Part shown: positions 1 through 64,000 of the stretch, piece after piece
Position numbering within the stretch: the stretch's first letter is position 1
Layout of the letters: every line of letters starts with the position of its first letter
Assembly: GCA_963920765.1 (NCBI GenBank)
Contig: OY987243.1
Span: forward strand, 13,020,001 to 13,084,000
Length of the DNA: 64,000 nt
Origin: Ulota crispa
Lineage: Eukaryota; Streptophyta; Bryopsida; Orthotrichales; Orthotrichaceae
Direction: 5' to 3'
Position numbers and translations under genes: made by a program
The notes under the pieces: model-generated
Databases searched by the model: none
Told to the model about the DNA's origin: nothing
What the model saw: the letters and a program-made list of their open reading frames with translations, nothing else

Positions 1-125
1 TAAAGTATCATGTAAAACCATGAATTTCTTACAAAACCATTTACCAAAAATGGAGGTTTGATTTTTTGGAATTGAAATTTGGTGTACTTGCTTTATATTG
101 CATAAGGATGCAATGATAAATTTTC
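1..125 (+). repeat. Partial copy of the long-hairpin (pogo-like) repeat
   Basis: This segment resembles the right arm of the hairpin element at 48,138-49,003 (about 48,790-48,900). Shared pieces are ATCATGAATTT, a TTTGATTTTTTGGAAT block and a TTGCATAAGGAT-like stretch, in the same order. The copy is cut by the window edge, so its left part cannot be seen. No coding potential. Confidence 0.5.
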
Positions 126-147
126 CTACCAAAATGAACCAAGTATA

Positions 148-897
148 AGGTAGCCACACCCATAATCGTCACTATACCCAGGGGAAGGGTCTGGTTGGAG
201 TATCACTTTTTGGACTCACTAATTAGGTTATTTTTGTTTAAAACCTCCAAAATTTGTCTAATTTGTTCATTTTGATCAAGTAAAGAGATCCTAAAATGAG
301 AAAAAATAAATCGTGCACCTCACTGGAATCAAGATTTATATGTCTAAAGAATTTTTATTAAATTTATTAAACTTTTTGGATCCATTCATAGGTGCCAAAA
401 AAAATCCTGAATTTTGGGATTTGCTGGCATTATAGCGCACAATTTACTAAAATTTTATTGATAAAATAACTTATTTTGTACTCTACACAATTAATTGTAG
501 GTCATATTCAAAAATAATATTAAATAAAATTGTTTGATATTCCAAATGCTCAATTTTGGGATTCTAGGTAAGAGTGACAAAACTTATTTTTTCAACTAAA
601 AAATCAAATAAAATTACTTAAAAATCTTTGGCTATAATCAAACTTTTTTTCTTGATACGTTATAAGTGTAGAAAACTAAAACCACATTTGGTGAAATCTT
701 ACTTTGTTCTAATTAAAAATTGGATGTGTTTGACACACCAACACATAGTAAAATTGTAAGTTGGATAGCTTTTTTGGGTACCCCAACCAGACACTTTCCC
801 TTTTCTGTTGCTAATAGGATCCTATAATTTGCTAGATGTTTATTATTAATCATCATGTACAAAACCCTTAGTTTGACGGTTATGGGTGTGACTACCT
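148..897. mobile_element. AGGTAG-end MITE, copy 1, carrying a nested insertion
   Basis: The ends are AGGTAGCCACACCCATAA and its inverse TTATGGGTGTGACTACCT, and TA lies directly outside both (146-147, 898-899). The right 100 bp is closely similar to the right end of the 316 bp copy at 2,927-3,242. The extra length comes from another inverted-repeat element at about 182-800. A TA duplication with short inverted ends fits Tc1/mariner-type MITEs; the superfamily is inferred and no transposase is present. Confidence 0.7.
182..800. mobile_element. Inverted-repeat element nested in the AGGTAG MITE
   Basis: The left end GGGAAGGGTCTGGTTGG pairs with the right end CCAACCAGACACTTTCCC. Sequence matching the 316 bp relative at 2,927-3,242 resumes immediately outside, so this piece was inserted after the host MITE. 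I find no clear target duplication and no ORF. The superfamily is undetermined. Confidence 0.55.
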
Positions 898-1119
898 TAG
901 TCCATATTTTAATAAAAAATCAAATTGGCTCAAATTGGCAATTCATAAAGAGCCAGTACCCAAATGTACTTTGAGACACCCAAGCTGGTGAAGGGTTTGT
1001 CTAATTTGCTAGTGCTAAAACTTGATGTTTCAAAACGGCCAATGTCGTCACTGCAAGAGCCAGTCGGTTTCTACTATTTTGTAGAGTTTCATGGCAAACA
1101 CCTCCATTACCAGCTTACC

Positions 1120-1772
1120 TTAACTCCGAAATGCCCAAGGCACCATATTATGGTGTTGACAATATTTTGAACTTCTATAAAACCTTAGTAAGTTGTTATT
1201 TTTAGTATATATATATATTTTTGTTCTTTCTAATATCAAGTTTTAGCATCAGAAAATTGATTTTGTAAATGATTGATTGTGATTTTTCTATTCAAGATTT
1301 TGTGCAAGGGTGTCCATTGCAATCTTGATTTTTTTAGTGTTGAGAGCTCTTGGAAATGAGCCTCAAATACACTAGACCTTGAAGAAAAATTCACACTAGA
1401 AATTCATTTTAAAAATTTGTAAAAGAAATTTTGAAAAGCCTTAAATTGATTGGAGTTATGTATGTTATGTCCTTTAACCCTATGTTTTTCTTGTGACCAT
1501 TTTTTGAGATTTGACACGTGAAAAGAGGATTGAAAGACTTCAAGTCATTTTCACAATTTGAACATCTTCTTGATCAAACATTATAATCTTTCAATCTGTA
1601 AATGATATTATTGTGTTTTCTTTTCCTATGTGATCTCTAACATATCTAGTTTGATGTTGTACGGTTACAATTTTAAAAAATAATAATAAATTATATCAAT
1701 CTTCAAGCTTTTTGTTCAACATAGAACAAATTCCTAGAAGCTCAAAAAGTGCCTTGGGCATTTAGGGGTTAA
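1120..1772. mobile_element. TTAA-flanked (piggyBac-like) element, 653 bp class
   Basis: It starts TTAA-CTCCGAAATGCCCAAGG and ends with the inverse of CCCCTAAATGCCCAAGG followed by TTAA, an inverted repeat of about 20 bp with two mismatches. TTAA at both outer borders plus a pyrimidine-C start is the piggyBac-superfamily pattern. There is no transposase ORF, so it is non-autonomous. A related left half occurs at 3,690-4,080. Confidence 0.75.
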
Positions 1773-1917
1773 TGGGGGGTTCAATTGTGGTAGAGACTTT
1801 GCCAAAAATCCAAACTTGGACACTTGTTGCACAATCACCATATATAAAACTAAATATATTTCTCACCAATTTTTTTTTTTTTTTTTTTTTTAAGTAAAGA
1901 AGAGGAGACAAAATGTA

Positions 1918-2846
1918 TTAACCCCTAAAGGACCAAGTGTTTATTCAACAAACACTTGAGAACTTGGGTAAGGTCATGTGAAGTCAAATTTTATTGGATG
2001 TTTTTAAAATTATTACACAAGTTGTACATGTATCCTCCAAGTGGAAATGTACTTTTTTCCCAATCGGATGCCATATTCAAAAGCTATGCTGCCCAAAAGA
2101 ATTTTGGCATCTTTGGAGAATCTTATGCTATAACTCCCATCAACTTTTGAAATTTGGCATGTATGTAACTAATAAAATGTAGTCTACAATTGTCAAAAAA
2201 ATTGAGCTTTAAAATCACATTCTAAGAGTCAAACTTTGTTAACCATGTCCGGGCAATTTTAGTGAAAAATATTTTCTTCTAACTGTAGGCCTTTTATCCT
2301 GCAATCTGTAAATTCAAAGTTCTTAAATTTCTTTTTGCATATTCCAAATGTTTGTCTGTAACTTTCATTGTTTAGATTTCAAGTAAAAGGCTTCCTCATT
2401 GCACACAAAATCATGAAAATATGACTAGTGTATTGCCAATTCACTTAACCTCCTTGCACTGCAAGGTGATTTAGAATAAGCTAGATTCTACATTTGCTTT
2501 TGAAATTTTTCATGAGTGAACCTAACATCATATACTTACAAATAATCAAAAACCTCATTTTTGTATAGAGCAAAAACTTTACTCCAAGAGGGCTCAAAGT
2601 TGCTGACCTTATTTTGCAGGATTGAAAAAATAGTTGCTTTTCTCACTTCAAACATTACAATCTTACAATCCACAAAGTCAAATGGGCTGGATTTTTTTTT
2701 GCACACTTTGATTTATTTATTAAACACACTTTCTTATGGTTGAAATTCAGAAAAGTAGTTTTTATTTTCACTTTTGGGCACTACACTAAAAGTTGGCATA
2801 TTTTGAGATTTTTCTTAAAAAACACCCTCGGTCCTTTAGGGGTTGA
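1918..2846. mobile_element. TTAA-flanked (piggyBac-like) element, about 930 bp class, copy A
   Basis: The left end is TTAA-CCCCTAAAGGACC. The right end is GGTCCTTTAGGGG-TTGA, a perfect 13 bp inverted repeat in which one TTAA has mutated to TTGA. It aligns along its whole length with the element at 18,455-19,403 (for example a shared TTTTATTGGATGTT block, a TGCCCAAAAGAA block and a CTCCTTGCA block). It has only short accidental frames and no transposase. Its job, if any, would be as a substrate for an enzyme encoded elsewhere. Confidence 0.8.
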
Positions 2847-2926
2847 TATTTGAAATGTAGACTATTGTTTCATCATGCTCGCAAACTTTGTCAAGAGCAA
2901 TGTTTCACCTTCAACTCCAAATAGTA

Positions 2927-3242
2927 AGGTATGTACACCCATAAGCGCAAGTGTCCCCATAACTGTCACCTCTAAAAATCTTGGAAACTCTATGGAAGTG
3001 GATAGATGTAATGACAAGGATGTACAACATGTGAACATGAAATCTTGAAAGTGATTATGGGTGCAATGGCAGTTTGCTCTTTAAAAATTCACAACTTATT
3101 CTCATAGTATCCAAATAATACATTCAAAAATGCAAACTCATTATTTTTTTTGTTCCTAATAGGATCCTATAATTTGCTAGCTGTTTATTGATACTCATCA
3201 TGTTCAAAACCCTTAGTTTGCCGCTTATGGGTGTACATACCT
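2927..3242. mobile_element. AGGTAG-end MITE, copy 2 (316 bp)
   Basis: The ends are AGGTATGTACACCCATAAGC and the inverse GCTTATGGGTGTACATACCT, a 20 bp near-perfect inverted repeat. TA lies outside the left end; the right flank has changed to GA. An inverted-orientation relative of 314 bp lies at 58,380-58,693 (shared TAGGATCCTAT, ATTCACAACTTATTCTCATA and ACATGTGAACATGAAATCTT). Confidence 0.75.
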
Positions 3243-3689
3243 GATGCCATGTTCGTCAACTTTTCTTGACTTTGGATCACTTATCAAAACTTGAAGTGCC
3301 TTCATTTTGGCAAGCCTCTTGCGAATTCAAAATAGATTGGTGGTCAATTTGTGGTGGACTTGTTCTGACTTTGAGAGCTTTTCGACCTTGATTTGAACAT
3401 GTTTTCCATTTATTTTTCACTATTACTTTTGCTTGCTTGATAGATATTAGGTTTTCTACATTTTGTTTCCGTTTTCTCAACTTTTAGAATATAAAGTTGG
3501 TTTTAAATTTGGTGGAAAACTAAATGTGCATGAAGAGTCTAAATAAAGAGTGGTTTTTTCCGAAAATGTCCTTGTTGATTTTAATTTGTAATTTGTAGGA
3601 TTCAAATTGCATAGTTTTCTCAACCGCTCTAGATTTAAGATTGTATAGTACTATAGTAGCCATGGATTGATACTTCTTATTAGTAGATC
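3243..3689. other. Unassigned AT-rich stretch
   Basis: There is no recognisable gene. A 67-codon minus-strand frame (3,277-3,480) is lysine-rich, has no family signature and sits in ordinary AT-rich sequence, so I treat it as chance. I see no clear inverted ends here. Confidence 0.5.
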
Positions 3690-4080
3690 TTAACGTCTAA
3701 ATGCCTGAGACACCCAATTTGGGTGCCAATAACACTTTGAAGTTCAATAAACCTAACTAAGTTTTTATTTTTTATACTAAATATTTTTGAACTATTATTT
3801 TTTATACTTTGTATTTTTGAACTATTATTTTTGAAGTCTGGGTTTGGGTTTAGCATCAAAATCTGATTTTGAAGATGATTGATTATAATTTTCTATTCAA
3901 CATTTTGTGCAAGGGTCTTTTATTTTTGTTGCATTGAGAGCTCTTGGAAATGAGTCTTAAATGTACTAGATCTTGGAAAAAATTTACACTAGAAATTCAT
4001 TTACAAAAATTATAGAAGGGATTTTGAAAAGCCTTACAGCATTAGTGATATGTATGTTATGTCCTTTAACCTTATATTTT
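3690..4080 (+). mobile_element. Left-half copy of the 653 bp TTAA element
   Basis: It begins TTAA-CGTCTAAATGCCTGAG, like the element at 1,120-1,772, and follows it through GAGAGCTCTTGGAAATGAG, ACACTAGAAATTCATTT and TATGTATGTTATGTCC. The match stops where a fold-back element begins (4,084). No matching right end follows, so this copy looks truncated by, or rearranged with, that insertion. Confidence 0.6.
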
Positions 4081-4083
4081 TTT

Positions 4084-4357
4084 GGGAAAATTGAATATCC
4101 CTGAAGTTTGCAATATTTTCATAGATACCCCTGCTTTTTCAAAAATATCACAAATGCCTTGGACCAAAAAAATTAGGTGTTTTTTTTGTTGGGCATGCCA
4201 CTTCCCTTCTTCCTTTGTGCGCATGCATGGCAAGAAAAAAGTAGTGTGTGCACAAAGGGAGAAGGAAGTGACATGTATAACAAAACAAATGCCTAATTTT
4301 TTTGGTCCAAGGGTATTTGTGATATTTTTGAAAAAGTAGGGGTGTCTTAAATATTGC
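4084..4357. mobile_element. Fold-back MITE with GGGAAAATT end, copy 1
   Basis: The arms (AAGTTTGCAATATTTTCATA, TTTTTCAAAAATATCAC and TTGGACCAAAAAAATTAGG) pair with inverse sequence to about 4,350. This makes a hairpin of nearly the whole element. The right outer end is decayed, so that border is approximate. Relatives lie at 13,884-14,192 and 58,723-59,032; the latter has T-rich 8-9 bp flanking duplications of Mutator type. Overlapping frames on both strands only reflect the palindrome. Confidence 0.65.
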
Positions 4358-4740
4358 ATTTAGGTTGCTCCACACTAATTTCTTGACATTTTACACTATA
4401 TAAATACTTATTGATACACCAATTTTTGTCAATAATTATTTCAATTTGTTTTTTAAAGGCTTGGCAACAATAACAAAGTTGTGGAAAAACAAACTAGTGG
4501 TTTCCCAGTTGAAAATCATGTGAAATCCTAGTATCTAGAGAGTTGCATACGTCTCCAAGTGGCCAAGCGATGAGTTATGAGGTAACTTTTTAGGATAAGA
4601 TAACGTAATTGTCAAAGTAACCTAAATGTAGTATTGAGTGCAAGAGAGATTTTGATTTTCAAGTTTTGTCTTTTATTAATCAGTGTTAGTGATAGTAATA
4701 GAGAAGCTAACCTCAAATTTGGCTCAAGACTCAAAATTTA

Positions 4741-4996
4741 GGACGTAGCTATTTTGTGAGAGTAAAAGGATGAGCCATGAGCAGTGAGCCAAAGATTCTA
4801 TGAGAGGGAACCAATTTTGAGCCCAAAATCCATGGAAAAATTAAAAGAAGGGCAATTTTTTTAAGAGATAAAAACTTAAAATGCAAAATTATAGGTCCTA
4901 CATACAAGACTATAAGTGAAACGTAATATTTTGAGAAAGTAATCTAGGCTCATGTCTCATGGCTCATGAATCCCTCCTCACAAAATAGCATTCCCC
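4741..4996. mobile_element. Short inverted-repeat element (GCTATTTTGTGAG ends)
   Basis: The left arm GGACGTAGCTATTTTGTGAG and a nearby ATGAGCCATGAGCAGTGAGC pair with the inverse right arm ending CTCACAAAATAGCATTCCCC. The element is 256 bp, AT-rich inside and has no ORF. It ends 9 bp before the TTAA element at 5,005. I cannot assign the superfamily because no flanking duplication is evident. Confidence 0.55.
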
Positions 4997-5004
4997 GAAT
5001 TGCA

Positions 5005-5797
5005 TTAACCCCTAAGTGCCCCAGCGCCCCATATATTGCCTCCTTCTATTTTCAATCCTTGTTTTGAGGGACTAGATCTAACTTTTTGGTCTTACTTTTA
5101 CACTACAATTATGAAGGCATTCAAGTTGTCCATGCCAATGGAGTAATGGCAAGGAAAGCCAAATGTTGTACAAGTGCTACAAGAGATTTGATTGGGTGAA
5201 ATCATCATATGGGGAGTGGTGGCACCGTATAGGGTGTGCTAGCAAGTAGCGTTTTATAGGCTACAACTGGTCAGTATCCCTTTCAAGCTTCCTTGTCTGT
5301 ACTTTGTGGTGGCGAGAAAGTTGTTGGCAGGGGTTCAAGCATGTTCTAGACCCTTATTATGGCAATCGTCACCAACTAAGCTGGTCATTGTTTTTTGTGC
5401 AATAGCCATTTGAAACCCTATAACTTTGACATAAAAAGAAGCACAATCTTCAATAATTTACAAGTGTGTGCATTCACATCTAAACTTGCTACTCATAAAA
5501 TTTGAGATGAATCCAAAGCTTATAGAATTTTGTAAAAATCATTAAATAGCATGTACCTACCAAAAAATGAGGTTTTGTCATCACATGTTATTTGATCAAA
5601 TGTTATAATCTCCCATCTCCCATCTCCTGCGGTGAATTGTTCCCAAAATTTACAAACCATTTTCTAAGTAGGTGCTCCACTACTTTCAATGGTCAGTTTT
5701 TGTGGATCATCTGATTGACCGAGGTATAATGCATCAAAGTGGTCGGTCTCCAAAAACCCTAATTTTTGTGAAAATGGCATGGGCACTCAGGGGTTAA
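5005..5797. mobile_element. TTAA-flanked (piggyBac-like) element, about 780 bp class, copy C
   Basis: TTAA-CCCCTAAGTGCCC at the left pairs with GGGCACTCAGGGG-TTAA at the right (12 of 13 bp). It is homologous from end to end with 15,988-16,777 (same orientation) and 37,953-38,712 (opposite orientation). Shared blocks include TGGAGTAATGGCAAGGAAAG, ACAAGTGTGTGCATTCACAT and ATAATCTCCCATCTCCCAT. No transposase ORF. Confidence 0.8.
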
Positions 5798-6744
5798 TAC
5801 ATGTTGTGTCCAAAATACAACAAGGAACTTTGAGTTGGTTTCTACTTGTAGAAAGTTTGTTGATATGGGAAATTTAAGCTTCTACTCCTAACATGTATTG
5901 TGCAATTGTCCCTTAAAAAAACTACTAAAGTATTTGTATCTATGTGTGTGCTACATAAAAGGGCCAAGGCCCCTCATATATAATTACTTGTTAACAGCTA
6001 GAATCTTGCACAATGTGTTATTTTCTTAGGAACATGAACTCTCTTGTAATGAAAATACATAGTTTCAATAAACACTAAAAAGAAATTCCTTAACACTTTT
6101 AAAATAATTGGTAGCTTTTTCATAAAAGATATTACGACTTTTTGAAGAATGAGGTAATGTCACATACATTCATGAGTTTTTTTGGCGCTAATTCTAATTA
6201 TTCAAGTTCAGCGTATCAGTTTACCGGTATTCTCCATGATTTATGATTTAAATGAAACACACAAAAGGTCAAAACGTTTATGCATGTTATTTAATTCTCT
6301 TTTTGTATCTTTACTAAGCTCTGAGGACCAATACTTCTCAACCAAATTTTTAATAGAAGAAGTTATTGCATTGCACTTATTTGCCATTTTCTATCAATGA
6401 ATTGAGCAAAAAAAAAAATCAACTAGAATCATGTAACTTAATTACATATCAAACAAATCAATATAGAAGGAAAAAGGTATACATGCCATTCTGCCAAAAC
6501 TGAAAGGGATACACGTGTTGCTATATTAGTGGTTCAAAAATGGGATTAGTGTTTGGGATCCACCAACGTCATACTTGTATTTGTGTGAAACTAATTTGAC
6601 CCACTAACAATAAGGGACATTTGAAATCTGTTATTTTTTATTCTTACCCAAGCCGGGTGGTTAGCCCCTAGTTGTTTTTTTTTAATCTCCTGAGTAGGGT
6701 GGTTAGACTTTTTTAGGGAATAGTCACATTGCAATAGCTCCATC
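5798..6744. other. Unassigned AT-rich stretch
   Basis: I see no gene or clean inverted ends. A 72-codon plus-strand frame (6,182-6,400) is hydrophobic and leucine-rich, does not start at ATG in a convincing context and matches no family I know. A TGGTTAG-containing motif recurs at about 6,655 and 6,700. Confidence 0.45.
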
Positions 6745-6982
6745 TTAACCCCTAAGCGCCGGGTTGACATTATACTGTCGATGGGCCCACAAACTTTATC
6801 TCACTTTTTCTCTCAATCTGTATGGTGAAACCAATCATGGTTGGTCCCCATTAGCAAAGAAGGTAGTCTTTTTTCAAATCATGCAATCACTTTTTCTAGA
6901 TGTAATTTTCCAAGTTGTGGTGACCATTAAACCCCCCATTTTGTCCTAAATCCTAAAATAACTTTGGACGCTCAGGGGTTAA
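6745..6982. mobile_element. TTAA-flanked (piggyBac-like) mini-element, 238 bp
   Basis: TTAA-CCCCTAAGCGCC at the left pairs with GGACGCTCAGGGG-TTAA at the right. Both TTAA borders are intact. The interior is unrelated to the 780 and 930 bp classes as far as I can see. This is the classic structure of an internally deleted TTAA transposon. Confidence 0.75.
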
Positions 6983-7684
6983 GAGAAGTTGAACTTCAAT
7001 AAAAGTCACTATAGTCAATAAACAAGACCGTAAAAATTTAGCAAGAACACAACAAGGCACTATTGTTGCAATAAAGCCTCACTAAAAAACTAAAAACATG
7101 GAAACCTTTAGTTCACAAGAGAAAATGATGTTCTAATGGGATATTATGGCATGATGACATCCTGTTAAGTTGTTTATACTCAAAGTCAGGTGAAAGCAAA
7201 GTTTTTTTTGGGGGCAATTTGAGGCCCAATTGCTTCAAGAAAAAGGAGGGGGGGTGAGCTTCAAGCCTATACAAAGAAAGGAGGAAAAATATCAAAAAAT
7301 GCCAAATTGCATCAATGAAAATTGCATTGCAACCTAGGTTTTCATAAAACTTTTATTAAATTGAAAACTGATGCCATCATTTCAAAATTATTTAGGTATT
7401 GTCTAATCCAATTCCATGCAATAATTAAGTAATGCCAATAGTTCTTTGGAAATTTTCAAAAAAATCCAATGATTTTTTTTGCCCACAAGCTACAAACCAT
7501 TTTCCACATAGCCATTGGTCAAAATTCAAAAAAGCAAAAAAAAGACCCTTCTTGAAAGGGATCAAATGTGAAGCTTCTAAAGGGTGTATTTAAATTTAAC
7601 TGTCATTTGACTAATTACATGGATCCATTTTACCAACATTCTAGTGGCATTGTAGTTGCTATGAATAAAAAAAAACTTCAAGTG
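6983..7684. other. Unassigned AT-rich stretch
   Basis: It contains homopolymer runs (T8 and G7 near 7,200-7,260) and scattered A-runs. No gene, RNA or inverted-repeat element is recognisable. Confidence 0.45.
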
Positions 7685-7789
7685 TTAACCCTTAGAGGAC
7701 CACAAGGACAAAAATTGTCCCCGCTCATAAACAAGGGGCTGTGTACCCACGGTGACCCCCCCCCCCCCCCCGAAGCGCTTAAAGGTTAA
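7685..7789. mobile_element. Very short TTAA-flanked element containing a poly-C run
   Basis: TTAA-CCCTTAGAGGACC and GAAGCGCTTAAAGG-TTAA bound only 105 bp. The ends match the TTAA family consensus loosely. A run of about 16 C (about 7,756-7,771) lies just inside the right end. The element is likely a deletion derivative; the C-run may have expanded or may be an assembly-sensitive tract. Confidence 0.55.
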
Positions 7790-7844
7790 GGATGAAAAAC
7801 AAAAAGGTGAACTAGTGTGTTTGAAGTATGAAGGATCAAACTTC

Positions 7845-8769
7845 TAAACCCTTTAAAGACCACACACATTTTCACTAAATCCACTAAAAACATGGACAAT
7901 AAATTTAGATGTGTAGTTGAATCAAATGTGGACCCAATTTGAATGATCCAACCGTATGAATGGAAAGAACACCTTGTTTATTGTAAAGTCTCAAAATTTC
8001 AACCAAATTTATTGTTGGAGGTAAAATATTTTAATGATTGAATGAGCGGTCATTCAAAAATCTCAATTTTTTCATGCTTGTGTGGTTATGAATGTTAACA
8101 ATTCATGCAAGTTGTGCTTGAGGCAAGCCTTATATTTTTAGAAAGCATGGTTTTTCACCTTTTTAACAAGGCTAGTGTCACACAATATGGATAAAAATAG
8201 CAGTCACAAGGTGTAGCTAAGTAGACAAAAGGGTCAACAAGTCCACTTTATTTGCTACCCTAAAATGGTTCTACAAGAAATTTGATAATTGCCATGGAAA
8301 ATCCGATTGGTGAAAACTATCAAGAATTGGCCTTAAATGTAGGATGACAAATTTTAATTCTGAAATGACAACACCATTTCAATAGATTTTCAAATATTGC
8401 AATTGTATTGTTACCTTATAGCAAAACAATGAAAGCACATTTCTAAGACAATTTACTTTTTTTAGGACCCCACAATTGAAATGTGGCATTCTTATTGGAT
8501 GTTTGATGTATTGTGTTGTTGCTTTTATCCATCTTTGACCAGATATGAATTAGTATTTTGAAGCCTTGATATATAAATATCATTGTTTATCAACTTGCAT
8601 ACCCAATTTCATTGGTGTTTCTTTAGTTGAATGCAAAGTTTTTGTACGTACATGAGTTCTTCAAGACCAATTTCCAATTTGTTGAGCAATTTTACTCTAT
8701 AGGCCAACAACCACTCTAACAACCACTCAGTGCGACCAAAATATGATTGCCTGGACATCAAAGGGTTAA
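7845..8769. mobile_element. TTAA-type (piggyBac-like) element, about 925 bp, copy H
   Basis: The right end ...TGGACATCAAAGGG-TTAA pairs with the left end CCCTTTAAAGACCACA, whose flanking TTAA has decayed to TAAA. The 925 bp length equals the class of copies A, B and I. I did not find close internal similarity to copy A, so it may be a separate subfamily. No ORF of note. Confidence 0.6.
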
Positions 8770-8825
8770 GCAAACTTCAGTTTGATGCATAAGATAAGCA
8801 TGCATATCATTATGATCGATGAAAT

Positions 8826-8934
8826 GCCATATCCATTAAATTGGGAATTTTGTAACATTTTGGATTTAAGGTGACCACCTTAAACCAAAGGTGAAGTACT
8901 TGGGAATCTGGTTTTCCAATTTAATGAATATGGC
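8826..8934. mobile_element. Short palindromic MITE (CCATTAAATTGGGA end)
   Basis: GCCATATCCATTAAATTGGG pairs with the inverse CCAATTTAATGAATATGGC. Its middle holds a second dyad (AAGGTGACCACCTT). It belongs with 19,431-19,569, 21,109-21,407 and 34,334-34,585, which share a TTCATTAAATTGGGA core. Confidence 0.65.
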
Positions 8935-9614
8935 GTTATGACCTATTAAAAGGTGTGACTTGTCTTGTGACATGAGAAAATTGGCGAAAGCATAATGATA
9001 GTGACTCATAATCAGTATCTGGGGACATTTTTTTTAAAACTAGGTACATTTCCTAATCTTATCTGGTGCACTTGGTTTTTTGTTTTTCTAATTGGTCATG
9101 GCCTAGGCATGTATTTTTTGGTCTGCCAATAACCTTTGTTTTTTTTTTTTTGCACTCGGTTGATTTCCTAAGATTAGAAAAATAGTTCAGTTGACATTTG
9201 AATTTCAATGTATTATATCCGATTTTTTTTCTTACAAATGCTACAGACAAATCAATCTTTTGCTTACCATGTGCATGGCATAGCAAAGCAAGACAATGAT
9301 CAAGACATCATAAACCTGTCAAGTTACCCCAACCAATGCAAACTTTTTTATACCTTAAAAGGATTTATTGTTGACTTTTGTTACTTAAACATCTTGGGCT
9401 TGAAATGAACCATGTCAAATCCTACCATCTTGGGACTAAAGATTTAGTCTTCAAAAGATGTCTAAACTATGAATTGGAAGTCCACAAATTTTTTGGAGAC
9501 TAGTTAGTAGTTAGTACATTAACATTAGTTAGTAGCTAGTACATCAAAAATTATTTAGTAGATCCACCGTTTATCCCATTAACCATCAAGTGTGCCGTTT
9601 ATCTCATTAACCAT
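8935..9614. other. Unassigned AT-rich stretch with small local repeats
   Basis: A TTAGTTAGTAGYTAGTACAT motif is repeated at about 9,500-9,545, and a CCGTTTATCYCATTAACCATC motif follows at about 9,568 and 9,595. No gene is evident. Confidence 0.45.
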
Positions 9615-9722
9615 CACATAGTCACCCTCACCTACTCACACCCACTCACCTTCTCATTTACTCACCCACTCACTTACTCACCCACTCACATACACCTACT
9701 CACCCACATGGCCACCTCACCT
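9615..9722 (+). repeat. Degenerate CACTCACC minisatellite
   Basis: About 13 imperfect copies of an 8 bp unit (CACTCACC, CTACTCAC and variants) are strung together. The tract is C+A on the plus strand with almost no G. No coding function; a simple repeat. Confidence 0.8.
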
Positions 9723-10903
9723 ATGTTTCTTGTTTTTAAAAAAATTGAACTTTTAGCACCCTGTAATTGCTTGTGAAATAAAAAAAGCATTTGGTTTTTG
9801 TTTAGAAGGTTGGAAAATTTCCTTATCATGGAAAAGTTCATAGGTTGATTTTCCATAGTTTCAAATTTCATTTGGCCCACTTCCTCATCTACAAGTGCAC
9901 ATTTGGCTAAATTTCCTAAAAATGAAATTGTAACTCAACTGATTTCCTAAAGCCATGTTTTTATGGTTGGAAGCAAATTTGCCAATTTTTTTTTTTTTGA
10001 CAATCCTCAAAAAAAGTCGGCTGACTTATAACTAAAACTCGGTTCTCCCCGGACACTGCTCATAATCTATTGCAATATGATGCTATTTATTTTAATAAAA
10101 GGATGCAACATGGTACAAAATGCAATAAAACTGCATAAAAGATAATTTGATATGACATCATTAAAAGCAATATGCAGAAAATAGCAAACTGCCACCCTAT
10201 AAGACATCTAAATACAACAACACCCATATTAGAGATATATGTTTATTCTTAGTTTTCATGTTGTATTTTTGATACCTCCTATAGGTCAGTATAGTTCATA
10301 TAGTTTGAAGAAGTACCTGAATTTTTAACATGCAATTTCAACGTTTTGCATCTAGTTTTTCAATACTTTATAAAAATGCCAATTGGAGTGAATTTCTAGA
10401 AAAATGGATGAGTTTAATTTTTGTTCTTGTTTATGTTATTGTTCTTGATGACACACTTGATTAATTTTGGACTTTTTGAGATCCAAAAATAATGATCCAT
10501 ATCCAAAAAATGGAAGTTCCATGAAAGACATCAAAAAGTCTGTGAAGTTATGTACCTCAACATCTCAAAACCCCTGTCTATTATCAAAAGTTGTGAATAT
10601 TCCAAGTTTAGTTAAATGTGACATACTTGTCTTTTGCAAAGAAGTGTGATAGATTGATTCGAGAGGATAGTGGAGGGAGGGGATTTAGGCTATTTTCATT
10701 TTAATTGTAATATTCTTTCAAAAGTGCTTTGATGCAGTTGCTAATGCCACAAAACTGATTTGTCCTAGAGATTTAAAACCAACCCATTTGTACATATGTT
10801 TTACAAAAAAATACTGTTAATAAGGAGAAATCACAATTGAAAACAATTCACAATCTAGCTCAATTTTAAGCTTGCATCATACCGTATGTTTAAAAAGCAG
10901 GCA
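9723..10903. other. Unassigned AT-rich stretch
   Basis: No recognisable gene. A short more GC-rich patch (AAAACTCGGTTCTCCCCGG, about 10,035-10,055) stands out but leads nowhere. The small frames at 9,686-9,880 and 10,467-10,649 look like chance. Confidence 0.45.
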
Positions 10904-11090
10904 TTAACCATTAGGACCAAACAACGTTTTTTTTTTGGAAATATAGCTATGTTACGCAAGTGAGTACTTATAAAATAATTAGTATATATGCACACGCTTT
11001 GCGTGAGTGGAACATGTATGGGTAATGCAACATTCAATTTAAAAATATATATACAATCTTTGATGCACCATCATTTTGGTCCTTTTTTAA
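10904..11090. mobile_element. Possible degraded TTAA element
   Basis: TTAA-CCATTAGGACCAAA at the left and TTTGGTCCTTTT-TTAA at the right are compatible with the family ends (GGACCAA shared and inverted). Both termini have lost part of the CCCCTAAAG block, so this is a weak call. Confidence 0.35.
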
Positions 11091-12927
11091 ACCAAAAATA
11101 TCAATTGTCTTTATCGCAATGCTACTCTTGAATATTTTATTAGGAGACATATGGCATTTTATTAATTTTCTAGCACATGGTTGGAGGAAGTTTGGTGTTT
11201 TATATTTGGGGAATGGTTTATTGTTTCAACTTCCACCAAAAATTTCTAAAATGTTTTGGAAAATGATATGGTTGGAGGGCACTTGGTGTTTTATATTTAG
11301 CACGTCTTTTATTGCTTCAACTTACAATAGAAAGTTATAGAATGTTCTAAAAAAGGGCGCACAAAGGGAAATCCTCCCACTTAGTAGTATAGATGAGTTT
11401 ATATCCACACAAAAATTAGAGGATGTGTGCTTGAGGAATTTCTTTCCAAGACAATATTTTTCAAACCATTTTTATTTGTAAAAAAGAAGTCAAGATGGAA
11501 TATGTATACTTGCTTGCTCAAAAGGCAAGATATGGACAACTATTTACATTGTAACTAAATTTTTGAAATCTTACCCAAAGATTGAGGGACACAGGTATTT
11601 AATTTTTAGACCTTGACCCAACCTCATTCCATGGAGGCAACAATTCTTGCTTACCGTCCTTTACTTCCCTTTAGGTGGATGTAGCCTTATGTCAATCAAG
11701 CTAGTCAAAGCCCAATTTCTGGCTTATTTCCATTTTCTTTTTCATTCCTCTAAAGCTAACCAAAATCTAAAACTCTGCAATTTATATTTTGGAAAGATTA
11801 TTGTACGTGGAAGCCAAATGCTATTGAAGAAGAAGGCTCCATATGATAATTTTCTTGAAGCTAACTTCCTATTCTAAAATTTTAGTACTTGCAGTGTACC
11901 CTATTATCATTGGACCTTAATTCAAATATTAATTACAAAAGCTACAATACACCAAATTTCATGATTATGGTATCATCTAAAAGATAATCAAGTCGAGGTT
12001 CTGTATCAAGTTTTGAATTTCTAAATGAGTGAAGTATGAGTAGTTATCAAGGTTTCAATGAGGTTAGGTCAAAATTAAGCTCAAATTTGAAATTGCCCTA
12101 TTATCACTTCCTTAGAGGTTTTTGCTACAATACATGATCATATTTTGTCATTTTCACCTTTGGACTTCTTCATTCCCTTTGTGGTCATCCTTTAAGTGCT
12201 AGCTAAGTTGACAAATTTTAGTAGTTTTTCATATTTTACAATTGACATTTCTATAGCTAAGGCGTTGGGGGAATACATTTTATGTCTAACTTAGGTCTTC
12301 ATAGCTAATACGCTCTAATAGTATCCTTTGCAAATTTTGGTAGTATGGAACAAGAAATTGTACTATTAGTAAAGGACTCTAAGAAGTTTTTGGCAATATT
12401 TGTAAGCCTGAATTTGAAACTAAATCCTAAAAGATATGGAATTTTGAAGATAAAGAAGTGATAATAGGGGCAGAGTGATAACATGGTAAACTATCTGTAT
12501 GTGTTACACAATTCAAAATGTTATGAAAGTTATTTGGCATATGGCTAGTTTTGTTACAAAAAACGTCATAAAAATTTCAAGCAAAAAAAAATTAATTGGT
12601 GCTAAATCCTCTCCAAATTAGAGCTGCCAAAAATTTGAATGCCCAAAAAAACTCTATTTCTCACTTCAAACCTTATAGTCTCACAACATATGTGGCAAAA
12701 AAAATTCATCTTTTTACCATAGCATAATGAACTTATCTACTACTACATCATATGGTGAATTGCACCAAGATATTATTTGCCTTTTTTTCTTTTGGTATCA
12801 AAATAACTCATTCTAAGTGTATTTTGGTGAAACATAGTCAAAAATCTGTAGAGGTTAAACTAAGATTTAGTATCTACAGTTTATTTTCAACACTACTATA
12901 AGTACTTGTGTATATTATATTTATATA

Positions 12928-12934
<7 letters not shown>
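11091..12934. other. Unassigned AT-rich stretch with pieces of a dispersed repeat
   Basis: About 11,320-11,400 (TTCTAAAAAAGGGC, CCTCCCACTTAGTAGTATA) resembles about 53,940-54,000. A CCCTATTATCA block near 11,900 and 12,100 reappears inverted at about 12,456-12,466, suggesting an old inverted-repeat element whose borders I cannot fix. No gene is recognised. Confidence 0.45.

Positions 12935-12991
<57 letters not shown>
12935..12991. repeat. (TA)n microsatellite, left tract
   Basis: Almost pure TA dinucleotides directly abut the inverted-repeat element at 12,992. The matching tract on the far side starts at 13,341. Confidence 0.9.
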
Positions 12992-12995
<4 letters not shown>

Positions 12996-13340
12996 CTTGA
13001 CACTGTCACCCCCCTACTTTACATCATTATTCAATGTTTAGTGGTTTTTGGGGACAATTTTTAAAAAAAAAATTAGAATTAAATATATATCAAACCAAAT
13101 GATTTTTTGTTGGAGTTTTTCAAATGATAAATTGGAACCAAAAAATTTGATAAGAAAGAATAATAGAGTGTTGTCTTTTCTTATCAACAAATTTGATTGC
13201 AGTTTATCATTTTAAAATACACCAACAAAAAATCACTTGATTTGATACATATTTAATTCTATTTTTTTATATAAAATTGTCCCCAAAAACCATTAAAATT
13301 GAACAATGATGTAAAGGTCCAAAGGAGGGGGTGGCAATAA
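12992..13340. mobile_element. Inverted-repeat element embedded in (TA)n
   Basis: The arms run inward from GTCACCCCCCTACTTTACAT at the left and the inverse of CCACCCCCTCCTTTGG at the right. They continue through GGTTTTTGGGGACAATTTT, TTAGAATTAAATAT and TTTTTTGTTGGWGTATTT, so each arm is roughly 150 bp of a 349 bp unit. Both sides are bounded by TA repeats. This resembles MITE families that insert in TA microsatellites (Micron-type in rice), though the superfamily is unproven. Confidence 0.7.
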
Positions 13341-13385
13341 ATACATATATATATATATATATATATATGTAAAAATATATATATG

Positions 13386-13431
<46 letters not shown>

Positions 13432-13456
13432 CATATATACATATATAGATAGATAG
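13341..13456. repeat. (TA)n / TACATA microsatellite, right tract
   Basis: TA dinucleotides are interrupted by TGTAAA and TACATA variants, ending with GATAGATAG. The I/Y-rich minus-strand frames over it are only the translation of the repeat. Confidence 0.85.
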
Positions 13457-13883
13457 TAATGTCACATTTATCTAAACTTGAGTTATTCATGCATTTTTAC
13501 AGCTTTCTAGAATTTTCATATAATTTTGAACTATGCAAAACATCAAGTAACGAACAGGCAAAAAATCAAGAAGTTTCCTTGTGTTCCAGGCAAAATATCA
13601 AATGCACATGTTTCTAAGAAAATTTAAATGGGTTGTTATTTTTAGATTGTGGACTGAAAATTGGTTTGTGAGTTAATCTTACAATTGCAAAATTTTGATA
13701 AGTGACATTTTGTTTTAAACACTATTTCAAGAAAACACATGATATATTACACAAATGTTGTACATTACAATAAGGATGATACATTGATACCTACTATAGT
13801 TTAACATGATGACATTGTTCCAAAAAATGGCATTTATTTTTCACTACTTTCATTAATACTTTCCATATTCATTTAAATAAGAT
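13457..13883. other. Unassigned AT-rich stretch
   Basis: No gene, clear inverted repeat or RNA is recognised. Confidence 0.45.
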
Positions 13884-14192
13884 AGAATTTGATGGATACC
13901 CTAAAGTTTGTGATATTTGTGTAGATGTCCTTGGTTTTGTAGAAATTGCACAAACATTCTCAAACCTTAACTTTGAGGCATTTGTTTTGTTGTGCACCCC
14001 ACTTCTTTCTCACTTTGTGCGCATGCTTCTTTCCCACATCAACATGCTCACAATGATCATAGGGAGAAAGGAAGTGGCATGTACAACAAAATAAACGCCT
14101 GAAAATTATGGTATGAATTTGTGCTATTACTAAAAAACGAAGGGCATCTATATAAATATTGCAAACTTCGAGGGTAACCATCAAAAATTCCC
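13884..14192. mobile_element. Fold-back MITE with GGGAAAATT end, copy 2
   Basis: The arms (GATGGATACCCTAAAGTTTG with inverse CAAACTTCGAGGGTAACCATC, and a central ACTTCYTTCTC pair) fold over the whole unit. At about 309 bp it is the same length as the 310 bp copy at 58,723-59,032. It is older, because many pairing positions have diverged. Confidence 0.65.
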
Positions 14193-14968
14193 TTTGAATT
14201 ACAGCCAAGTATTCAAAATCTTACGAAGTACATAGATGTTGATTAAATTTAGCTTTGTAAAACCTCGGCAGCATTATCTTTGTTAAAATTTACTATTGTT
14301 GCATTATCATTTAATTATCATTTTGATAGCAATCTATTGCTTGAACTCAAAAATATTATAACATGTTTTTGGAAGGAATATCTAACAAAATAACAATGGA
14401 CAAATGCTTGTTACACCTTATATACTTTGGAGTACCTCTTTAAACTTATTTTGTACTTTTCTGTCACACTTTTGGCTTTTAATCTATTTTTAATATTGAA
14501 TGACTTTATTTTTATATGTCAGATCAAAACTTTGGTCAATTTAGCATGTTATCAATGTTTTCACAAACGTTCATTGAATGGTCAAAACTTGAGGCTTTAA
14601 AACAATCTATGCCTTGCAACTTATTTATTAACTTATTCGTATAGAAATGATCTATAATTTTATTTTTAAAAATTTGTATCAAAACATGTTTTGTGCAATT
14701 GCTTTAGCATCTCCAAAAAAACATCCATATTTTACTACCGGAACTTAAGTTCTTTTTAGTTGCTTTGATACTTTTCCTCATTCTTAACAATACCTACAAT
14801 AGCATCCTTCTTGTTTAGCAAAAAATCAAGTTTGATCTTATGGAAATGTATATCTTCATTCACAAAAACATAGAAATTTTAAAGTAGCACTCATTTTTGG
14901 TTAAGTAAAAACAAAGCATGGGGTGGAAGTACGTTACTGGTAGACCCTTGCACTTTTGAGGTTACATA
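14193..14968. other. Unassigned AT-rich stretch
   Basis: No gene or structured element is recognised. Confidence 0.45.
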
Positions 14969-15897
14969 TTAACCACTAAAGGATAGTTGTTCCTTCGAGG
15001 GACAATTGGGATTTTGGGCATGTACCTATAGCTAAACTATTTCATGTGATTTTTTGAAACTTTTATGGAAGATGGGGAATTCAAAAATCTATGTGGGCAT
15101 TTAATTTTTCCTCATTATGACATTTGACGAAGAAGTTATGCAAGAATTTTTGCTGCCCAAGGGAGGGAGGCCAATTCAGGCAGCCCAAAAACTTCTTTAA
15201 AAAATGTATTTAAAAAAATAAAAAAATGAAAATTGGATCTTTAGATTTTTATATGTGGAAAGCTTTGAATCATTCCATTTCAATTAATGAGATGAAAGTT
15301 ATGAGATGTTTTAGTTTGTGGGCAGGTACGGATCCTCTACTCTAAAACAAACTTTGAAGTCTTTTATTTTCCACAATTTTCAATATTTTGGAAAAAAAAC
15401 TAAACCTAAGGAAGTAGATTTTTTATTACAATATTATAGCCGTTGGGATTTGCATTTTTCATTTCAATAATTAAATTCTCAACAATTTAGTGATTTGACT
15501 CATTCTCTATTTCTTCTTACTTACTATTTTTTCCCATGTGTTGTATAGTTCCAATTTATTTGAAAATTCTCACACACATGCCTAACTTGGTCTTCTACAT
15601 GGAAAAAATAAACCTCAACTTTGTGTAGAGCAATTTTTTTCATGTAAGAATGGTCAAAGGCTTCTAAGTTTTTTGGACAGCAAGGAAAAAAACCTTTTTT
15701 TTCACTTTAGATGTAAATATCTACCTCCTCTCCATCTTGAATGACCTGATTTTTTTCCCACAAGTACCTCTTCTAGTCTAAGGCAAGATCCTATGGTTGG
15801 ATTTCCCAAAAAAAAAACCTACCTTCTTACTCATCCCCTAGAAGTAGTAGTTTTGAGTGATTTTGACACAAAAAGGGCTTGGTACTTTAGGGATTAA
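14969..15897. mobile_element. TTAA-flanked (piggyBac-like) element, about 930 bp class, copy I
   Basis: TTAA-CCACTAAAGGA at the left and TACTTTAGGGA-TTAA at the right. Both TTAA borders are intact and the length (929 bp) is identical to copy A. The interior shares the general layout of copy A but is well diverged. No transposase. Confidence 0.65.
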
Positions 15898-15987
15898 AAT
15901 TGGTAAAAATGATTTTGTTGTTGAAATTGTTTAAAATTTAAAGGTTTTTTTGAAACTTTCCTGATATTTTCATATAAATTGTATGTG

Positions 15988-16777
15988 CTAATCTTTGAGC
16001 GCCCTAGCATCTCATATATTGCCTCCCGTGATTTCAAAGCCTTGTTTGAGGCACTAGATCTAACTTTTTGGTCTTACTTTTACACTATAATTATGAAGGC
16101 ATTCAAGTTGTCCATGCCAATGGAGTAATGGCAAGGAAAGCCAAATGTTGTACAAGTGCTGAAAGAGATTTGATTAGATGAAACACCATACGGGGCGTGG
16201 TGGCAAGGAGCATTTTACAGGCTGCAACCAATCAATATCCCTTGCAAGCTTCTTTGTGTAAGCTTTGTGGTAGCCGGAAAGTTGTTGGCAAGGGTTCAAG
16301 CATGTTTTAGACCCTTGTTATGGCAATCGTCACCAACTGGGCCAGTAATTGTTTTATGTGCAATAGTGATTTGAAGCCCTAAAAATTGACATAAAAAGCA
16401 GTGAAATCTTTCATAATTTACAAGTGTGTGCATTCACATCTAATTTTGCTGGTCACAAAATTTAAGATGAATCATGGGCTTATAGAAGATGAATCAAGGG
16501 CTTATAGAATTTTGTAAAAATCATCAAATAGCAACTATCTACCAAAAAAAGAGATTTTGTCATTATATGTTGTTTGATCAAATGTTATAATCTCCCATCT
16601 CCCATGGTTAGTTATTCCCAAAATTTGCAAGCCATTTTCTAAGTACTAAGTGTTCCACTATTTTCAATGATCACTTTTTGTGGATCATCCAATTCACTAA
16701 GATACAATGCATCAAAGTTTTTGATCTCCAAAACACTGATTTTGGTGAAAACAGCCTAGGCGCACAAGCCTGGTTAA
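15988..16777. mobile_element. TTAA-type (piggyBac-like) element, about 780 bp class, copy D
   Basis: It is homologous over its full length to 5,005-5,797. The left border has decayed to CTAA-TCTTTGAGCGCCC and the right end is GGCGCACAAGCCTGG-TTAA. It carries a small internal duplication of AAGATGAATCA-GGGCTTATAG near 16,465-16,510. Confidence 0.7.
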
Positions 16778-16938
16778 TTGGTTAAGTACCTCGGAATCCT
16801 AGGATCATGATTGAATTTGCTAAAAAAAAATTTCAAGATGTTATATTTGTAATTTTGTGGACCACTACTAAAATGTCACAGTACTACAAATCATGGAAAA
16901 GTACAAAAAACATGGACTTGGAGAACTCATACACTTTT

Positions 16939-17132
16939 GCCCTTACTTCACAAAAGACATCTATGGCTCCTCTATCCAAATTTGCATTCAAATTTCTAAA
17001 TAAATCACATATTTTGCATAAAATTAACAAAAATAGCCCTTATTTTACAAAAGACATCTAAGTCTCCTCTATCCAAATTTGCATTCAAATTTCTAAATAA
17101 ATCACATATTTTACAAATATTTACAAAAATAA
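16939..17132 (+). repeat. Two-copy tandem repeat, 97 bp unit
   Basis: The block GCCCTTAYTTYACAAAAGAC followed by TCCTCTATCCAAATTTGC and AAATAAATCACATATTTT occurs twice, 97 bp apart and almost identical. The 84-codon frame at 16,807-17,061 runs through it and has no ATG-supported family signature. Confidence 0.85.
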
Positions 17133-18454
17133 AGTTGATTTTTTGGCAAGAGATAATTTTGTGAAAAAATATGATTTTCCTTAATTAAGTTTAAGATTAT
17201 AGATGATTGCACCTAGTTTAGGATAGTTAAACATCAAATTTCCAAAATATTGTTTTTTACAAAAAAAAAAATGTGTATTTTAATATTTTTGATATATTTT
17301 TGTACACTTTAGTTTTGCAAAAACCCAAAAAGTGTATGAGGTCTAATAAGTGTACTTCTACCCTCTAACTAATAAATAATAGTGTGACATACTAAGTAAA
17401 AAGTGTAGCATCTAATCCATGTATTGACCTCAACAAATTTTCCATTTTTAAAAATAAATGACAAATTTAACTAATTATGAATTGCCTAAAGCCATAGATA
17501 ATAGTAATAACAAATGCTAATCCAAAATGTATGCAAAACATCAAGAGATCCCAGATTTCCCAATTATACTTTATCTTGTATTGTTTGAACATTTTGAAAA
17601 CTCCCAATACTTTATCTAAACATTCTGATTTAGGAGATCTCTTGGTATTGCATAGTTCATGTTTACATGCATAGTCATGATTAGTTAAATATGACATGCA
17701 AATAAAAGTGATCAAACGACGCTCTCAAGCCCAAAGTTAGTATCCAAATCTTTTGATCGAAGCTATATGTTTCGAACAAAAAATCCAATATTTCATTCAA
17801 ATTCTACACATATTATCCACATCCCTGAAGAAGCCACATCATCAGATTGCAACTTGCGCTGCTTTAAAAAAATATGAAACAAAACAAAACAAAATACAAA
17901 AACAAAACCTTTGATAACGTTCTCATGGCCCAAGCAAGTGGGTCATATGTGTAGGAAATAATTAATTTTGACCCCCAGACCCGGCCCCTGATTAAAAAGG
18001 ACACATCAAAACGAATCATCCAGCCCTGCACCTGCCCCTTATAATGGGTTTTCAGGGAAGCTGACTGGCCTCAGCATGTCTACAGTTCGTTTACCTACAG
18101 TAACAAAAAGAAAAAAAAAAAGAAAAAAAGAAAAAAAGAAAGACACACATAAAAGAAAAAAAAGAAAACTACGGAAATGAAATCTATACATATAAAATAA
18201 TACAAACATCAGATCAGAATAACGTCATACCAGAATTCAAAAAATCAAGACAACACCGACGTTTTGGAATTATGAACAATGAAACTCAAGGCCTGAGCCC
18301 TGAAGCTAAATGCAAATAATTACGAACATAACTTTTTTTAAACGGCTTGTTCCATGAAAATGGTGCAAGGATCTAGAATGAGGTCATTAAAATTGCTAAG
18401 ATCTTGGAAGAAGACAAGGAGAGTTGAAGTAGCTATAGTAAGTTAGTAACCACT
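17133..18454. other. Unassigned stretch with an A/G-rich tract
   Basis: Bases about 18,108-18,170 are almost pure A with spaced G (AAAAAGAAAAAAAGAAAG type). The rest is AT-rich with a modestly GC-richer patch at 17,960-18,090. No gene is recognised; the 82-codon minus frame at 17,467-17,715 has no signature. Confidence 0.45.
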
Positions 18455-19403
18455 TTAACCTCTAAAGGACCAAGTATTGTTGAGAACTCGGGTAGGGTCA
18501 TATGGAGTTAATTTTTATTGGATGTTCTCAAAATTGTTACACAAGGTGTAAATATGTATCTTTCAAGTGGAAATCTAATTTTTTCCCCAATTTGATGCTT
18601 GGTTCAAAAGTTATGTTGCCCAAAAGAAAATGGGCAGTTCGGGCAATTTGAGCATCTTTGGAGAATCTTATGCTAAAACTCTCATTAACTTTTGAAATTT
18701 TCGCCAAGTATGTAACTAAAAGAAAATGGTTTACAATTGTCAAAAAAATAAACAAATTGAGGACTCACATCACATTCTAAAGGGAGCCAAACTTTGTTAA
18801 CTATGTTTGGGCAGCTTCAAGAAAAAAAAATTCCTCTAACTTCAAGCCCTGTTATCTTTCAATCTATAAATCTAAAGCTCTTGGAACTTTTTTTCACATA
18901 TTCCAAATGTTTGTCTCCAACTTTTCACCTTTCAGATTTCAAATAAAAGACTTCCACATTGCACAAGAAATCATGAAAGAATGACTAATGTATTACCAAT
19001 TCACTAAACCTCCTTGCATTGGAGGGTGATTTAGAATAAGCTAAACTCTATATTTGCATCTGAAAATTTTCATGAGTGAACCTAACATCATATACTTGTG
19101 AATGGTCAAAAAGCTCAAATTTGTGTAAAACAAAAATTTACTCTAGGAAAGGTCAAAGTTTGCTGACCTTCTTTTGCAGGAATGAAAAAAAGCTATTTTT
19201 CTCACTTCAAATGTTATAATCTTACAATCCGCGGGCTCAAAAGGGCTGACTTTTTTGCACACATTAACTCATCTATTTGACACACTTTTATATCGTTGGA
19301 ATTGAGAAAAAAGGTTTTTATTTTAAATTTTGGGCAATGCACTAAAAATTGACAGTTTCTGAGATTTTTTCTCAAAAAACACCCCTAGTCCTTTAGGGGT
19401 TAA
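18455..19403. mobile_element. TTAA-flanked (piggyBac-like) element, about 930 bp class, copy B
   Basis: TTAA-CCTCTAAAGGACC at the left pairs with GTCCTTTAGGGG-TTAA at the right. It is the full-length homologue, in the same orientation, of copy A at 1,918-2,846. Length differences are small indels. Both TTAA borders are intact and no ORF encodes a transposase. Confidence 0.85.
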
Positions 19404-19430
19404 GTGTTTACTAAAAATGCCTAGTAGACA

Positions 19431-19569
19431 TTATTCATTAAATTGGGAAAAAGTGACATTTTGGGAATTTTGGATTTTATGATTTTTAGAGAGCATTCAT
19501 TGAAGGCTCTTTAAAAATTATAAAATCCAAAAGTCCCAAAATGTCACTTTTTCCCAATTTAATGAATAA
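19431..19569. mobile_element. Palindromic MITE (TTCATTAAATTGGGA end), 139 bp
   Basis: TTATTCATTAAATTGGGAAA and AAGTGACATTTTGGGA pair almost perfectly with the inverse right arm, leaving a small loop (GCATTCATTGAAGGC region). It begins 27 bp after the end of TTAA copy B. Confidence 0.8.
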
Positions 19570-19819
19570 CGAGTTCTACATATCTTGAACTTTGTACTTG
19601 GAATTTGGAGCAATCATTGTCTCTTTCTTTTTTTTCATTGTTTTTGCTCTAATATGTAAGAAAAGTGTCTCATTTTTAGTTAAATGTAAACAATCCAAAG
19701 TGCAAAAACAATAATTAGGTTTTTATTTTTTGGAGATTTGTGCAAAACGTTGAGAAATGTCCCATATTTTTCTTATATATTGAGAAATGTTTTGATGTAG
19801 GGTAGTTTCAAGAAACACC

Positions 19820-20835
19820 TCACAATTTTGTCTCAAACACCTTTAAAACTGGCAGTATTAGGTAGTACTATGAGTTTTGGGGAAATTACAAATAGGGGCA
19901 TGAAAACGTAAAGTATTACAGATAGGGGCGTAGTTTCAAAATAATTACAAATAGGGGCACAATTTCAGTTTTTTGTAATTTTTTTGGTTTGGACATTGGT
20001 TGATTTAGATACATCACATTAAGTGTTAGCTAACTTCCCAAAAAGTTAAAGGTCTCTCCAAATCAAGCCTAAATGAAGAATTTTTAGTAAAGGGAATGGC
20101 AATTTTTGAATACTTTTAATATTTTTCAAGTTAGCTAACATTTAGTGTGATGTATCTAAATCAACCAATGTCCAAATCAAAAAGAAATTACAAAAACTCA
20201 CATTTTTTTTGAAAATGTGCCCCTATTAGTGATTATTTTGAAACTGCGCCCCTATTTGTAATATTTTATGTTTTCATGCCCCTATTTGTAATTTCCCCAT
20301 GAGTTTTTGAATTATTTTTTTCTAAATAAAATAAAATATGAAAATTTTGTAAAGCACTTAAAATAGCATACTCATGAAAATCCAGACTTAGAAAAAAATT
20401 ATTCTAAAAGTTATGCACAAAAATAGAGGGATAGAAATTAGGAGCAAAAGGACAATTTCCTTTTTGCTTTTTATAAAATACTAAAAAAATTCCAAAAAAT
20501 AAAACAAAATACAGCCATTTTTTCATCTCTTTAGTAGCTTCACCTAGTGCAAGTGATTTTTGGAGGAATTTTGTATTATTTCACCAATGCAAGGAGAATG
20601 GATGCCCACTTTGAGACAATGTGCATGGCATGGAATTTAGAATTTTGTGAAACCCTTCTATAAATCCATGTAATGCTCTATGATAAACAACTTCCTTGAT
20701 TTGTGGAATGAGATACACTTTTTTGGACTCAAAATAGTATTAAAAGCCCCCAAAATGGCCAAGGTAGACACGAGACATCTATTCATGGGTTGTTTAAAAA
20801 TAGTAAAATAATTTTAAAAAAACCAAACAAATTAT
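19820..20835 (-). repeat. Dispersed repeat copy (occupied site)
   Basis: Apart from the fold-back element at 19,879-20,298, this aligns in inverse orientation with about 53,215-53,800. Shared blocks include TGTAAAGCACTTAAAATAGC, CCCCCAAAATGGCCAAG and AGACAATGTGCATGGC-like stretches. After removing the insertion plus one duplication (429 bp), about 576 bp remain here against about 575 bp there. Weaker similarity seems to run on toward 21,000. Its nature is unknown and no gene is recognised. Confidence 0.7.
19879..20298. mobile_element. Mutator-like fold-back element with 9 bp duplication
   Basis: It starts GGGGAAATTACAAATAGGGG and ends with its inverse. Long arms then run inward (GGGGCATGAAAACGTAA; TTTAGATACATCACATTAAG; AGTTAGCTAACTT). 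ATGAGTTTT lies on both sides (19,870-19,878 and 20,299-20,307), a perfect 9 bp target duplication typical of Mutator-like elements. The homologous unfilled site at 53.7 kb reads ATGAGCTTT once. There is no transposase. Confidence 0.85.
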
Positions 20836-21108
20836 TAAACGTCTATAATTTTGAAGTGAACATTACTTTGAAATCCCAAGTCAAAATGACTTGGTACGCA
20901 CAAGATAGGTGCCAAAAACCACTTGCAAGAGGTGAAGAGGACAGAAAATAGTATAAGTGTTTCTTGCAAAGCATCTCAAGATCTCTTGTTGTGTATAGTC
21001 TAGAATCAAAAAGAGTTAAGAAGTTCAATATTACATAAGTAGCTTAAATTTAGATAAATGCATGTAACATAAACAATGTGGTCAACAACTCAACGCCCAT
21101 ATAAACAC

Positions 21109-21407
21109 CAAATTCATTAAAATGGGAGATTTCCACTAAATTGAGAGGTAGTTGAAAGGAAATTTGATGAAAGGTTTTATTGCAATTTAGCTTGAGTCAA
21201 GCTAAATTGCAATAAAGTTATAAAACCTTTCATCAAATTCCCTTAAAATTAGAAGGTTTTATGTAAAACCTTTCAAAACTGACTTAAAATTAGAAAGTTT
21301 TAGGTCAATTTAGCATAAAACTCTACTTTTAATGAAAATTGCTGATTCAAGTTAAGATCAACATGATTATTTTGAGAGGTGCCCAATCTCCCATTTAATG
21401 AATATGG
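21109..21407. mobile_element. Palindromic MITE (TTCATTAAATTGGGA family) with internal hairpin
   Basis: The outer arms AATTCATTAAAATGGGAGAT and ATCTCCCATTTAATGAAT pair across about 300 bp. A nearly perfect inner hairpin (about 21,158-21,242) has arms of roughly 36 bp, with AAACCTTTCATCAAATT and CAATTTAGCTTGA as the key pairing blocks. No ORF. Confidence 0.7.
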
Positions 21408-21599
21408 TATGGTATTTATATTGCCATTTTAACAAAAATGACAGTTCAATTTACTTGAAAACAAACTCTTAACTTCTTGTGAATTTATGTAGACAAATGA
21501 CAACAATGGAACTAGGCTGAATGTCATTTTCATCATGTTTGAGAGTCGAGACTTTAAAATATTGTCTCCCCTGACCGTTACTGAATATGATGATAAAAT

Positions 21600-24500
21600 T
21601 GGTGCACATGCAGAAGGGAGAGCACAAATGACCTAGAGAAAAAGTCCTAGAGCAACTTTATTATCACGGAAGCAGTTTTAAACTAGCGCAGAGCAGAGGC
21701 GTTCACCCTATGACAGCACAAGAATGAATGCTTGCAGAAGCCCAGCAGGAGCAACGGAAGGCTCATCAACAATCAACAATCAACAACTGGGAAGGGGAGG
21801 GGAGGGGGGGGAGGGTGTTGGTGGACACTCAAAGACCATCCAGCTTGATGATGCTCAACAATCTGACACTCTCTTGTCACGTATTTGAAACTCTGGCATT
21901 CATGGAGGGCAGTCATTGAAAAATTAGGTGGATGAATTGCACCTCAGCTGGCAAGCTCTGATCATTTCCCCCTCCCCAGTTCACCAGCAAGTACCATTTT
22001 TCCATGAATCCATGCCTGTGGCCGACCTTGCAGTTGCAGATGTAGCAGTAGTCGTAGTAGTCGTAGATGGTTTGGAGGGGCAGACCAGGCCAGGCACCAG
22101 AGTCACCAGACCATGAGGGCCTGCCCTGCTTCACGCAGCGCTATGTCCAATCCCGTAGAACTAGCTGCCGCCCACTCTGCACTCCAATTTCCATTTTTAC
22201 CCACACCTTGCGTTAGAAACCAAACCAAACTAAACCAAAATAAATATATATATTAATAAAATATATTGCACTGTCTGGTACTGTGTTCGTGCTCAGACTT
22301 ATTTTGTGGAGTTGAAGCGTCGACCGTCCGAAAGTTAATTATTGGGCCAGGAAGAAGTCAAACCGAACTTATACGATCCAAGTAATCCAACCCAGGTTGT
22401 AGGGTTCCACACATGTCTATACGTTGAGAACAGTCATTCTCCTACAATGCGAAAAGTGCTGGCTCCATTTTCAATACACTTCAGTGATTTTTCTTCAAAA
22501 GTGGCTTCCAACTTGGTTAGCCTGATTCAGAAATAGCAACTTCATTAGCAATTATCGAAGTATGCTTGTACTTAACTTGCTGGAATTATGTGCTGTTCAT
22601 TCATGCTCAATCATGCTTTGATATTTCAAGCAGTCATGCATTCAGAAATATCAGAAGAATTTGCAGCTTCATGTTCTTGAAATGAGCTGGCATGGAAGTT
22701 TTTAGTGCTAATCTTCGTTTATAATTGTAGTGTTTTCAAATTTTTTGATTAGTTCAGCGTTACATGGAATCGGTCGGGGTACTGACATGGAATATTCCCC
22801 GAGTGGAGCTTTGTTTGGTTCCATGTTGATGCGCGCCAGTTGGGGTCCGTGGGGACAAGGAAAACATTAATAACGAAGTTCCTGCAGATGAACTGATTAC
22901 ATTCTTCAGGGAATTTAAGTGAAGTTAATAAGTGAACATGTTAAGAGTTAACACCCGATTAGACCGTAATCCACAGGTTAATTAGGAGATTCAGTTCCGC
23001 CACACGTATGGATCATCATCGAGCTGGCGAGCAGACGGACAATGAATCAAGTAACTCGTGGTACAGTACTGTACAATAACCACACCGGAGTAAGTTACAC
23101 TCCAGTGAGACAATGAGCATAGCGAAGATAATAATGGCTCTTAAAGGATTTTTCTGAGTTTGATTCCAAGTACCTGGAGCAGCCCCTTAATGGGCAAACA
23201 GTACCGACATCAGACCGTGAGGTCCACGTAACGACGTTTTTCTCTGCAGCTAGCTACAGTCGTATTGCAGCAGCTGCTATACACAGTAAATGTATCAGTC
23301 CTGCCACACCGTTGCAGGGAAGGCAGTCACAGGGGGGAAGGGAATCAAAGGACAAGGAAGGAAAGGGACGGACGAAGTATCTGTCAGTCAGCCGCGTTGA
23401 AAGGCTGAAGCCAGCAAGCAGCCTGCAGCAGCAACAGCAGCAACAGAAGCAGGCCGGTGATCGAAGTCAGAAGCACTGATTAATTACACTTACACTACTA
23501 CTACTGCTCAAGCTAACTAAGGTCACTTGAAAATTGATTAGTGAGAACCAGAACTAGTTACATCTTGCTTAAGTTTCGGTTTGGTGGAAAGAGAACGTTC
23601 GCCGGATCGAGATCCGATCTGATCCACAGCGATGGCTGGAGAGGTTGATGTATCCCGCATTGGGATCGATCGGTATATCCGCGTACTGTGGAGCCTCTGG
23701 TGCACGACCTGTCTCATTCTCCGACACAGATTAGGTGACGGTTGGTAGAACCACGCCGTAACCTGCATCTAAAGTAGACCATTACATTCATCTAAAAGAG
23801 TAGCTTAACTCTTCAATCAATCAAGGGCTCCATACATGTTCCCATGTTTGCGAAGTCCGACTGCGAAGTCTAGCAAAGCTAAGATTGCCACAGAGTTACG
23901 TTTCAAACCGTGGGTCTTGATTGAATAGATGCCAATGTCGTGACTATCGGCCAATTTAACGAAGTACTAAAATACGTTCTAACCATTTCATGGTTGTAGG
24001 AGATATTATACCGAAAGCTTGCACCCTGGCAGCGGGAGTTTGATCATTGAAGCTTTGCTCTTTGTAAAAGTTGAAGTATACTGCGCATGTGATGGCTCAG
24101 AGGCTGGTCAGTTCGTTCAACATGTATACAACTAAGTTCGTGGAGCTGTTAATCAGCATGCATAGAGGTATCGAGTTGGTGAAGCAGGTGCACCTTTGGC
24201 CAATGCAAGCTTATTCACCTCCGTCCTTGACGACGAAGTTGTCAGGACTGATCTATCACTTCTTCCATCAGCTGTTCACAACAACGTGTGCGACACCCAG
24301 TCTCGTACCTTAAGATTAGGTTAACGTTTCTTTAAATTAATGAAGCCGAGTAATCGATTTGTTGGTAGTTTCAAAGCTTGAGCACGTTCTGCATGAAAGT
24401 GAAGGTACGCATGCTTAATTACACTGACTCCATTATTTAAGATAATCTGGATTTAGTAAACAGTTGCATGCTTGCAGGTCGATATTTACCCTAGTTTGTT

Positions 24501-26259
24501 ATATTCTCAAGCATCGATTGAATCGAGACAGAGAAAGACATACCTTTAGGCTTTAATATCAGACATTGATCCGTTACTCGAAATCTCACCGGGTAGGATC
24601 CTTAAAAGATGACTCAGGCATGCTTTATCGAGACCTTGGCCATCCCCATTCCCCACAAAGGTGTCGGCATTGCTCGATGAAGCATTGCAGGCTTCGGTTG
24701 GTGGACAAGTGCTTCAAAATAATCTCACTCGATCAGAGAGCCGTAGCCCGTAGGAGATGCGCGGTTCTAGTAACATTCATCATGAGCTGCAATTGATGCT
24801 GAAGTGTTCCACCAAAATGATTGAGCTCGTTAATTACAGGGCTTAGCCTCAGCTCACGTGGCTCCTGAGGTCCGAGGTTGCTATTTGGCAGTGCTGCCAA
24901 GCCTGAGGAGCAGCCAGTCACTATCGTGAGTTCTGTTTTGAATCAAGACGTCGGACCTGGTGACGAGCGAAATTAGTTATCCTCAATGAATGAACGAGGT
25001 CGACATTCGCTTATGGAACACATTTCAACAGAAATTTGAGAGGTTTATGGAATCCAATCGACGTCTAACTTTGGAAAATTAGCAATCTTGAGTCCCGGGC
25101 AGTCGTAAATTTGTGTCAAATGCGGGTCACTGCATGTGTTTTGCTCGAAAAAGCAAGCTTACCTGGAAAGAACTTTGAATGTCCCTGCAGTTCGCACTTG
25201 TTCACCGACAGTTGGCACCAACAGCATGTCGATGATGTGAACCACATACCGTAAATTACGTTTGAGCAGCTTCAGTGGATGTGCTTGAAGAAAATCGGTT
25301 TCAAATCTAAACCAAGTCCCCGGTGCAACCTGCAAGGCTGTAAGAACCCTTCCTATCGACAGAGCGTCTAGCGACTGGAATCGTGGCACCCATTAATATC
25401 ATAAGAAGCATCATAGCTGAGCACATACCCCATTTCTATAGTAGAACATTCACACTTTCACGGGGTGTACACACACATATAAATCTTAATGCCGGCATTT
25501 CACAAGCGGAAAACTGTTCTGAGCTCGGGTCAATCTGTTTAGCACAATTGACAGCATCCGGATTTCAATAAAAGATAATCATCTGCAGTAAGAAAAAATA
25601 GGGTGACCCATGTCGTACAGCTTGAGAGTGAGCGCAGTACGTTCTCCGTACAGCATCTTCCAGCTTGATCTACGACATCACTACTGTCGTGGTTCTTCAA
25701 CTCCTTAAATGAAAGGAGAACCTGAAATGCCTCAGAACGACAGACTTCCCGGCACGGCAGCACTGCCGCAAGGAGTTGACTCGAAAAAGTGACGAAAACT
25801 AAGTCCAGCAATTATAAGAATGAGTTACGGGAAAAAGAATATCAAATTCTCGCTCCCCAAAGCCGTATCTAACCTCCCCTTCTGTCATCGGACTGACACA
25901 CTGATCACTACAAGCGTACTGTACAGATAAGTAATCCTTGAAAGCTGGACAATTTGGCTAACTGATGGAGGAGCTTCTAAGAGACCCTCACTGCATCGTG
26001 TACGCATCGCCAATTTGATAATGTGGACCTAAGGTAAACCAATTCTATGACTCTTCTATACTTGAAATGAAACTTCAAGCACACCATATTATTTGATAAA
26101 TCAACGAAAAAGATCATGGCCTATTCTAGTGTACCCCGCCGGTGGCTAAATTACTCGAGCTGAGCTGCCTCGCATTGAATCCTATGGATAGACGATTCGA
26201 AGGTCCAATAGAAGTAATGAAATGGAACGGTGGCGGTTTAAGAGGGAGATCGGCATTGT
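21600..26259. other. GC-richer, transposon-poor island without a recognisable gene
   Basis: Base composition shifts visibly away from the AT-rich flanks, and I see none of the window's MITE ends here. Low-complexity items are a G-rich run (about 21,790-21,816), GTAGTCGTAGTAGTCGTAG (about 22,050) and a CAGCAGCAACAGCAGCAAC run (about 23,425). The longest frames (60-90 codons) match nothing I know and mostly start at non-ATG codons. It may hold UTRs, regulatory DNA or non-coding transcripts associated with the ZHD gene; this is inference. Confidence 0.5.
25158..25169 (-). other. Candidate splice donor (minus strand)
   Basis: The minus strand reads TTCCAG|GTAAGC, a full plant donor consensus, with the intron starting at 25,162. 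It closes an open frame of about 75 codons (25,159-25,389) that begins at GTG, not ATG. That would suit an internal exon or a non-coding exon. The frame itself matches no family I recognise. Confidence 0.35.
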
Positions 26260-27024
26260 TCATTCAACTTTCTTCCCAATGGTGTTCTTGTTGTTATGCA
26301 TCCACACCTTTAGGACGTGCCGCTTGACCCCAGCCTCAGCACAAAACTCTTGCACAGCTGCCTCGTCGTGCTTCTGGATCTTCCAGCCCAGCTTCTCTGC
26401 AAATGCAGCCATTCTTTCTTTCTGTTCAGTAGTGAACTTAGTACGGAACCTCTTCTTTAAGGTAGACGGCGACCCGCTCAAGCCACCATCGCCATCGTCA
26501 GAGTCAGCTGGTCCAGGACCCAGCAGATAAGGAGCAGACTGTGTGACTCGGCTGATAATCTGGGCTGGTGACGGAAGAGCCAACATGTGAGGAGCACCAG
26601 TATGAGTCGAAGGGGCTCCTGGAGCTATCATCGGTCCCCGCTTAATACGTGCATCATTCCGGATGTTCTTGCAATCACAAGTAGCCTCTCCTTCGATTTC
26701 TTTTCTATGAAAGTTCCTATGACAATCACAGGCTGCGCACTTGTTGGCATCGACTGTGCCTTCCTCTCCACCCGGCATGAATTCACCGCAGCCATCAACA
26801 GCATATCCTCCAGTGTTAATGGCATGGTTCCTGTTACATTCTGCGTATCTAACAGCTTTTGCCTTCGCTTTTACATTCGCCGCTTCTAACGCCCTGAGGT
26901 CATTCATACTGGCACCGTTTCCACTGCTGTGATACTTCAGCTTACCGGACTCGTGAAGGCCAGCGAAAGCAGCCGTGTTTGGCATCTGCGGATAAACTAT
27001 CTTATGAGATACCACTGGTTCCAT
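26260..27024 (-). CDS. Zinc-finger homeodomain (ZF-HD/ZHD) transcription factor
   Basis: This is a plant-specific DNA-binding protein, expected in the nucleus and expected to dimerise through its zinc finger. I start it at the ATG at 27,024, giving 254 residues. The open frame runs nine codons further to a TTG at 27,051, with an in-frame TGA just above, so that longer start is not supported. The ATG has G at -3 and +4. Residues about 58-109 are the ZF dimerisation domain (GGYAVDGCGEFMPGGEEGT, then CAACDCHRNFHRKE), with Cys63, His67, Cys79, Cys96, Cys99, Cys101, His102 and His106. Residues about 190-248 are the homeodomain, ending KVWMHNNKNT (recognition helix with Trp241 and Asn244). A low-complexity linker (GPGPADSDDGDGG) joins them. 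Having both domains separates it from the MINI ZINC FINGER proteins, which lack the homeodomain. Known ZHDs regulate development; the role here is inferred. The stop is TGA and the CDS appears to be a single exon. Confidence 0.95.
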   Translation of the reverse strand: MEPVVSHKIVYPQMPNTAAFAGLHESGKLKYHSSGNGASMNDLRALEAANVKAKAKAVRYAECNRNHAINTGGYAVDGCGEFMPGGEEGTVDANKCAACDCHRNFHRKEIEGEATCDCKNIRNDARIKRGPMIAPGAPSTHTGAPHMLALPSPAQIISRVTQSAPYLLGPGPADSDDGDGGLSGSPSTLKKRFRTKFTTEQKERMAAFAEKLGWKIQKHDEAAVQEFCAEAGVKRHVLKVWMHNNKNTIGKKVE

Positions 27025-27115
27025 AGCGTGGCTCTCCTTCACCTCTACCAAATGAGAAGCATTTCAAACCCTGTACTTCACTGCCTTCGAATTTTCTCTT
27101 GTGGAGACTCTGCAT
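27002..27115 (-). CDS. Possible upstream ORF overlapping the ZHD start
   Basis: On the minus strand an ATG at 27,115 opens a 37-codon frame that ends at TAA (27,002), 23 bases past the start of the ZHD ATG and in a different frame. It would exist only in transcripts that retain this sequence. A 5'UTR intron with an acceptor downstream of 27,115 would remove it. The peptide matches nothing I know. If present, it would be expected to reduce translation of the main protein. Confidence 0.3.
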   Translation of the reverse strand: MQSLHKRKFEGSEVQGLKCFSFGRGEGEPRYGTSGIS

Positions 27116-27727
27116 CAGTTCAGATAGTTATTCAACTTTTTGGAGTCGATTTCCGACCTCCTCTCTGAGATTTTGCTATTATATAGAAGCCTGATCCTCC
27201 GTGCTCCAGGTAACAGAAGTATGTATCAGTCTCTGACTACTGGTGAAATAGTAGGCGTTGCAACACAGTGCGACAGAGACGAACTCATGATCCTGCACCG
27301 CACATCTCTTGACCCTTAGCAGTACGAATTCGGGTGTAACACTATGTTATTGCAAGCAGCAGCTTCTTCGAATCCAAATAAGGAGACAAAAATCCAACTT
27401 AATCTCCGCTGCTAGTTATATAGATCACTATCTTCAAATGAAATCCTTACTAACAAATATGGACGGGAGTAATAGTTACAAATTACAGGTTACGTAGACT
27501 GAGATAAGTTACTACTTTCGTTCACCGAGCCGATCTCCTGCCATTAATGAGGTCTTCTGGCGGGCAAGAGAACTCTCTCAGGTTCTGCTACGAAGAACCT
27601 TCACATAATCCTTTCACGTATCAACTAATAAAAACCAGAAAACTTCTCATCCCTTACAGTAAGCACGAAAGCACGAACATGCGATTCTGTATTTAAGGAC
27701 GGAGGCTAGGAAATCAAATACACTCGG

Positions 27728-27737
27728 ACTTACCTTT
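27728..27737 (-). other. Candidate 5'UTR splice donor of the ZHD gene
   Basis: The minus strand reads AAAG|GTAAGT, a strong donor, with the intron starting at 27,733. It follows a pyrimidine-rich leader (CTCTCTCTCCTCTACG at about 27,770-27,785). Possible acceptors before the ATG include TTTGGTAG|AGG (about 27,046) and GTACAG|GG (about 27,070). This predicts a leader intron of about 0.66-0.69 kb; only transcript data can confirm it. Confidence 0.45.
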
Positions 27738-28494
27738 AACTAAAAAGAGAAAGTGAATTTCTGTCGTAACGTAGAGGAGAGAGAGACTCGCTGCAGCTTC
27801 CACGCTGAGATAACAAACAGCAAATAACAAAACAAAAAGAAACTCAAGCCGCTTTGTTATTAAGCATCGCAATCAGCAATGGCGCAGCAAGTAACTTCTC
27901 GACGAGATCTACTGTGTAAGTTCCTGAGATGCTTCCAGCATACGGATTAAATGGGCTGCGTGTGCAAAAATCACAGGAAGAACGTAGGCGCACGACTCTC
28001 AAGAAACTCCTCTACACTTTTCCATCAAATAAACGAAAACCGCTCTTCTTTTAAATCAAAAAGCCTCGCTATGTGAAAAGAACGTCGTTCACGAGGACCT
28101 GAACGCTCCTCGAGCCTGCTCGTGCGACTTTCTTAACACAGCATCAAATCAGATTATGTCAAAATCGACACAAACACTGCCACGGACCTCTCATGAGCTA
28201 CAACAACAGACACAGCTATCTGTTACTAACTCCAGGAGTTTCCTCGGATCCACAGCAAGCTTCCGAGATTCCAAACAGCAGCCACAAGCCGGGCCACAAA
28301 CCACGCAAGTGGCGCAACTTGGAACGAAAGCGAATGAGCGCGTGGGAACGGATAAATTTCTAAATTGATTTTAATGGCGCGCACGACAGAGAGGGAATCG
28401 AATCGGAGTATAAGAAAGAGAAGAAGAGAAAGGTGAGCGCGGCGGATGGAAATCTGCAGCAACTACACAGTGGCTCGGGAGATGCAGCAGCAAA
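27738..28494 (-). promoter_or_regulatory. Probable leader and promoter region of the ZHD gene
   Basis: This GC-richer stretch lies upstream of the gene on the minus strand and is CT-rich on that strand (TTTCTCTTCTTCTCTTTC at about 28,410-28,432). I see no TATA box in a convincing place. A CT-rich, TATA-less start would be common for plant genes. The exact transcription start cannot be read from sequence. Confidence 0.4.
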
Positions 28495-28864
28495 AGCTCC
28501 CAAGTTAAGAGGGAAAAAAGCAAAGCTGCGAGAGAGAAGAGACGAGACCATACGGAGACAGGACCCGGCGAATCACTGGGTCAGAAATGGGCGGGTCTGA
28601 CGAATAGCGACAAGGAGTCGATGAACGTAATGGGAAAGCGAATGAATGAACTTGCATTCTGTTCGTTCGAGCTCCCAAGGTAGTGGGAAAAAGGCAAAGC
28701 TGCGAGAGAGAAGAGACGAGACCATATGGAGACAGGACCCGGCGAATCACTGGGTCAGAAACGGGCGAGTCAGAAATGGGCGGGTCTGACGAATAGCGAC
28801 GGGGAAGTCGACGAACAGAATGGGAAAGCGAATGAATTATTGGACGTGCATTCTATTCGTTCGA
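28495..28864. repeat. Tandem duplication upstream of the ZHD gene
   Basis: Two copies begin AGCTCCCAAG (28,495 and 28,670) and share GCAAAGCTGCGAGAGAGAAG, GGACCCGGCGAATCACTGGG and GGGCGGGTCTGACGAATAGC. They end TTCGTTCGA. Unit 1 is 175 bp. Unit 2 is about 195 bp because of an internal GGGCGAGTCAGAAAT-type expansion and small insertions. Identity is high, so the duplication looks recent. It lies at the junction between the GC-rich island and the AT-rich repeats. Confidence 0.9.
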
Positions 28865-30411
28865 TTAAAAGTCAGGTCGCTGTCGCATTCGGTATTGCAA
28901 AAATAATACAAATACTTGGGGAAGGTTTTGATCATTTTTTTGCTCTAGTCTCCAAGAGGAGGCTTAGCTATGATTATTATTTTTTGGGATGAGATGCAAT
29001 TTGAGTGGACCTTAGTAAAAAAAAAAAAACTAGATTGCTACAATGCGAAAGCTAATCATAGTCTAGTTGCTTGTTATTCAAGTAGAAACAACAAAAGAAA
29101 GTGACTCGGTTTTTGGTTTTGTCTTTGGGTTTATTTTTTTATTGGCTCTGGACTGCACAGGATGAGACTTTGCATCAAGTAAAGCTACATATAGAAGTAT
29201 GAGTATGTACTTTAATTGAAAAGCCACTAGCAAGTGATATATGGACGAAGCGTTTTGTAGTAGAGTTGTTTATTTATTGTGCATTTAAAATAGAAATGAG
29301 TGTTGATGTGTTTCAAAATATCAAAATAAAATATCATGTTGACACCAACATCTGTTATCTAGTCATTGTAAATAGTGAATTTATTGTGGAAAAGACCAAA
29401 TTGTTGAATATAGCAAGTGAAGACTTGATAAATTAGTGGAAAAACTCAGGTTGATTCACAAGATATTTTCTTGGATTATGAAAATACCATACATATACAC
29501 AATATTTATTAATTAAAACCTTCACTAAAGCTCAAATTTTGAGTGATTTTGGGAACAATGTAATTTTTATGAGGTTATTTTGATATTATGATATTGTCTT
29601 TAAAAAAAAGTAGTCATATTCAAAATTTCCAAAATATCATAAGCCATATTCATATGTGAGCATCAAATACTTGATTGTAGAGTATACAAGGGTAAGTACT
29701 TTTTTACTTTAAATTATTTTCATACAATGAAAACCTTTAAATGTTTCATAAAATGTTTGAAAAGCCATAACCTTAAATTAAATTCAAAAGAAATGGAAAT
29801 CTATAAAAATCACAATTCACAATAATACAATATTGTTTTGACAAATTTACATACATCTTGCCTATGCCAAAATGGTCTTTATATATGTTAACAAACAAAG
29901 TTTGTATTTTGGGCAAAGTAATTCGTAGCTTAACAACATGACCTTTGGCACCATGACTTGTCATGAAACTAATTATGTTTATAAGTAAGGCTACATCACG
30001 AATGACTCACCTATACTATAAATTGTGGATTGTTCGTAACACAATATTCAAAATTCTTTATCAATACCACAAGTTCAAAATGAGAAAGAGGTCAAGCATT
30101 AGGTCTCTATCTTTTACCTAAAATTTAAAATTCAAAAAGAGGAGAGGGAGGGGAAAAGATTGGGAAACATAAGGTGAAAAGTCACTTCAAAACTCTCCTC
30201 AATTTAAGGAATAAATCTTGAGAAGCATGTGCAAGACCTGCTTGCATATCTTAAAAACAACACAATTTGACATTGAAAGTAATTTCAACATTCTTTTCAT
30301 ATATTGTTATTGATGAAATTTAAGTCAAAGCGGAATTCTTCCTTTAAAAACTCTAGTCTTTTTTTACCTTTATATGTTTTTGCTCATGTGGTTTTACAAA
30401 TGTTTTTGGGG
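28865..30411. other. Unassigned AT-rich stretch
   Basis: Composition drops sharply to AT-rich just after the tandem duplication. No gene or clean inverted-repeat element is recognised. Confidence 0.45.
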
Positions 30412-30465
30412 AAATTACAAATAGGGGCATGAAAACGTAAAATATCACAAATAGGGGCGCCTTAG
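30412..30465 (+). mobile_element. Solo left end of the GGGGAAATTAC Mutator-like element
   Basis: GGGGAAATTACAAATAGGGG, GCATGAAAACGTAAAATATC and ACAAATAGGGGCG are nearly identical to the first 50 bases of the element at 19,879. The match then stops and I find no right end downstream. It is a truncated copy. Confidence 0.75.
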
Positions 30466-32671
30466 GGGGGTCATTGTGTAAAAAAAGTAAGGGGTAGGTG
30501 TAAACACCAAGTATTTTTGAGGGGAGTATTACTTTTTCTTTTTTTTTGAAAATGTCATCATTATATTATTTTTTACTTTGGGTTATTAGAGAAGGGGCTT
30601 GAATTACTTATAATTCTAAATTGATATGATTAAACAACATGGTAATTTAGATATAAAAAACAATTCTACTACAAATTCTCTCCTACATTAAATTTCTTCC
30701 AAACTTTTTTTTCCCCCACTAATGACTACCTACAACTTGAATTTAACAAAAAAGTGTAGTCAATACTATTATAATAAAAAGTGTCAATGACACTCATTTA
30801 CTAGGAGGATATAAAATTATTGAACACTTTGAATATGCCACTCACAAGGCAACATTACTTAATACTTTTGGCCAAAACAAGGAATAAAAAGGAGGGTATC
30901 CTAGGTCTAATTTTTTTCTAAGTGGACCTATTTTTCTATACCCTATAGCAGTTTGAAGACATGTCATGGCATTTTTGTACCCTATAGTACAAAAAAAGAA
31001 AACTAATTTTTACCTCAAATGTTTTTTAGGCACCCTATCATTTGTTTGCAAGTAGTTTTCTACTACTACCACACACTGCCCTCCCCAAACAAGTGGGTGG
31101 AGATGTCCACACATACAAGTTACATTTATAAGACCAAAAATGAACCATTAAAACAAATAAACTAGTATACTTCTTTTTTGTATAATATGTCAACATGGAA
31201 AATTTTAGTTGGACTTCTTTCCATGAGACAAAATTTCAGCTGGTTAAAAAATTTAAAATCTGATACGCATCTACATGTTGGTGTAGAATTGGGCAAATAT
31301 GGAAGAATTAACTGTATTGGCCACTTGTGGTTTAGAGGTTAATGAGAATTCTCCAGATGTTGTCTCTTTGTTGCTTAGGACTTATTCACCTATTTTATAG
31401 TAGCTCCTACAACTCTTGCAGCATTTGCTCCCACACTCCCTCAGGCACTTTCCTTGTGAGATGTTCTTTTTTGTGTATAGGTTTAGATAGCAAAAATATT
31501 AAAATCGCATGACAACAACAAATTTACAGAGCGTGATGCAGGCAAGGCATTTTTTTTAGGGCGAATCTGTTTCCGCCAGATTTGCAATGGCGCCAGCCCA
31601 TTGCTCAATAAATTGCGGATGACATATTACTAGTAAGGTTTTTCACCAACTGGTGACAAATGGCCAAATAAAAATCCGTTGGATGCAGGTGTTTATGGAA
31701 GGAACACGTCCCAAAATTTAAATTTGTATTAATAAATACCATGTTTTATAAAAAGAAAGCTACAAACTTTCAGTAACCATTAACAAATCCCAATAATTAT
31801 ATTGCAATGCCAAAAAAATTCTTCAATTTATTTGAAAATCATGAATTGCAAATTTAAAATTCTTTTTATATGAACAAGTGAAATTTTTTTGTTATCTATC
31901 TGATATTAACCTTGGAGAGTTGCAAACAAGCCTTGACTTTCATATGGTGAAGAGCTATGGCAAGGCCAAATTTGCCAAGAACACAACGAAAATCAATAAT
32001 CTAAGCTCCAAACCAATAACATATAGGCATTTACAATCAACAAGAAGACGAATTTGGAGGAAAAAGTGCTGTACAAAAAATGATGTTGGAGAAAAAAAAA
32101 TACCAAGAGATTTTGGTTGTAAAAATGAAATGGATGAAACACAAAATTTGTTAATTTGGGAAAAAGTGCAATTTTGGATTTTATGTTTTTAAAAGATTTT
32201 TGGTAATTTAGAGTGATTGTTAAGTTGATTTCTTCAAACATTACATTAATGATGAAATGTCTTGGAGTTATCAAAAAAACTCCGTTAAAATCATCAAAAT
32301 ATTCTCACAAATGCAAAATTCAGTATCTGCAAAATCTAGTTTGGGAAAAACATTTTTCCAAATTAAGATATCATATTGTGAACATTGGAAAACAAACAAT
32401 CTAGTGACATGCGAAAGGAGGAATTAAAATTATGAAGATAGCTGAAAAACTTCCTCAAAACCAAGGACTGTTCTATATTAGGACCTAATCGTTGACCCAA
32501 TTTAAGAACCCTGAAAATGAACCAACAAATTTGCTCAAACCCTTGAAATGGGCCATCAATTGTGCCCTAAGGCTTTACATTGAGGATTGCTCATATTGAT
32601 CTATGTTGTTTATGTGCCATATTTGTGGCACCAAATGTTGATTCCAAGCCAAAAATTTACTCATTACAAAT
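30466..32671. other. Unassigned AT-rich stretch
   Basis: No named gene. A possible orphan TTAA-element right end (TTTAGAGG-TTAA) lies at about 31,331-31,342. The 104-codon plus frame at 31,878-32,192 is lysine-rich and runs into sequence resembling the TTCATTAAATTGGGA MITE (AATTTGGGAAAAAGTGCAAT at 32,153), so it is probably not a gene. Confidence 0.45.
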
Positions 32672-32838
32672 CACTATAAAAAACTTGTGTTTTTTATAAC
32701 GGATTTATTGGACATCCACTTTATGTTACAATTGATGTCAAAACTAACATCTTGATATTATATTTGATGTCATTGTTAATACAAAAATAAGCGGACATCC
32801 AAAAATTTGTTGTAAAAAAACATGGATTTCTTATAATA
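32672..32838. mobile_element. Possible decayed CACTA-type MITE
   Basis: The left end CACTATAAAAAACTTGTG and the right end GATTTCTTATAATA are close to an inverted CACTA terminus (CACTATAAGAAA-like). Inside, GGACATCC occurs at both sides in inverse orientation and TTGATGTCA-type blocks pair. No intact 3 bp duplication remains. Confidence 0.5.
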
Positions 32839-34086
32839 AAAGCATCAACTCAATTGAAGAACATGGACATGTTTTTTTAATTTAAAATCACAACATGCAC
32901 TAGTTTGACTGAAGGGCTCTATACTAGAACTCAGTCAAAACTTTGGTCCAATTGGTGACCCATTGGATTTTGAATTGGAGCATAAGGCCCCAACATAAAG
33001 TGACCGTTAATAAAAGGAACCTCTTACATTCTACAATGAATGACTTGTCTTTTTTTGTTCTACCAATGAACTCCAAGGATGGTCTCCTCAGTCCTCACTC
33101 ACGACACTTTGATTGAATTGGCTAATGCTTTTTGTTTTTATTTTTCCTCACTCATTCATTGGTCAAACGACACGTACCTTAGATTACATTTATATTGAAA
33201 AAAATGGATAGAACCAAGCATGCATACACATTCATCCATGAGATCAACTAATGTGACTTCTTTTCATCCTACATTTGCTACATCTAAAGTCCCTTTTCAA
33301 GAGATCTGATGATTTCATCCATTTTGTTGACCCCATTTTTTTTGATATTATCAAGGTGGCCGGTATCAAAATGAGTTAAGATCCTAGCAAGATTCCACCC
33401 AAAAAACTTCCGTGGTGAATAGCTTGATCATAATAATACGGAGTAATTGGGTGAACTATTTCGATATCAGAGTCTGGTGAGAAAAACACACCAATTTAAG
33501 ACTGTAAAATAACTACGTTAGTACTTTTAGAATGGAACTGTAGGAAAATGTCCATTTTTTGTTTTTTTGTTTTTAAATCTAACCTAAAAAGGATTCCCAC
33601 AACTGATTGGGCAGAACATCAGGACAGCATTCATTGAAGGCACCTGAGCAATCTCAGTCAATTCCACTATAAAGTATAGACTTATATTTCAACTAATATT
33701 AGCCTCCAAATTGGAAATAATTTTTAATATAATTCTAATGCTTTAGGAGGATATTTCACCTCATTGTATGTTTTTGGTTTTTTCTTATTTTAAATATATG
33801 CATATTAGGGGCGGTCCACATTATGTCTCACTTCTCAAATTTGCAAATTTCTACCCTTAACTCAATATTTTTCAAGTATATTTGGGTGTAAAAGGGGTAA
33901 AATTAATTACTAAAAGATGACTTGAATGTTTTAAGTAAAAAAGAAACAAATTTTGGGACTTGGGTTCTAAGTTTGGGTTTTGTTTTTGCTTGGTCCAATT
34001 TTTGAGGGCAGTTCCATCTTTTTGCAACCAAGACTTTCCAAAAGTGCTATCATGTATTCATTTCTAAGTGAACCTATACATGAGAC
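32839..34086. other. Unassigned stretch with one GGGGCGGTYCACA repeat end
   Basis: At about 33,809 the sequence GGGGCGGTCCACATTATG matches the outer end of the elements at 40,823 and 51,827. No paired right end was found before 34,087. The remainder is AT-rich with no gene recognised. Confidence 0.45.
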
Positions 34087-35265
34087 TTAACCCCTTAAGG
34101 ACCAAGGAGCCCACTTTGGGCTTTATGAGAACTCAGGCAGGCTCTATTGATTTCATAATTTGGAAATTTTTCATGAAATTTTTAGGATGAATACTACTCA
34201 TCATAATCTACATGGGAAGCTTTATTTCATGTCATTTCAATAAGTAATGCAAAAGTTAGAAGGTTTTTTCAATTTCAATGTCAAACCAGAGCAAAAATTA
34301 TATTCTTTTTTTATTTTTTATTTTTTTATAGAACGTGTTATTCACTAAATTGGGAAAAATGGGTGTCCCAATTTTGTACCCACCTTAAACCCAAAAAGTT
34401 ACCTTAAACCAAATTCAAGGTATCAAATTCCGTCTGAGCCACTAAGATTTTTTCCCTCGCAAATTCTTCCTCTCAGGAGAGGCCATGTGGACCGGTTTTA
34501 GGAGTACTCTTGAAAGTTAACTAAAACCTTCAAAAATCCAAGAGTCCCACTTTGTAAGCAAATTCCCAAATTAACAAATAACGCATTATAGAATTGTATA
34601 GATTAATACCTACTCAATAATAATTGAATCACTCAATTCCAAATAATGAGGTAAGAGTTAAAAGGAGTTTTCTTTTGCAAGCAATGAAGGTAGAAAGAAG
34701 GTAGAAAAAACATATAAAGTTGTCTTTTACTCTCAATTTTGAAAATTTTCAAATGAAAATTTAAACAAAAGTTACTAATTGTCTGTTAGAGCATTCCTAC
34801 CATTTGGATTAACCATTTTCAAATTCTTCCAAAACTTATTAGCATATTAGTTATATCTTTCATTCATTGATACCTTTCACTTTTCAATTTTTGTAAAAAT
34901 GAATCCAAAATTTTTTTTGGTTGAATTTTTTTATATATGCTTTCAACCCATTTCTCAACATATCGCAAAAATTGCACAAGAAATACAACATACGGGTTTT
35001 TCTCTAAAAAGTTTGAAAAACGAAATTTCACCTTCTAGAAGAACTAGAAAAGCCTACATTTTGAAGTTTAGGCACATTGATCTTGCAATTGGTGGGGATG
35101 TTCATTTTGAAATTTTGGGACAACATACTTGTGCAAGTCAACCAAAGGATCCTACGGTTGGATTTGTTAAAAAGTAAGTTCCAATTAAGATTTTGACCCT
35201 GATTTGGGGACTAGTATTTTGAAGCAGTTTTGGGCTTCTAAACACAAAAGAATTTTAGGGGTTAA
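34087..35265. mobile_element. TTAA-flanked (piggyBac-like) element, copy J, with nested insertion
   Basis: TTAA-CCCCTTAAGGACCAAGG at the left; TTTTAGGGG-TTAA at the right. Removing the nested element and one 8 bp repeat (34,334-34,585) leaves about 919 bp, the size of the 930 bp class. GAGAACTCAGGCAGG near the left end parallels GAGAACTTGGGTAAGG of copy A. Its right TTAA is also the left TTAA of the next element. The 92-codon frame at 34,899-35,177 has no transposase signature. Confidence 0.75.
34334..34585. mobile_element. hAT-like MITE nested in TTAA copy J
   Basis: The arms CGTGTTATTCACTAAATTGG and CCAAATTAACAAATAACGCA pair. TTATAGAA occurs on both sides (34,326-34,333 and 34,586-34,593), an 8 bp duplication as in hAT elements. 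It shares its core with the MITEs at 8,826, 19,431 and 21,109, whose duplications are not visible. Confidence 0.6.
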
Positions 35266-36032
35266 CCCCTAAAGACCAAAGAGCCCAATATGGCCAAAGG
35301 GGGTGCTTGGAGGTGTGAAAGTATACAAAAGAGGCATTTTTAGCTCAAATTTTGGTCTGCCACTCAAGTCCAAATGGAGTTGTTAGTTCAATAAAAATTT
35401 CTGATCAGCTTGTTGTTCCTTGAAGCGCCTCCTTTGCTCTAGATTTTGCATGGAATATGGAAAATATCCTATTTTTTCAACAATTAGGAGTAGAATGTCT
35501 TTGGGCAAACAAAGGGAGCGGCTTAAAGAGCGGATGGAATGGGTGCTCTCATGTCTCATATTGTACAAGGGAGAAGTTTGGTGATGTGTCCCCTTTTTTG
35601 TTCTTAATTTGGATAAGGTTTTTATAGCTCTAAAGTAAGGAGCTGGTGAAATCTACGTACTTTGAGTGACCATATCTTTTAGAGTTTTTTTCCATTTGTG
35701 GAGTTTTTTTTTCCATCAAGTATAGCAAGACACAATCTCATGGGATCAGCCATTAGGTAAAACTTTTTTTTGAGAAATATTACAGGAAAGTTCAAAATCT
35801 ATATTTTGAACTGTTGCCCAAATTGGAAAATATGAGATTCCCAACGGTGGGGATTTGGCAAATTTACTTGGATTTGAAATCAAATCAGTTGGAAACATTT
35901 GATTTATAGTTGGGTATAGAATGACCGGTTTGGATTATGTGATTACTTGTTCAACTTTCAAAAAACTAGAGGAATGTGTTGAAGGTTTCATGTTGGAGTT
36001 ATGCTTTTCTTAGCAAGACGCTTAGGAATTAA
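35262..36032. mobile_element. TTAA-flanked (piggyBac-like) element, copy K, abutting copy J
   Basis: The left end TTAA-CCCCTAAAGACCAAAG is clear and its TTAA is shared with copy J. The right end is my best match, GACGCTTAGGAA-TTAA, giving 771 bp. The right border is less certain because the terminal GGGG has become GGAA. Confidence 0.55.
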
Positions 36033-37952
36033 GACAAGTAGTTTGAATTGGCAAGTTCCAATGTTTAGCTTTTGACAATTCAAATTACAAAATTTGTGTA
36101 ATGCTGAAGTTGCTTAGGAACAAAATCCAAGGAATTCCCTAATTAGGAATTTTTAAATGGAGAAGGTTAAATTGTTTGTTTTTGTTGTATTTAGTGTCAT
36201 TTTAAAGGTAGACAAGACTTTCATTTTGACATTTAAGAATATAAAATGTGCTTTTATTGATTTCATGGAAATTATGAAATTTGTATTTTTGCCTTGGACT
36301 AGTAATCAATCCAATTCAAAAGAATGCATATTTGCGTGAATGCAATCCTAGTCTTATTTTAGATTTTAAAATTGTAAAGTTAATTTGTTTGTCTAGTCAA
36401 TTTGTAGTGCTTTTGCATGCTTTGCTATGTAGTCAACATATATAGGTACATATACAACTATTTTTATTCCATATTTTTAATTATGAACAATTTGTCTCTA
36501 TTTACAAAGTAGTTATTTACTATCCTAATTACTAATTATGCATGCTCAATCAAACATGGTAACGTAAATCAATTTTCTTAGGTAATACAAAACATGAGGT
36601 TTTTATTTGTCATTCTTACAACAATTTGCTCCAGTCCATTGTCACACATTCTTTCTTTCTCTTGCTCAAAAGTAATATCCATGGCTCAATTTGGTCATAC
36701 CACATTGTGTTATTTTGATCATCCTAACCTACCTCATGTATGCTCAAATTGTCATGCCATAGTTTTTCATTAATTAACTAAGTCTATTTTACCAATTAGT
36801 GGATTTTAATTAACAACCACTCATGGCAATTAGACATTGATAAATAATATATTCACATGTCACCAATGTCCAATCCATCCTAACAATTTGTCATGCACTT
36901 TAAATAAATTGCTTGTTGGAAATTGGTCTATTATAAACCTCACTAAAACAACTTGACTCATAAAGACAACTAATTCTTGAGTTGCAAATATGCCAATCAA
37001 TGGCTTGATCAATTTTTTTTAAATTACATAAACAACTAGCAAGACAACTTGATTGCACTTATCAATACAAGCCTCACTTAGTCAAATTGTCCATTTCAAA
37101 CCATTTAAGGAAAAAAAAACTTTAAGTTATATTTTAATTCTCACAAAATGTCAAGGTTAATTCTTAAACTTGCTATCTTAGCCAATTTGTCATTACTATG
37201 CTTAAGTTCTTCAATGTCTATTTGACTACACATTCAAATTGTCACTTTTTGGCTAATAAACTTCAATAAAATTTCTTTTAGTAAAATTATTATTGTTTTC
37301 TAAAATCTCTCAATGTCTACTAGTCTCAAACTTTTAACTCAACCAATTATTGACTTCATTTACTTACACACACTTCAATTTCCCAATTACAGGCCTCATT
37401 CACATGCGTACATAACACTATGCCAATCATTGGTTAATCTAACTCAATCAAGAAATTGATAATGCCAATAATTGGCAATTATAAAATCATGAAAAATAAA
37501 TTGTCAAATTGAAATATAATTTAAAGAAAAAAATAAATACAAATTGACAAGGAGATAACTAATCACTGCAAGCCCAAAAATTAAATGAAACTAATTTTTT
37601 TATAGAAGTTGTCTTGCCTCTAGGTTATATATGTTATTAGGTAGTTCCACTCTTTTTTCAATTTATCTTACTTCAAACTATATTAGCTATATAACTGTCT
37701 AATTGCCCATTTTCACACTACATGACATATTGACCTAGCTTACTACACCAATTCCAAACCAAATCTATTTGTGGTAATTTATTTGTTTTTTACATGACAC
37801 TTTGTCAAGAATTAAGAAAAAGTATCTCTACAATTTGAGTGGAACCTGTGATGTGGGTGTAAATCGCCATATAATCCAACCGACAAATGGCTAATAAAAA
37901 ATAAATAAATTGTAAAGGTGTATTATGAAGGGCAACTTAGATGAACAATTCA
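36033..37952. other. Unassigned AT-rich stretch
   Basis: This is very AT-rich sequence with frequent CAATTTGTCAT-like words. There is no gene, RNA or clean inverted-repeat element. The 60-codon frame at 36,157-36,339 looks accidental. Confidence 0.45.
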
Positions 37953-38712
37953 TTAACCCTTGAGCGCCTAGAGTTATTTCACCAAAATGAGGGTTTCTAG
38001 AAACCTACAACTTTGATACATCATATCTCAATCAATTAGTTGATCCACAAAAAGTAACCATTGAAAACAATGGAACACCTACTTGGAAAGGGCTTGCAAA
38101 TTTTGGGAACAATTGACTGTGGGAGATGGGAGATTATAACATTTGATCAGAAAACTCGTGATGGCAAAATCTCAATTTTTGGCAGGTAATTGCTATATGA
38201 TGATTTTTACAAAATTCTATAAGCCCTTGATTCATCTCAAATTTTGTGGGTAGCAAGATTAGATGTGAATGCACACACTTACAAATTATTAAAGATTGTA
38301 CTTCTTTGAATGCCAAGTTTGAGGGCTTCAAATTGCAATGGCACTGAAAACGATGTCTGGCAAAGTTGGTGAGAATTACCTTAAAAAAGGTTCAGAACAT
38401 GTTTGAACCCTTGCTAGTGAATTCCTTGCTACCACAAAATACATTGCAAGGAAGTTTACAAGGGATATTGACCAATTACAAGATGTAAGATGCTCCCTAC
38501 CACCTTGCCGCATATGGTGTTCTATGCAATCATGACTCCCTAGCTACTTGTACAACATTTGACTTGACTTGCCATTACTTCACTTGCAAGGACTACTTGA
38601 ACACCTTGATAATTGTAATTTAGTGCAAAATCAAAAAATTAGAGCCGATCCCCAAAATGCCCCATGAAATCCTAAGCGACAGGATCCCGCTTGTGAGGCG
38701 CTCAGAGGTTAA
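37953..38712. mobile_element. TTAA-flanked (piggyBac-like) element, about 780 bp class, copy E (inverted)
   Basis: TTAA-CCCTTGAGCGCC at the left pairs with GGCGCTCAGAGG-TTAA at the right, and both TTAA borders are intact. The interior is the reverse complement of copies C and D (for example GGGAGATGGGAGATTATAAC, TGTGAATGCACACACTT). Opposite orientation at a third place shows true transposition, not tandem duplication. Confidence 0.85.
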
Positions 38713-39197
38713 GGGCTTACAAACAAATGTGAACTATCATATAGACATACTATTGACTTTCCATTGACTTCATTGATGCTTATCAACAAGTTTTGAAACA
38801 AATTATTGTAAACTTCTTCAAGAATTGGTAATTGACTTGTTATTGTTGATTTTTACAAAGTTGTTTTCTTTAGGCTTCTAAAGGCAAACAAAACTTTATT
38901 GTCATTTTTTTTGTTGAGGTTCTAGTGGGTACATTATATTTGCTTGATTCATATGTAATTTGGGATAGACATGTGTTTCATTGTAGCTTTATTTATTTGC
39001 TTAAAATAAAAACAAGTGTATGTATAAATTTTATAAAGAATATTCAAGCAAAGGGGAGTCTTATTCTTCACTACACTCTTTACAACTTTATACTTGGAGG
39101 TTCCTAAACTCAAAAAAATTACTTGCCTTGATATTGGTCCTTTAGTTTAAATGATATTACAAATTAGATAGGCCAAGATTGGGTAAGAAATGTGCGT
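38713..39197. other. Unassigned AT-rich stretch
   Basis: No gene is recognised; a 60-codon frame at 38,925-39,107 has no signature. Confidence 0.45.
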
Positions 39198-39740
39198 TTA
39201 ACTCCTAAACGCCAGAGGGGGTAAGGGCAAAACATAAATGCATTCAAAAAAATACTCTTGTAACTTTAATGAAGTTTTTTTCAAAAGAGAAAATAAGAAT
39301 CATGATGTTTAGCAATTATCCATATGGTCAAATATCCAAAAAAAAGCTTTGTACTCTTATTTAATGAATTTAGAAGCATTTATCATCAAAATTCACCAAA
39401 ATTACAAATTTTACCCATAGATTTCAAGTTTTGGTTTGATTGGTTAAAAATAGACATTCTATCCTAAACTTCAAAAATGCTATCTTTTGAAAGGAGGGAA
39501 CATCATTAGTTTCTAGAAATAGTAAATTCTACAAGACTAGCAAATTTTGAAGTATTTGTTTTTGAAAAATTCTCCTTGGAGGAGTTTAACTTGGATTAAC
39601 ATGATTCAAATTAAGTTGGAAAGTAGACTTGATTTTCTATTATAGGAAAAAAAAGCTTTTTTGATTTTTTTTTTGTCTTGGATAGCCCGCAAAAAATGGG
39701 CAACGACCAGAAAATGGCCGCTTGAGCGCTTAGGGGTTAA
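39198..39740. mobile_element. TTAA-flanked (piggyBac-like) element, 543 bp
   Basis: TTAA-CTCCTAAACGCC at the left pairs with GAGCGCTTAGGGG-TTAA at the right. The interior differs from the other length classes. About 55 bp further on, GGCTCTTGGGCGCCAGAGG repeats the look of its left end (CGCCAGAGG shared), which may be the stub of another copy. Confidence 0.7.
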
Positions 39741-40822
39741 TTTGTCACTCCAAATTTTGGCCGATGTTTGAGAAAAAAAATACTAGTATGTAAATGTGCT
39801 TTGGCTCTTGGGCGCCAGAGGCGTTGTACAACTTGTTATACCCCTCAAAATTAAATTTTAGAGTTTTTTTTTGTTTTTGCAAAAGTACGCAAATGACTAC
39901 ATTCCCTATTTTTGGGATTTAAGCTGTTTTTTTTTTCTTCTCAAAATTGGTCAAAACCTAAAGTGATTCTAAGAAAATGTAGAACGTAAACTTAGTGAGT
40001 GATGCTACCATGGGCTTGGGAGTGCTAAATTGTAACCATGCTCAATGTTTTTGTTGAATGTGGTTAATTTTTATAAATTCAAATTGGCCTTGGTCTATTG
40101 CCTAAACCTAATTGTGCGCCCAAGTGAAAATCTCAGATTTTCAGCAAGCATTTCACAACAAATTCTAGAATTTACAAATGTACCTCCAACAGATTGAATT
40201 TGGAAATTTTGAATTTATATTTGGATTTAAAAACCATGATTGAGCTTAGAGACATGGAAGAAGACAAAACCGAAAAATTCCAAAACAAGAACGTATTTTT
40301 ACTTTTATACTTGTAAGTAAACATTTATGAGTATTTTACCTTGACGCTAGTCTTAATCGATCTAACATCTGTTTGTAGATCCAAGTGAAAAAAAATTATA
40401 TTTACACATGCCAAAAATTGTAAAAATTTAGACATCTACCATTAGGAGATTAATTTTGATTTTTATTAATTCACATTTGAACCTAAAAACCCTAATTTAC
40501 TATATGAATCCTAGAAGGGGATCCCAGGGATCCTAGAAGGGGATATAACTGACCAACTCCAAAATAAGGAAAAATTATTACTTTTATCCTTATTTGTAAC
40601 AAAGGGAAGCTTTTCCACTCTAGCCCAAAAACATGAATTTGCAATAAACTGTGCCTCCAACCTCATTCTTCCAGGCAGGGGCAATGAGGGGTTATTTCAC
40701 CCCCAAATCCTTTAGAACTAAGGCAATTTTTTTCTTTTAACCTTGTTTGTAAATCATATGGAGTTTTTACACCTTAGTTTTCAAAAGGGCTGTCAAAGCA
40801 ATTAAGACCAATATGGTTTTTA
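39741..40822. other. Unassigned AT-rich stretch
   Basis: It includes a possible TTAA-element stub at about 39,799-39,820 and a 15 bp direct repeat ATCCTAGAAGGGGAT (about 40,508 and 40,530). No gene is recognised. Confidence 0.45.
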
Positions 40823-41195
40823 GGGGCTGTTTCACATTACGTCCCACGTCCCATTTTTGCTAGTCCCACACTCCCACCTCAATGTCAAATTTCAATTTGG
40901 TTGGGTTATTTAGGACAAAAGAGAACTAAAGAAAGTCATGAATATTTTATGCATAAATATTGGCTAGACTTGAGTTAAAAATTGGGATCAACAAAATGGT
41001 CAACCCAAACCTTGACTGAAATCCCACTTTTTTGAAGTCAAAACTTCTGAAAGTGCTACCATTTAAGCAATTAGAATGTGAAACTTGAAACACAATACTT
41101 AAACACCAAATCTCAACTTTTGGCTCTACACCAATCAAATTCTGAGATTTCATTAGGACTTGAGATGTTTGATGTAGTGTGAACCGCAGCCCCCT
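40823..41195. mobile_element. GGGGC-TTCACAC-end element, copy 1
   Basis: The left end GGGGCTGTTTCACATTACGT pairs with the inverse of GTAGTGTGAACCGCAGCCCC at the right. It is 373 bp long with no transposase. The 112-codon minus-strand frame at 40,947-41,285 lies inside and across the right end and is not a gene. Relatives lie at 51,827-52,165 and about 57,340-57,690. The superfamily is undetermined. Confidence 0.65.
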
Positions 41196-41212
41196 TAGTG
41201 TTCTCGTATACC

Positions 41213-41254
41213 AAGGGGCCTCTTTGAAGGGGCCTCTTTGAAGGGCCCCCTTTG
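41213..41254 (+). repeat. Three-copy 14 bp tandem repeat
   Basis: AAGGGGCCTCTTTG occurs twice in perfect tandem, followed by the variant AAGGGCCCCCTTTG. It sits in a locally GC-rich patch (41,205-41,470). Confidence 0.9.
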
Positions 41255-41340
41255 GGCTAAATAATGTATGAGGATTTAACTGCAACCCCCTTTGGGGTTT
41301 TCCCTTACAAGACCCGGGGGAGAGGTGGCTTGGGAGGTGA

Positions 41341-41402
41341 CTTGTGTATTATGAGGGCAATGATCATCGGGCCTGTGTATTATGAGAGCAATGATCATCG
41401 GG
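41341..41402 (+). repeat. Two-copy 31 bp tandem repeat
   Basis: CYTGTGTATTATGAGRGCAA followed by TGATCATCGGG occurs twice head to tail with two differences. It makes the repetitive frames on both strands here. Confidence 0.9.
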
Positions 41403-41666
41403 CCCCCTGGGCCAAGGCAAAACCCATGGTTGTCCGTCTCCTGATCCCCTATTTGCCCTCCCAATAATAGTAATTCCCATAGCATCTCCCTACGAAGTAG
41501 TCAAAAAAGTACTAATCTGCCCTACCCATGTTTGTAATGAGAATTGATGGATGCATTCTCCCATTTGTGGGGCCCCTTTGTTATTGCCATACAAGGAAGT
41601 GCCCCCGCTCTACTTGATTGTAAATGTGGTTTGAACCAACAAAAATTCCATTTTTGGTAGCCTTTA

Positions 41667-42037
41667 CATAGTAGTACCTGGCTAAGATGAATCTGTGTAA
41701 GAAAAATGTTTGGATAAGATCATTGTCCTTAATATGGAAGTAGTTCAATAGATTCAATATTAGGGAGCTGCAAGGGCCAAGGGGTATTTTGCTACGATGA
41801 ATGCTCTCTTAAGATGAAATGAATATTTTATCTGGACACCTTCATCTTAACCAGACACTACTCAATAGTGCCTCTATATGATGAAGGTATCCGGACAACA
41901 TATTCATTTCATGTAAGGAAAACATTCATTGTAACTAAAAGATTTTTTGTAGCTCCCCAACCACCAGGGACACTCATCTACTTCATCTTAGCCAAGCGTT
42001 TTTTCTTATAAAAGTTCATCTTAGGGAGGCACTACTG
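41667..42037. mobile_element. pogo/Emigrant-like MITE, 371 bp
   Basis: The right end read inward is CAGTAGTGCCTCCCTAAGAT and the left end is CATAGTAGTACCTGGCTAAG. TA lies outside both (41,665-41,666, 42,038-42,039). CAGTRRTRCCTCC with TA duplication is close to the ends of plant pogo-type MITEs (Emigrant/Lemi). Inner arms (GATGAAATGAATATTTTATC, CTTCATCTTAACC) also pair. No transposase. Confidence 0.7.
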
Positions 42038-45000
42038 TACTTGTGAACATAACAACAAAAATTGTAAAATGATGTCATGTTATGTAACATCACTCTTCGC
42101 AACATAAAGAACATATAGCAATATTTTCTTCAAGCAACATGTACACAAGCTAAAGGCCTCACGTATGGTTTATTTCACGTTTGTGCCAGTGGTTGCTTGG
42201 ACTATGCTCTTGTTAAAAATGGTTTGAATGTGAGATTGCCTTTGTGTGAGGTCCTTACCCTGCACTGGTACATTTGAAATTGAAGTTGTCAAAACTTGGA
42301 ATTGGTCATTTGCACCCAAAAACAAGTATTCTCAAGAATTGTCCCAAGCCCTTACTTGTAGAAGAAAAAAATCATCCCAAATTGTCTCAAAAAATGCCCC
42401 AGAAAATGAGGCCGGATGGCCTCAAGATGCCATGCAAAATGTGCGTATTGTTAGTTGGTGAAAATCAAAAGTTGGTTGAATTTTGAATCCACAAGGAAAG
42501 CAACGGCCAAACTTTCAAAAAGATGGCTTGATTATGGTGTTTATATAGGCTATGTTGGATGCAGGCTTGTGAAAGAAAATAAAATGGAAATTTTTCATCG
42601 TAAGGTTCACGTAAAAGAAAAGAGGGGATTTAAAGAAAGGAAGAAGTGGAGCCTCAGGTGTAGACATCCACACATTTTCAAAAATACAAATTTGTTATGT
42701 AGAGAGTAATGTTTGACAAAGACAGCATTTTAAAAAAGGGCTAATACAACAAACAAAGTTCAACAAGGAAGCCCTTATTTCCTTGTGATGCTTGATGAGG
42801 AGAGTATTGCCCCGCTTAAACCACTGCAAGGAAATGGATGAATTTGTAAATGAAGAATCCATAATCTTCAATTATGCAATTTTTTTGTGCATAACGCTCC
42901 CTAAACCCCAATTTCACAATATACTCTTTGAAAATGAACGGGAGATTTTCCTGGCGTGATTTACCAAAAATGCATCCACAGAATAATAACAGAAGTTTAA
43001 ACTAAGTCTATGCATACAATTTCACAAAAGCTGGTGATTATTTTTAGAAATATAAATTATACCACTTATAGTTTATTTATTCTATTTCTATGTTTTATTG
43101 AAATCTACTATGGTTGTTTAAAAGTTTGAGGATAGTTACCTTTTCCAATATTTTATTACAATCAATGCAAAAATATATAAACTCAAATTGAAACAAACTC
43201 AAGAACAACAATAAGATTTTTTTAATAAAATTTTAAGAGTTTGTGTTGTGGTTGTCCCGGTATGAGCATTGGTGCACACTGCACACTATGTCTCAAGTTC
43301 CAACATTATATGTCCTAATCCAAGTTATCCAACACAAAACCCCACTTTTATTGTGTTGTAAAGTGCGTATTGAAACATAATTTAAACAAATGTTGGTATG
43401 CTTTATACAAGATGAACTGTTGGGACTTTGCCTCAAAGTTGGAATTCTATTATTGCTACCTCCAATTCTTAAAGGGAAGTTAGATTGTTTTGGAACCAAA
43501 ACTTTCAAAAAGTGTTGCCATGTAGGTATTTCCAAGTGGGCTTAGACTAAGGGCTTTTGAAACGTAGTGGGAAGCTATAACTACTGTACCAATGTTCGAC
43601 CTCTTGGCAAAATCAAAATCAGGAAATCCAACTAGACTTGAGACTTGGTATGTAGTGTGAAATACACGTTCCAAATTTCATTCTCTCCACCTGTCAGGTT
43701 TTGAGAACTTATTGAGACTTGAGACTTGGAGCATAAAGTAAAGCTTAAAGTTAGAAGTCCTCGGGTAGAAGTCCCAAACTCCATTCTCTCAACCAAGCTA
43801 CAAACCCTAAATTTCATCCTCTTCACCAATCAAATTTTGAGAAAAGAGTGGGATCTGGGAACATGGTGTGAGAGCACCATCAATGTGCACACTGCGAATG
43901 GGACTTGGAAGTAGCCGGTCCTCCGTCGCTCCCCGCCACTTAAGTATGCCGTTTTTTCACATGCCAGATCCTCCCAACCCTAATGCAACTCTTGCTGTAG
44001 ATTCAAGCACGGTAGTAGAAGAATGTAAGTACTTGCAAGTTGTTGCCGGGTAATTGCAAGTTATCAGAAGCAACATGTCACTCCATCTGCAAATGCACTG
44101 CCCATTGGGAAACGAGCAAGGGCACGAGAAAATGAGATAATATGCCACTCCAAGAGGTGTTTCTAATGGAGTCAGGTCTGGCGTTTCTGTTCCAGTAACG
44201 ACGTTGGAGCCCTAGAAGTCCCTAAACCTCTCGCTAAAGTGGCCCCCACCAAGCAAAATGCAGGCCCGTCTCTTTCCAAGTGTACACATTGATGATGCTC
44301 TAACCTCCTTGTAAGTAAAGTTCATTTGGAGTAGGGTCAATGTGTGGGGAGAGATTTTAGCTTCACTTAGTAAAATCTAGCATTTCCCATTCTCAACTAT
44401 TTGTTCATTTGGTTACACCGGATATTTCCTATATTTTTCTTGCAACATCCAACAACTAGTGTTAAAAAGGAAAACCTGACCAATTCTTAGTCAAGTTCAA
44501 ATTCATCCGGTTCTTTAGCAATTCCAACCAGTAGACAATACACTAGATGCCGGTTCTCCCCAAACATAGGGTGGGGGTAGAATTTAAGTTTTCAGAGGAT
44601 TCAGAGCCTGCTAGCTGGGCAGCTTAGCAGTCACATGAACTCCTTAGAATATAATAAAAAACAATTAATCAAAAACTTTTCATTGATGGTCAGTATCCCA
44701 AAAGGAGTACTTCTTTTTGACAGACTGCCAATTCCACCCAAAACCTGCTCTGTTCAATATTTGTCCCAAACCCAAGGTAAATACACACCCATTATAACTC
44801 AACCTCATTTCTGTACTGGTGGTGTAGATTCTAGAACACAAAGCTGTACTATTAGTATGTGAAGGCATCGTTGTTAACACCAGTACAAAATAGGGTCCTA
44901 TTGAAGCGGTCCAGATCAATGCAATATGTCCTAACCAACACAATTCTGTTCAAAATGCATTAATCCTTAAAGGACTAGGCCCATTTTATTTTATTTTTAA

Positions 45001-46639
45001 ATTGTCATTTTTAAATATTTGATTCAAAAAACAAATTTCTTTTCTTCTACATGTCGTACCATAGGACCTTGTATTAGACTTATGCAAGGAGCCATGGTGA
45101 AATTTTATGAGGTTTGACCATACGGATTGAGAGATGTAATAATTTGAAGTTAGTGTAAAAAGTTTTTTTGATGTTTGCCCAAAATTTTCAAGTCCTTTTC
45201 ATCGCATATTGTGAACATTTTTTGCTCTAATGTAGTGTGCTCAAATTCTGCCCACGCATTAAAACTGCTCACCTCCCCAAATGTACTCTACAAGCACATG
45301 TTGTTATTCATAACTTTTCAACAATGTACAGGTGACGTACATTTTGGGAGGTGGGCGGTTATAGAGCCCTATGGCCTTTCCACTTCAAAATTTCATAACT
45401 AATTCTACAAAGCTCCAAAAAATATGAAAAAACTTGGATAGATGTCAATTCCTCTTGTCTATTAAGGGAAATTTACTGGAAAACATTCCAAGAAGTTTCA
45501 CCTCCCCAAAATTCAGTTTCAACCCTTAGATGGATGGTTTACAAGCACACTACCTTATGGATGCTAGGGAGATTTTGTTCAACATGCTCTAAATCAAGTT
45601 AGGCATGTCTCCACAAGTTTTCATGTCCAATAAAGACTTGAAACATTCCCTACATGGGCCTCAATTGCATAAGTGTGCTTGAAATTTACACTATACTAAG
45701 GTCTTTTGCAAACCAAATTTTGAGCGGTTGTTTTGGAAAAATAAAATCCAATAGTGGATTGGAAGGTTTCATCTTTATTAACAACCACAAAAAAAGTTAT
45801 AAAAAAAAACCAAATTTGTAGTAGCTATTGCATTTCAAAAAATACTATACTTATCTAATACAATAATGTATTTATCTAGTACAATATTCCTTTGGACATA
45901 CTACAATGAAAGGCCATGCCTTCATTGGTTGCTAGTGGGAGAAGTTAATAAAAAATGGCATGCTTGGCATACCTTTTGAACAAAAAAAAACCCACAAAAC
46001 ACTAATAACTTTTTGAAAAAATTTAAGAAAAATATATATTCTTAAGTAGCCCTTGCAAAATTCTATTTCAAGAGAAACATCCAATAAAATTGATCAAATA
46101 TCCCAATAATATAAGTTTGCCCAAAATCTGTTTTTTCTCCTATAGGTTAAATAAAGCATCTTAATCAACATAATAGTGTTGATTCAAGTGTAAAATATGT
46201 TTTCCTAGTTATCTCCTTTAGCAACTCTATAAAATATTATCGTTGTAGGCTAGTGCAGGTTGAGGTATCATTATATCACAAAATGATGTTCGTTTCACTG
46301 ATGTTTTAAGTGGGTACAAAACATATTTAGCGATACTGACAAGGTATTATTTGCACACATTGAATGTAGGGTACTCTGAGTAACGTCATCACAATCAACT
46401 CTATTCTTATTTCTTTTATTTTATTTACTTAATGAAAACAACTAGGTGTCATGTTAAACTAATTGGACTCTTTGCGTAATTTTAGACTATTCATCCAAAA
46501 TTGAACATGTACGTTCTTGGAGATTAGAACATATATTCATAATTTGCATAATAATTCACTTAATTATGTTCAACTAATTATGGACTACCAAGACAATTGC
46601 ATTAACTACTTTTTGACTGTAAAGGCAAATCAAGACTGT
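42038..46639. other. Long stretch without a recognisable gene
   Basis: It is mostly AT-rich. Frames at 42,246-42,709 (70-84 codons, two frames, basic C-terminus) might be a decayed coding relic but match no family I can name. Pieces around 43,285-43,320 and 43,900 resemble the TTCACACTACGTCCCA repeat ends. Bases 43,910-44,300 are GC-richer and unrecognised. An orphan TTAA-element left end (TTAA-TCCTTAAAGGACTAGG) lies at 44,960 with no right end found. Confidence 0.45.
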
Positions 46640-47588
46640 ACAGTACCCTCGAATAAACTTTGTCGCCTTGTGTTTCCACTCATACGTCATGTCATGTTTT
46701 GGAACTGAGGTCAATTGGGCTTCTTTGATCCTGCATTTTTTACATCTTGCTCCTAACCCTAATCAAGCATATCAAAATTCAATCTCAAAAAACTAAAATT
46801 CAAATTGTGACAAATTGTTTTGTGTCACAAATCATGATTTTACATGAATTTACAAGAAAACTGATTGAAAAACATTGATGACAAATTTTGGGGATTTGAT
46901 TGCATGGATGTATAGGTAACATCCATACGCACATCCATACTGACATCCATATGCACATCTTCCATGCCAAAAAAAACTCCTTAAGTAAACAAAATTTGAT
47001 CTTCATAAGGTTTAGTGTGACATGATATGTCCAAATCTTGTAAAACAGATATTTTTAATTTTTAGTTAGCTTTTCACCAAATGAACACAACAACTTGTTC
47101 AAAGTTACAAACTTAGTTATAGTGTAGGAGTAAAATAGCAAATTTTCATTATCACAAGAAAATATCTATTTTACAAGATTTGGACATATCACAAGTCACA
47201 CTAAACCTTATGAAGATCAAATTTTGTTTACTTAAGGAGTTTTTTTTAGCATGGAAGATGTGCATATGGATGTCAGTATGGATGTGCGTATGGATGTTAC
47301 CTATACATCCATGCAATCAAATCCCCAAAATTTGTCATCAATTTTTTTCAATTGGTTTTCTTGTAAATCCATGTAAAATCATGATTTGTGACACAAAACA
47401 ACTTGTCAAAATTTGGATTTTAGTTTTTTGAGATTGAATTTTGGTATGCTTGGTTAGGATTAGGGGCAAGAATGAGATGTAAAAAATGCAAGATCAAAGA
47501 AGCCCAATTGACCTCAATTCCAAAACATGACATGCCATGGCCTCGGAGTGGAAAAACACAAGGCCACAAAGTTTATTCGAGGGCACTG
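46640..47588. mobile_element. Long-hairpin pogo-like element, 949 bp
   Basis: The ends are CAGTACCCTCGAATAAACTT and the inverse AAGTTTATTCGAGGGCACTG. TA lies on both outsides (46,638-46,639, 47,589-47,590). Arms of about 420 bp pair almost throughout (GCATGGATGTATAGGTAACA with its inverse, CCAAATCTTGTAAAA and so on), leaving about 100 bp of loop. Frames on both strands (46,800-47,006 and 47,180-47,431) translate to nearly the same peptide because the arms are inverse copies. No transposase is seen. Confidence 0.85.
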
Positions 47589-48137
47589 TATAGTACCCAA
47601 AAAAAAGAGTACATAAGTCCCTCTCATGGCATTCAAAAAAGTTGGTATAACAAAGAACTTAATTGGAGTTTTATCCTTAGGTTTTTTGTATGTGATCCTT
47701 GTGCAATCATAATCAAGCATACCAAATTTCAGTCATTGAAAACCATAATCCTATTTTTGGTAAAAAAAATTGTGTCAAATATCATGGTTTTACAAGAAAG
47801 TTGATTAAAAAACATTGGTGATGAATGTTTGAGATTTGAATGCATGGATATGTAGGAGGCATCCATTGGCACATCTTCCTTTCAAACTAACATTTTCAAA
47901 AAGTTTCAAGAGTCCCTCTATAGAGAATTTAATGTTAAGATGATCATGACCAAACTTAGTAAAATATATATTTCTTTATGGAAATTAGTTTTTGTCATTT
48001 GACTCATACATTGTGATTACATATGTACCTTTAAACATGATGATATGTTTATTTCATCAAAAAATAATTTATCTATAGTACAAACTTCTTTGAATCCCAT
48101 AAAAGGGATTTATGTACTATTTCTTTAGGGTACTGTA
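47589..48137 (+). repeat. Single-arm copy of the long-hairpin family
   Basis: This shares one arm with its neighbours (CAATCATAATCAAGCATACC, CATGGTTTTACAAGAAAGTTG, GAATGCATGGATATGTAGG) but no inverse partner and no clean CAG ends. It is a broken or recombined copy between two complete hairpins. Confidence 0.6.
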
Positions 48138-49003
48138 TATTACTAGGCAAGCATGAAATGTCCAGTGTTGTTGGAGTTCAAAGAACTTTGCATAATACAT
48201 AGCAAAATTGGGATTTTGTTGTTTGAATCATAGAGATTGATTCTTATGCAATCCTTACCAAGCATACCAAATTTTGATTCCAAAAAACCAAAATCTTATT
48301 TTTAGTGAATTATTTTGTATGGAATTCACGATTTTACATGAAAATTGATTGAACAAAATTGGTGAGAATTTTTTTAAATTTGATTGCATAGATGTGTAGG
48401 CATCAATACACACATCCTTCCTTCTAACAAGTATTTCCAAAAAATGCTCCTACATTTTTTTTATAATGATTTCAATGTTGAGATGAACATGTTCAAATTT
48501 TGTAAAGTAAATGTTTCTTTGTGATAATCAGATTTTGTTACTTGACTCATATACTATGACTAAATTTGTACCTTTGAAAATGAAAATATGTTTACTTAGC
48601 CAAAAGCTAGTTTAAAAACCAAAATATATATTTTACAAATCTTGGTCCTACCACACTCACATTGAACTCTTTGTCAATCATAATTTTGTTACTTAGAGGT
48701 ATTTGTTTTAACATGAAAAAAGTGCATATAGATGTTCCCTACATATACACGTAATTGAATCTCAAAAAATCATCACCAATTTTTCTCAATCAAATTTCAT
48801 GTACAATCATGAATTTAACACAAAATAATTCACTAAAAATAAGGTTTTGATTTTTTGGAATCAAAATTTGGTATGCTTGGTAGGGATTGCATAAGAATCA
48901 ATCTCTATGATGCAAATCAACAAAATCCCAATTTTGCTATGTATCATGCAAAGTTCTTTGAACTCCAGCAAAACACCGGACAATTCATGCTTGCCTGGTA
49001 CTG
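48138..49003. mobile_element. Long-hairpin pogo-like element, 866 bp
   Basis: The right end read inward is CAGTACCAGGCAAGCATGAA. The left end is its diverged copy TATTACTAGGCAAGCATGAA, with TA outside both (48,136-48,137, 49,004-49,005). Arms of about 370 bp pair (GGAGTTCAAAGAACTTTGCA and inverse). The interior is homologous to the hairpin at 46,640, so they are one family with different terminal segments. Confidence 0.8.
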
Positions 49004-49005
49004 TA

Positions 49006-51826
49006 CATGGCCCTAGGGGATTGAGGGACTTTGTTATACAACCCCTATAATCAAATTCGCCAAATTCGATTGGATCCATTAGCAAAGAGTCTATTAATGC
49101 AGTTTATATGGACTAAAGCTAAGCAAAAACTTCCAATTCTCTACACCGTACACCGTCTTATTATTTCTAGATTTGGACTCTCTAAACTTAATAAAAAATG
49201 ACATCCACATATGAAAGTCTAAAAGGAGAAGATATTTCTTCTAAAATATACCTCAAATTTCTAATATCACATGAGTTCAACATGTGACATTCTTACTCCT
49301 CAAACTATTTAATCAATCAATTGTTGGAACAAAAATCCAATGACTTCTTCATATCCCTAATTTTTTCATATCCATAATTTTATTTGACCTAAAATGTACG
49401 CTCAAGAAGCCTGAGGACATTATTTACTATGACATTAATGATGTTATGTACTGTACATATATGATTGGAAAATTTTCATAGATCAAGTTTCAAATTTACG
49501 TGGTAAGAGTTTTCTTGTGTTTTCAACATAGCATCCATTTTTTAATATCAACATTACCCACCATAGTTCTCTTCCAAGAGGAGGAAAAGAATATTCTCTT
49601 CAACATCTAAATAGTCCATTAAATTTATACTATCTATGAGATTTTCTAGAAGCCAAAAGTCTTCATGTTTGCATCAATATTGGAATTTGAATCAAACTAC
49701 ATAATTGTTGGCACTTTCAAAATTCAAAATTATTCAAAGGATTTGTGGCTTGTGCGGGTGAGGTTTTTATCTATTATAAACAAAAACACCTTACTAAACA
49801 CAATCCTATTACAATGTTTTTAATTTAGATGGAGAACGTGATTAGATGTTTTGGGGAAATAGTTGTTGGACATGTTAGCTTCCTATCGTGATGTGCACAA
49901 AACAAGTGTAGCTCTTTGAGATTGACAAAGTCACTTTGTACACCACTTTCTTGCAATTTAGGCCCTTGCATGCATACAAAGCTCTTTCATTACTTGTACA
50001 AAAACATTCAAAAATTAGTGGACCCTTGTACACACCGTTCCAGTGTAGGGCCATTGCTAAAGGGGGTCCTTGCAAAAAAATTAACATGACGTTCCTCATA
50101 ATCACCTTCTTCATGCTTCTTCTCCATTCAGTTACAATGAGCTTACTTGTTATATGCCTACCTACACGCTTTGCATTTTTCTTTAGGCATTCACTCCTAA
50201 TCCCGTGTATACCCCATCCCTAAGGATGACCATAACCGCCACATAACCATAGAAATAAGAGTAACTGCCACATAACCGTCATTTAATCTTCTTGGAGCAA
50301 CACCCAACTAATAGAGATTTTATTCTATTATAGACACCCAACTACCCAATTAATGAAACCAAGCCTATTATTAGTATAGATACAATGAGTTTTTCACATT
50401 GTGCAATTATAGCCCTTTATTGCTACAACAAACAATTTGTGCTAACTGGAGATTTTGAACATTACATGCAAATCTTTGTATTCAAACTACACTACATCCA
50501 TTCACATGTGTTACACACACCCAACGTTTATAAAATAAAATCTAAGACACTTCAATCATAATTTTAGGAGTATGGGTTTCACTAAGTCCCCTTCAACTAT
50601 TGGAGGATTTGTATTTTACTTTTTAGTACAAAACCTCCTTAATTTAGGGATCCAAGAATTAATATAATACCGGTGTGCTCAGATTAATTACACCAAGGAA
50701 TATGCGAAGAAGCAAAAATATATGACTGACCACTTAGGGTTAAGTATTAGGCCTTAACCTTGAATTTTCTCACCAAATGTGTGCTCACATGGTCTCCTCA
50801 TGTCCTATACTAACAGATCTGACCACACTCAAATTTATTCGTCATGAACTACAAATAATTACTCCCATTTATCTCATTGGATGAACGAAACATGATTCAT
50901 GATGTGTCAATACAGAAATAAATGTTACAAATACAATTAAATACGTTCCCCCATAAAAGCACACCCATCATCCCCATATAGGTGGCTGAACTCTTGTGAA
51001 CCATAGTAATAATATGACCATCTTTACTCCCATGGCAAGAAAAAATCAAAAACCCAAACATGATTGCTCAGGGGGATCATTAAAACCAAGATGGTTTTTG
51101 AAAAAAATGATTGGTTTTTTATTGGATTGTTTAATTTCAACCTGTGTTCTTGCAAGTTCAACCGGTTGATGATTCACTAAATGTTGGTTCTCTTTATACA
51201 TTGGATGTCCATAATAACTTATAGTTGTCCTAACTTTTGTAACCCATACTAATATGACCATCTTTACTCTCATGGCAAGTAAAATTTTAAAACTGAAACA
51301 TGACTGCTGCGCAAGAGACCCATTGAATCCTAGATGGGACTAGCAGCATTTAGGGGAAAATTCTAACTTCTTAGGCAAAAATCTAATATATCCTATTCTC
51401 AGCGGGGGGTTTTTTTTTATTGGATTGCACCAAGCATTTCTCTATATGTATAGAATAATATACAATAACTAGTTTTGTTTGAAAAATCTGATTGGTTGTT
51501 TAGCCAAATGTTTTAATTTAAAATTAGTTTTTTACAATTTCAACCGACTTACACTACACTAAATGCCGGTTCCCTACGTACATTGGATGTCCATCATTCC
51601 ATATAGGTGGCTAAACTCTTGTGACCCTCAATAATACACCTTTACTCCCATGGCAAAAAAAATCAAAAACCCAAAACATGATTGCTCATGAGGCCCCTTG
51701 AAGCCAGGATGGGAGCTTGATTTCAAAAACTGGGACTTATTACTCCGTTGTCATCCCCCCCATCAAGGTAGACAGACCACTTGTGAATAGTGGTTTGATT
51801 ATGACAAGAGAAAATCAACAGCTGAA
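49006..51826. other. Unassigned AT-rich stretch
   Basis: No gene is recognised. A locally repeated block with ACATTGGATGTCCAT, CTCCCATGGCAA and AAAAACCCAAAACATGATTGC occurs around 51,020-51,060, 51,200-51,300 and 51,580-51,680, so this part is an old duplicated repeat. The 95-codon frame at 49,936-50,223 has no signature. Confidence 0.45.
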
Positions 51827-52165
51827 GGGACGCTTCACACCACGTCCCACTTCAGACACAAAAGTTGGGACTTGGCTCTTCACACTATGTCTCAAGTCTC
51901 ACATCTTGATTTATTGTATTTTGTTTATATGTCAACATTTTTTTGAAAACTTTGGCGGTAAAGAATATGGGACCTCACTCAAGATTTGGGTCAGTCATTT
52001 TTGTAAAACCCAACGTTCAATTCAAATTCCACCAATATATTGACATGAAACATTCATGACTTTCTTTAATACTCTTTTTTACCTTTAATAACTCAATGAA
52101 GTTGGGATCTTGGTTAACGTGGAACTTGCACAAATGGGACGTGGGGCTTAGTGTGAAACGCCCCT
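51827..52165. mobile_element. GGGGC-TTCACAC-end element, copy 2
   Basis: The left end GGGACGCTTCACACCACGTC pairs with the inverse of GTGTGAAACGCCCC at the right, followed inward by GGGACGTGG in both. It is 339 bp long. The 108-codon frame at 51,717-52,043 runs in from outside and has no signature. Confidence 0.65.
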
Positions 52166-52899
52166 TACATATCCATTGAAGATGACCGTTGATGAGCAAA
52201 ATTATTCCTTGATTCTTTGGACGGGGCACATGCTTGTTGTGGTGAGCCATTAACGGAATTTACTTCGCTTTTGTGGTACAAATGGCACCTGATCTTGTGA
52301 ATGCTTTTACGTGTTCATGTCTGGGAGTTTAAAACCATCTCAGTCAAGGTGGTTAGCCCATGGGTGAGAACGACCGGGTGACTGAAAAGACCGATCTCTA
52401 GGTTACTGATAACACCATTGAAAGGTGGCTCATTATGTGGTGCAGGAGAAAGCAAAAACCTACCCGACCGGTCAACATACATACTCATTGACTCCTCCAT
52501 TGGTCACCAGTTTTCCCTTTCAGTTGGTTCTAGAAAGCCCAAATGGTTGACGACTCGGAATTCCTGTAAAATCATTCATACTTGTGTATGTATGTATGTA
52601 TTTGCATATGTATTTTGTGGGGCTTGTACACAGGCATGCATTTTGCGCAAGTTGGATGTATGTGGCTACAGTATTAGCGGTGACAAACTTTAGCGGTGAC
52701 AAACTTTGGAGTTTTTATCCAATAACTCTACATAACTTCACCTCATAACTTGATAACCTTTGCAAGTTATAAAGTTAGATAACTCAATCAAATACCTCAG
52801 AAGATGTCTTATAATTCAAACAAGTTATGTCTCCTTTTTACAAAAAGCTATCAAGTGATTGAGCAAGGTGACCTAATTCAACAACTGCTAGTCAACAAG
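52166..52899. other. Unassigned stretch with small tandem repeats
   Basis: It contains GTATGTATGTATGTAT (about 52,586) and a perfect 16 bp tandem TTAGCGGTGACAAACT at 52,674-52,705. The 91-codon plus frame at 52,418-52,693 covers these repeats, has Cys-rich low-complexity sequence and no family match. Confidence 0.5.
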
Positions 52900-53079
52900 T
52901 GCGTAGGGAAGTGCCTCCTTAGCTTGGTTAATGAGCATGTTGTGCTATGACTGGTAGGGCATGATTGAGTGTGGGTTGGGAAGCAAGATGATGCAATAGG
53001 AAAAAGGAGGAGTTGTGGCCAGAGTTATGCATAGCAATTATTGAGTGGTTTGTGAAACTTTGTGAGGGATGAGGGTGAT

Positions 53080-53800
53080 TGCAAGAATGGCATGTACTAC
53101 ATTCTGTCCCCCTCACCTTCTGCGGCTTGTTTTTGCTTGTAACTTTTGCAAAAGAAGTCATATTGACTTGTCCTTTTAGAGCAACGTGAACATGCAAGTT
53201 ATTGATGTTCATTGATTTTTTGGTGTTTTTTAAAATTATTTTGCTATTTTTAAGCAGCCCCCAAACAGGTGTCTATCTTGGCCATTTTGGGGGTTTTTAG
53301 TACTATTTTGGGTCCAAAAAAGCTTTTCTAGAGCTATAAATCAGAGATGTTGTTTATGGAGCATGCTTACATGCATTTCTAGAAGGGTTTTGCAAAATTA
53401 AAAATTCAATGGCATCTACATTGTCTCAAAGTGGGCATCCTATCTCCTTCATTGGCGAAATTTAAAGAAACTCCTAAGCAAAGCAATTGTACCATGTGAA
53501 TGTGTTTAATGGATTCTCAAATGGCCAATTTTTATTTTACTTTTTTGAATTATTTTACTATTTTCTAAAAAGCAAGAAAGAAATTGGCTTTCTGTTGGTG
53601 ATTTTGTTTTGAGCATAACTTTTAGAATAAAAAATTTCTAAGTCTGAATTTTCACGAGAATGCTATTTTAAGTGCTTTACAAATTATCCATATTTTATTT
53701 TATTTTAAAAAAATGATTCCAAAAGCTCATAGTACTTCAGAGTACTACATAGTACTAAAGGTGTTTGAGACAAAACTAGCAAGTCATTCTTGCAACTACC
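53080..53800 (+). repeat. Dispersed repeat copy (empty site)
   Basis: This is the inverse homologue of 19,820-20,835 and lacks the 420 bp fold-back element. At the equivalent place it reads TACTATGAGCTTTTGGAATC (minus strand), with the 9 bp target present once. Similarity may extend left to 53,080 (CATTCTGTCCCCCTCACC against TTTTCTGTCCTCTTCACC in the other copy). Confidence 0.7.
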
Positions 53801-56800
53801 CATGACAACTATGTGGGTTGGTCTACAAACAACTACTAAATAACTATCCAAAAATGAGAGGTTTGACACCTACTATTGTGGGGAAGGGGGCTTCTATACT
53901 TGAGAGGCACCACTTGTTCTTACAAACTACCTCAAAGTTATAAAAAGTTTTGGAAAAGGGCATAAAGGAAAGAAAGTCCTCCTACTTGTTAGTATAAATG
54001 TGAAGAGCTTAACTCTATTGAGATGGATTCTTTACTTTTGCACTTGGTCAAATGCAAGTTTCATTTTAAAAAAATTATTAAGATAAATACAATTTTTGAG
54101 AGACATTTGGACCACATGGGAGTTCTTGTTGTTTCTAAATTTGAAGATTGCAAATTCTTCCTTGATGCTTTTGTTAGGTAGGCTTTATAAAGAACCAAAG
54201 TGTTCCTTTCCTCAAGGAATCTTTGGATTCCCGTGTAATAACAAGGTCATTCAACCTTGAACTGGATGGACTATGGTGGTAAACACCTTGTCATTACTTA
54301 GGTTTGAACTCTAGATCAAGTCATAAGTGTGCTAAGGTAAAAGCCACCAAGTCATGACCACAAGTGCTCTCTCTAGATTTGATGTTTGATTTGGCCTTTT
54401 TGACTTATAATTCTCATGAAATAGTTATTGAATATTGTTGTTTATGTTTTCTTTCCAAACTTATAAGGCTTAAAGCACAATCATAAGCCCAATTTGTTCA
54501 AATATGCCAATTTTGGTGTTAATACTTGAATTATTCCTATACTATTTGCTACCTCTATGTATATGTATATGTATATATAAATAATATAATGTAGTGAAAA
54601 GAAAAACAATTGTCCCAATGCTCTTACTGAATTTTTATTTTTTGAAATATTTTGATGAAAAACTTGCTTGTTGTCTACAATATCTTAAGCTTTCAACAAG
54701 CTCTTTTCCCAATTCATTGTTTTGATAAGTAGAGTTTTTGATATTGAGAATAAAAGGTTTTGTTCATGATTTCTTGTTACCTTCATTGAATATAATGAAC
54801 AAAACATAAAATACATCAAAGGATGGCTATAATAAATGTCATTAAATTGCGCAAAACTTTTGCAGTTAGCTATTTTGTACCTGGTTTCAAAGATTTGGCA
54901 AAAAGCGTTTACTGTTAAGAATCATAAAGATGAGAATGCTTGTGATATTTGTTTTTCTAATACAAGTTTTGTTGTTTTTTTATTCTAAATGACTGTATTA
55001 AACTATGTTTAAATTGTAGGTAGAGTGATGTAAACATAAAATAAATGCTGAAAATTTCAGTAAACATGAGAAGATGCAAGTGAAACTTTACAATTGTGAA
55101 AGAAAACCTTGGCCTAGTTTGCATCTTTTTTTTGCTTTAAACACCAAATCTAGAATTAATGAACTTTGGTATGTATTGTAGAATTCTAGGATGTTCAATG
55201 CCAATATGTTGCATGAAAATCAAATGATATTATTTTTGAAAGTCATTATTTTTAAACAAACCAAAATATGGCAAATAAATGTACTGTTTAACAATATTGG
55301 CATTTGTAATTTTAGGAAATTAAGTGAAAAGTCAAAGTTAGACCAAAACAAACCCAAAAAAATAATCATCATAAACTATTGGTAATTAGAATAGGTCTAA
55401 GCACACACGCAAACAAAAACTAATCCAAAATGAAACAATTCAAAAAATCCAAAGTCCAATCATAGTTTAAAACAATCTGAGGAAGATGCAATTGTAGAAT
55501 CTTATTTCAAATAATGTTTGTATATGTATCTACGTCTTTGGACTCTACATCCCTATACATTACAGTATAATGGTGGTCTAAGTTCGCTCAATTCATTTTT
55601 TATTTTTTGATACTTTTGGGTTGTGCATATTTGATCTTTTAGTTTTCGATTATTGAGTCATTTAATTTCTTCAAATACTCACTAAGATATCCAAAATTGC
55701 ATTTTTCGAAGAGAGTTTGAAACTTGAAAATCTCCAAAAGAAATTAATAAATGAGGTTCATTACCTCTTTAAAATTTTATATTTTCAAATGATATCAACA
55801 TCATTGTCTGAACATCTATACATGCAAGAATTAAAAATAGATTTGTGACTCTATTCTTGACCAAAATTACACGTATGTATAATGGAGAGCATTGTTTTTT
55901 ACCACCTTGACGCACCTAAACAAAAGGAAGCAAGGTTGTTGCCATCATCATGAAAAATTCTAACTTAAGCTTTGTTTTGGGCTTTACATATCTAATTGAA
56001 CAGCCAATGAAAATAGGATAAATATCAAGGGCGCAATCTTTTTATGAGTGTCGCGGTTGCACTGGGTTGAGAGTTTAAGTCACGGCTAAGAGCTTCACCT
56101 TAACAATGCTGTTGCCGAGTTGGGCAACTTTTTGAGTAAAAATGCTCTTACAACAATTTCAGATTATTATGGACTTTAGAATTAGCTCAATTGACTAAAA
56201 ACATTTCGAAGTGTTCTACAAATCCAAATTCTACACTTGTACTTTTCCCATTTTCTGTAGCTATAAATCTAAAGAAAATGATATATTTTTGGAAAATTTA
56301 GCCTAAATATTTTATATCTACTTTGTTTCTCCCGTCACCTTCTTTGTCCGTGATTGAATGACCAAACCTAGATATAACTTATCTGATGCCAAATCTTCAT
56401 TCTTCCATGTGAAAAGTGCCACGTGGTATTACTTGAATGGGTGGCACCCGTGATATAGAGCCCTAACAAGTCAAGGTTGTAAGGAAGGCCTAGTTTGCTA
56501 TTAACTTGCAAAAAGATAATGTTTTCGTAAGAAGAGGTTGAGGTAGAGAGGTAGAGGAATCAATTTTCTTCTCTTCTAAAATGAAAGTGAAAATCAAAGT
56601 ATAAAATACCTCAATGAGGAAAACGAAGTCAATGAGTTGATAGGAGATTTGAAAGCTTAGTACAATTTGCAAAAGGCGAACTGCTTTGTTAAATTTGTTT
56701 TTCCACATGGGTTATTTTTAAAAGCTTCATTTTTCATAGTGATTTCAAGGCTAGTTACTTGTGGTTTTTGTTGCTTTTTTCATGCAAGAGGAGCTCACGT

Positions 56801-57081
56801 TTGCGCTTTTCTTTGCCTTGCTAGGTGCACAAATCTTTTCTTGGTTTTTCTCATGAGAAAGTGCAACTTTGTGTGGAAAATATGATAACATTCCCCTTGC
56901 AAAAACACCTCATAAAAAATATGTTTCTGGAGAGCTTTAAATCCCCTAATATGGGGTAATTGAGTTACTCACGTTTATTTTTGCATGACAATGAGAGTAG
57001 ACATGGATTGTGCATGATGAATGAATGAGATGCAAGGGAGGAGAGAAGAAGAACGTCAAGAGTAAGAGGCGCTTCAAATTA
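53801..57081. other. Unassigned AT-rich stretch
   Basis: No gene is recognised. About 56,650-56,900 is related to about 61,080-61,320 in the same orientation (TGCAAG/TGCGCAAGAG, CTTGCTAGGTGC/CTTGTTAGGTGC, CTTGCAAAAAC), so both are copies of one dispersed repeat. About 53,940-54,000 resembles about 11,320-11,400. Confidence 0.45.
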
Positions 57082-57321
57082 AGGTAGCGTGTTCTAAATG
57101 GGTGCAGTGCTCCAAAGTGGTGCACTTCTAGGAATGGGTGACATTATTCCTTCAAATATTTATTGTTATCATTGATGAGCTAGGTGGGCTTAGCAAATTA
57201 GGTTAACTTGCTAAACCCACCTAACTCATCAATGACAAAATAGATATTTGAAAGAACAATGGCACCCATATTTAGAAGTGCACTATTTTAAAGCATGGCA
57301 CCTATTTAGAACAGGCTACCT
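57082..57321. mobile_element. AGGTAG-end MITE, copy 3 (240 bp)
   Basis: AGGTAGCGTGTTCTAAATGG pairs with the inverse CCTATTTAGAACAGGCTACCT. TA lies on both sides (57,080-57,081, 57,322-57,323). The middle is a near-perfect palindrome (GAGCTAGGTGGGCTTAGCAA and inverse). The interior differs from the 314-316 bp copies. Confidence 0.75.
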
Positions 57322-57339
57322 TATGTTCTAGGTCCCACT

Positions 57340-57690
57340 CAAACTTGAGAATAATCTAATTGGTGTCAAGTCAAAACTTGAAACTCAACGTGTCACATTG
57401 TGTCCCAAGTCCCTTGTTCCATGCACTTTGCCCTACATGTCACCTTTTTTTGTTTGTTTTTGTTTTTTGAATCCATGGCACCATAGAAGGTGGGACTCCA
57501 CTCAAGGTTTGGATTGACGAAGATTGCTCCCAAATTTTAGCTCCAACCCCACTAATATTTTTGCATAAAAACATTTATGGCTTTCTTTACTACTTCTTTT
57601 TGTCCTCAATAACCCAACAAAGCTGAGATCTTGGGTTGAGGTGAAACTTGCACAGGACAAAACATGGGACGTAGTGAACCGCCCCTCAAT
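57340..57690. mobile_element. GGGGC-TTCACAC-end element, copy 3 (one clear end)
   Basis: The right end GGGACGTAGTGAACCGCCCC matches the family. The left side has GTGTCACATTGTGTCCCAAG, which fits a diverged terminus, but the outer GGGGC block is not intact. Confidence 0.45.
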
Positions 57691-58190
57691 TGAGGATGGA
57701 GCTCAAGAACTCCAAACACAATAGACAAAAACAACCCCCCAAGAGTGGTACCTGGGGGGTCCCCAGGTAGGCATGGGGGGCACTTGCAAACTCTTACTTA
57801 GACCAGTCCAAGCAAGGAAATGGTACATATTATACATACACATTATATACAAATACCATAGCCAATTTTTGGATCCTACCTAGAATTTTTATTTGTTTAT
57901 TTGTTTTTATGATGATGATTATGAACGAGAGCATGGTTCCCTGATGCCCAGTCATCATGGGCTGCCCCCACTCATTGTGGAGGGGGGCTTAGGGGATACT
58001 TATTCAAGCCTCTCAGTGCAGGCCAGGGTCTGCATGGCTCTGACCTGAAAATGATGCCACTAGGGAAAACCAAACTTCATTCATGGCCCCCCTTGTAGAC
58101 TGGGTGGCAAGGGTTTTTTTAAAGGCATTGCAGCAACTGTCTTGAGCAGGTGGAATAAACATAATTCTATCCCCTCATGTACAAAACAAT
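57691..58190. other. Unassigned stretch with short dyads
   Basis: A perfect 9+9 dyad TACCTGGGG-GGT-CCCCAGGTA lies near 57,750. No terminator function is implied. No gene is recognised. Confidence 0.45.
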
Positions 58191-58379
58191 GTTGGGCTAA
58201 ATTTAGCCCAACTTTTACCCGGTTTTTGTATTTTACCCAAAATTTGTTTATTGGGTCTGGACAGTAGGGAAGGAGGCTTTCCATGGAGAGAAGTTGCTAG
58301 GAAGTTTGAAAAGTAAGCTAGTGCTACAGGAAACGAAGTCTAGTAGTGTAGCTATTTGTTGCTTTTGTGTGATCCATTA

Positions 58380-58693
58380 AGGTAGGAGCACTCATAAACG
58401 TCAAACTAAGGGTTTAAACCATGATGGCTATGAATAAACAACTACCAAATTATAGGATCCTATTAAGAACAGGAAAAAAATAAGTTTGCACTTTCAAATG
58501 TATTTTGTGGATACTATGAGAATAAGTTATGAATTTTTAAAAAGCAAACTATCATTGCACCCATAACCACTTTTAAGATTTCATGTTCACATGTTGTACA
58601 TCTTTATCATTACATCTATTCACTTTCTCAGATTTTCCAAGATTTCAAAAGTGACAGCTATGGAAACACTAACGTTTATGAGTGCTCCTACCT
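58380..58693. mobile_element. AGGTAG-end MITE, copy 4 (314 bp, inverted)
   Basis: AGGTAGGAGCACTCATAAAC pairs with the inverse GTTTATGAGTGCTCCTACCT, a 20 bp perfect inverted repeat. TA lies on both sides (58,378-58,379, 58,694-58,695). The interior is the reverse complement of the 316 bp copy at 2,927-3,242. Confidence 0.85.
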
Positions 58694-58722
58694 TACGCAA
58701 TTTTTTTGGGGGGTTTCTTTTA

Positions 58723-59032
58723 GGGAAAATTACATGGATACCCCTAAAGTTTGCAACAATTTCAAAGATACCCTTGCTTTTTCAGAAATTTCACAAATAT
58801 CCTTGGACAAAATTTTCAAGCGATTTTTTTGTTGTGCATGCCACTTTTCTTGTTCCTTGTACGCTTGCATAATTAGAAAGAAGCAATCTTGCACAAAGGA
58901 AGAAGAGAAGTGACATGCACAACAAAAAAGATGCTTGAACATTTTGGTCCAAGGATATCTGTGAAATTTCTGAAAAAGCAAGCATATCTATGAAATTGTT
59001 GCAAACTTCAGGGGTATCCATGAAATTTTCCC
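58723..59032. mobile_element. Fold-back MITE with GGGAAAATT end, copy 3 (best preserved)
   Basis: GGGAAAATTACATGGATACC pairs with the inverse GGTATCCATGAAATTTTCCC. The arms continue through AAGTTTGCAACAATTTCA and AATTTCACAAATATCCTTGG. The flanks TTTCTTTTA and TTTTTTTA look like an imperfect 8-9 bp duplication. The unit 228 bp downstream shows the site unfilled. Frames on both strands are products of the palindrome. Confidence 0.8.
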
Positions 59033-59356
59033 TTTTTTTATTGGTAAAGAGGCATTGTCTGTTCTCAGAAGGAGGCTAAATTTAGCACAGCTTCTATTCA
59101 AATTTTTGTTTACAGGCTTCGGATTGCAGGGGAGGATGCCTTGCATATGGCTATCCTATGGAAGCTTGAGAAGTAAGCTAGCGCTACAAGGAATAGAGCC
59201 TCTTGTAATGTCGCTGTTTGTTGCTTTTGTGTCATCCAAATATATGGATTTTCTTGGAAGTTTTTTTATTGGTAAAGAGACATTTTTATTAGCAGGTAGA
59301 AGAAAACTAACTCCACCTTCCTTTACCAAACACTGTTTTCAAATGGGGACTCAATA

Positions 59357-59512
59357 CACTAGTAAAAAAATAGGTCTTAAATGACTAAGTGACAATAACT
59401 ACACCACAATTGTACAAGTGAAATTGAGTCATTTTGTAATTGTTGTATAGTCATTGCAATTGTGGTCTAGTTATTGTCACTTAGTCATGTAGGACCTATT
59501 TTTTTACTAGTG
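59357..59512. mobile_element. CACTA-type palindromic MITE, 156 bp
   Basis: CACTAGTAAAAAAATAGGTC at the left and GACCTATTTTTTTACTAGTG at the right form a perfect 20 bp inverted end. ATA lies on both sides (59,354-59,356, 59,513-59,515), the 3 bp duplication expected of CACTA elements. The arms continue inward (GACTAAGTGACAATAACTA, CACAATTG) to a small loop. Near-perfect pairing suggests recent movement. Confidence 0.88.
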
Positions 59513-59711
59513 ATACAACACAACTTTTATCAGGCTTTTAAAAATGGTTTTGGACCACAAGGGAAACACTTTGCATTTAGAAAAGCTACCAAGAGAGAGT
59601 TTGATTAGGTACCTTACTTGAAAAAGGAAGCTACTAATAGAAGGAACAAAGCCCCTTATAACGTGGCTTTTGTGTGATCCACTAGGTGGGTTTTTTTGGG
59701 GTTTTTTTTTA

Positions 59712-60513
59712 GGGTAAATATCAAAAATGACCCTGACAATTGGCCGTATTTTGAAAGTAACCCTAACATTCTCGAAATATCAAAAATAGACCTTAGCAAT
59801 GATTTCAAGGATTGGTAGTTTACTAGAAACAAGTTTTGGGAAATAATCGCATATTTGAGGGCATTTGCAATCCACTTGACATAAAGGCCCGGTATATCAA
59901 ATCCTAATCTATTAATAGCATATAGTTAATCACACAAAAATCATATGATTTGAAGGGCATGAAAATCCTCATTCTAAAAACATAATAAACTTTTGGTTTG
60001 CCCATTGCATGATTTAGATATATCACATCAAATGTTAGCTAACTTCCAAAAAACTTAAAGGCCTCTCCAAATCAAACCTAAATAAGGAAATTTTAATAAA
60101 GTGGACCGCAATTGTACCAACCCTTTCACTAAAATTTCCTTATTTAGTTTGATTTGGAGAGGCCTTTAAGTTTTTTGGAAGTTAGCTAACATTTGATGTG
60201 ATATATCTAAATCATGCAATGGGCAAACCAAAAGTTTATTATGTTTTTAGAATGAGGATTTTCATGCCCTTCAAATCATATGATTTTTGTGTGATTAACT
60301 ATATGCTATTAATAGATTAGGATTTGATATACCGGGCCTTTATGTCAAGTGGATTGCAAATGCCCTCAAATATGCGATTATTTCCCAAAACTTGTTTCTA
60401 GTAAACTACCAATTCTTGAAATCATTGCTGAGGTCTATTTTTGATATTTCGAGAATGTTAGGGTTATTTTCAAAATATGGCCAATTGTCAGGGTCATTTT
60501 CAATATTTTCCCC
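59712..60513. mobile_element. Mutator-like long-hairpin element, about 800 bp
   Basis: GGGTAAATATCAAAAATGAC pairs with the inverse of GTCATTTTCAATATTTTCCC. The two arms, about 395 bp each, match almost base for base up to a loop of about 20 bp near 60,108-60,128 (GACCGCAATTGTACC). The flanks are T(9)A and T(10)A, compatible with a 10 bp duplication. The inner arm contains GTTAGCTAACTTCC and GGCCTCTCCAAATCAAACC, also found inside the element at 19,879. No ORF of note. Confidence 0.85.
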
Positions 60514-60540
60514 TTTTTTTTTTATTGGTAAAGAGATGCG

Positions 60541-63060
60541 CAATATGGAATGCACATAGGTATGGGAAAACATGGTTTAGGGTTTGCTCACACTTGGTGT
60601 TAAGAGGGATAGTAACCAAAGAAAATTAGATGCATTTGGACACACTTTTAGACTATATTCATATTGCAAATACCCCTCCTAACACCAAGTGTGAACATAC
60701 CCTAAGCATAGATTTGTGCAAATTCATTCATTGTAATGGATGATATTAGTAGTTTCATCCAACTTTTGGTTGCATGACTTGCATCCAATGTTTCTGTGAG
60801 AGGGTTTTGCAATTTCATCCATTTTATTACTCGGTTTTCTTAATCTTCCGTAGCCAGTGTTAAAATGAGGTATGCTTTTGGTAAAAGTTTGTCCGATTTT
60901 TTTTCCGTGATGCATGATATTGAACTTGGATTTCTAGGCACATTTAGTAGTAATTTTAGCAATTTAAGCTACTTATGAGAAATTCATGATAGGGAGCACG
61001 GTCTATACTCTCTGTGGTAAGTTGATTAGTAATACATCTGCTCCTGTAAACTTAGTCACATAAAATGGGGAGAACCAGCAGTTGGTTTCAGACCTTGGAA
61101 CATTTTGCAGTTAAACAAATTCCTTTCCTATGGGTCATTTTCTGAAAGAAAAATCTTGAGTTATTTGCGGTAGTTTTGTAGATTTTTCGCGCAAGAGAAA
61201 GAGCTCGTGCTTGCTTTTTTTGCACCTTGTTAGGTGCGCTAAATTTGTTGGTTTTTTTCAAAAGAGAAACTACAATTTTGCATGATAAGACCATTTTCAC
61301 TTGCAAAAACGCTTAGGGAAAAGTTTGTTGTCTTTAAGGTTTGGAACTCCCTATTGTTAATTGGGGAAATTGCAAAAATAAAAATTCTATTGAATGTCAG
61401 AATTGCAGGTTGGAATTGGCTTCATTTTCACACAAAATTAATTGTAATATAATTGTAGGCAATATTTGATGTAGACACATGAAAAAAAGGTTGAAAGTGG
61501 AGAATGAAGAATATTAGCCAATAAAGATAATAAATCCAGCCAAAAATTTGCTCAACCATTAAGCGGCTACTTTGCTTGAGAAGTTGGGGCTTTTGTACCC
61601 TAAGATGGTCCCATCACTAGCTTCTCAATTGTTTGGGTTTGTGAAGTCCACTTCCAAGCCCTTTTATTCTATTATATTAGGAGTCAAGGTTGGCATTTAA
61701 AGAAAAATTGCAACATTCAAAAGGCAATATTTGGTTTAGTCACCAACTCCTAGAAATGGGTTCATCAAAGCCAATTTGTTGTTAGATTTCAATATTGTAC
61801 AATTGTAGTAATGAGATAATTTATTTTTAACTCAAGTATTCAACAACATAGGGTAAAATCTAAACTTAAATGGTTCTGCTTAATCTTTCCTTGGTTTTTA
61901 TATTATTTGAAGCTTTCAAGACTTGTGATTATGGTCTCAACTTTTTAGCCATAGAGCATGCCAAAAAAATTCATTGTACGATCACTATAATAAGTGCTTG
62001 AGGTTGTTCTTGAGCTCATATTTTTTTGGTTCAAACAACCCTAAGTGATTCCTAGTGTAAATTTTACCTTCTATAGGTTGGCCCCACTTTTACATATGTG
62101 ATCTTGTCTTTCTACAATTTATCTTACCAACATGAGTACGTGCAATATTTATAATTTTGATTTGAACACAAATTTAATCCCTAAAGATGCTATTCCTATT
62201 TGGGGCTGCACATGACAAATTTTTGAATCTAGCTATAAATTAACCCAACAAACCCAGAGGACTTTTGATTTTGATTTCTTTATTTAACCATATTTCACCA
62301 AAAATTTGTTGACAAATGCAAAAGTTGTAAAACCGCTACCAAAACCTTCAATGAAATAACTGAAAAAGGAATGGTTTCTCTAAAATTCTTAGCGTCCAAA
62401 AATTAAGATGCTCCTTGGTCAATCACATTTCTGACTTTCGAAGTATTCGTTTTTTGTGTTTGACTTGAATCAGCAAAATGAGATTTATCAAGTTTCATAA
62501 CTTTTATTTCTAGGATCTTGGAATTTAGTGAAATATCGCGACTGCAATTTGAAGGCACTCTTTTGTGAATTCTTATTTCAAAATCTTCATTTGGAAGATC
62601 ACTTAAGTTTGAAATTCAATTACTTCCTTCTCATCTCAAATACCCATGTTTAATCATAATTAACTAAGTTAAGCATAAATTTAGTTTTTCTTAATTTAGT
62701 TTCAGAGAAGACTAAACTTGGCTTGAACTTTGTAGCATTTGATGTTTGCTTGTATCATCTTTAAGAAATAAAACTTGTATCAATATCTATGTTTTTTAAG
62801 ATCATTTAAAGTTTTTTACGTTGATAAATAACATACAGTTTTTTTCAATTCATAGAAAATGGTAAAAATTTATGAAAACGTTGAACTTTGTTTTGTTAAG
62901 AATATATTGCTCATAAACTTTACAAGCACATTTGAATTGTAGAGGACTAAAGTTAATACACTTGTTAAATATGATTCTTATGAACTCTTTTATTTCTAAA
63001 CTAGTATAGGTACCCGTCGGTCCAACAAGAGGCAAAATAATTTCAAACTCAGTTCCACAA
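60541..63060. other. Unassigned AT-rich stretch
   Basis: GGGTTTGCTCACACTTGGTGTTAAGAGG-like sequence at about 60,580 pairs with its inverse at about 60,675-60,710 (CTAACACCAAGTGTGAACAT), a small inverted-repeat element of about 130 bp. About 61,080-61,320 is the second copy of the repeat at 56,650-56,900. A possible orphan TTAA end (TTAA-TCCCTAAAGATG) lies at 62,174. No gene is recognised. Confidence 0.45.
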
Positions 63061-63340
63061 AATGTTTCGCACATAGTAAAACATTTGTTGTTTGCAATAA
63101 AACAATTTTTGTTTTTTGGCCACGCAACAAAACAATTTTGGTTTTTATTCACACAGTAAAAGGATCCATTTTTTGTTTTTACTCACACAATGAAAAAACC
63201 ATTTTTGTTGTTTTTACCAACATAGACTAGTTTACCCATGTAGTAAAAAAAATTACCCGCACAATCTAGTTCATACATGCAGCACAAGAATTTTTATTTT
63301 TACCCATAAATTTTTTACCCTCATGGTAAAAGGATCACCA
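63061..63340 (+). repeat. Degenerate minisatellite, about 32 bp period
   Basis: The word CACRCARYAAAA followed by a TTTTTGTTTTTA block recurs about every 30-35 bp (at about 63,069, 63,121, 63,151, 63,184 and weaker beyond). The 100-codon minus frame at 62,850-63,152 reads through part of it and is not a gene. Confidence 0.65.
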
Positions 63341-64000
63341 AAAGGTGAATCGTATTCTGTTATTATAGTAGATGGATGCTACGGTGTCTGTTATGGACGA
63401 TTTTTTTCCCAAAGCTTGTTTGGAACTTAACTTTTTACAATATTTTTCTTATCTCTTTGCGACTTCACCTGTATTATAAAATAAAATCTAGGACACTTCT
63501 ATTTCAGCTCTAAGCTTCAATATGTCCCCTTCTAGTATTAGTAAATTTACCCTGAGCTTTTAGTGCAAAACTTCACTCATCCAACGGTTGGATAGTTTTC
63601 AAAAGAATATGAGGTTGGTGACTTGGTGTTCACAAATTAATCACACATGTAGAAATAAGGCTCAATGTCCAGTGTCCACAAAATCAACCATAAATGCAAA
63701 ATTTACCTCTATGCAAATGTTGTTTACTTCAATTTCGTGAAATCATTAGCAGAAGCCAAGTTTTGGATAAGAATCTTGACTGAGGATTTTACAAGAATGA
63801 GGGATTCTTATGAATGATGAAGGATTACTTACAAGAAACAAAATATTCCTTCTTTTAGGAAACGTCCAATTTTGGGACTTTTGAGTTCTTACATTCTCAA
63901 AAAAACATTTACAAAATACTCTTTCGAAACACAAAACTCAAAATTCCCAAAATTGATTTTTTTTCAAATTCATGAACACAATCTTTAGAATTTGCAAGCA
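63341..64000. other. Unassigned AT-rich stretch to the window end
   Basis: No gene, RNA or structured element is recognised. Confidence 0.45.

Follow-up and report, generated by a model that had tools for sequence, protein, structure and literature searches.

The piggyBac transposon of Trichoplusia ni (T. ni) is a main transposon of genome engineering, and its termini are short and start with CCC, as do those of the elements described here. The T. ni system (PDB 6x67 and 6x68) is like ours in its TTAA target, its DDE_Tnp_1_7 domain, and the same catalytic Asp residues. It differs in architecture, having a single ORF in about 2.5 kb (2472 bp according to an excerpt of PMC10813416), against 5.0-5.1 kb and an extra coding block in the elements that we report. 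Excerpts on animal piggyBac families likewise describe TTAA, CCCTT- or CCCT-type termini, and a DDD domain (PMC10813416, PMC12732532); among them, beetle elements of 2074-3465 bp with a single ORF are unlike those reported here (PMC12732532). The piggyBat transposon of Myotis lucifugus (9c0f) is the best PDB match of one of our transposase cores, and it has functional subterminal sites according to the portion of PMC11707139 that deals with them. These sites lie within ~120 bp of the left end and are inhibitory, whereas the box that we describe lies 162-200 nt inside the 3' end. T. ni piggyBac also has a 3' internal domain of 172 bp that activates transcription (PMC1783651, in part).

In land plants, the superfamily has been listed before. 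A fern (Ceratopteris) repeat table lists PiggyBac fragments, with a count of 1230 (PMC6890710), PiggyBac MITEs are named for angiosperms (PMC10004981), and a survey that includes land plants reports PiggyBac in all its groups (PMC4438587), as far as the excerpts of these three sources go. Land plants are hence not new ground for the superfamily, which a sequence-only reading of this DNA knew mainly from animals, fungi, and algae; most descriptions of piggyBac do come from animals and fungi (PMC12732532, in part). The fern report gives a count and the angiosperm report a family name; the passages concerned contain no transposases, termini, box, or extra coding block (PMC6890710, PMC10004981). 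In the open-access text returned by our searches, we found no description of moss piggyBac transposases, of the box, or of the upstream block, and the portion of the Niphotrichum moss genome paper retrieved has only the word 'piggybacking'.

The window, which is the whole 64,000-nucleotide stretch analysed (G000:C2:13020001-13084000), comes from a 274.8-Mb assembly of 157 contigs. The host is a plant, given the ZF-HD gene (PF04770) in the window on C2 and a LEAFY exon of the genome. The LEAFY exon is identical at 104/106 positions to PDB 4bhk (FLORICAULA/LEAFY homolog 1), which ranks well ahead of 9fwy, 9g19, 2vy1, and 8s8q. We take 4bhk to be the protein of the moss Physcomitrium, and the Asp after KPKMR to be of the moss type, so that on this exon the host is most likely a moss.

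A swarm of TTAA-bounded elements

The window holds about a dozen TTAA-bounded elements with ends of the form CCCYTNANNGNCC. They are given below together with a related fragment; scores out of 31 refer to a box inside the 3' end (see below) and are partly circular, because the 31-letter consensus was written from these sites.

1120..1772, plus strand: MITE family A, 653 bp; TTAA at both ends; box 1570-1600 (28/31)
1918..2846, plus strand: MITE family B, 929 bp; right end TCAA; terminal inverted repeats 13/13 identical; box 2644-2674 (21/31)
5005..5797, plus strand: MITE family C, 793 bp; box 5592-5622, core exact; 30 loci aligned
6745..6982, unoriented: MITE family D, 238 bp; TTAA at 6927-6930 corresponds, uninserted, to the site of the nested element in L056
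7845..8769, unoriented: MITE family E, 925 bp; TAAA at the left border; this copy without a clear box
14969..15897, unoriented: TTAA element, 929 bp, its own family or a remote relative of B; no box
15988..16777, plus strand: MITE family C, an old copy whose ends have decayed; box core 16574-16595; right end read from the sequence
18455..19403, plus strand: MITE family B, 949 bp; 79% identical to 1918-2846; box 19203-19233
34087..35265, unoriented: TTAA element F; split by a 252-bp insertion; right TTAA in common with G; no box
35262..36032, unoriented: MITE family G, 771 bp; borders shared by copies; no box
37953..38712, minus strand: MITE family C, reversed, 760 bp; box 38120-38150; TTAA at 38381-38384 is the counterpart of the nested site in L059
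39198..39740, unoriented: MITE family I, 543 bp; borders shared by copies; no box
44960..46126, minus strand: fragment that resembles the 3' end of L032, a transposase element of lineage D; box 45121-45151 (21/31)

The ends are far too frequent for chance. TTAA followed by CCCYTNANNGNCC with at most one mismatch occurs 13 times in the window, against a mean of 0.12 and a maximum of 2 in 60 dinucleotide shuffles; with at most three mismatches, the count is 30 against a shuffle mean of 11.8. The motif TTAACYYYTRARNGNCC, in the style of the sequence-only reading, gave 9 plus-strand and 7 minus-strand matches in the window when one mismatch was allowed, and its reversed form none on either strand; with three mismatches, the counts were 29 and 27 against 24 and 21. 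Since the latter counts are so close, the weakest ones are indistinguishable from chance. Genome-wide, TTAACCCCTAAG was found 1371 times forward and 1371 times in reverse, and the reversed pattern 13 and 12 times. The swarm itself, as TTAA-bordered and CCC-ended elements, is thus borne out by the ends and by the borders that copies share. Among the 11 starts listed from the sequence, 9 begin with TTAA, the exceptions being 7845 (TAAA) and 15988 (CTAA). The inverted ends reported with them are present in most elements and weak over 13 bp in 4 of the 12: 15988 (3/13 identical), 35262 (6), and 34087 and 14969 (8 each). With the borders of that reading or ones near to them, and counting in later internal insertions, the 12 elements make up 14.8% of the window.

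The elements, of 238-1179 bp, are short, multicopy, and non-coding, with terminal repeats, as expected of MITEs. Families C and I have at least 40 copies each, and G nearly as many. When 40 of the 2118 candidate matches of 5005-5797 were scored, 30, itself among them, spanned positions 1-793 of 793 (judged by eye). For 39198-39740, used as query with 20 bases on each side, both borders were shared within one base by 24 of 40 other matches, and for 35262-36032, within a longer query, by 20 of 45 (both by eye). Homology among genomic copies tends to end at the TTAA. The 30 aligned loci of family C have TTAA on the left in 26 cases, on the right in 27, and on both sides in 23; their left flanks are unrelated (mean ungapped identity 0.26), and the copies have a mean pairwise identity of 0.909 (range 0.879-0.932). 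Copies of this family, the best sampled, being ~91% alike, its burst was not very recent; of the repeated bursts proposed from the sequence, this is the one for which we have such an estimate.

Several window elements have relatives at other loci or within the window. The element at 1120..1772 has a family A copy with the same borders at L029:8702-9354 (84% identical), 1918..2846 is related to 18455-19403 and to L032:1301-1953, 7845..8769 is homologous to L030:957-1827 (79%), and parts of 14969..15897 are related to L029:261-938. The old copy at 15988..16777 is 81% identical to 5005-5797 over 787 columns. The fragment at 44960..46126 aligns by blastn with L032 (72-77%) and L008, with a 326-bp repeat between its parts (45230-45555). 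Within element F, the insertion at 34334-34585 (252 bp) is flanked by an 8-bp duplication, TTATAGAA, and is later than F. Elements F and G share one TTAA in a double end at 35262. Preferential insertion of elements beside elements was considered on a count of 1500 TTAA sites in 263 kb, from loci chosen largely for holding elements: 15 of 174 end-bearing sites were double, and we claim no targeting. Searches of the window gave no Rfam matches, and tblastn with seven transposase pieces returned only chance matches where remnants of transposases were sought.

Uninserted relatives and the TTAA target

To find uninserted sites, we joined the flanks of 48 elements at one TTAA and compared them with the sampled loci, the comparisons being paralogous. 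Contiguous uninserted relatives were found for three nested insertions (L056, L059, L046). The copy in L056 lies inside a 238-bp MITE, and its relatives in the window (6745-6982, TTAA at 6927-6930) and in L002 both have TTAA. The copy in L059 lies inside an older family C copy, of which the relative at 37953-38712 has TTAA at 38381-38384; among other family C copies, L003 has TTGA at this site and the family majority ATAA. The copy in L046 lies inside a repeat whose relatives have TTAG (L050, L001) or differ further (window). A single TTAA is thus present in uninserted relatives of two of the three nested insertions; for the third, the relatives shown have no exact TTAA, and TTAG is a near match. 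These paralogous sites agree with the sequence-only reading, which had called for orthologous ones.

These sites bear on a possible PIF/Harbinger origin of the MITEs, in which the duplication would be the 3-bp TWA and the last letter of TTAA a conserved A that follows TTA. MITEs of the Harbinger type abound in plants (PMC10004981, in part). Yet the four-letter TTAA is present in full, and once, in the uninserted relatives of L056 and L059, the termini start with CCC, and piggyBac transposases sit between matching termini (see below). The TTAA borders in the 30 family C loci and the four-base single TTAA in uninserted relatives contradict the Harbinger reading of the TTAA, and we regard such an origin of the elements as very improbable.

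piggyBac transposases between similar termini

The PF13843 profile (DDE_Tnp_1_7) has at least 120 matches in the genome (best E 1.3e-73), counted from 116 scored of 528 candidates and spread over contigs C1 to C11; it had 0 matches in 14 control genomes. Stop codons interrupt 110 of the 120, and the other 10 are stop-free in the matched stretch, several of them being partial (by eye). Against the PDB, the core of L030 matched piggyBat (9c0f) best, at 2.4e-25, followed by T. ni piggyBac (6x67) at 6.4e-24. The four catalytic Asp residues (the DDD triad plus one) are complete in 12 of 22 copies. A tree of these 22 copies, from residues aligned to L030, includes several deep lineages with pairwise identities of 0.29-0.81. 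We refer to them as lineage A (L029, L030, L031, and relatives), lineage B (L033, L015, L028), lineage C (L066, L013, L027), and lineage D (L011, which is the same place as L032, L025, L026, and relatives). At the C-terminus, where members of the superfamily have a cysteine-rich domain, Cys/His-rich tails are visible in L032 and L031, with no Pfam zinc-finger match at E 0.001.

Two types of transposase elements of 5.0-5.1 kb could be delimited, with similar termini TTAA-CCCYTNANNGCC. The first (L029:1663-6689, 5027 bp) is bounded by TTAA, with a transposase inside and the ends CCCCTCATCGCC and CCCTTCATTGCC; the second (L030:1896-6997, 5102 bp) has the same arrangement and the ends CCCTTGACCGCC and CCCTTCACCGCC. 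L031 is a 90.5% identical copy of L029, the alignment ending at the TTAA borders within a base; its left border is TTCA. The genome thus holds, in L029, L030, and L031, the piggyBac transposases with like termini that had been predicted from the sequence. The right end of the lineage D element L032, CCCCTAAAGGCCC, is close to that of MITE family B (CCCCTAAAGGACC); its left end was sought and not found. No clear end pairs were found for L033, L066, and L067. End pairs were found in lineage A only (L029, L030, L031), most other transposase loci having been examined with 1.5 kb of flank.

One could suppose that the transposase matches come from contamination or another organism and are unrelated to the plant MITEs, as piggyBac is best known outside plants. 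The wide distribution of the matches over the contigs speaks against this, as do the plant gene in the window on C2, the position of family A next to transposase element L029 and of family E next to L030, and the box common to MITEs and transposase elements; we give this explanation almost no credence.

The TTAA target, the short terminal inverted repeats starting with CCC, the DDE_Tnp_1_7 domain with its DDD residues, and the transposases between like termini are all those of the piggyBac superfamily, in agreement with the assignment made from the sequence. The typical layout of 2-3.5 kb and one ORF, which is not defining, is absent: the elements have 5027 and 5102 bp and an upstream block. 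We conclude, with a probability of about 0.9, that the elements of the window are non-autonomous piggyBac MITEs, that their host is a plant and most likely a moss, and that they were presumably moved in trans by piggyBac-type transposases encoded in the same genome. In the mechanism that we envisage, the transposase would recognise the CCCYTNANNGNCC termini and excise the element at its TTAA, and the excised element would enter another TTAA, which would be duplicated. We traced no MITE to a given transposase element as its internally deleted form.

A conserved coding block that precedes the transposase

Upstream of the transposase, a conserved coding block of ~100 aa is present in L029, L030, and L033, and in weaker form in L066 and L013, with the consensus NCLQExxLLE...RxWRYLCxRQIAKLLGWQER; L032 gave no match. 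The block has 88 matches in the genome. In 36 of them, a same-strand transposase of the profile-scored set follows at less than 8 kb (1475-4461 bp), and in one the transposase is on the wrong side or strand. Six further blocks have a transposase tail downstream within 4.2 kb (by eye). The remaining blocks are without an adjoining scored transposase, the scored set being 116 of 528 candidates. No relatives of the block were found in Pfam (up to E 10), NCBIfam (E 1), or the PDB (E 5). It may be part of the transposition machinery, as an exon of the transposase gene or as a second gene.

A box inside the 3' ends

A box of ~30 bp, starting 162-176 nt inside the 3' end, is common to several MITE families and to lineages A and D of the transposase elements. 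Its 22-bp core, GGAGATTATAACATTTGATCAA (read inward from the 3' end), lies ~175-206 nt inside the end in family C and in L029, L030, and L031. With at most two mismatches, it is found in 29 of the 30 family C loci, L046 being without it, and 20 shuffled cores gave 0 matches in the window. The 19-mer GATTATAACATTTGATCAA occurs 952 times in the genome (reversed pattern, 0). TTAACC stands 158-188 nt further out in 616 matches, which include a few boxes twice (reversed, 0). A looser core with the full terminus has 434 matches in the genome (reversed, 0); the ends listed for it belong to at least two families, of the CCCCTGAGCGCC and CCCCTCAAGGCC types, and include that of transposase element L030.

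A position-restricted comparison brought further members into the box set: lineage D (L032), families A and B, family E by its copy in L030, and the window fragment at 44960. On the 31-letter consensus, L030 and the E copy do no better than the best shuffled score, 20/31, and the B copy in L032 scores 19. With a matrix that leaves out the site's own family, scores are 19.3 bits for L032, 18.3 for L009, 20.3 for L014, 21.1 for L018, and 15.3 for L021, against a random maximum of 14.5 and up to 14.1 for stretches upstream or on the opposite strand. These five loci are the ones with a box downstream of the transposase among 24 locus scans; the other 19 scans showed none, and the scans represent 22 distinct places (L011/L032 and L019/L033 being the same). 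There was none in L066, L067, and L033 within 2.6 kb of flank; most other box-less loci were scanned with only 1.5 kb. Scores were within the shuffled range at 5' ends, in families F, G, and I, and in the window copies at 7845 and 14969.

The box may be a cis-acting site for transposase binding or regulation. It could otherwise be a remnant of common descent, a target of host silencing, or part of a promoter or transcript end. The absence of the box from families F, G, and I and from most of the transposase loci scanned fits these alternatives and implies that not all elements need it. Yet the box keeps a nearly constant distance from the end, in surroundings that cannot be aligned between families (L029 and L030 DNA share only seven short alignable patches, the box being one), and MITEs retain it while coding for nothing. 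We consider these alternatives plausible but less likely than not. If the box is a cis-acting site, the inhibitory subterminal sequences of piggyBat (PMC11707139) and the activating internal domain of T. ni piggyBac (PMC1783651) might be two precedents for its function.

Implications for the superfamily

These observations allow a broader proposal, which we make tentatively and at slightly less than even odds: mosses may hold an old and diversified piggyBac branch, with ~5-kb elements that carry a second protein block upstream of the transposase and a recognition or control box at a fixed distance from the 3' end, kept by MITEs and common to deep transposase lineages. With its deep transposase lineages and its thousands of exact terminus matches, this genome, most likely that of a moss, provides a land-plant branch for comparison. 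The role of distal subterminal sequences is testable here, because natural families with and without the box share one genome, and the upstream block raises the question of a second protein part that some piggyBac elements may need. Of all the features described, these two, the box and the block, most deserve to be tested.

Conserved sequences of the piggyBac-type elements

Several families of piggyBac-type TTAA elements without genes (MITEs) and two transposase lineages share a conserved box located 162-176 nt inward of the 3' end. It is found at these positions of the window:
1570-1600, 3' box
2644-2674, 3' box
5592-5622, 3' box
19203-19233, 3' box
38120-38150, 3' box
45121-45151, 3' box

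The window also holds a fragment related to the 3' end of L032, a lineage D transposase element. Approximately 326 bp (45230-45555) separate its two parts, which directly adjoin each other in L032. A repeat overlaps this stretch (45256-45557) and is present in five other genomic loci (L001, L046, L050, L051, and L055).

The piggyBac transposases of lineages A (L029, L030) and B (L033) are preceded, on their 5' side, by a conserved coding block of approximately 100 aa:
L030, 2525-2893, plus strand, upstream coding block
L029, 2390-2677, plus strand, upstream coding block
L033, 6990-7349, minus strand, upstream coding block

This block has 88 matches in the genome, 36 of which are followed by a same-strand transposase, and none in Pfam, NCBIfam, or PDB.

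Genomic context and a possible composite element

The window includes a host gene:
26260-27063, minus strand, ZF-HD transcription factor gene

The region around it (19404-34086) contains none of the twelve listed TTAA-bounded elements. Immediately right of the MITE ending at 19403 lies a fold-back (19422-19578) of two 78-bp arms, 90% complementary and separated by 1 base. A large palindrome of approximately 800 bp (59712-60512) matches its own reverse complement at 96%.

Element F is interrupted by a 252-bp insertion (34334-34585) with an 8-bp duplication (TTATAGAA). This insertion is absent from two other genomic copies of F and is not a TTAA element. F and the MITE G, which together span 34087-36032, have a single TTAA in common. 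They are also adjacent at C2:17567992-17569673, and F is followed by G-like sequence at C3:20409355-20411131. Given this recurrence at two other loci, the pair may have transposed as one unit.
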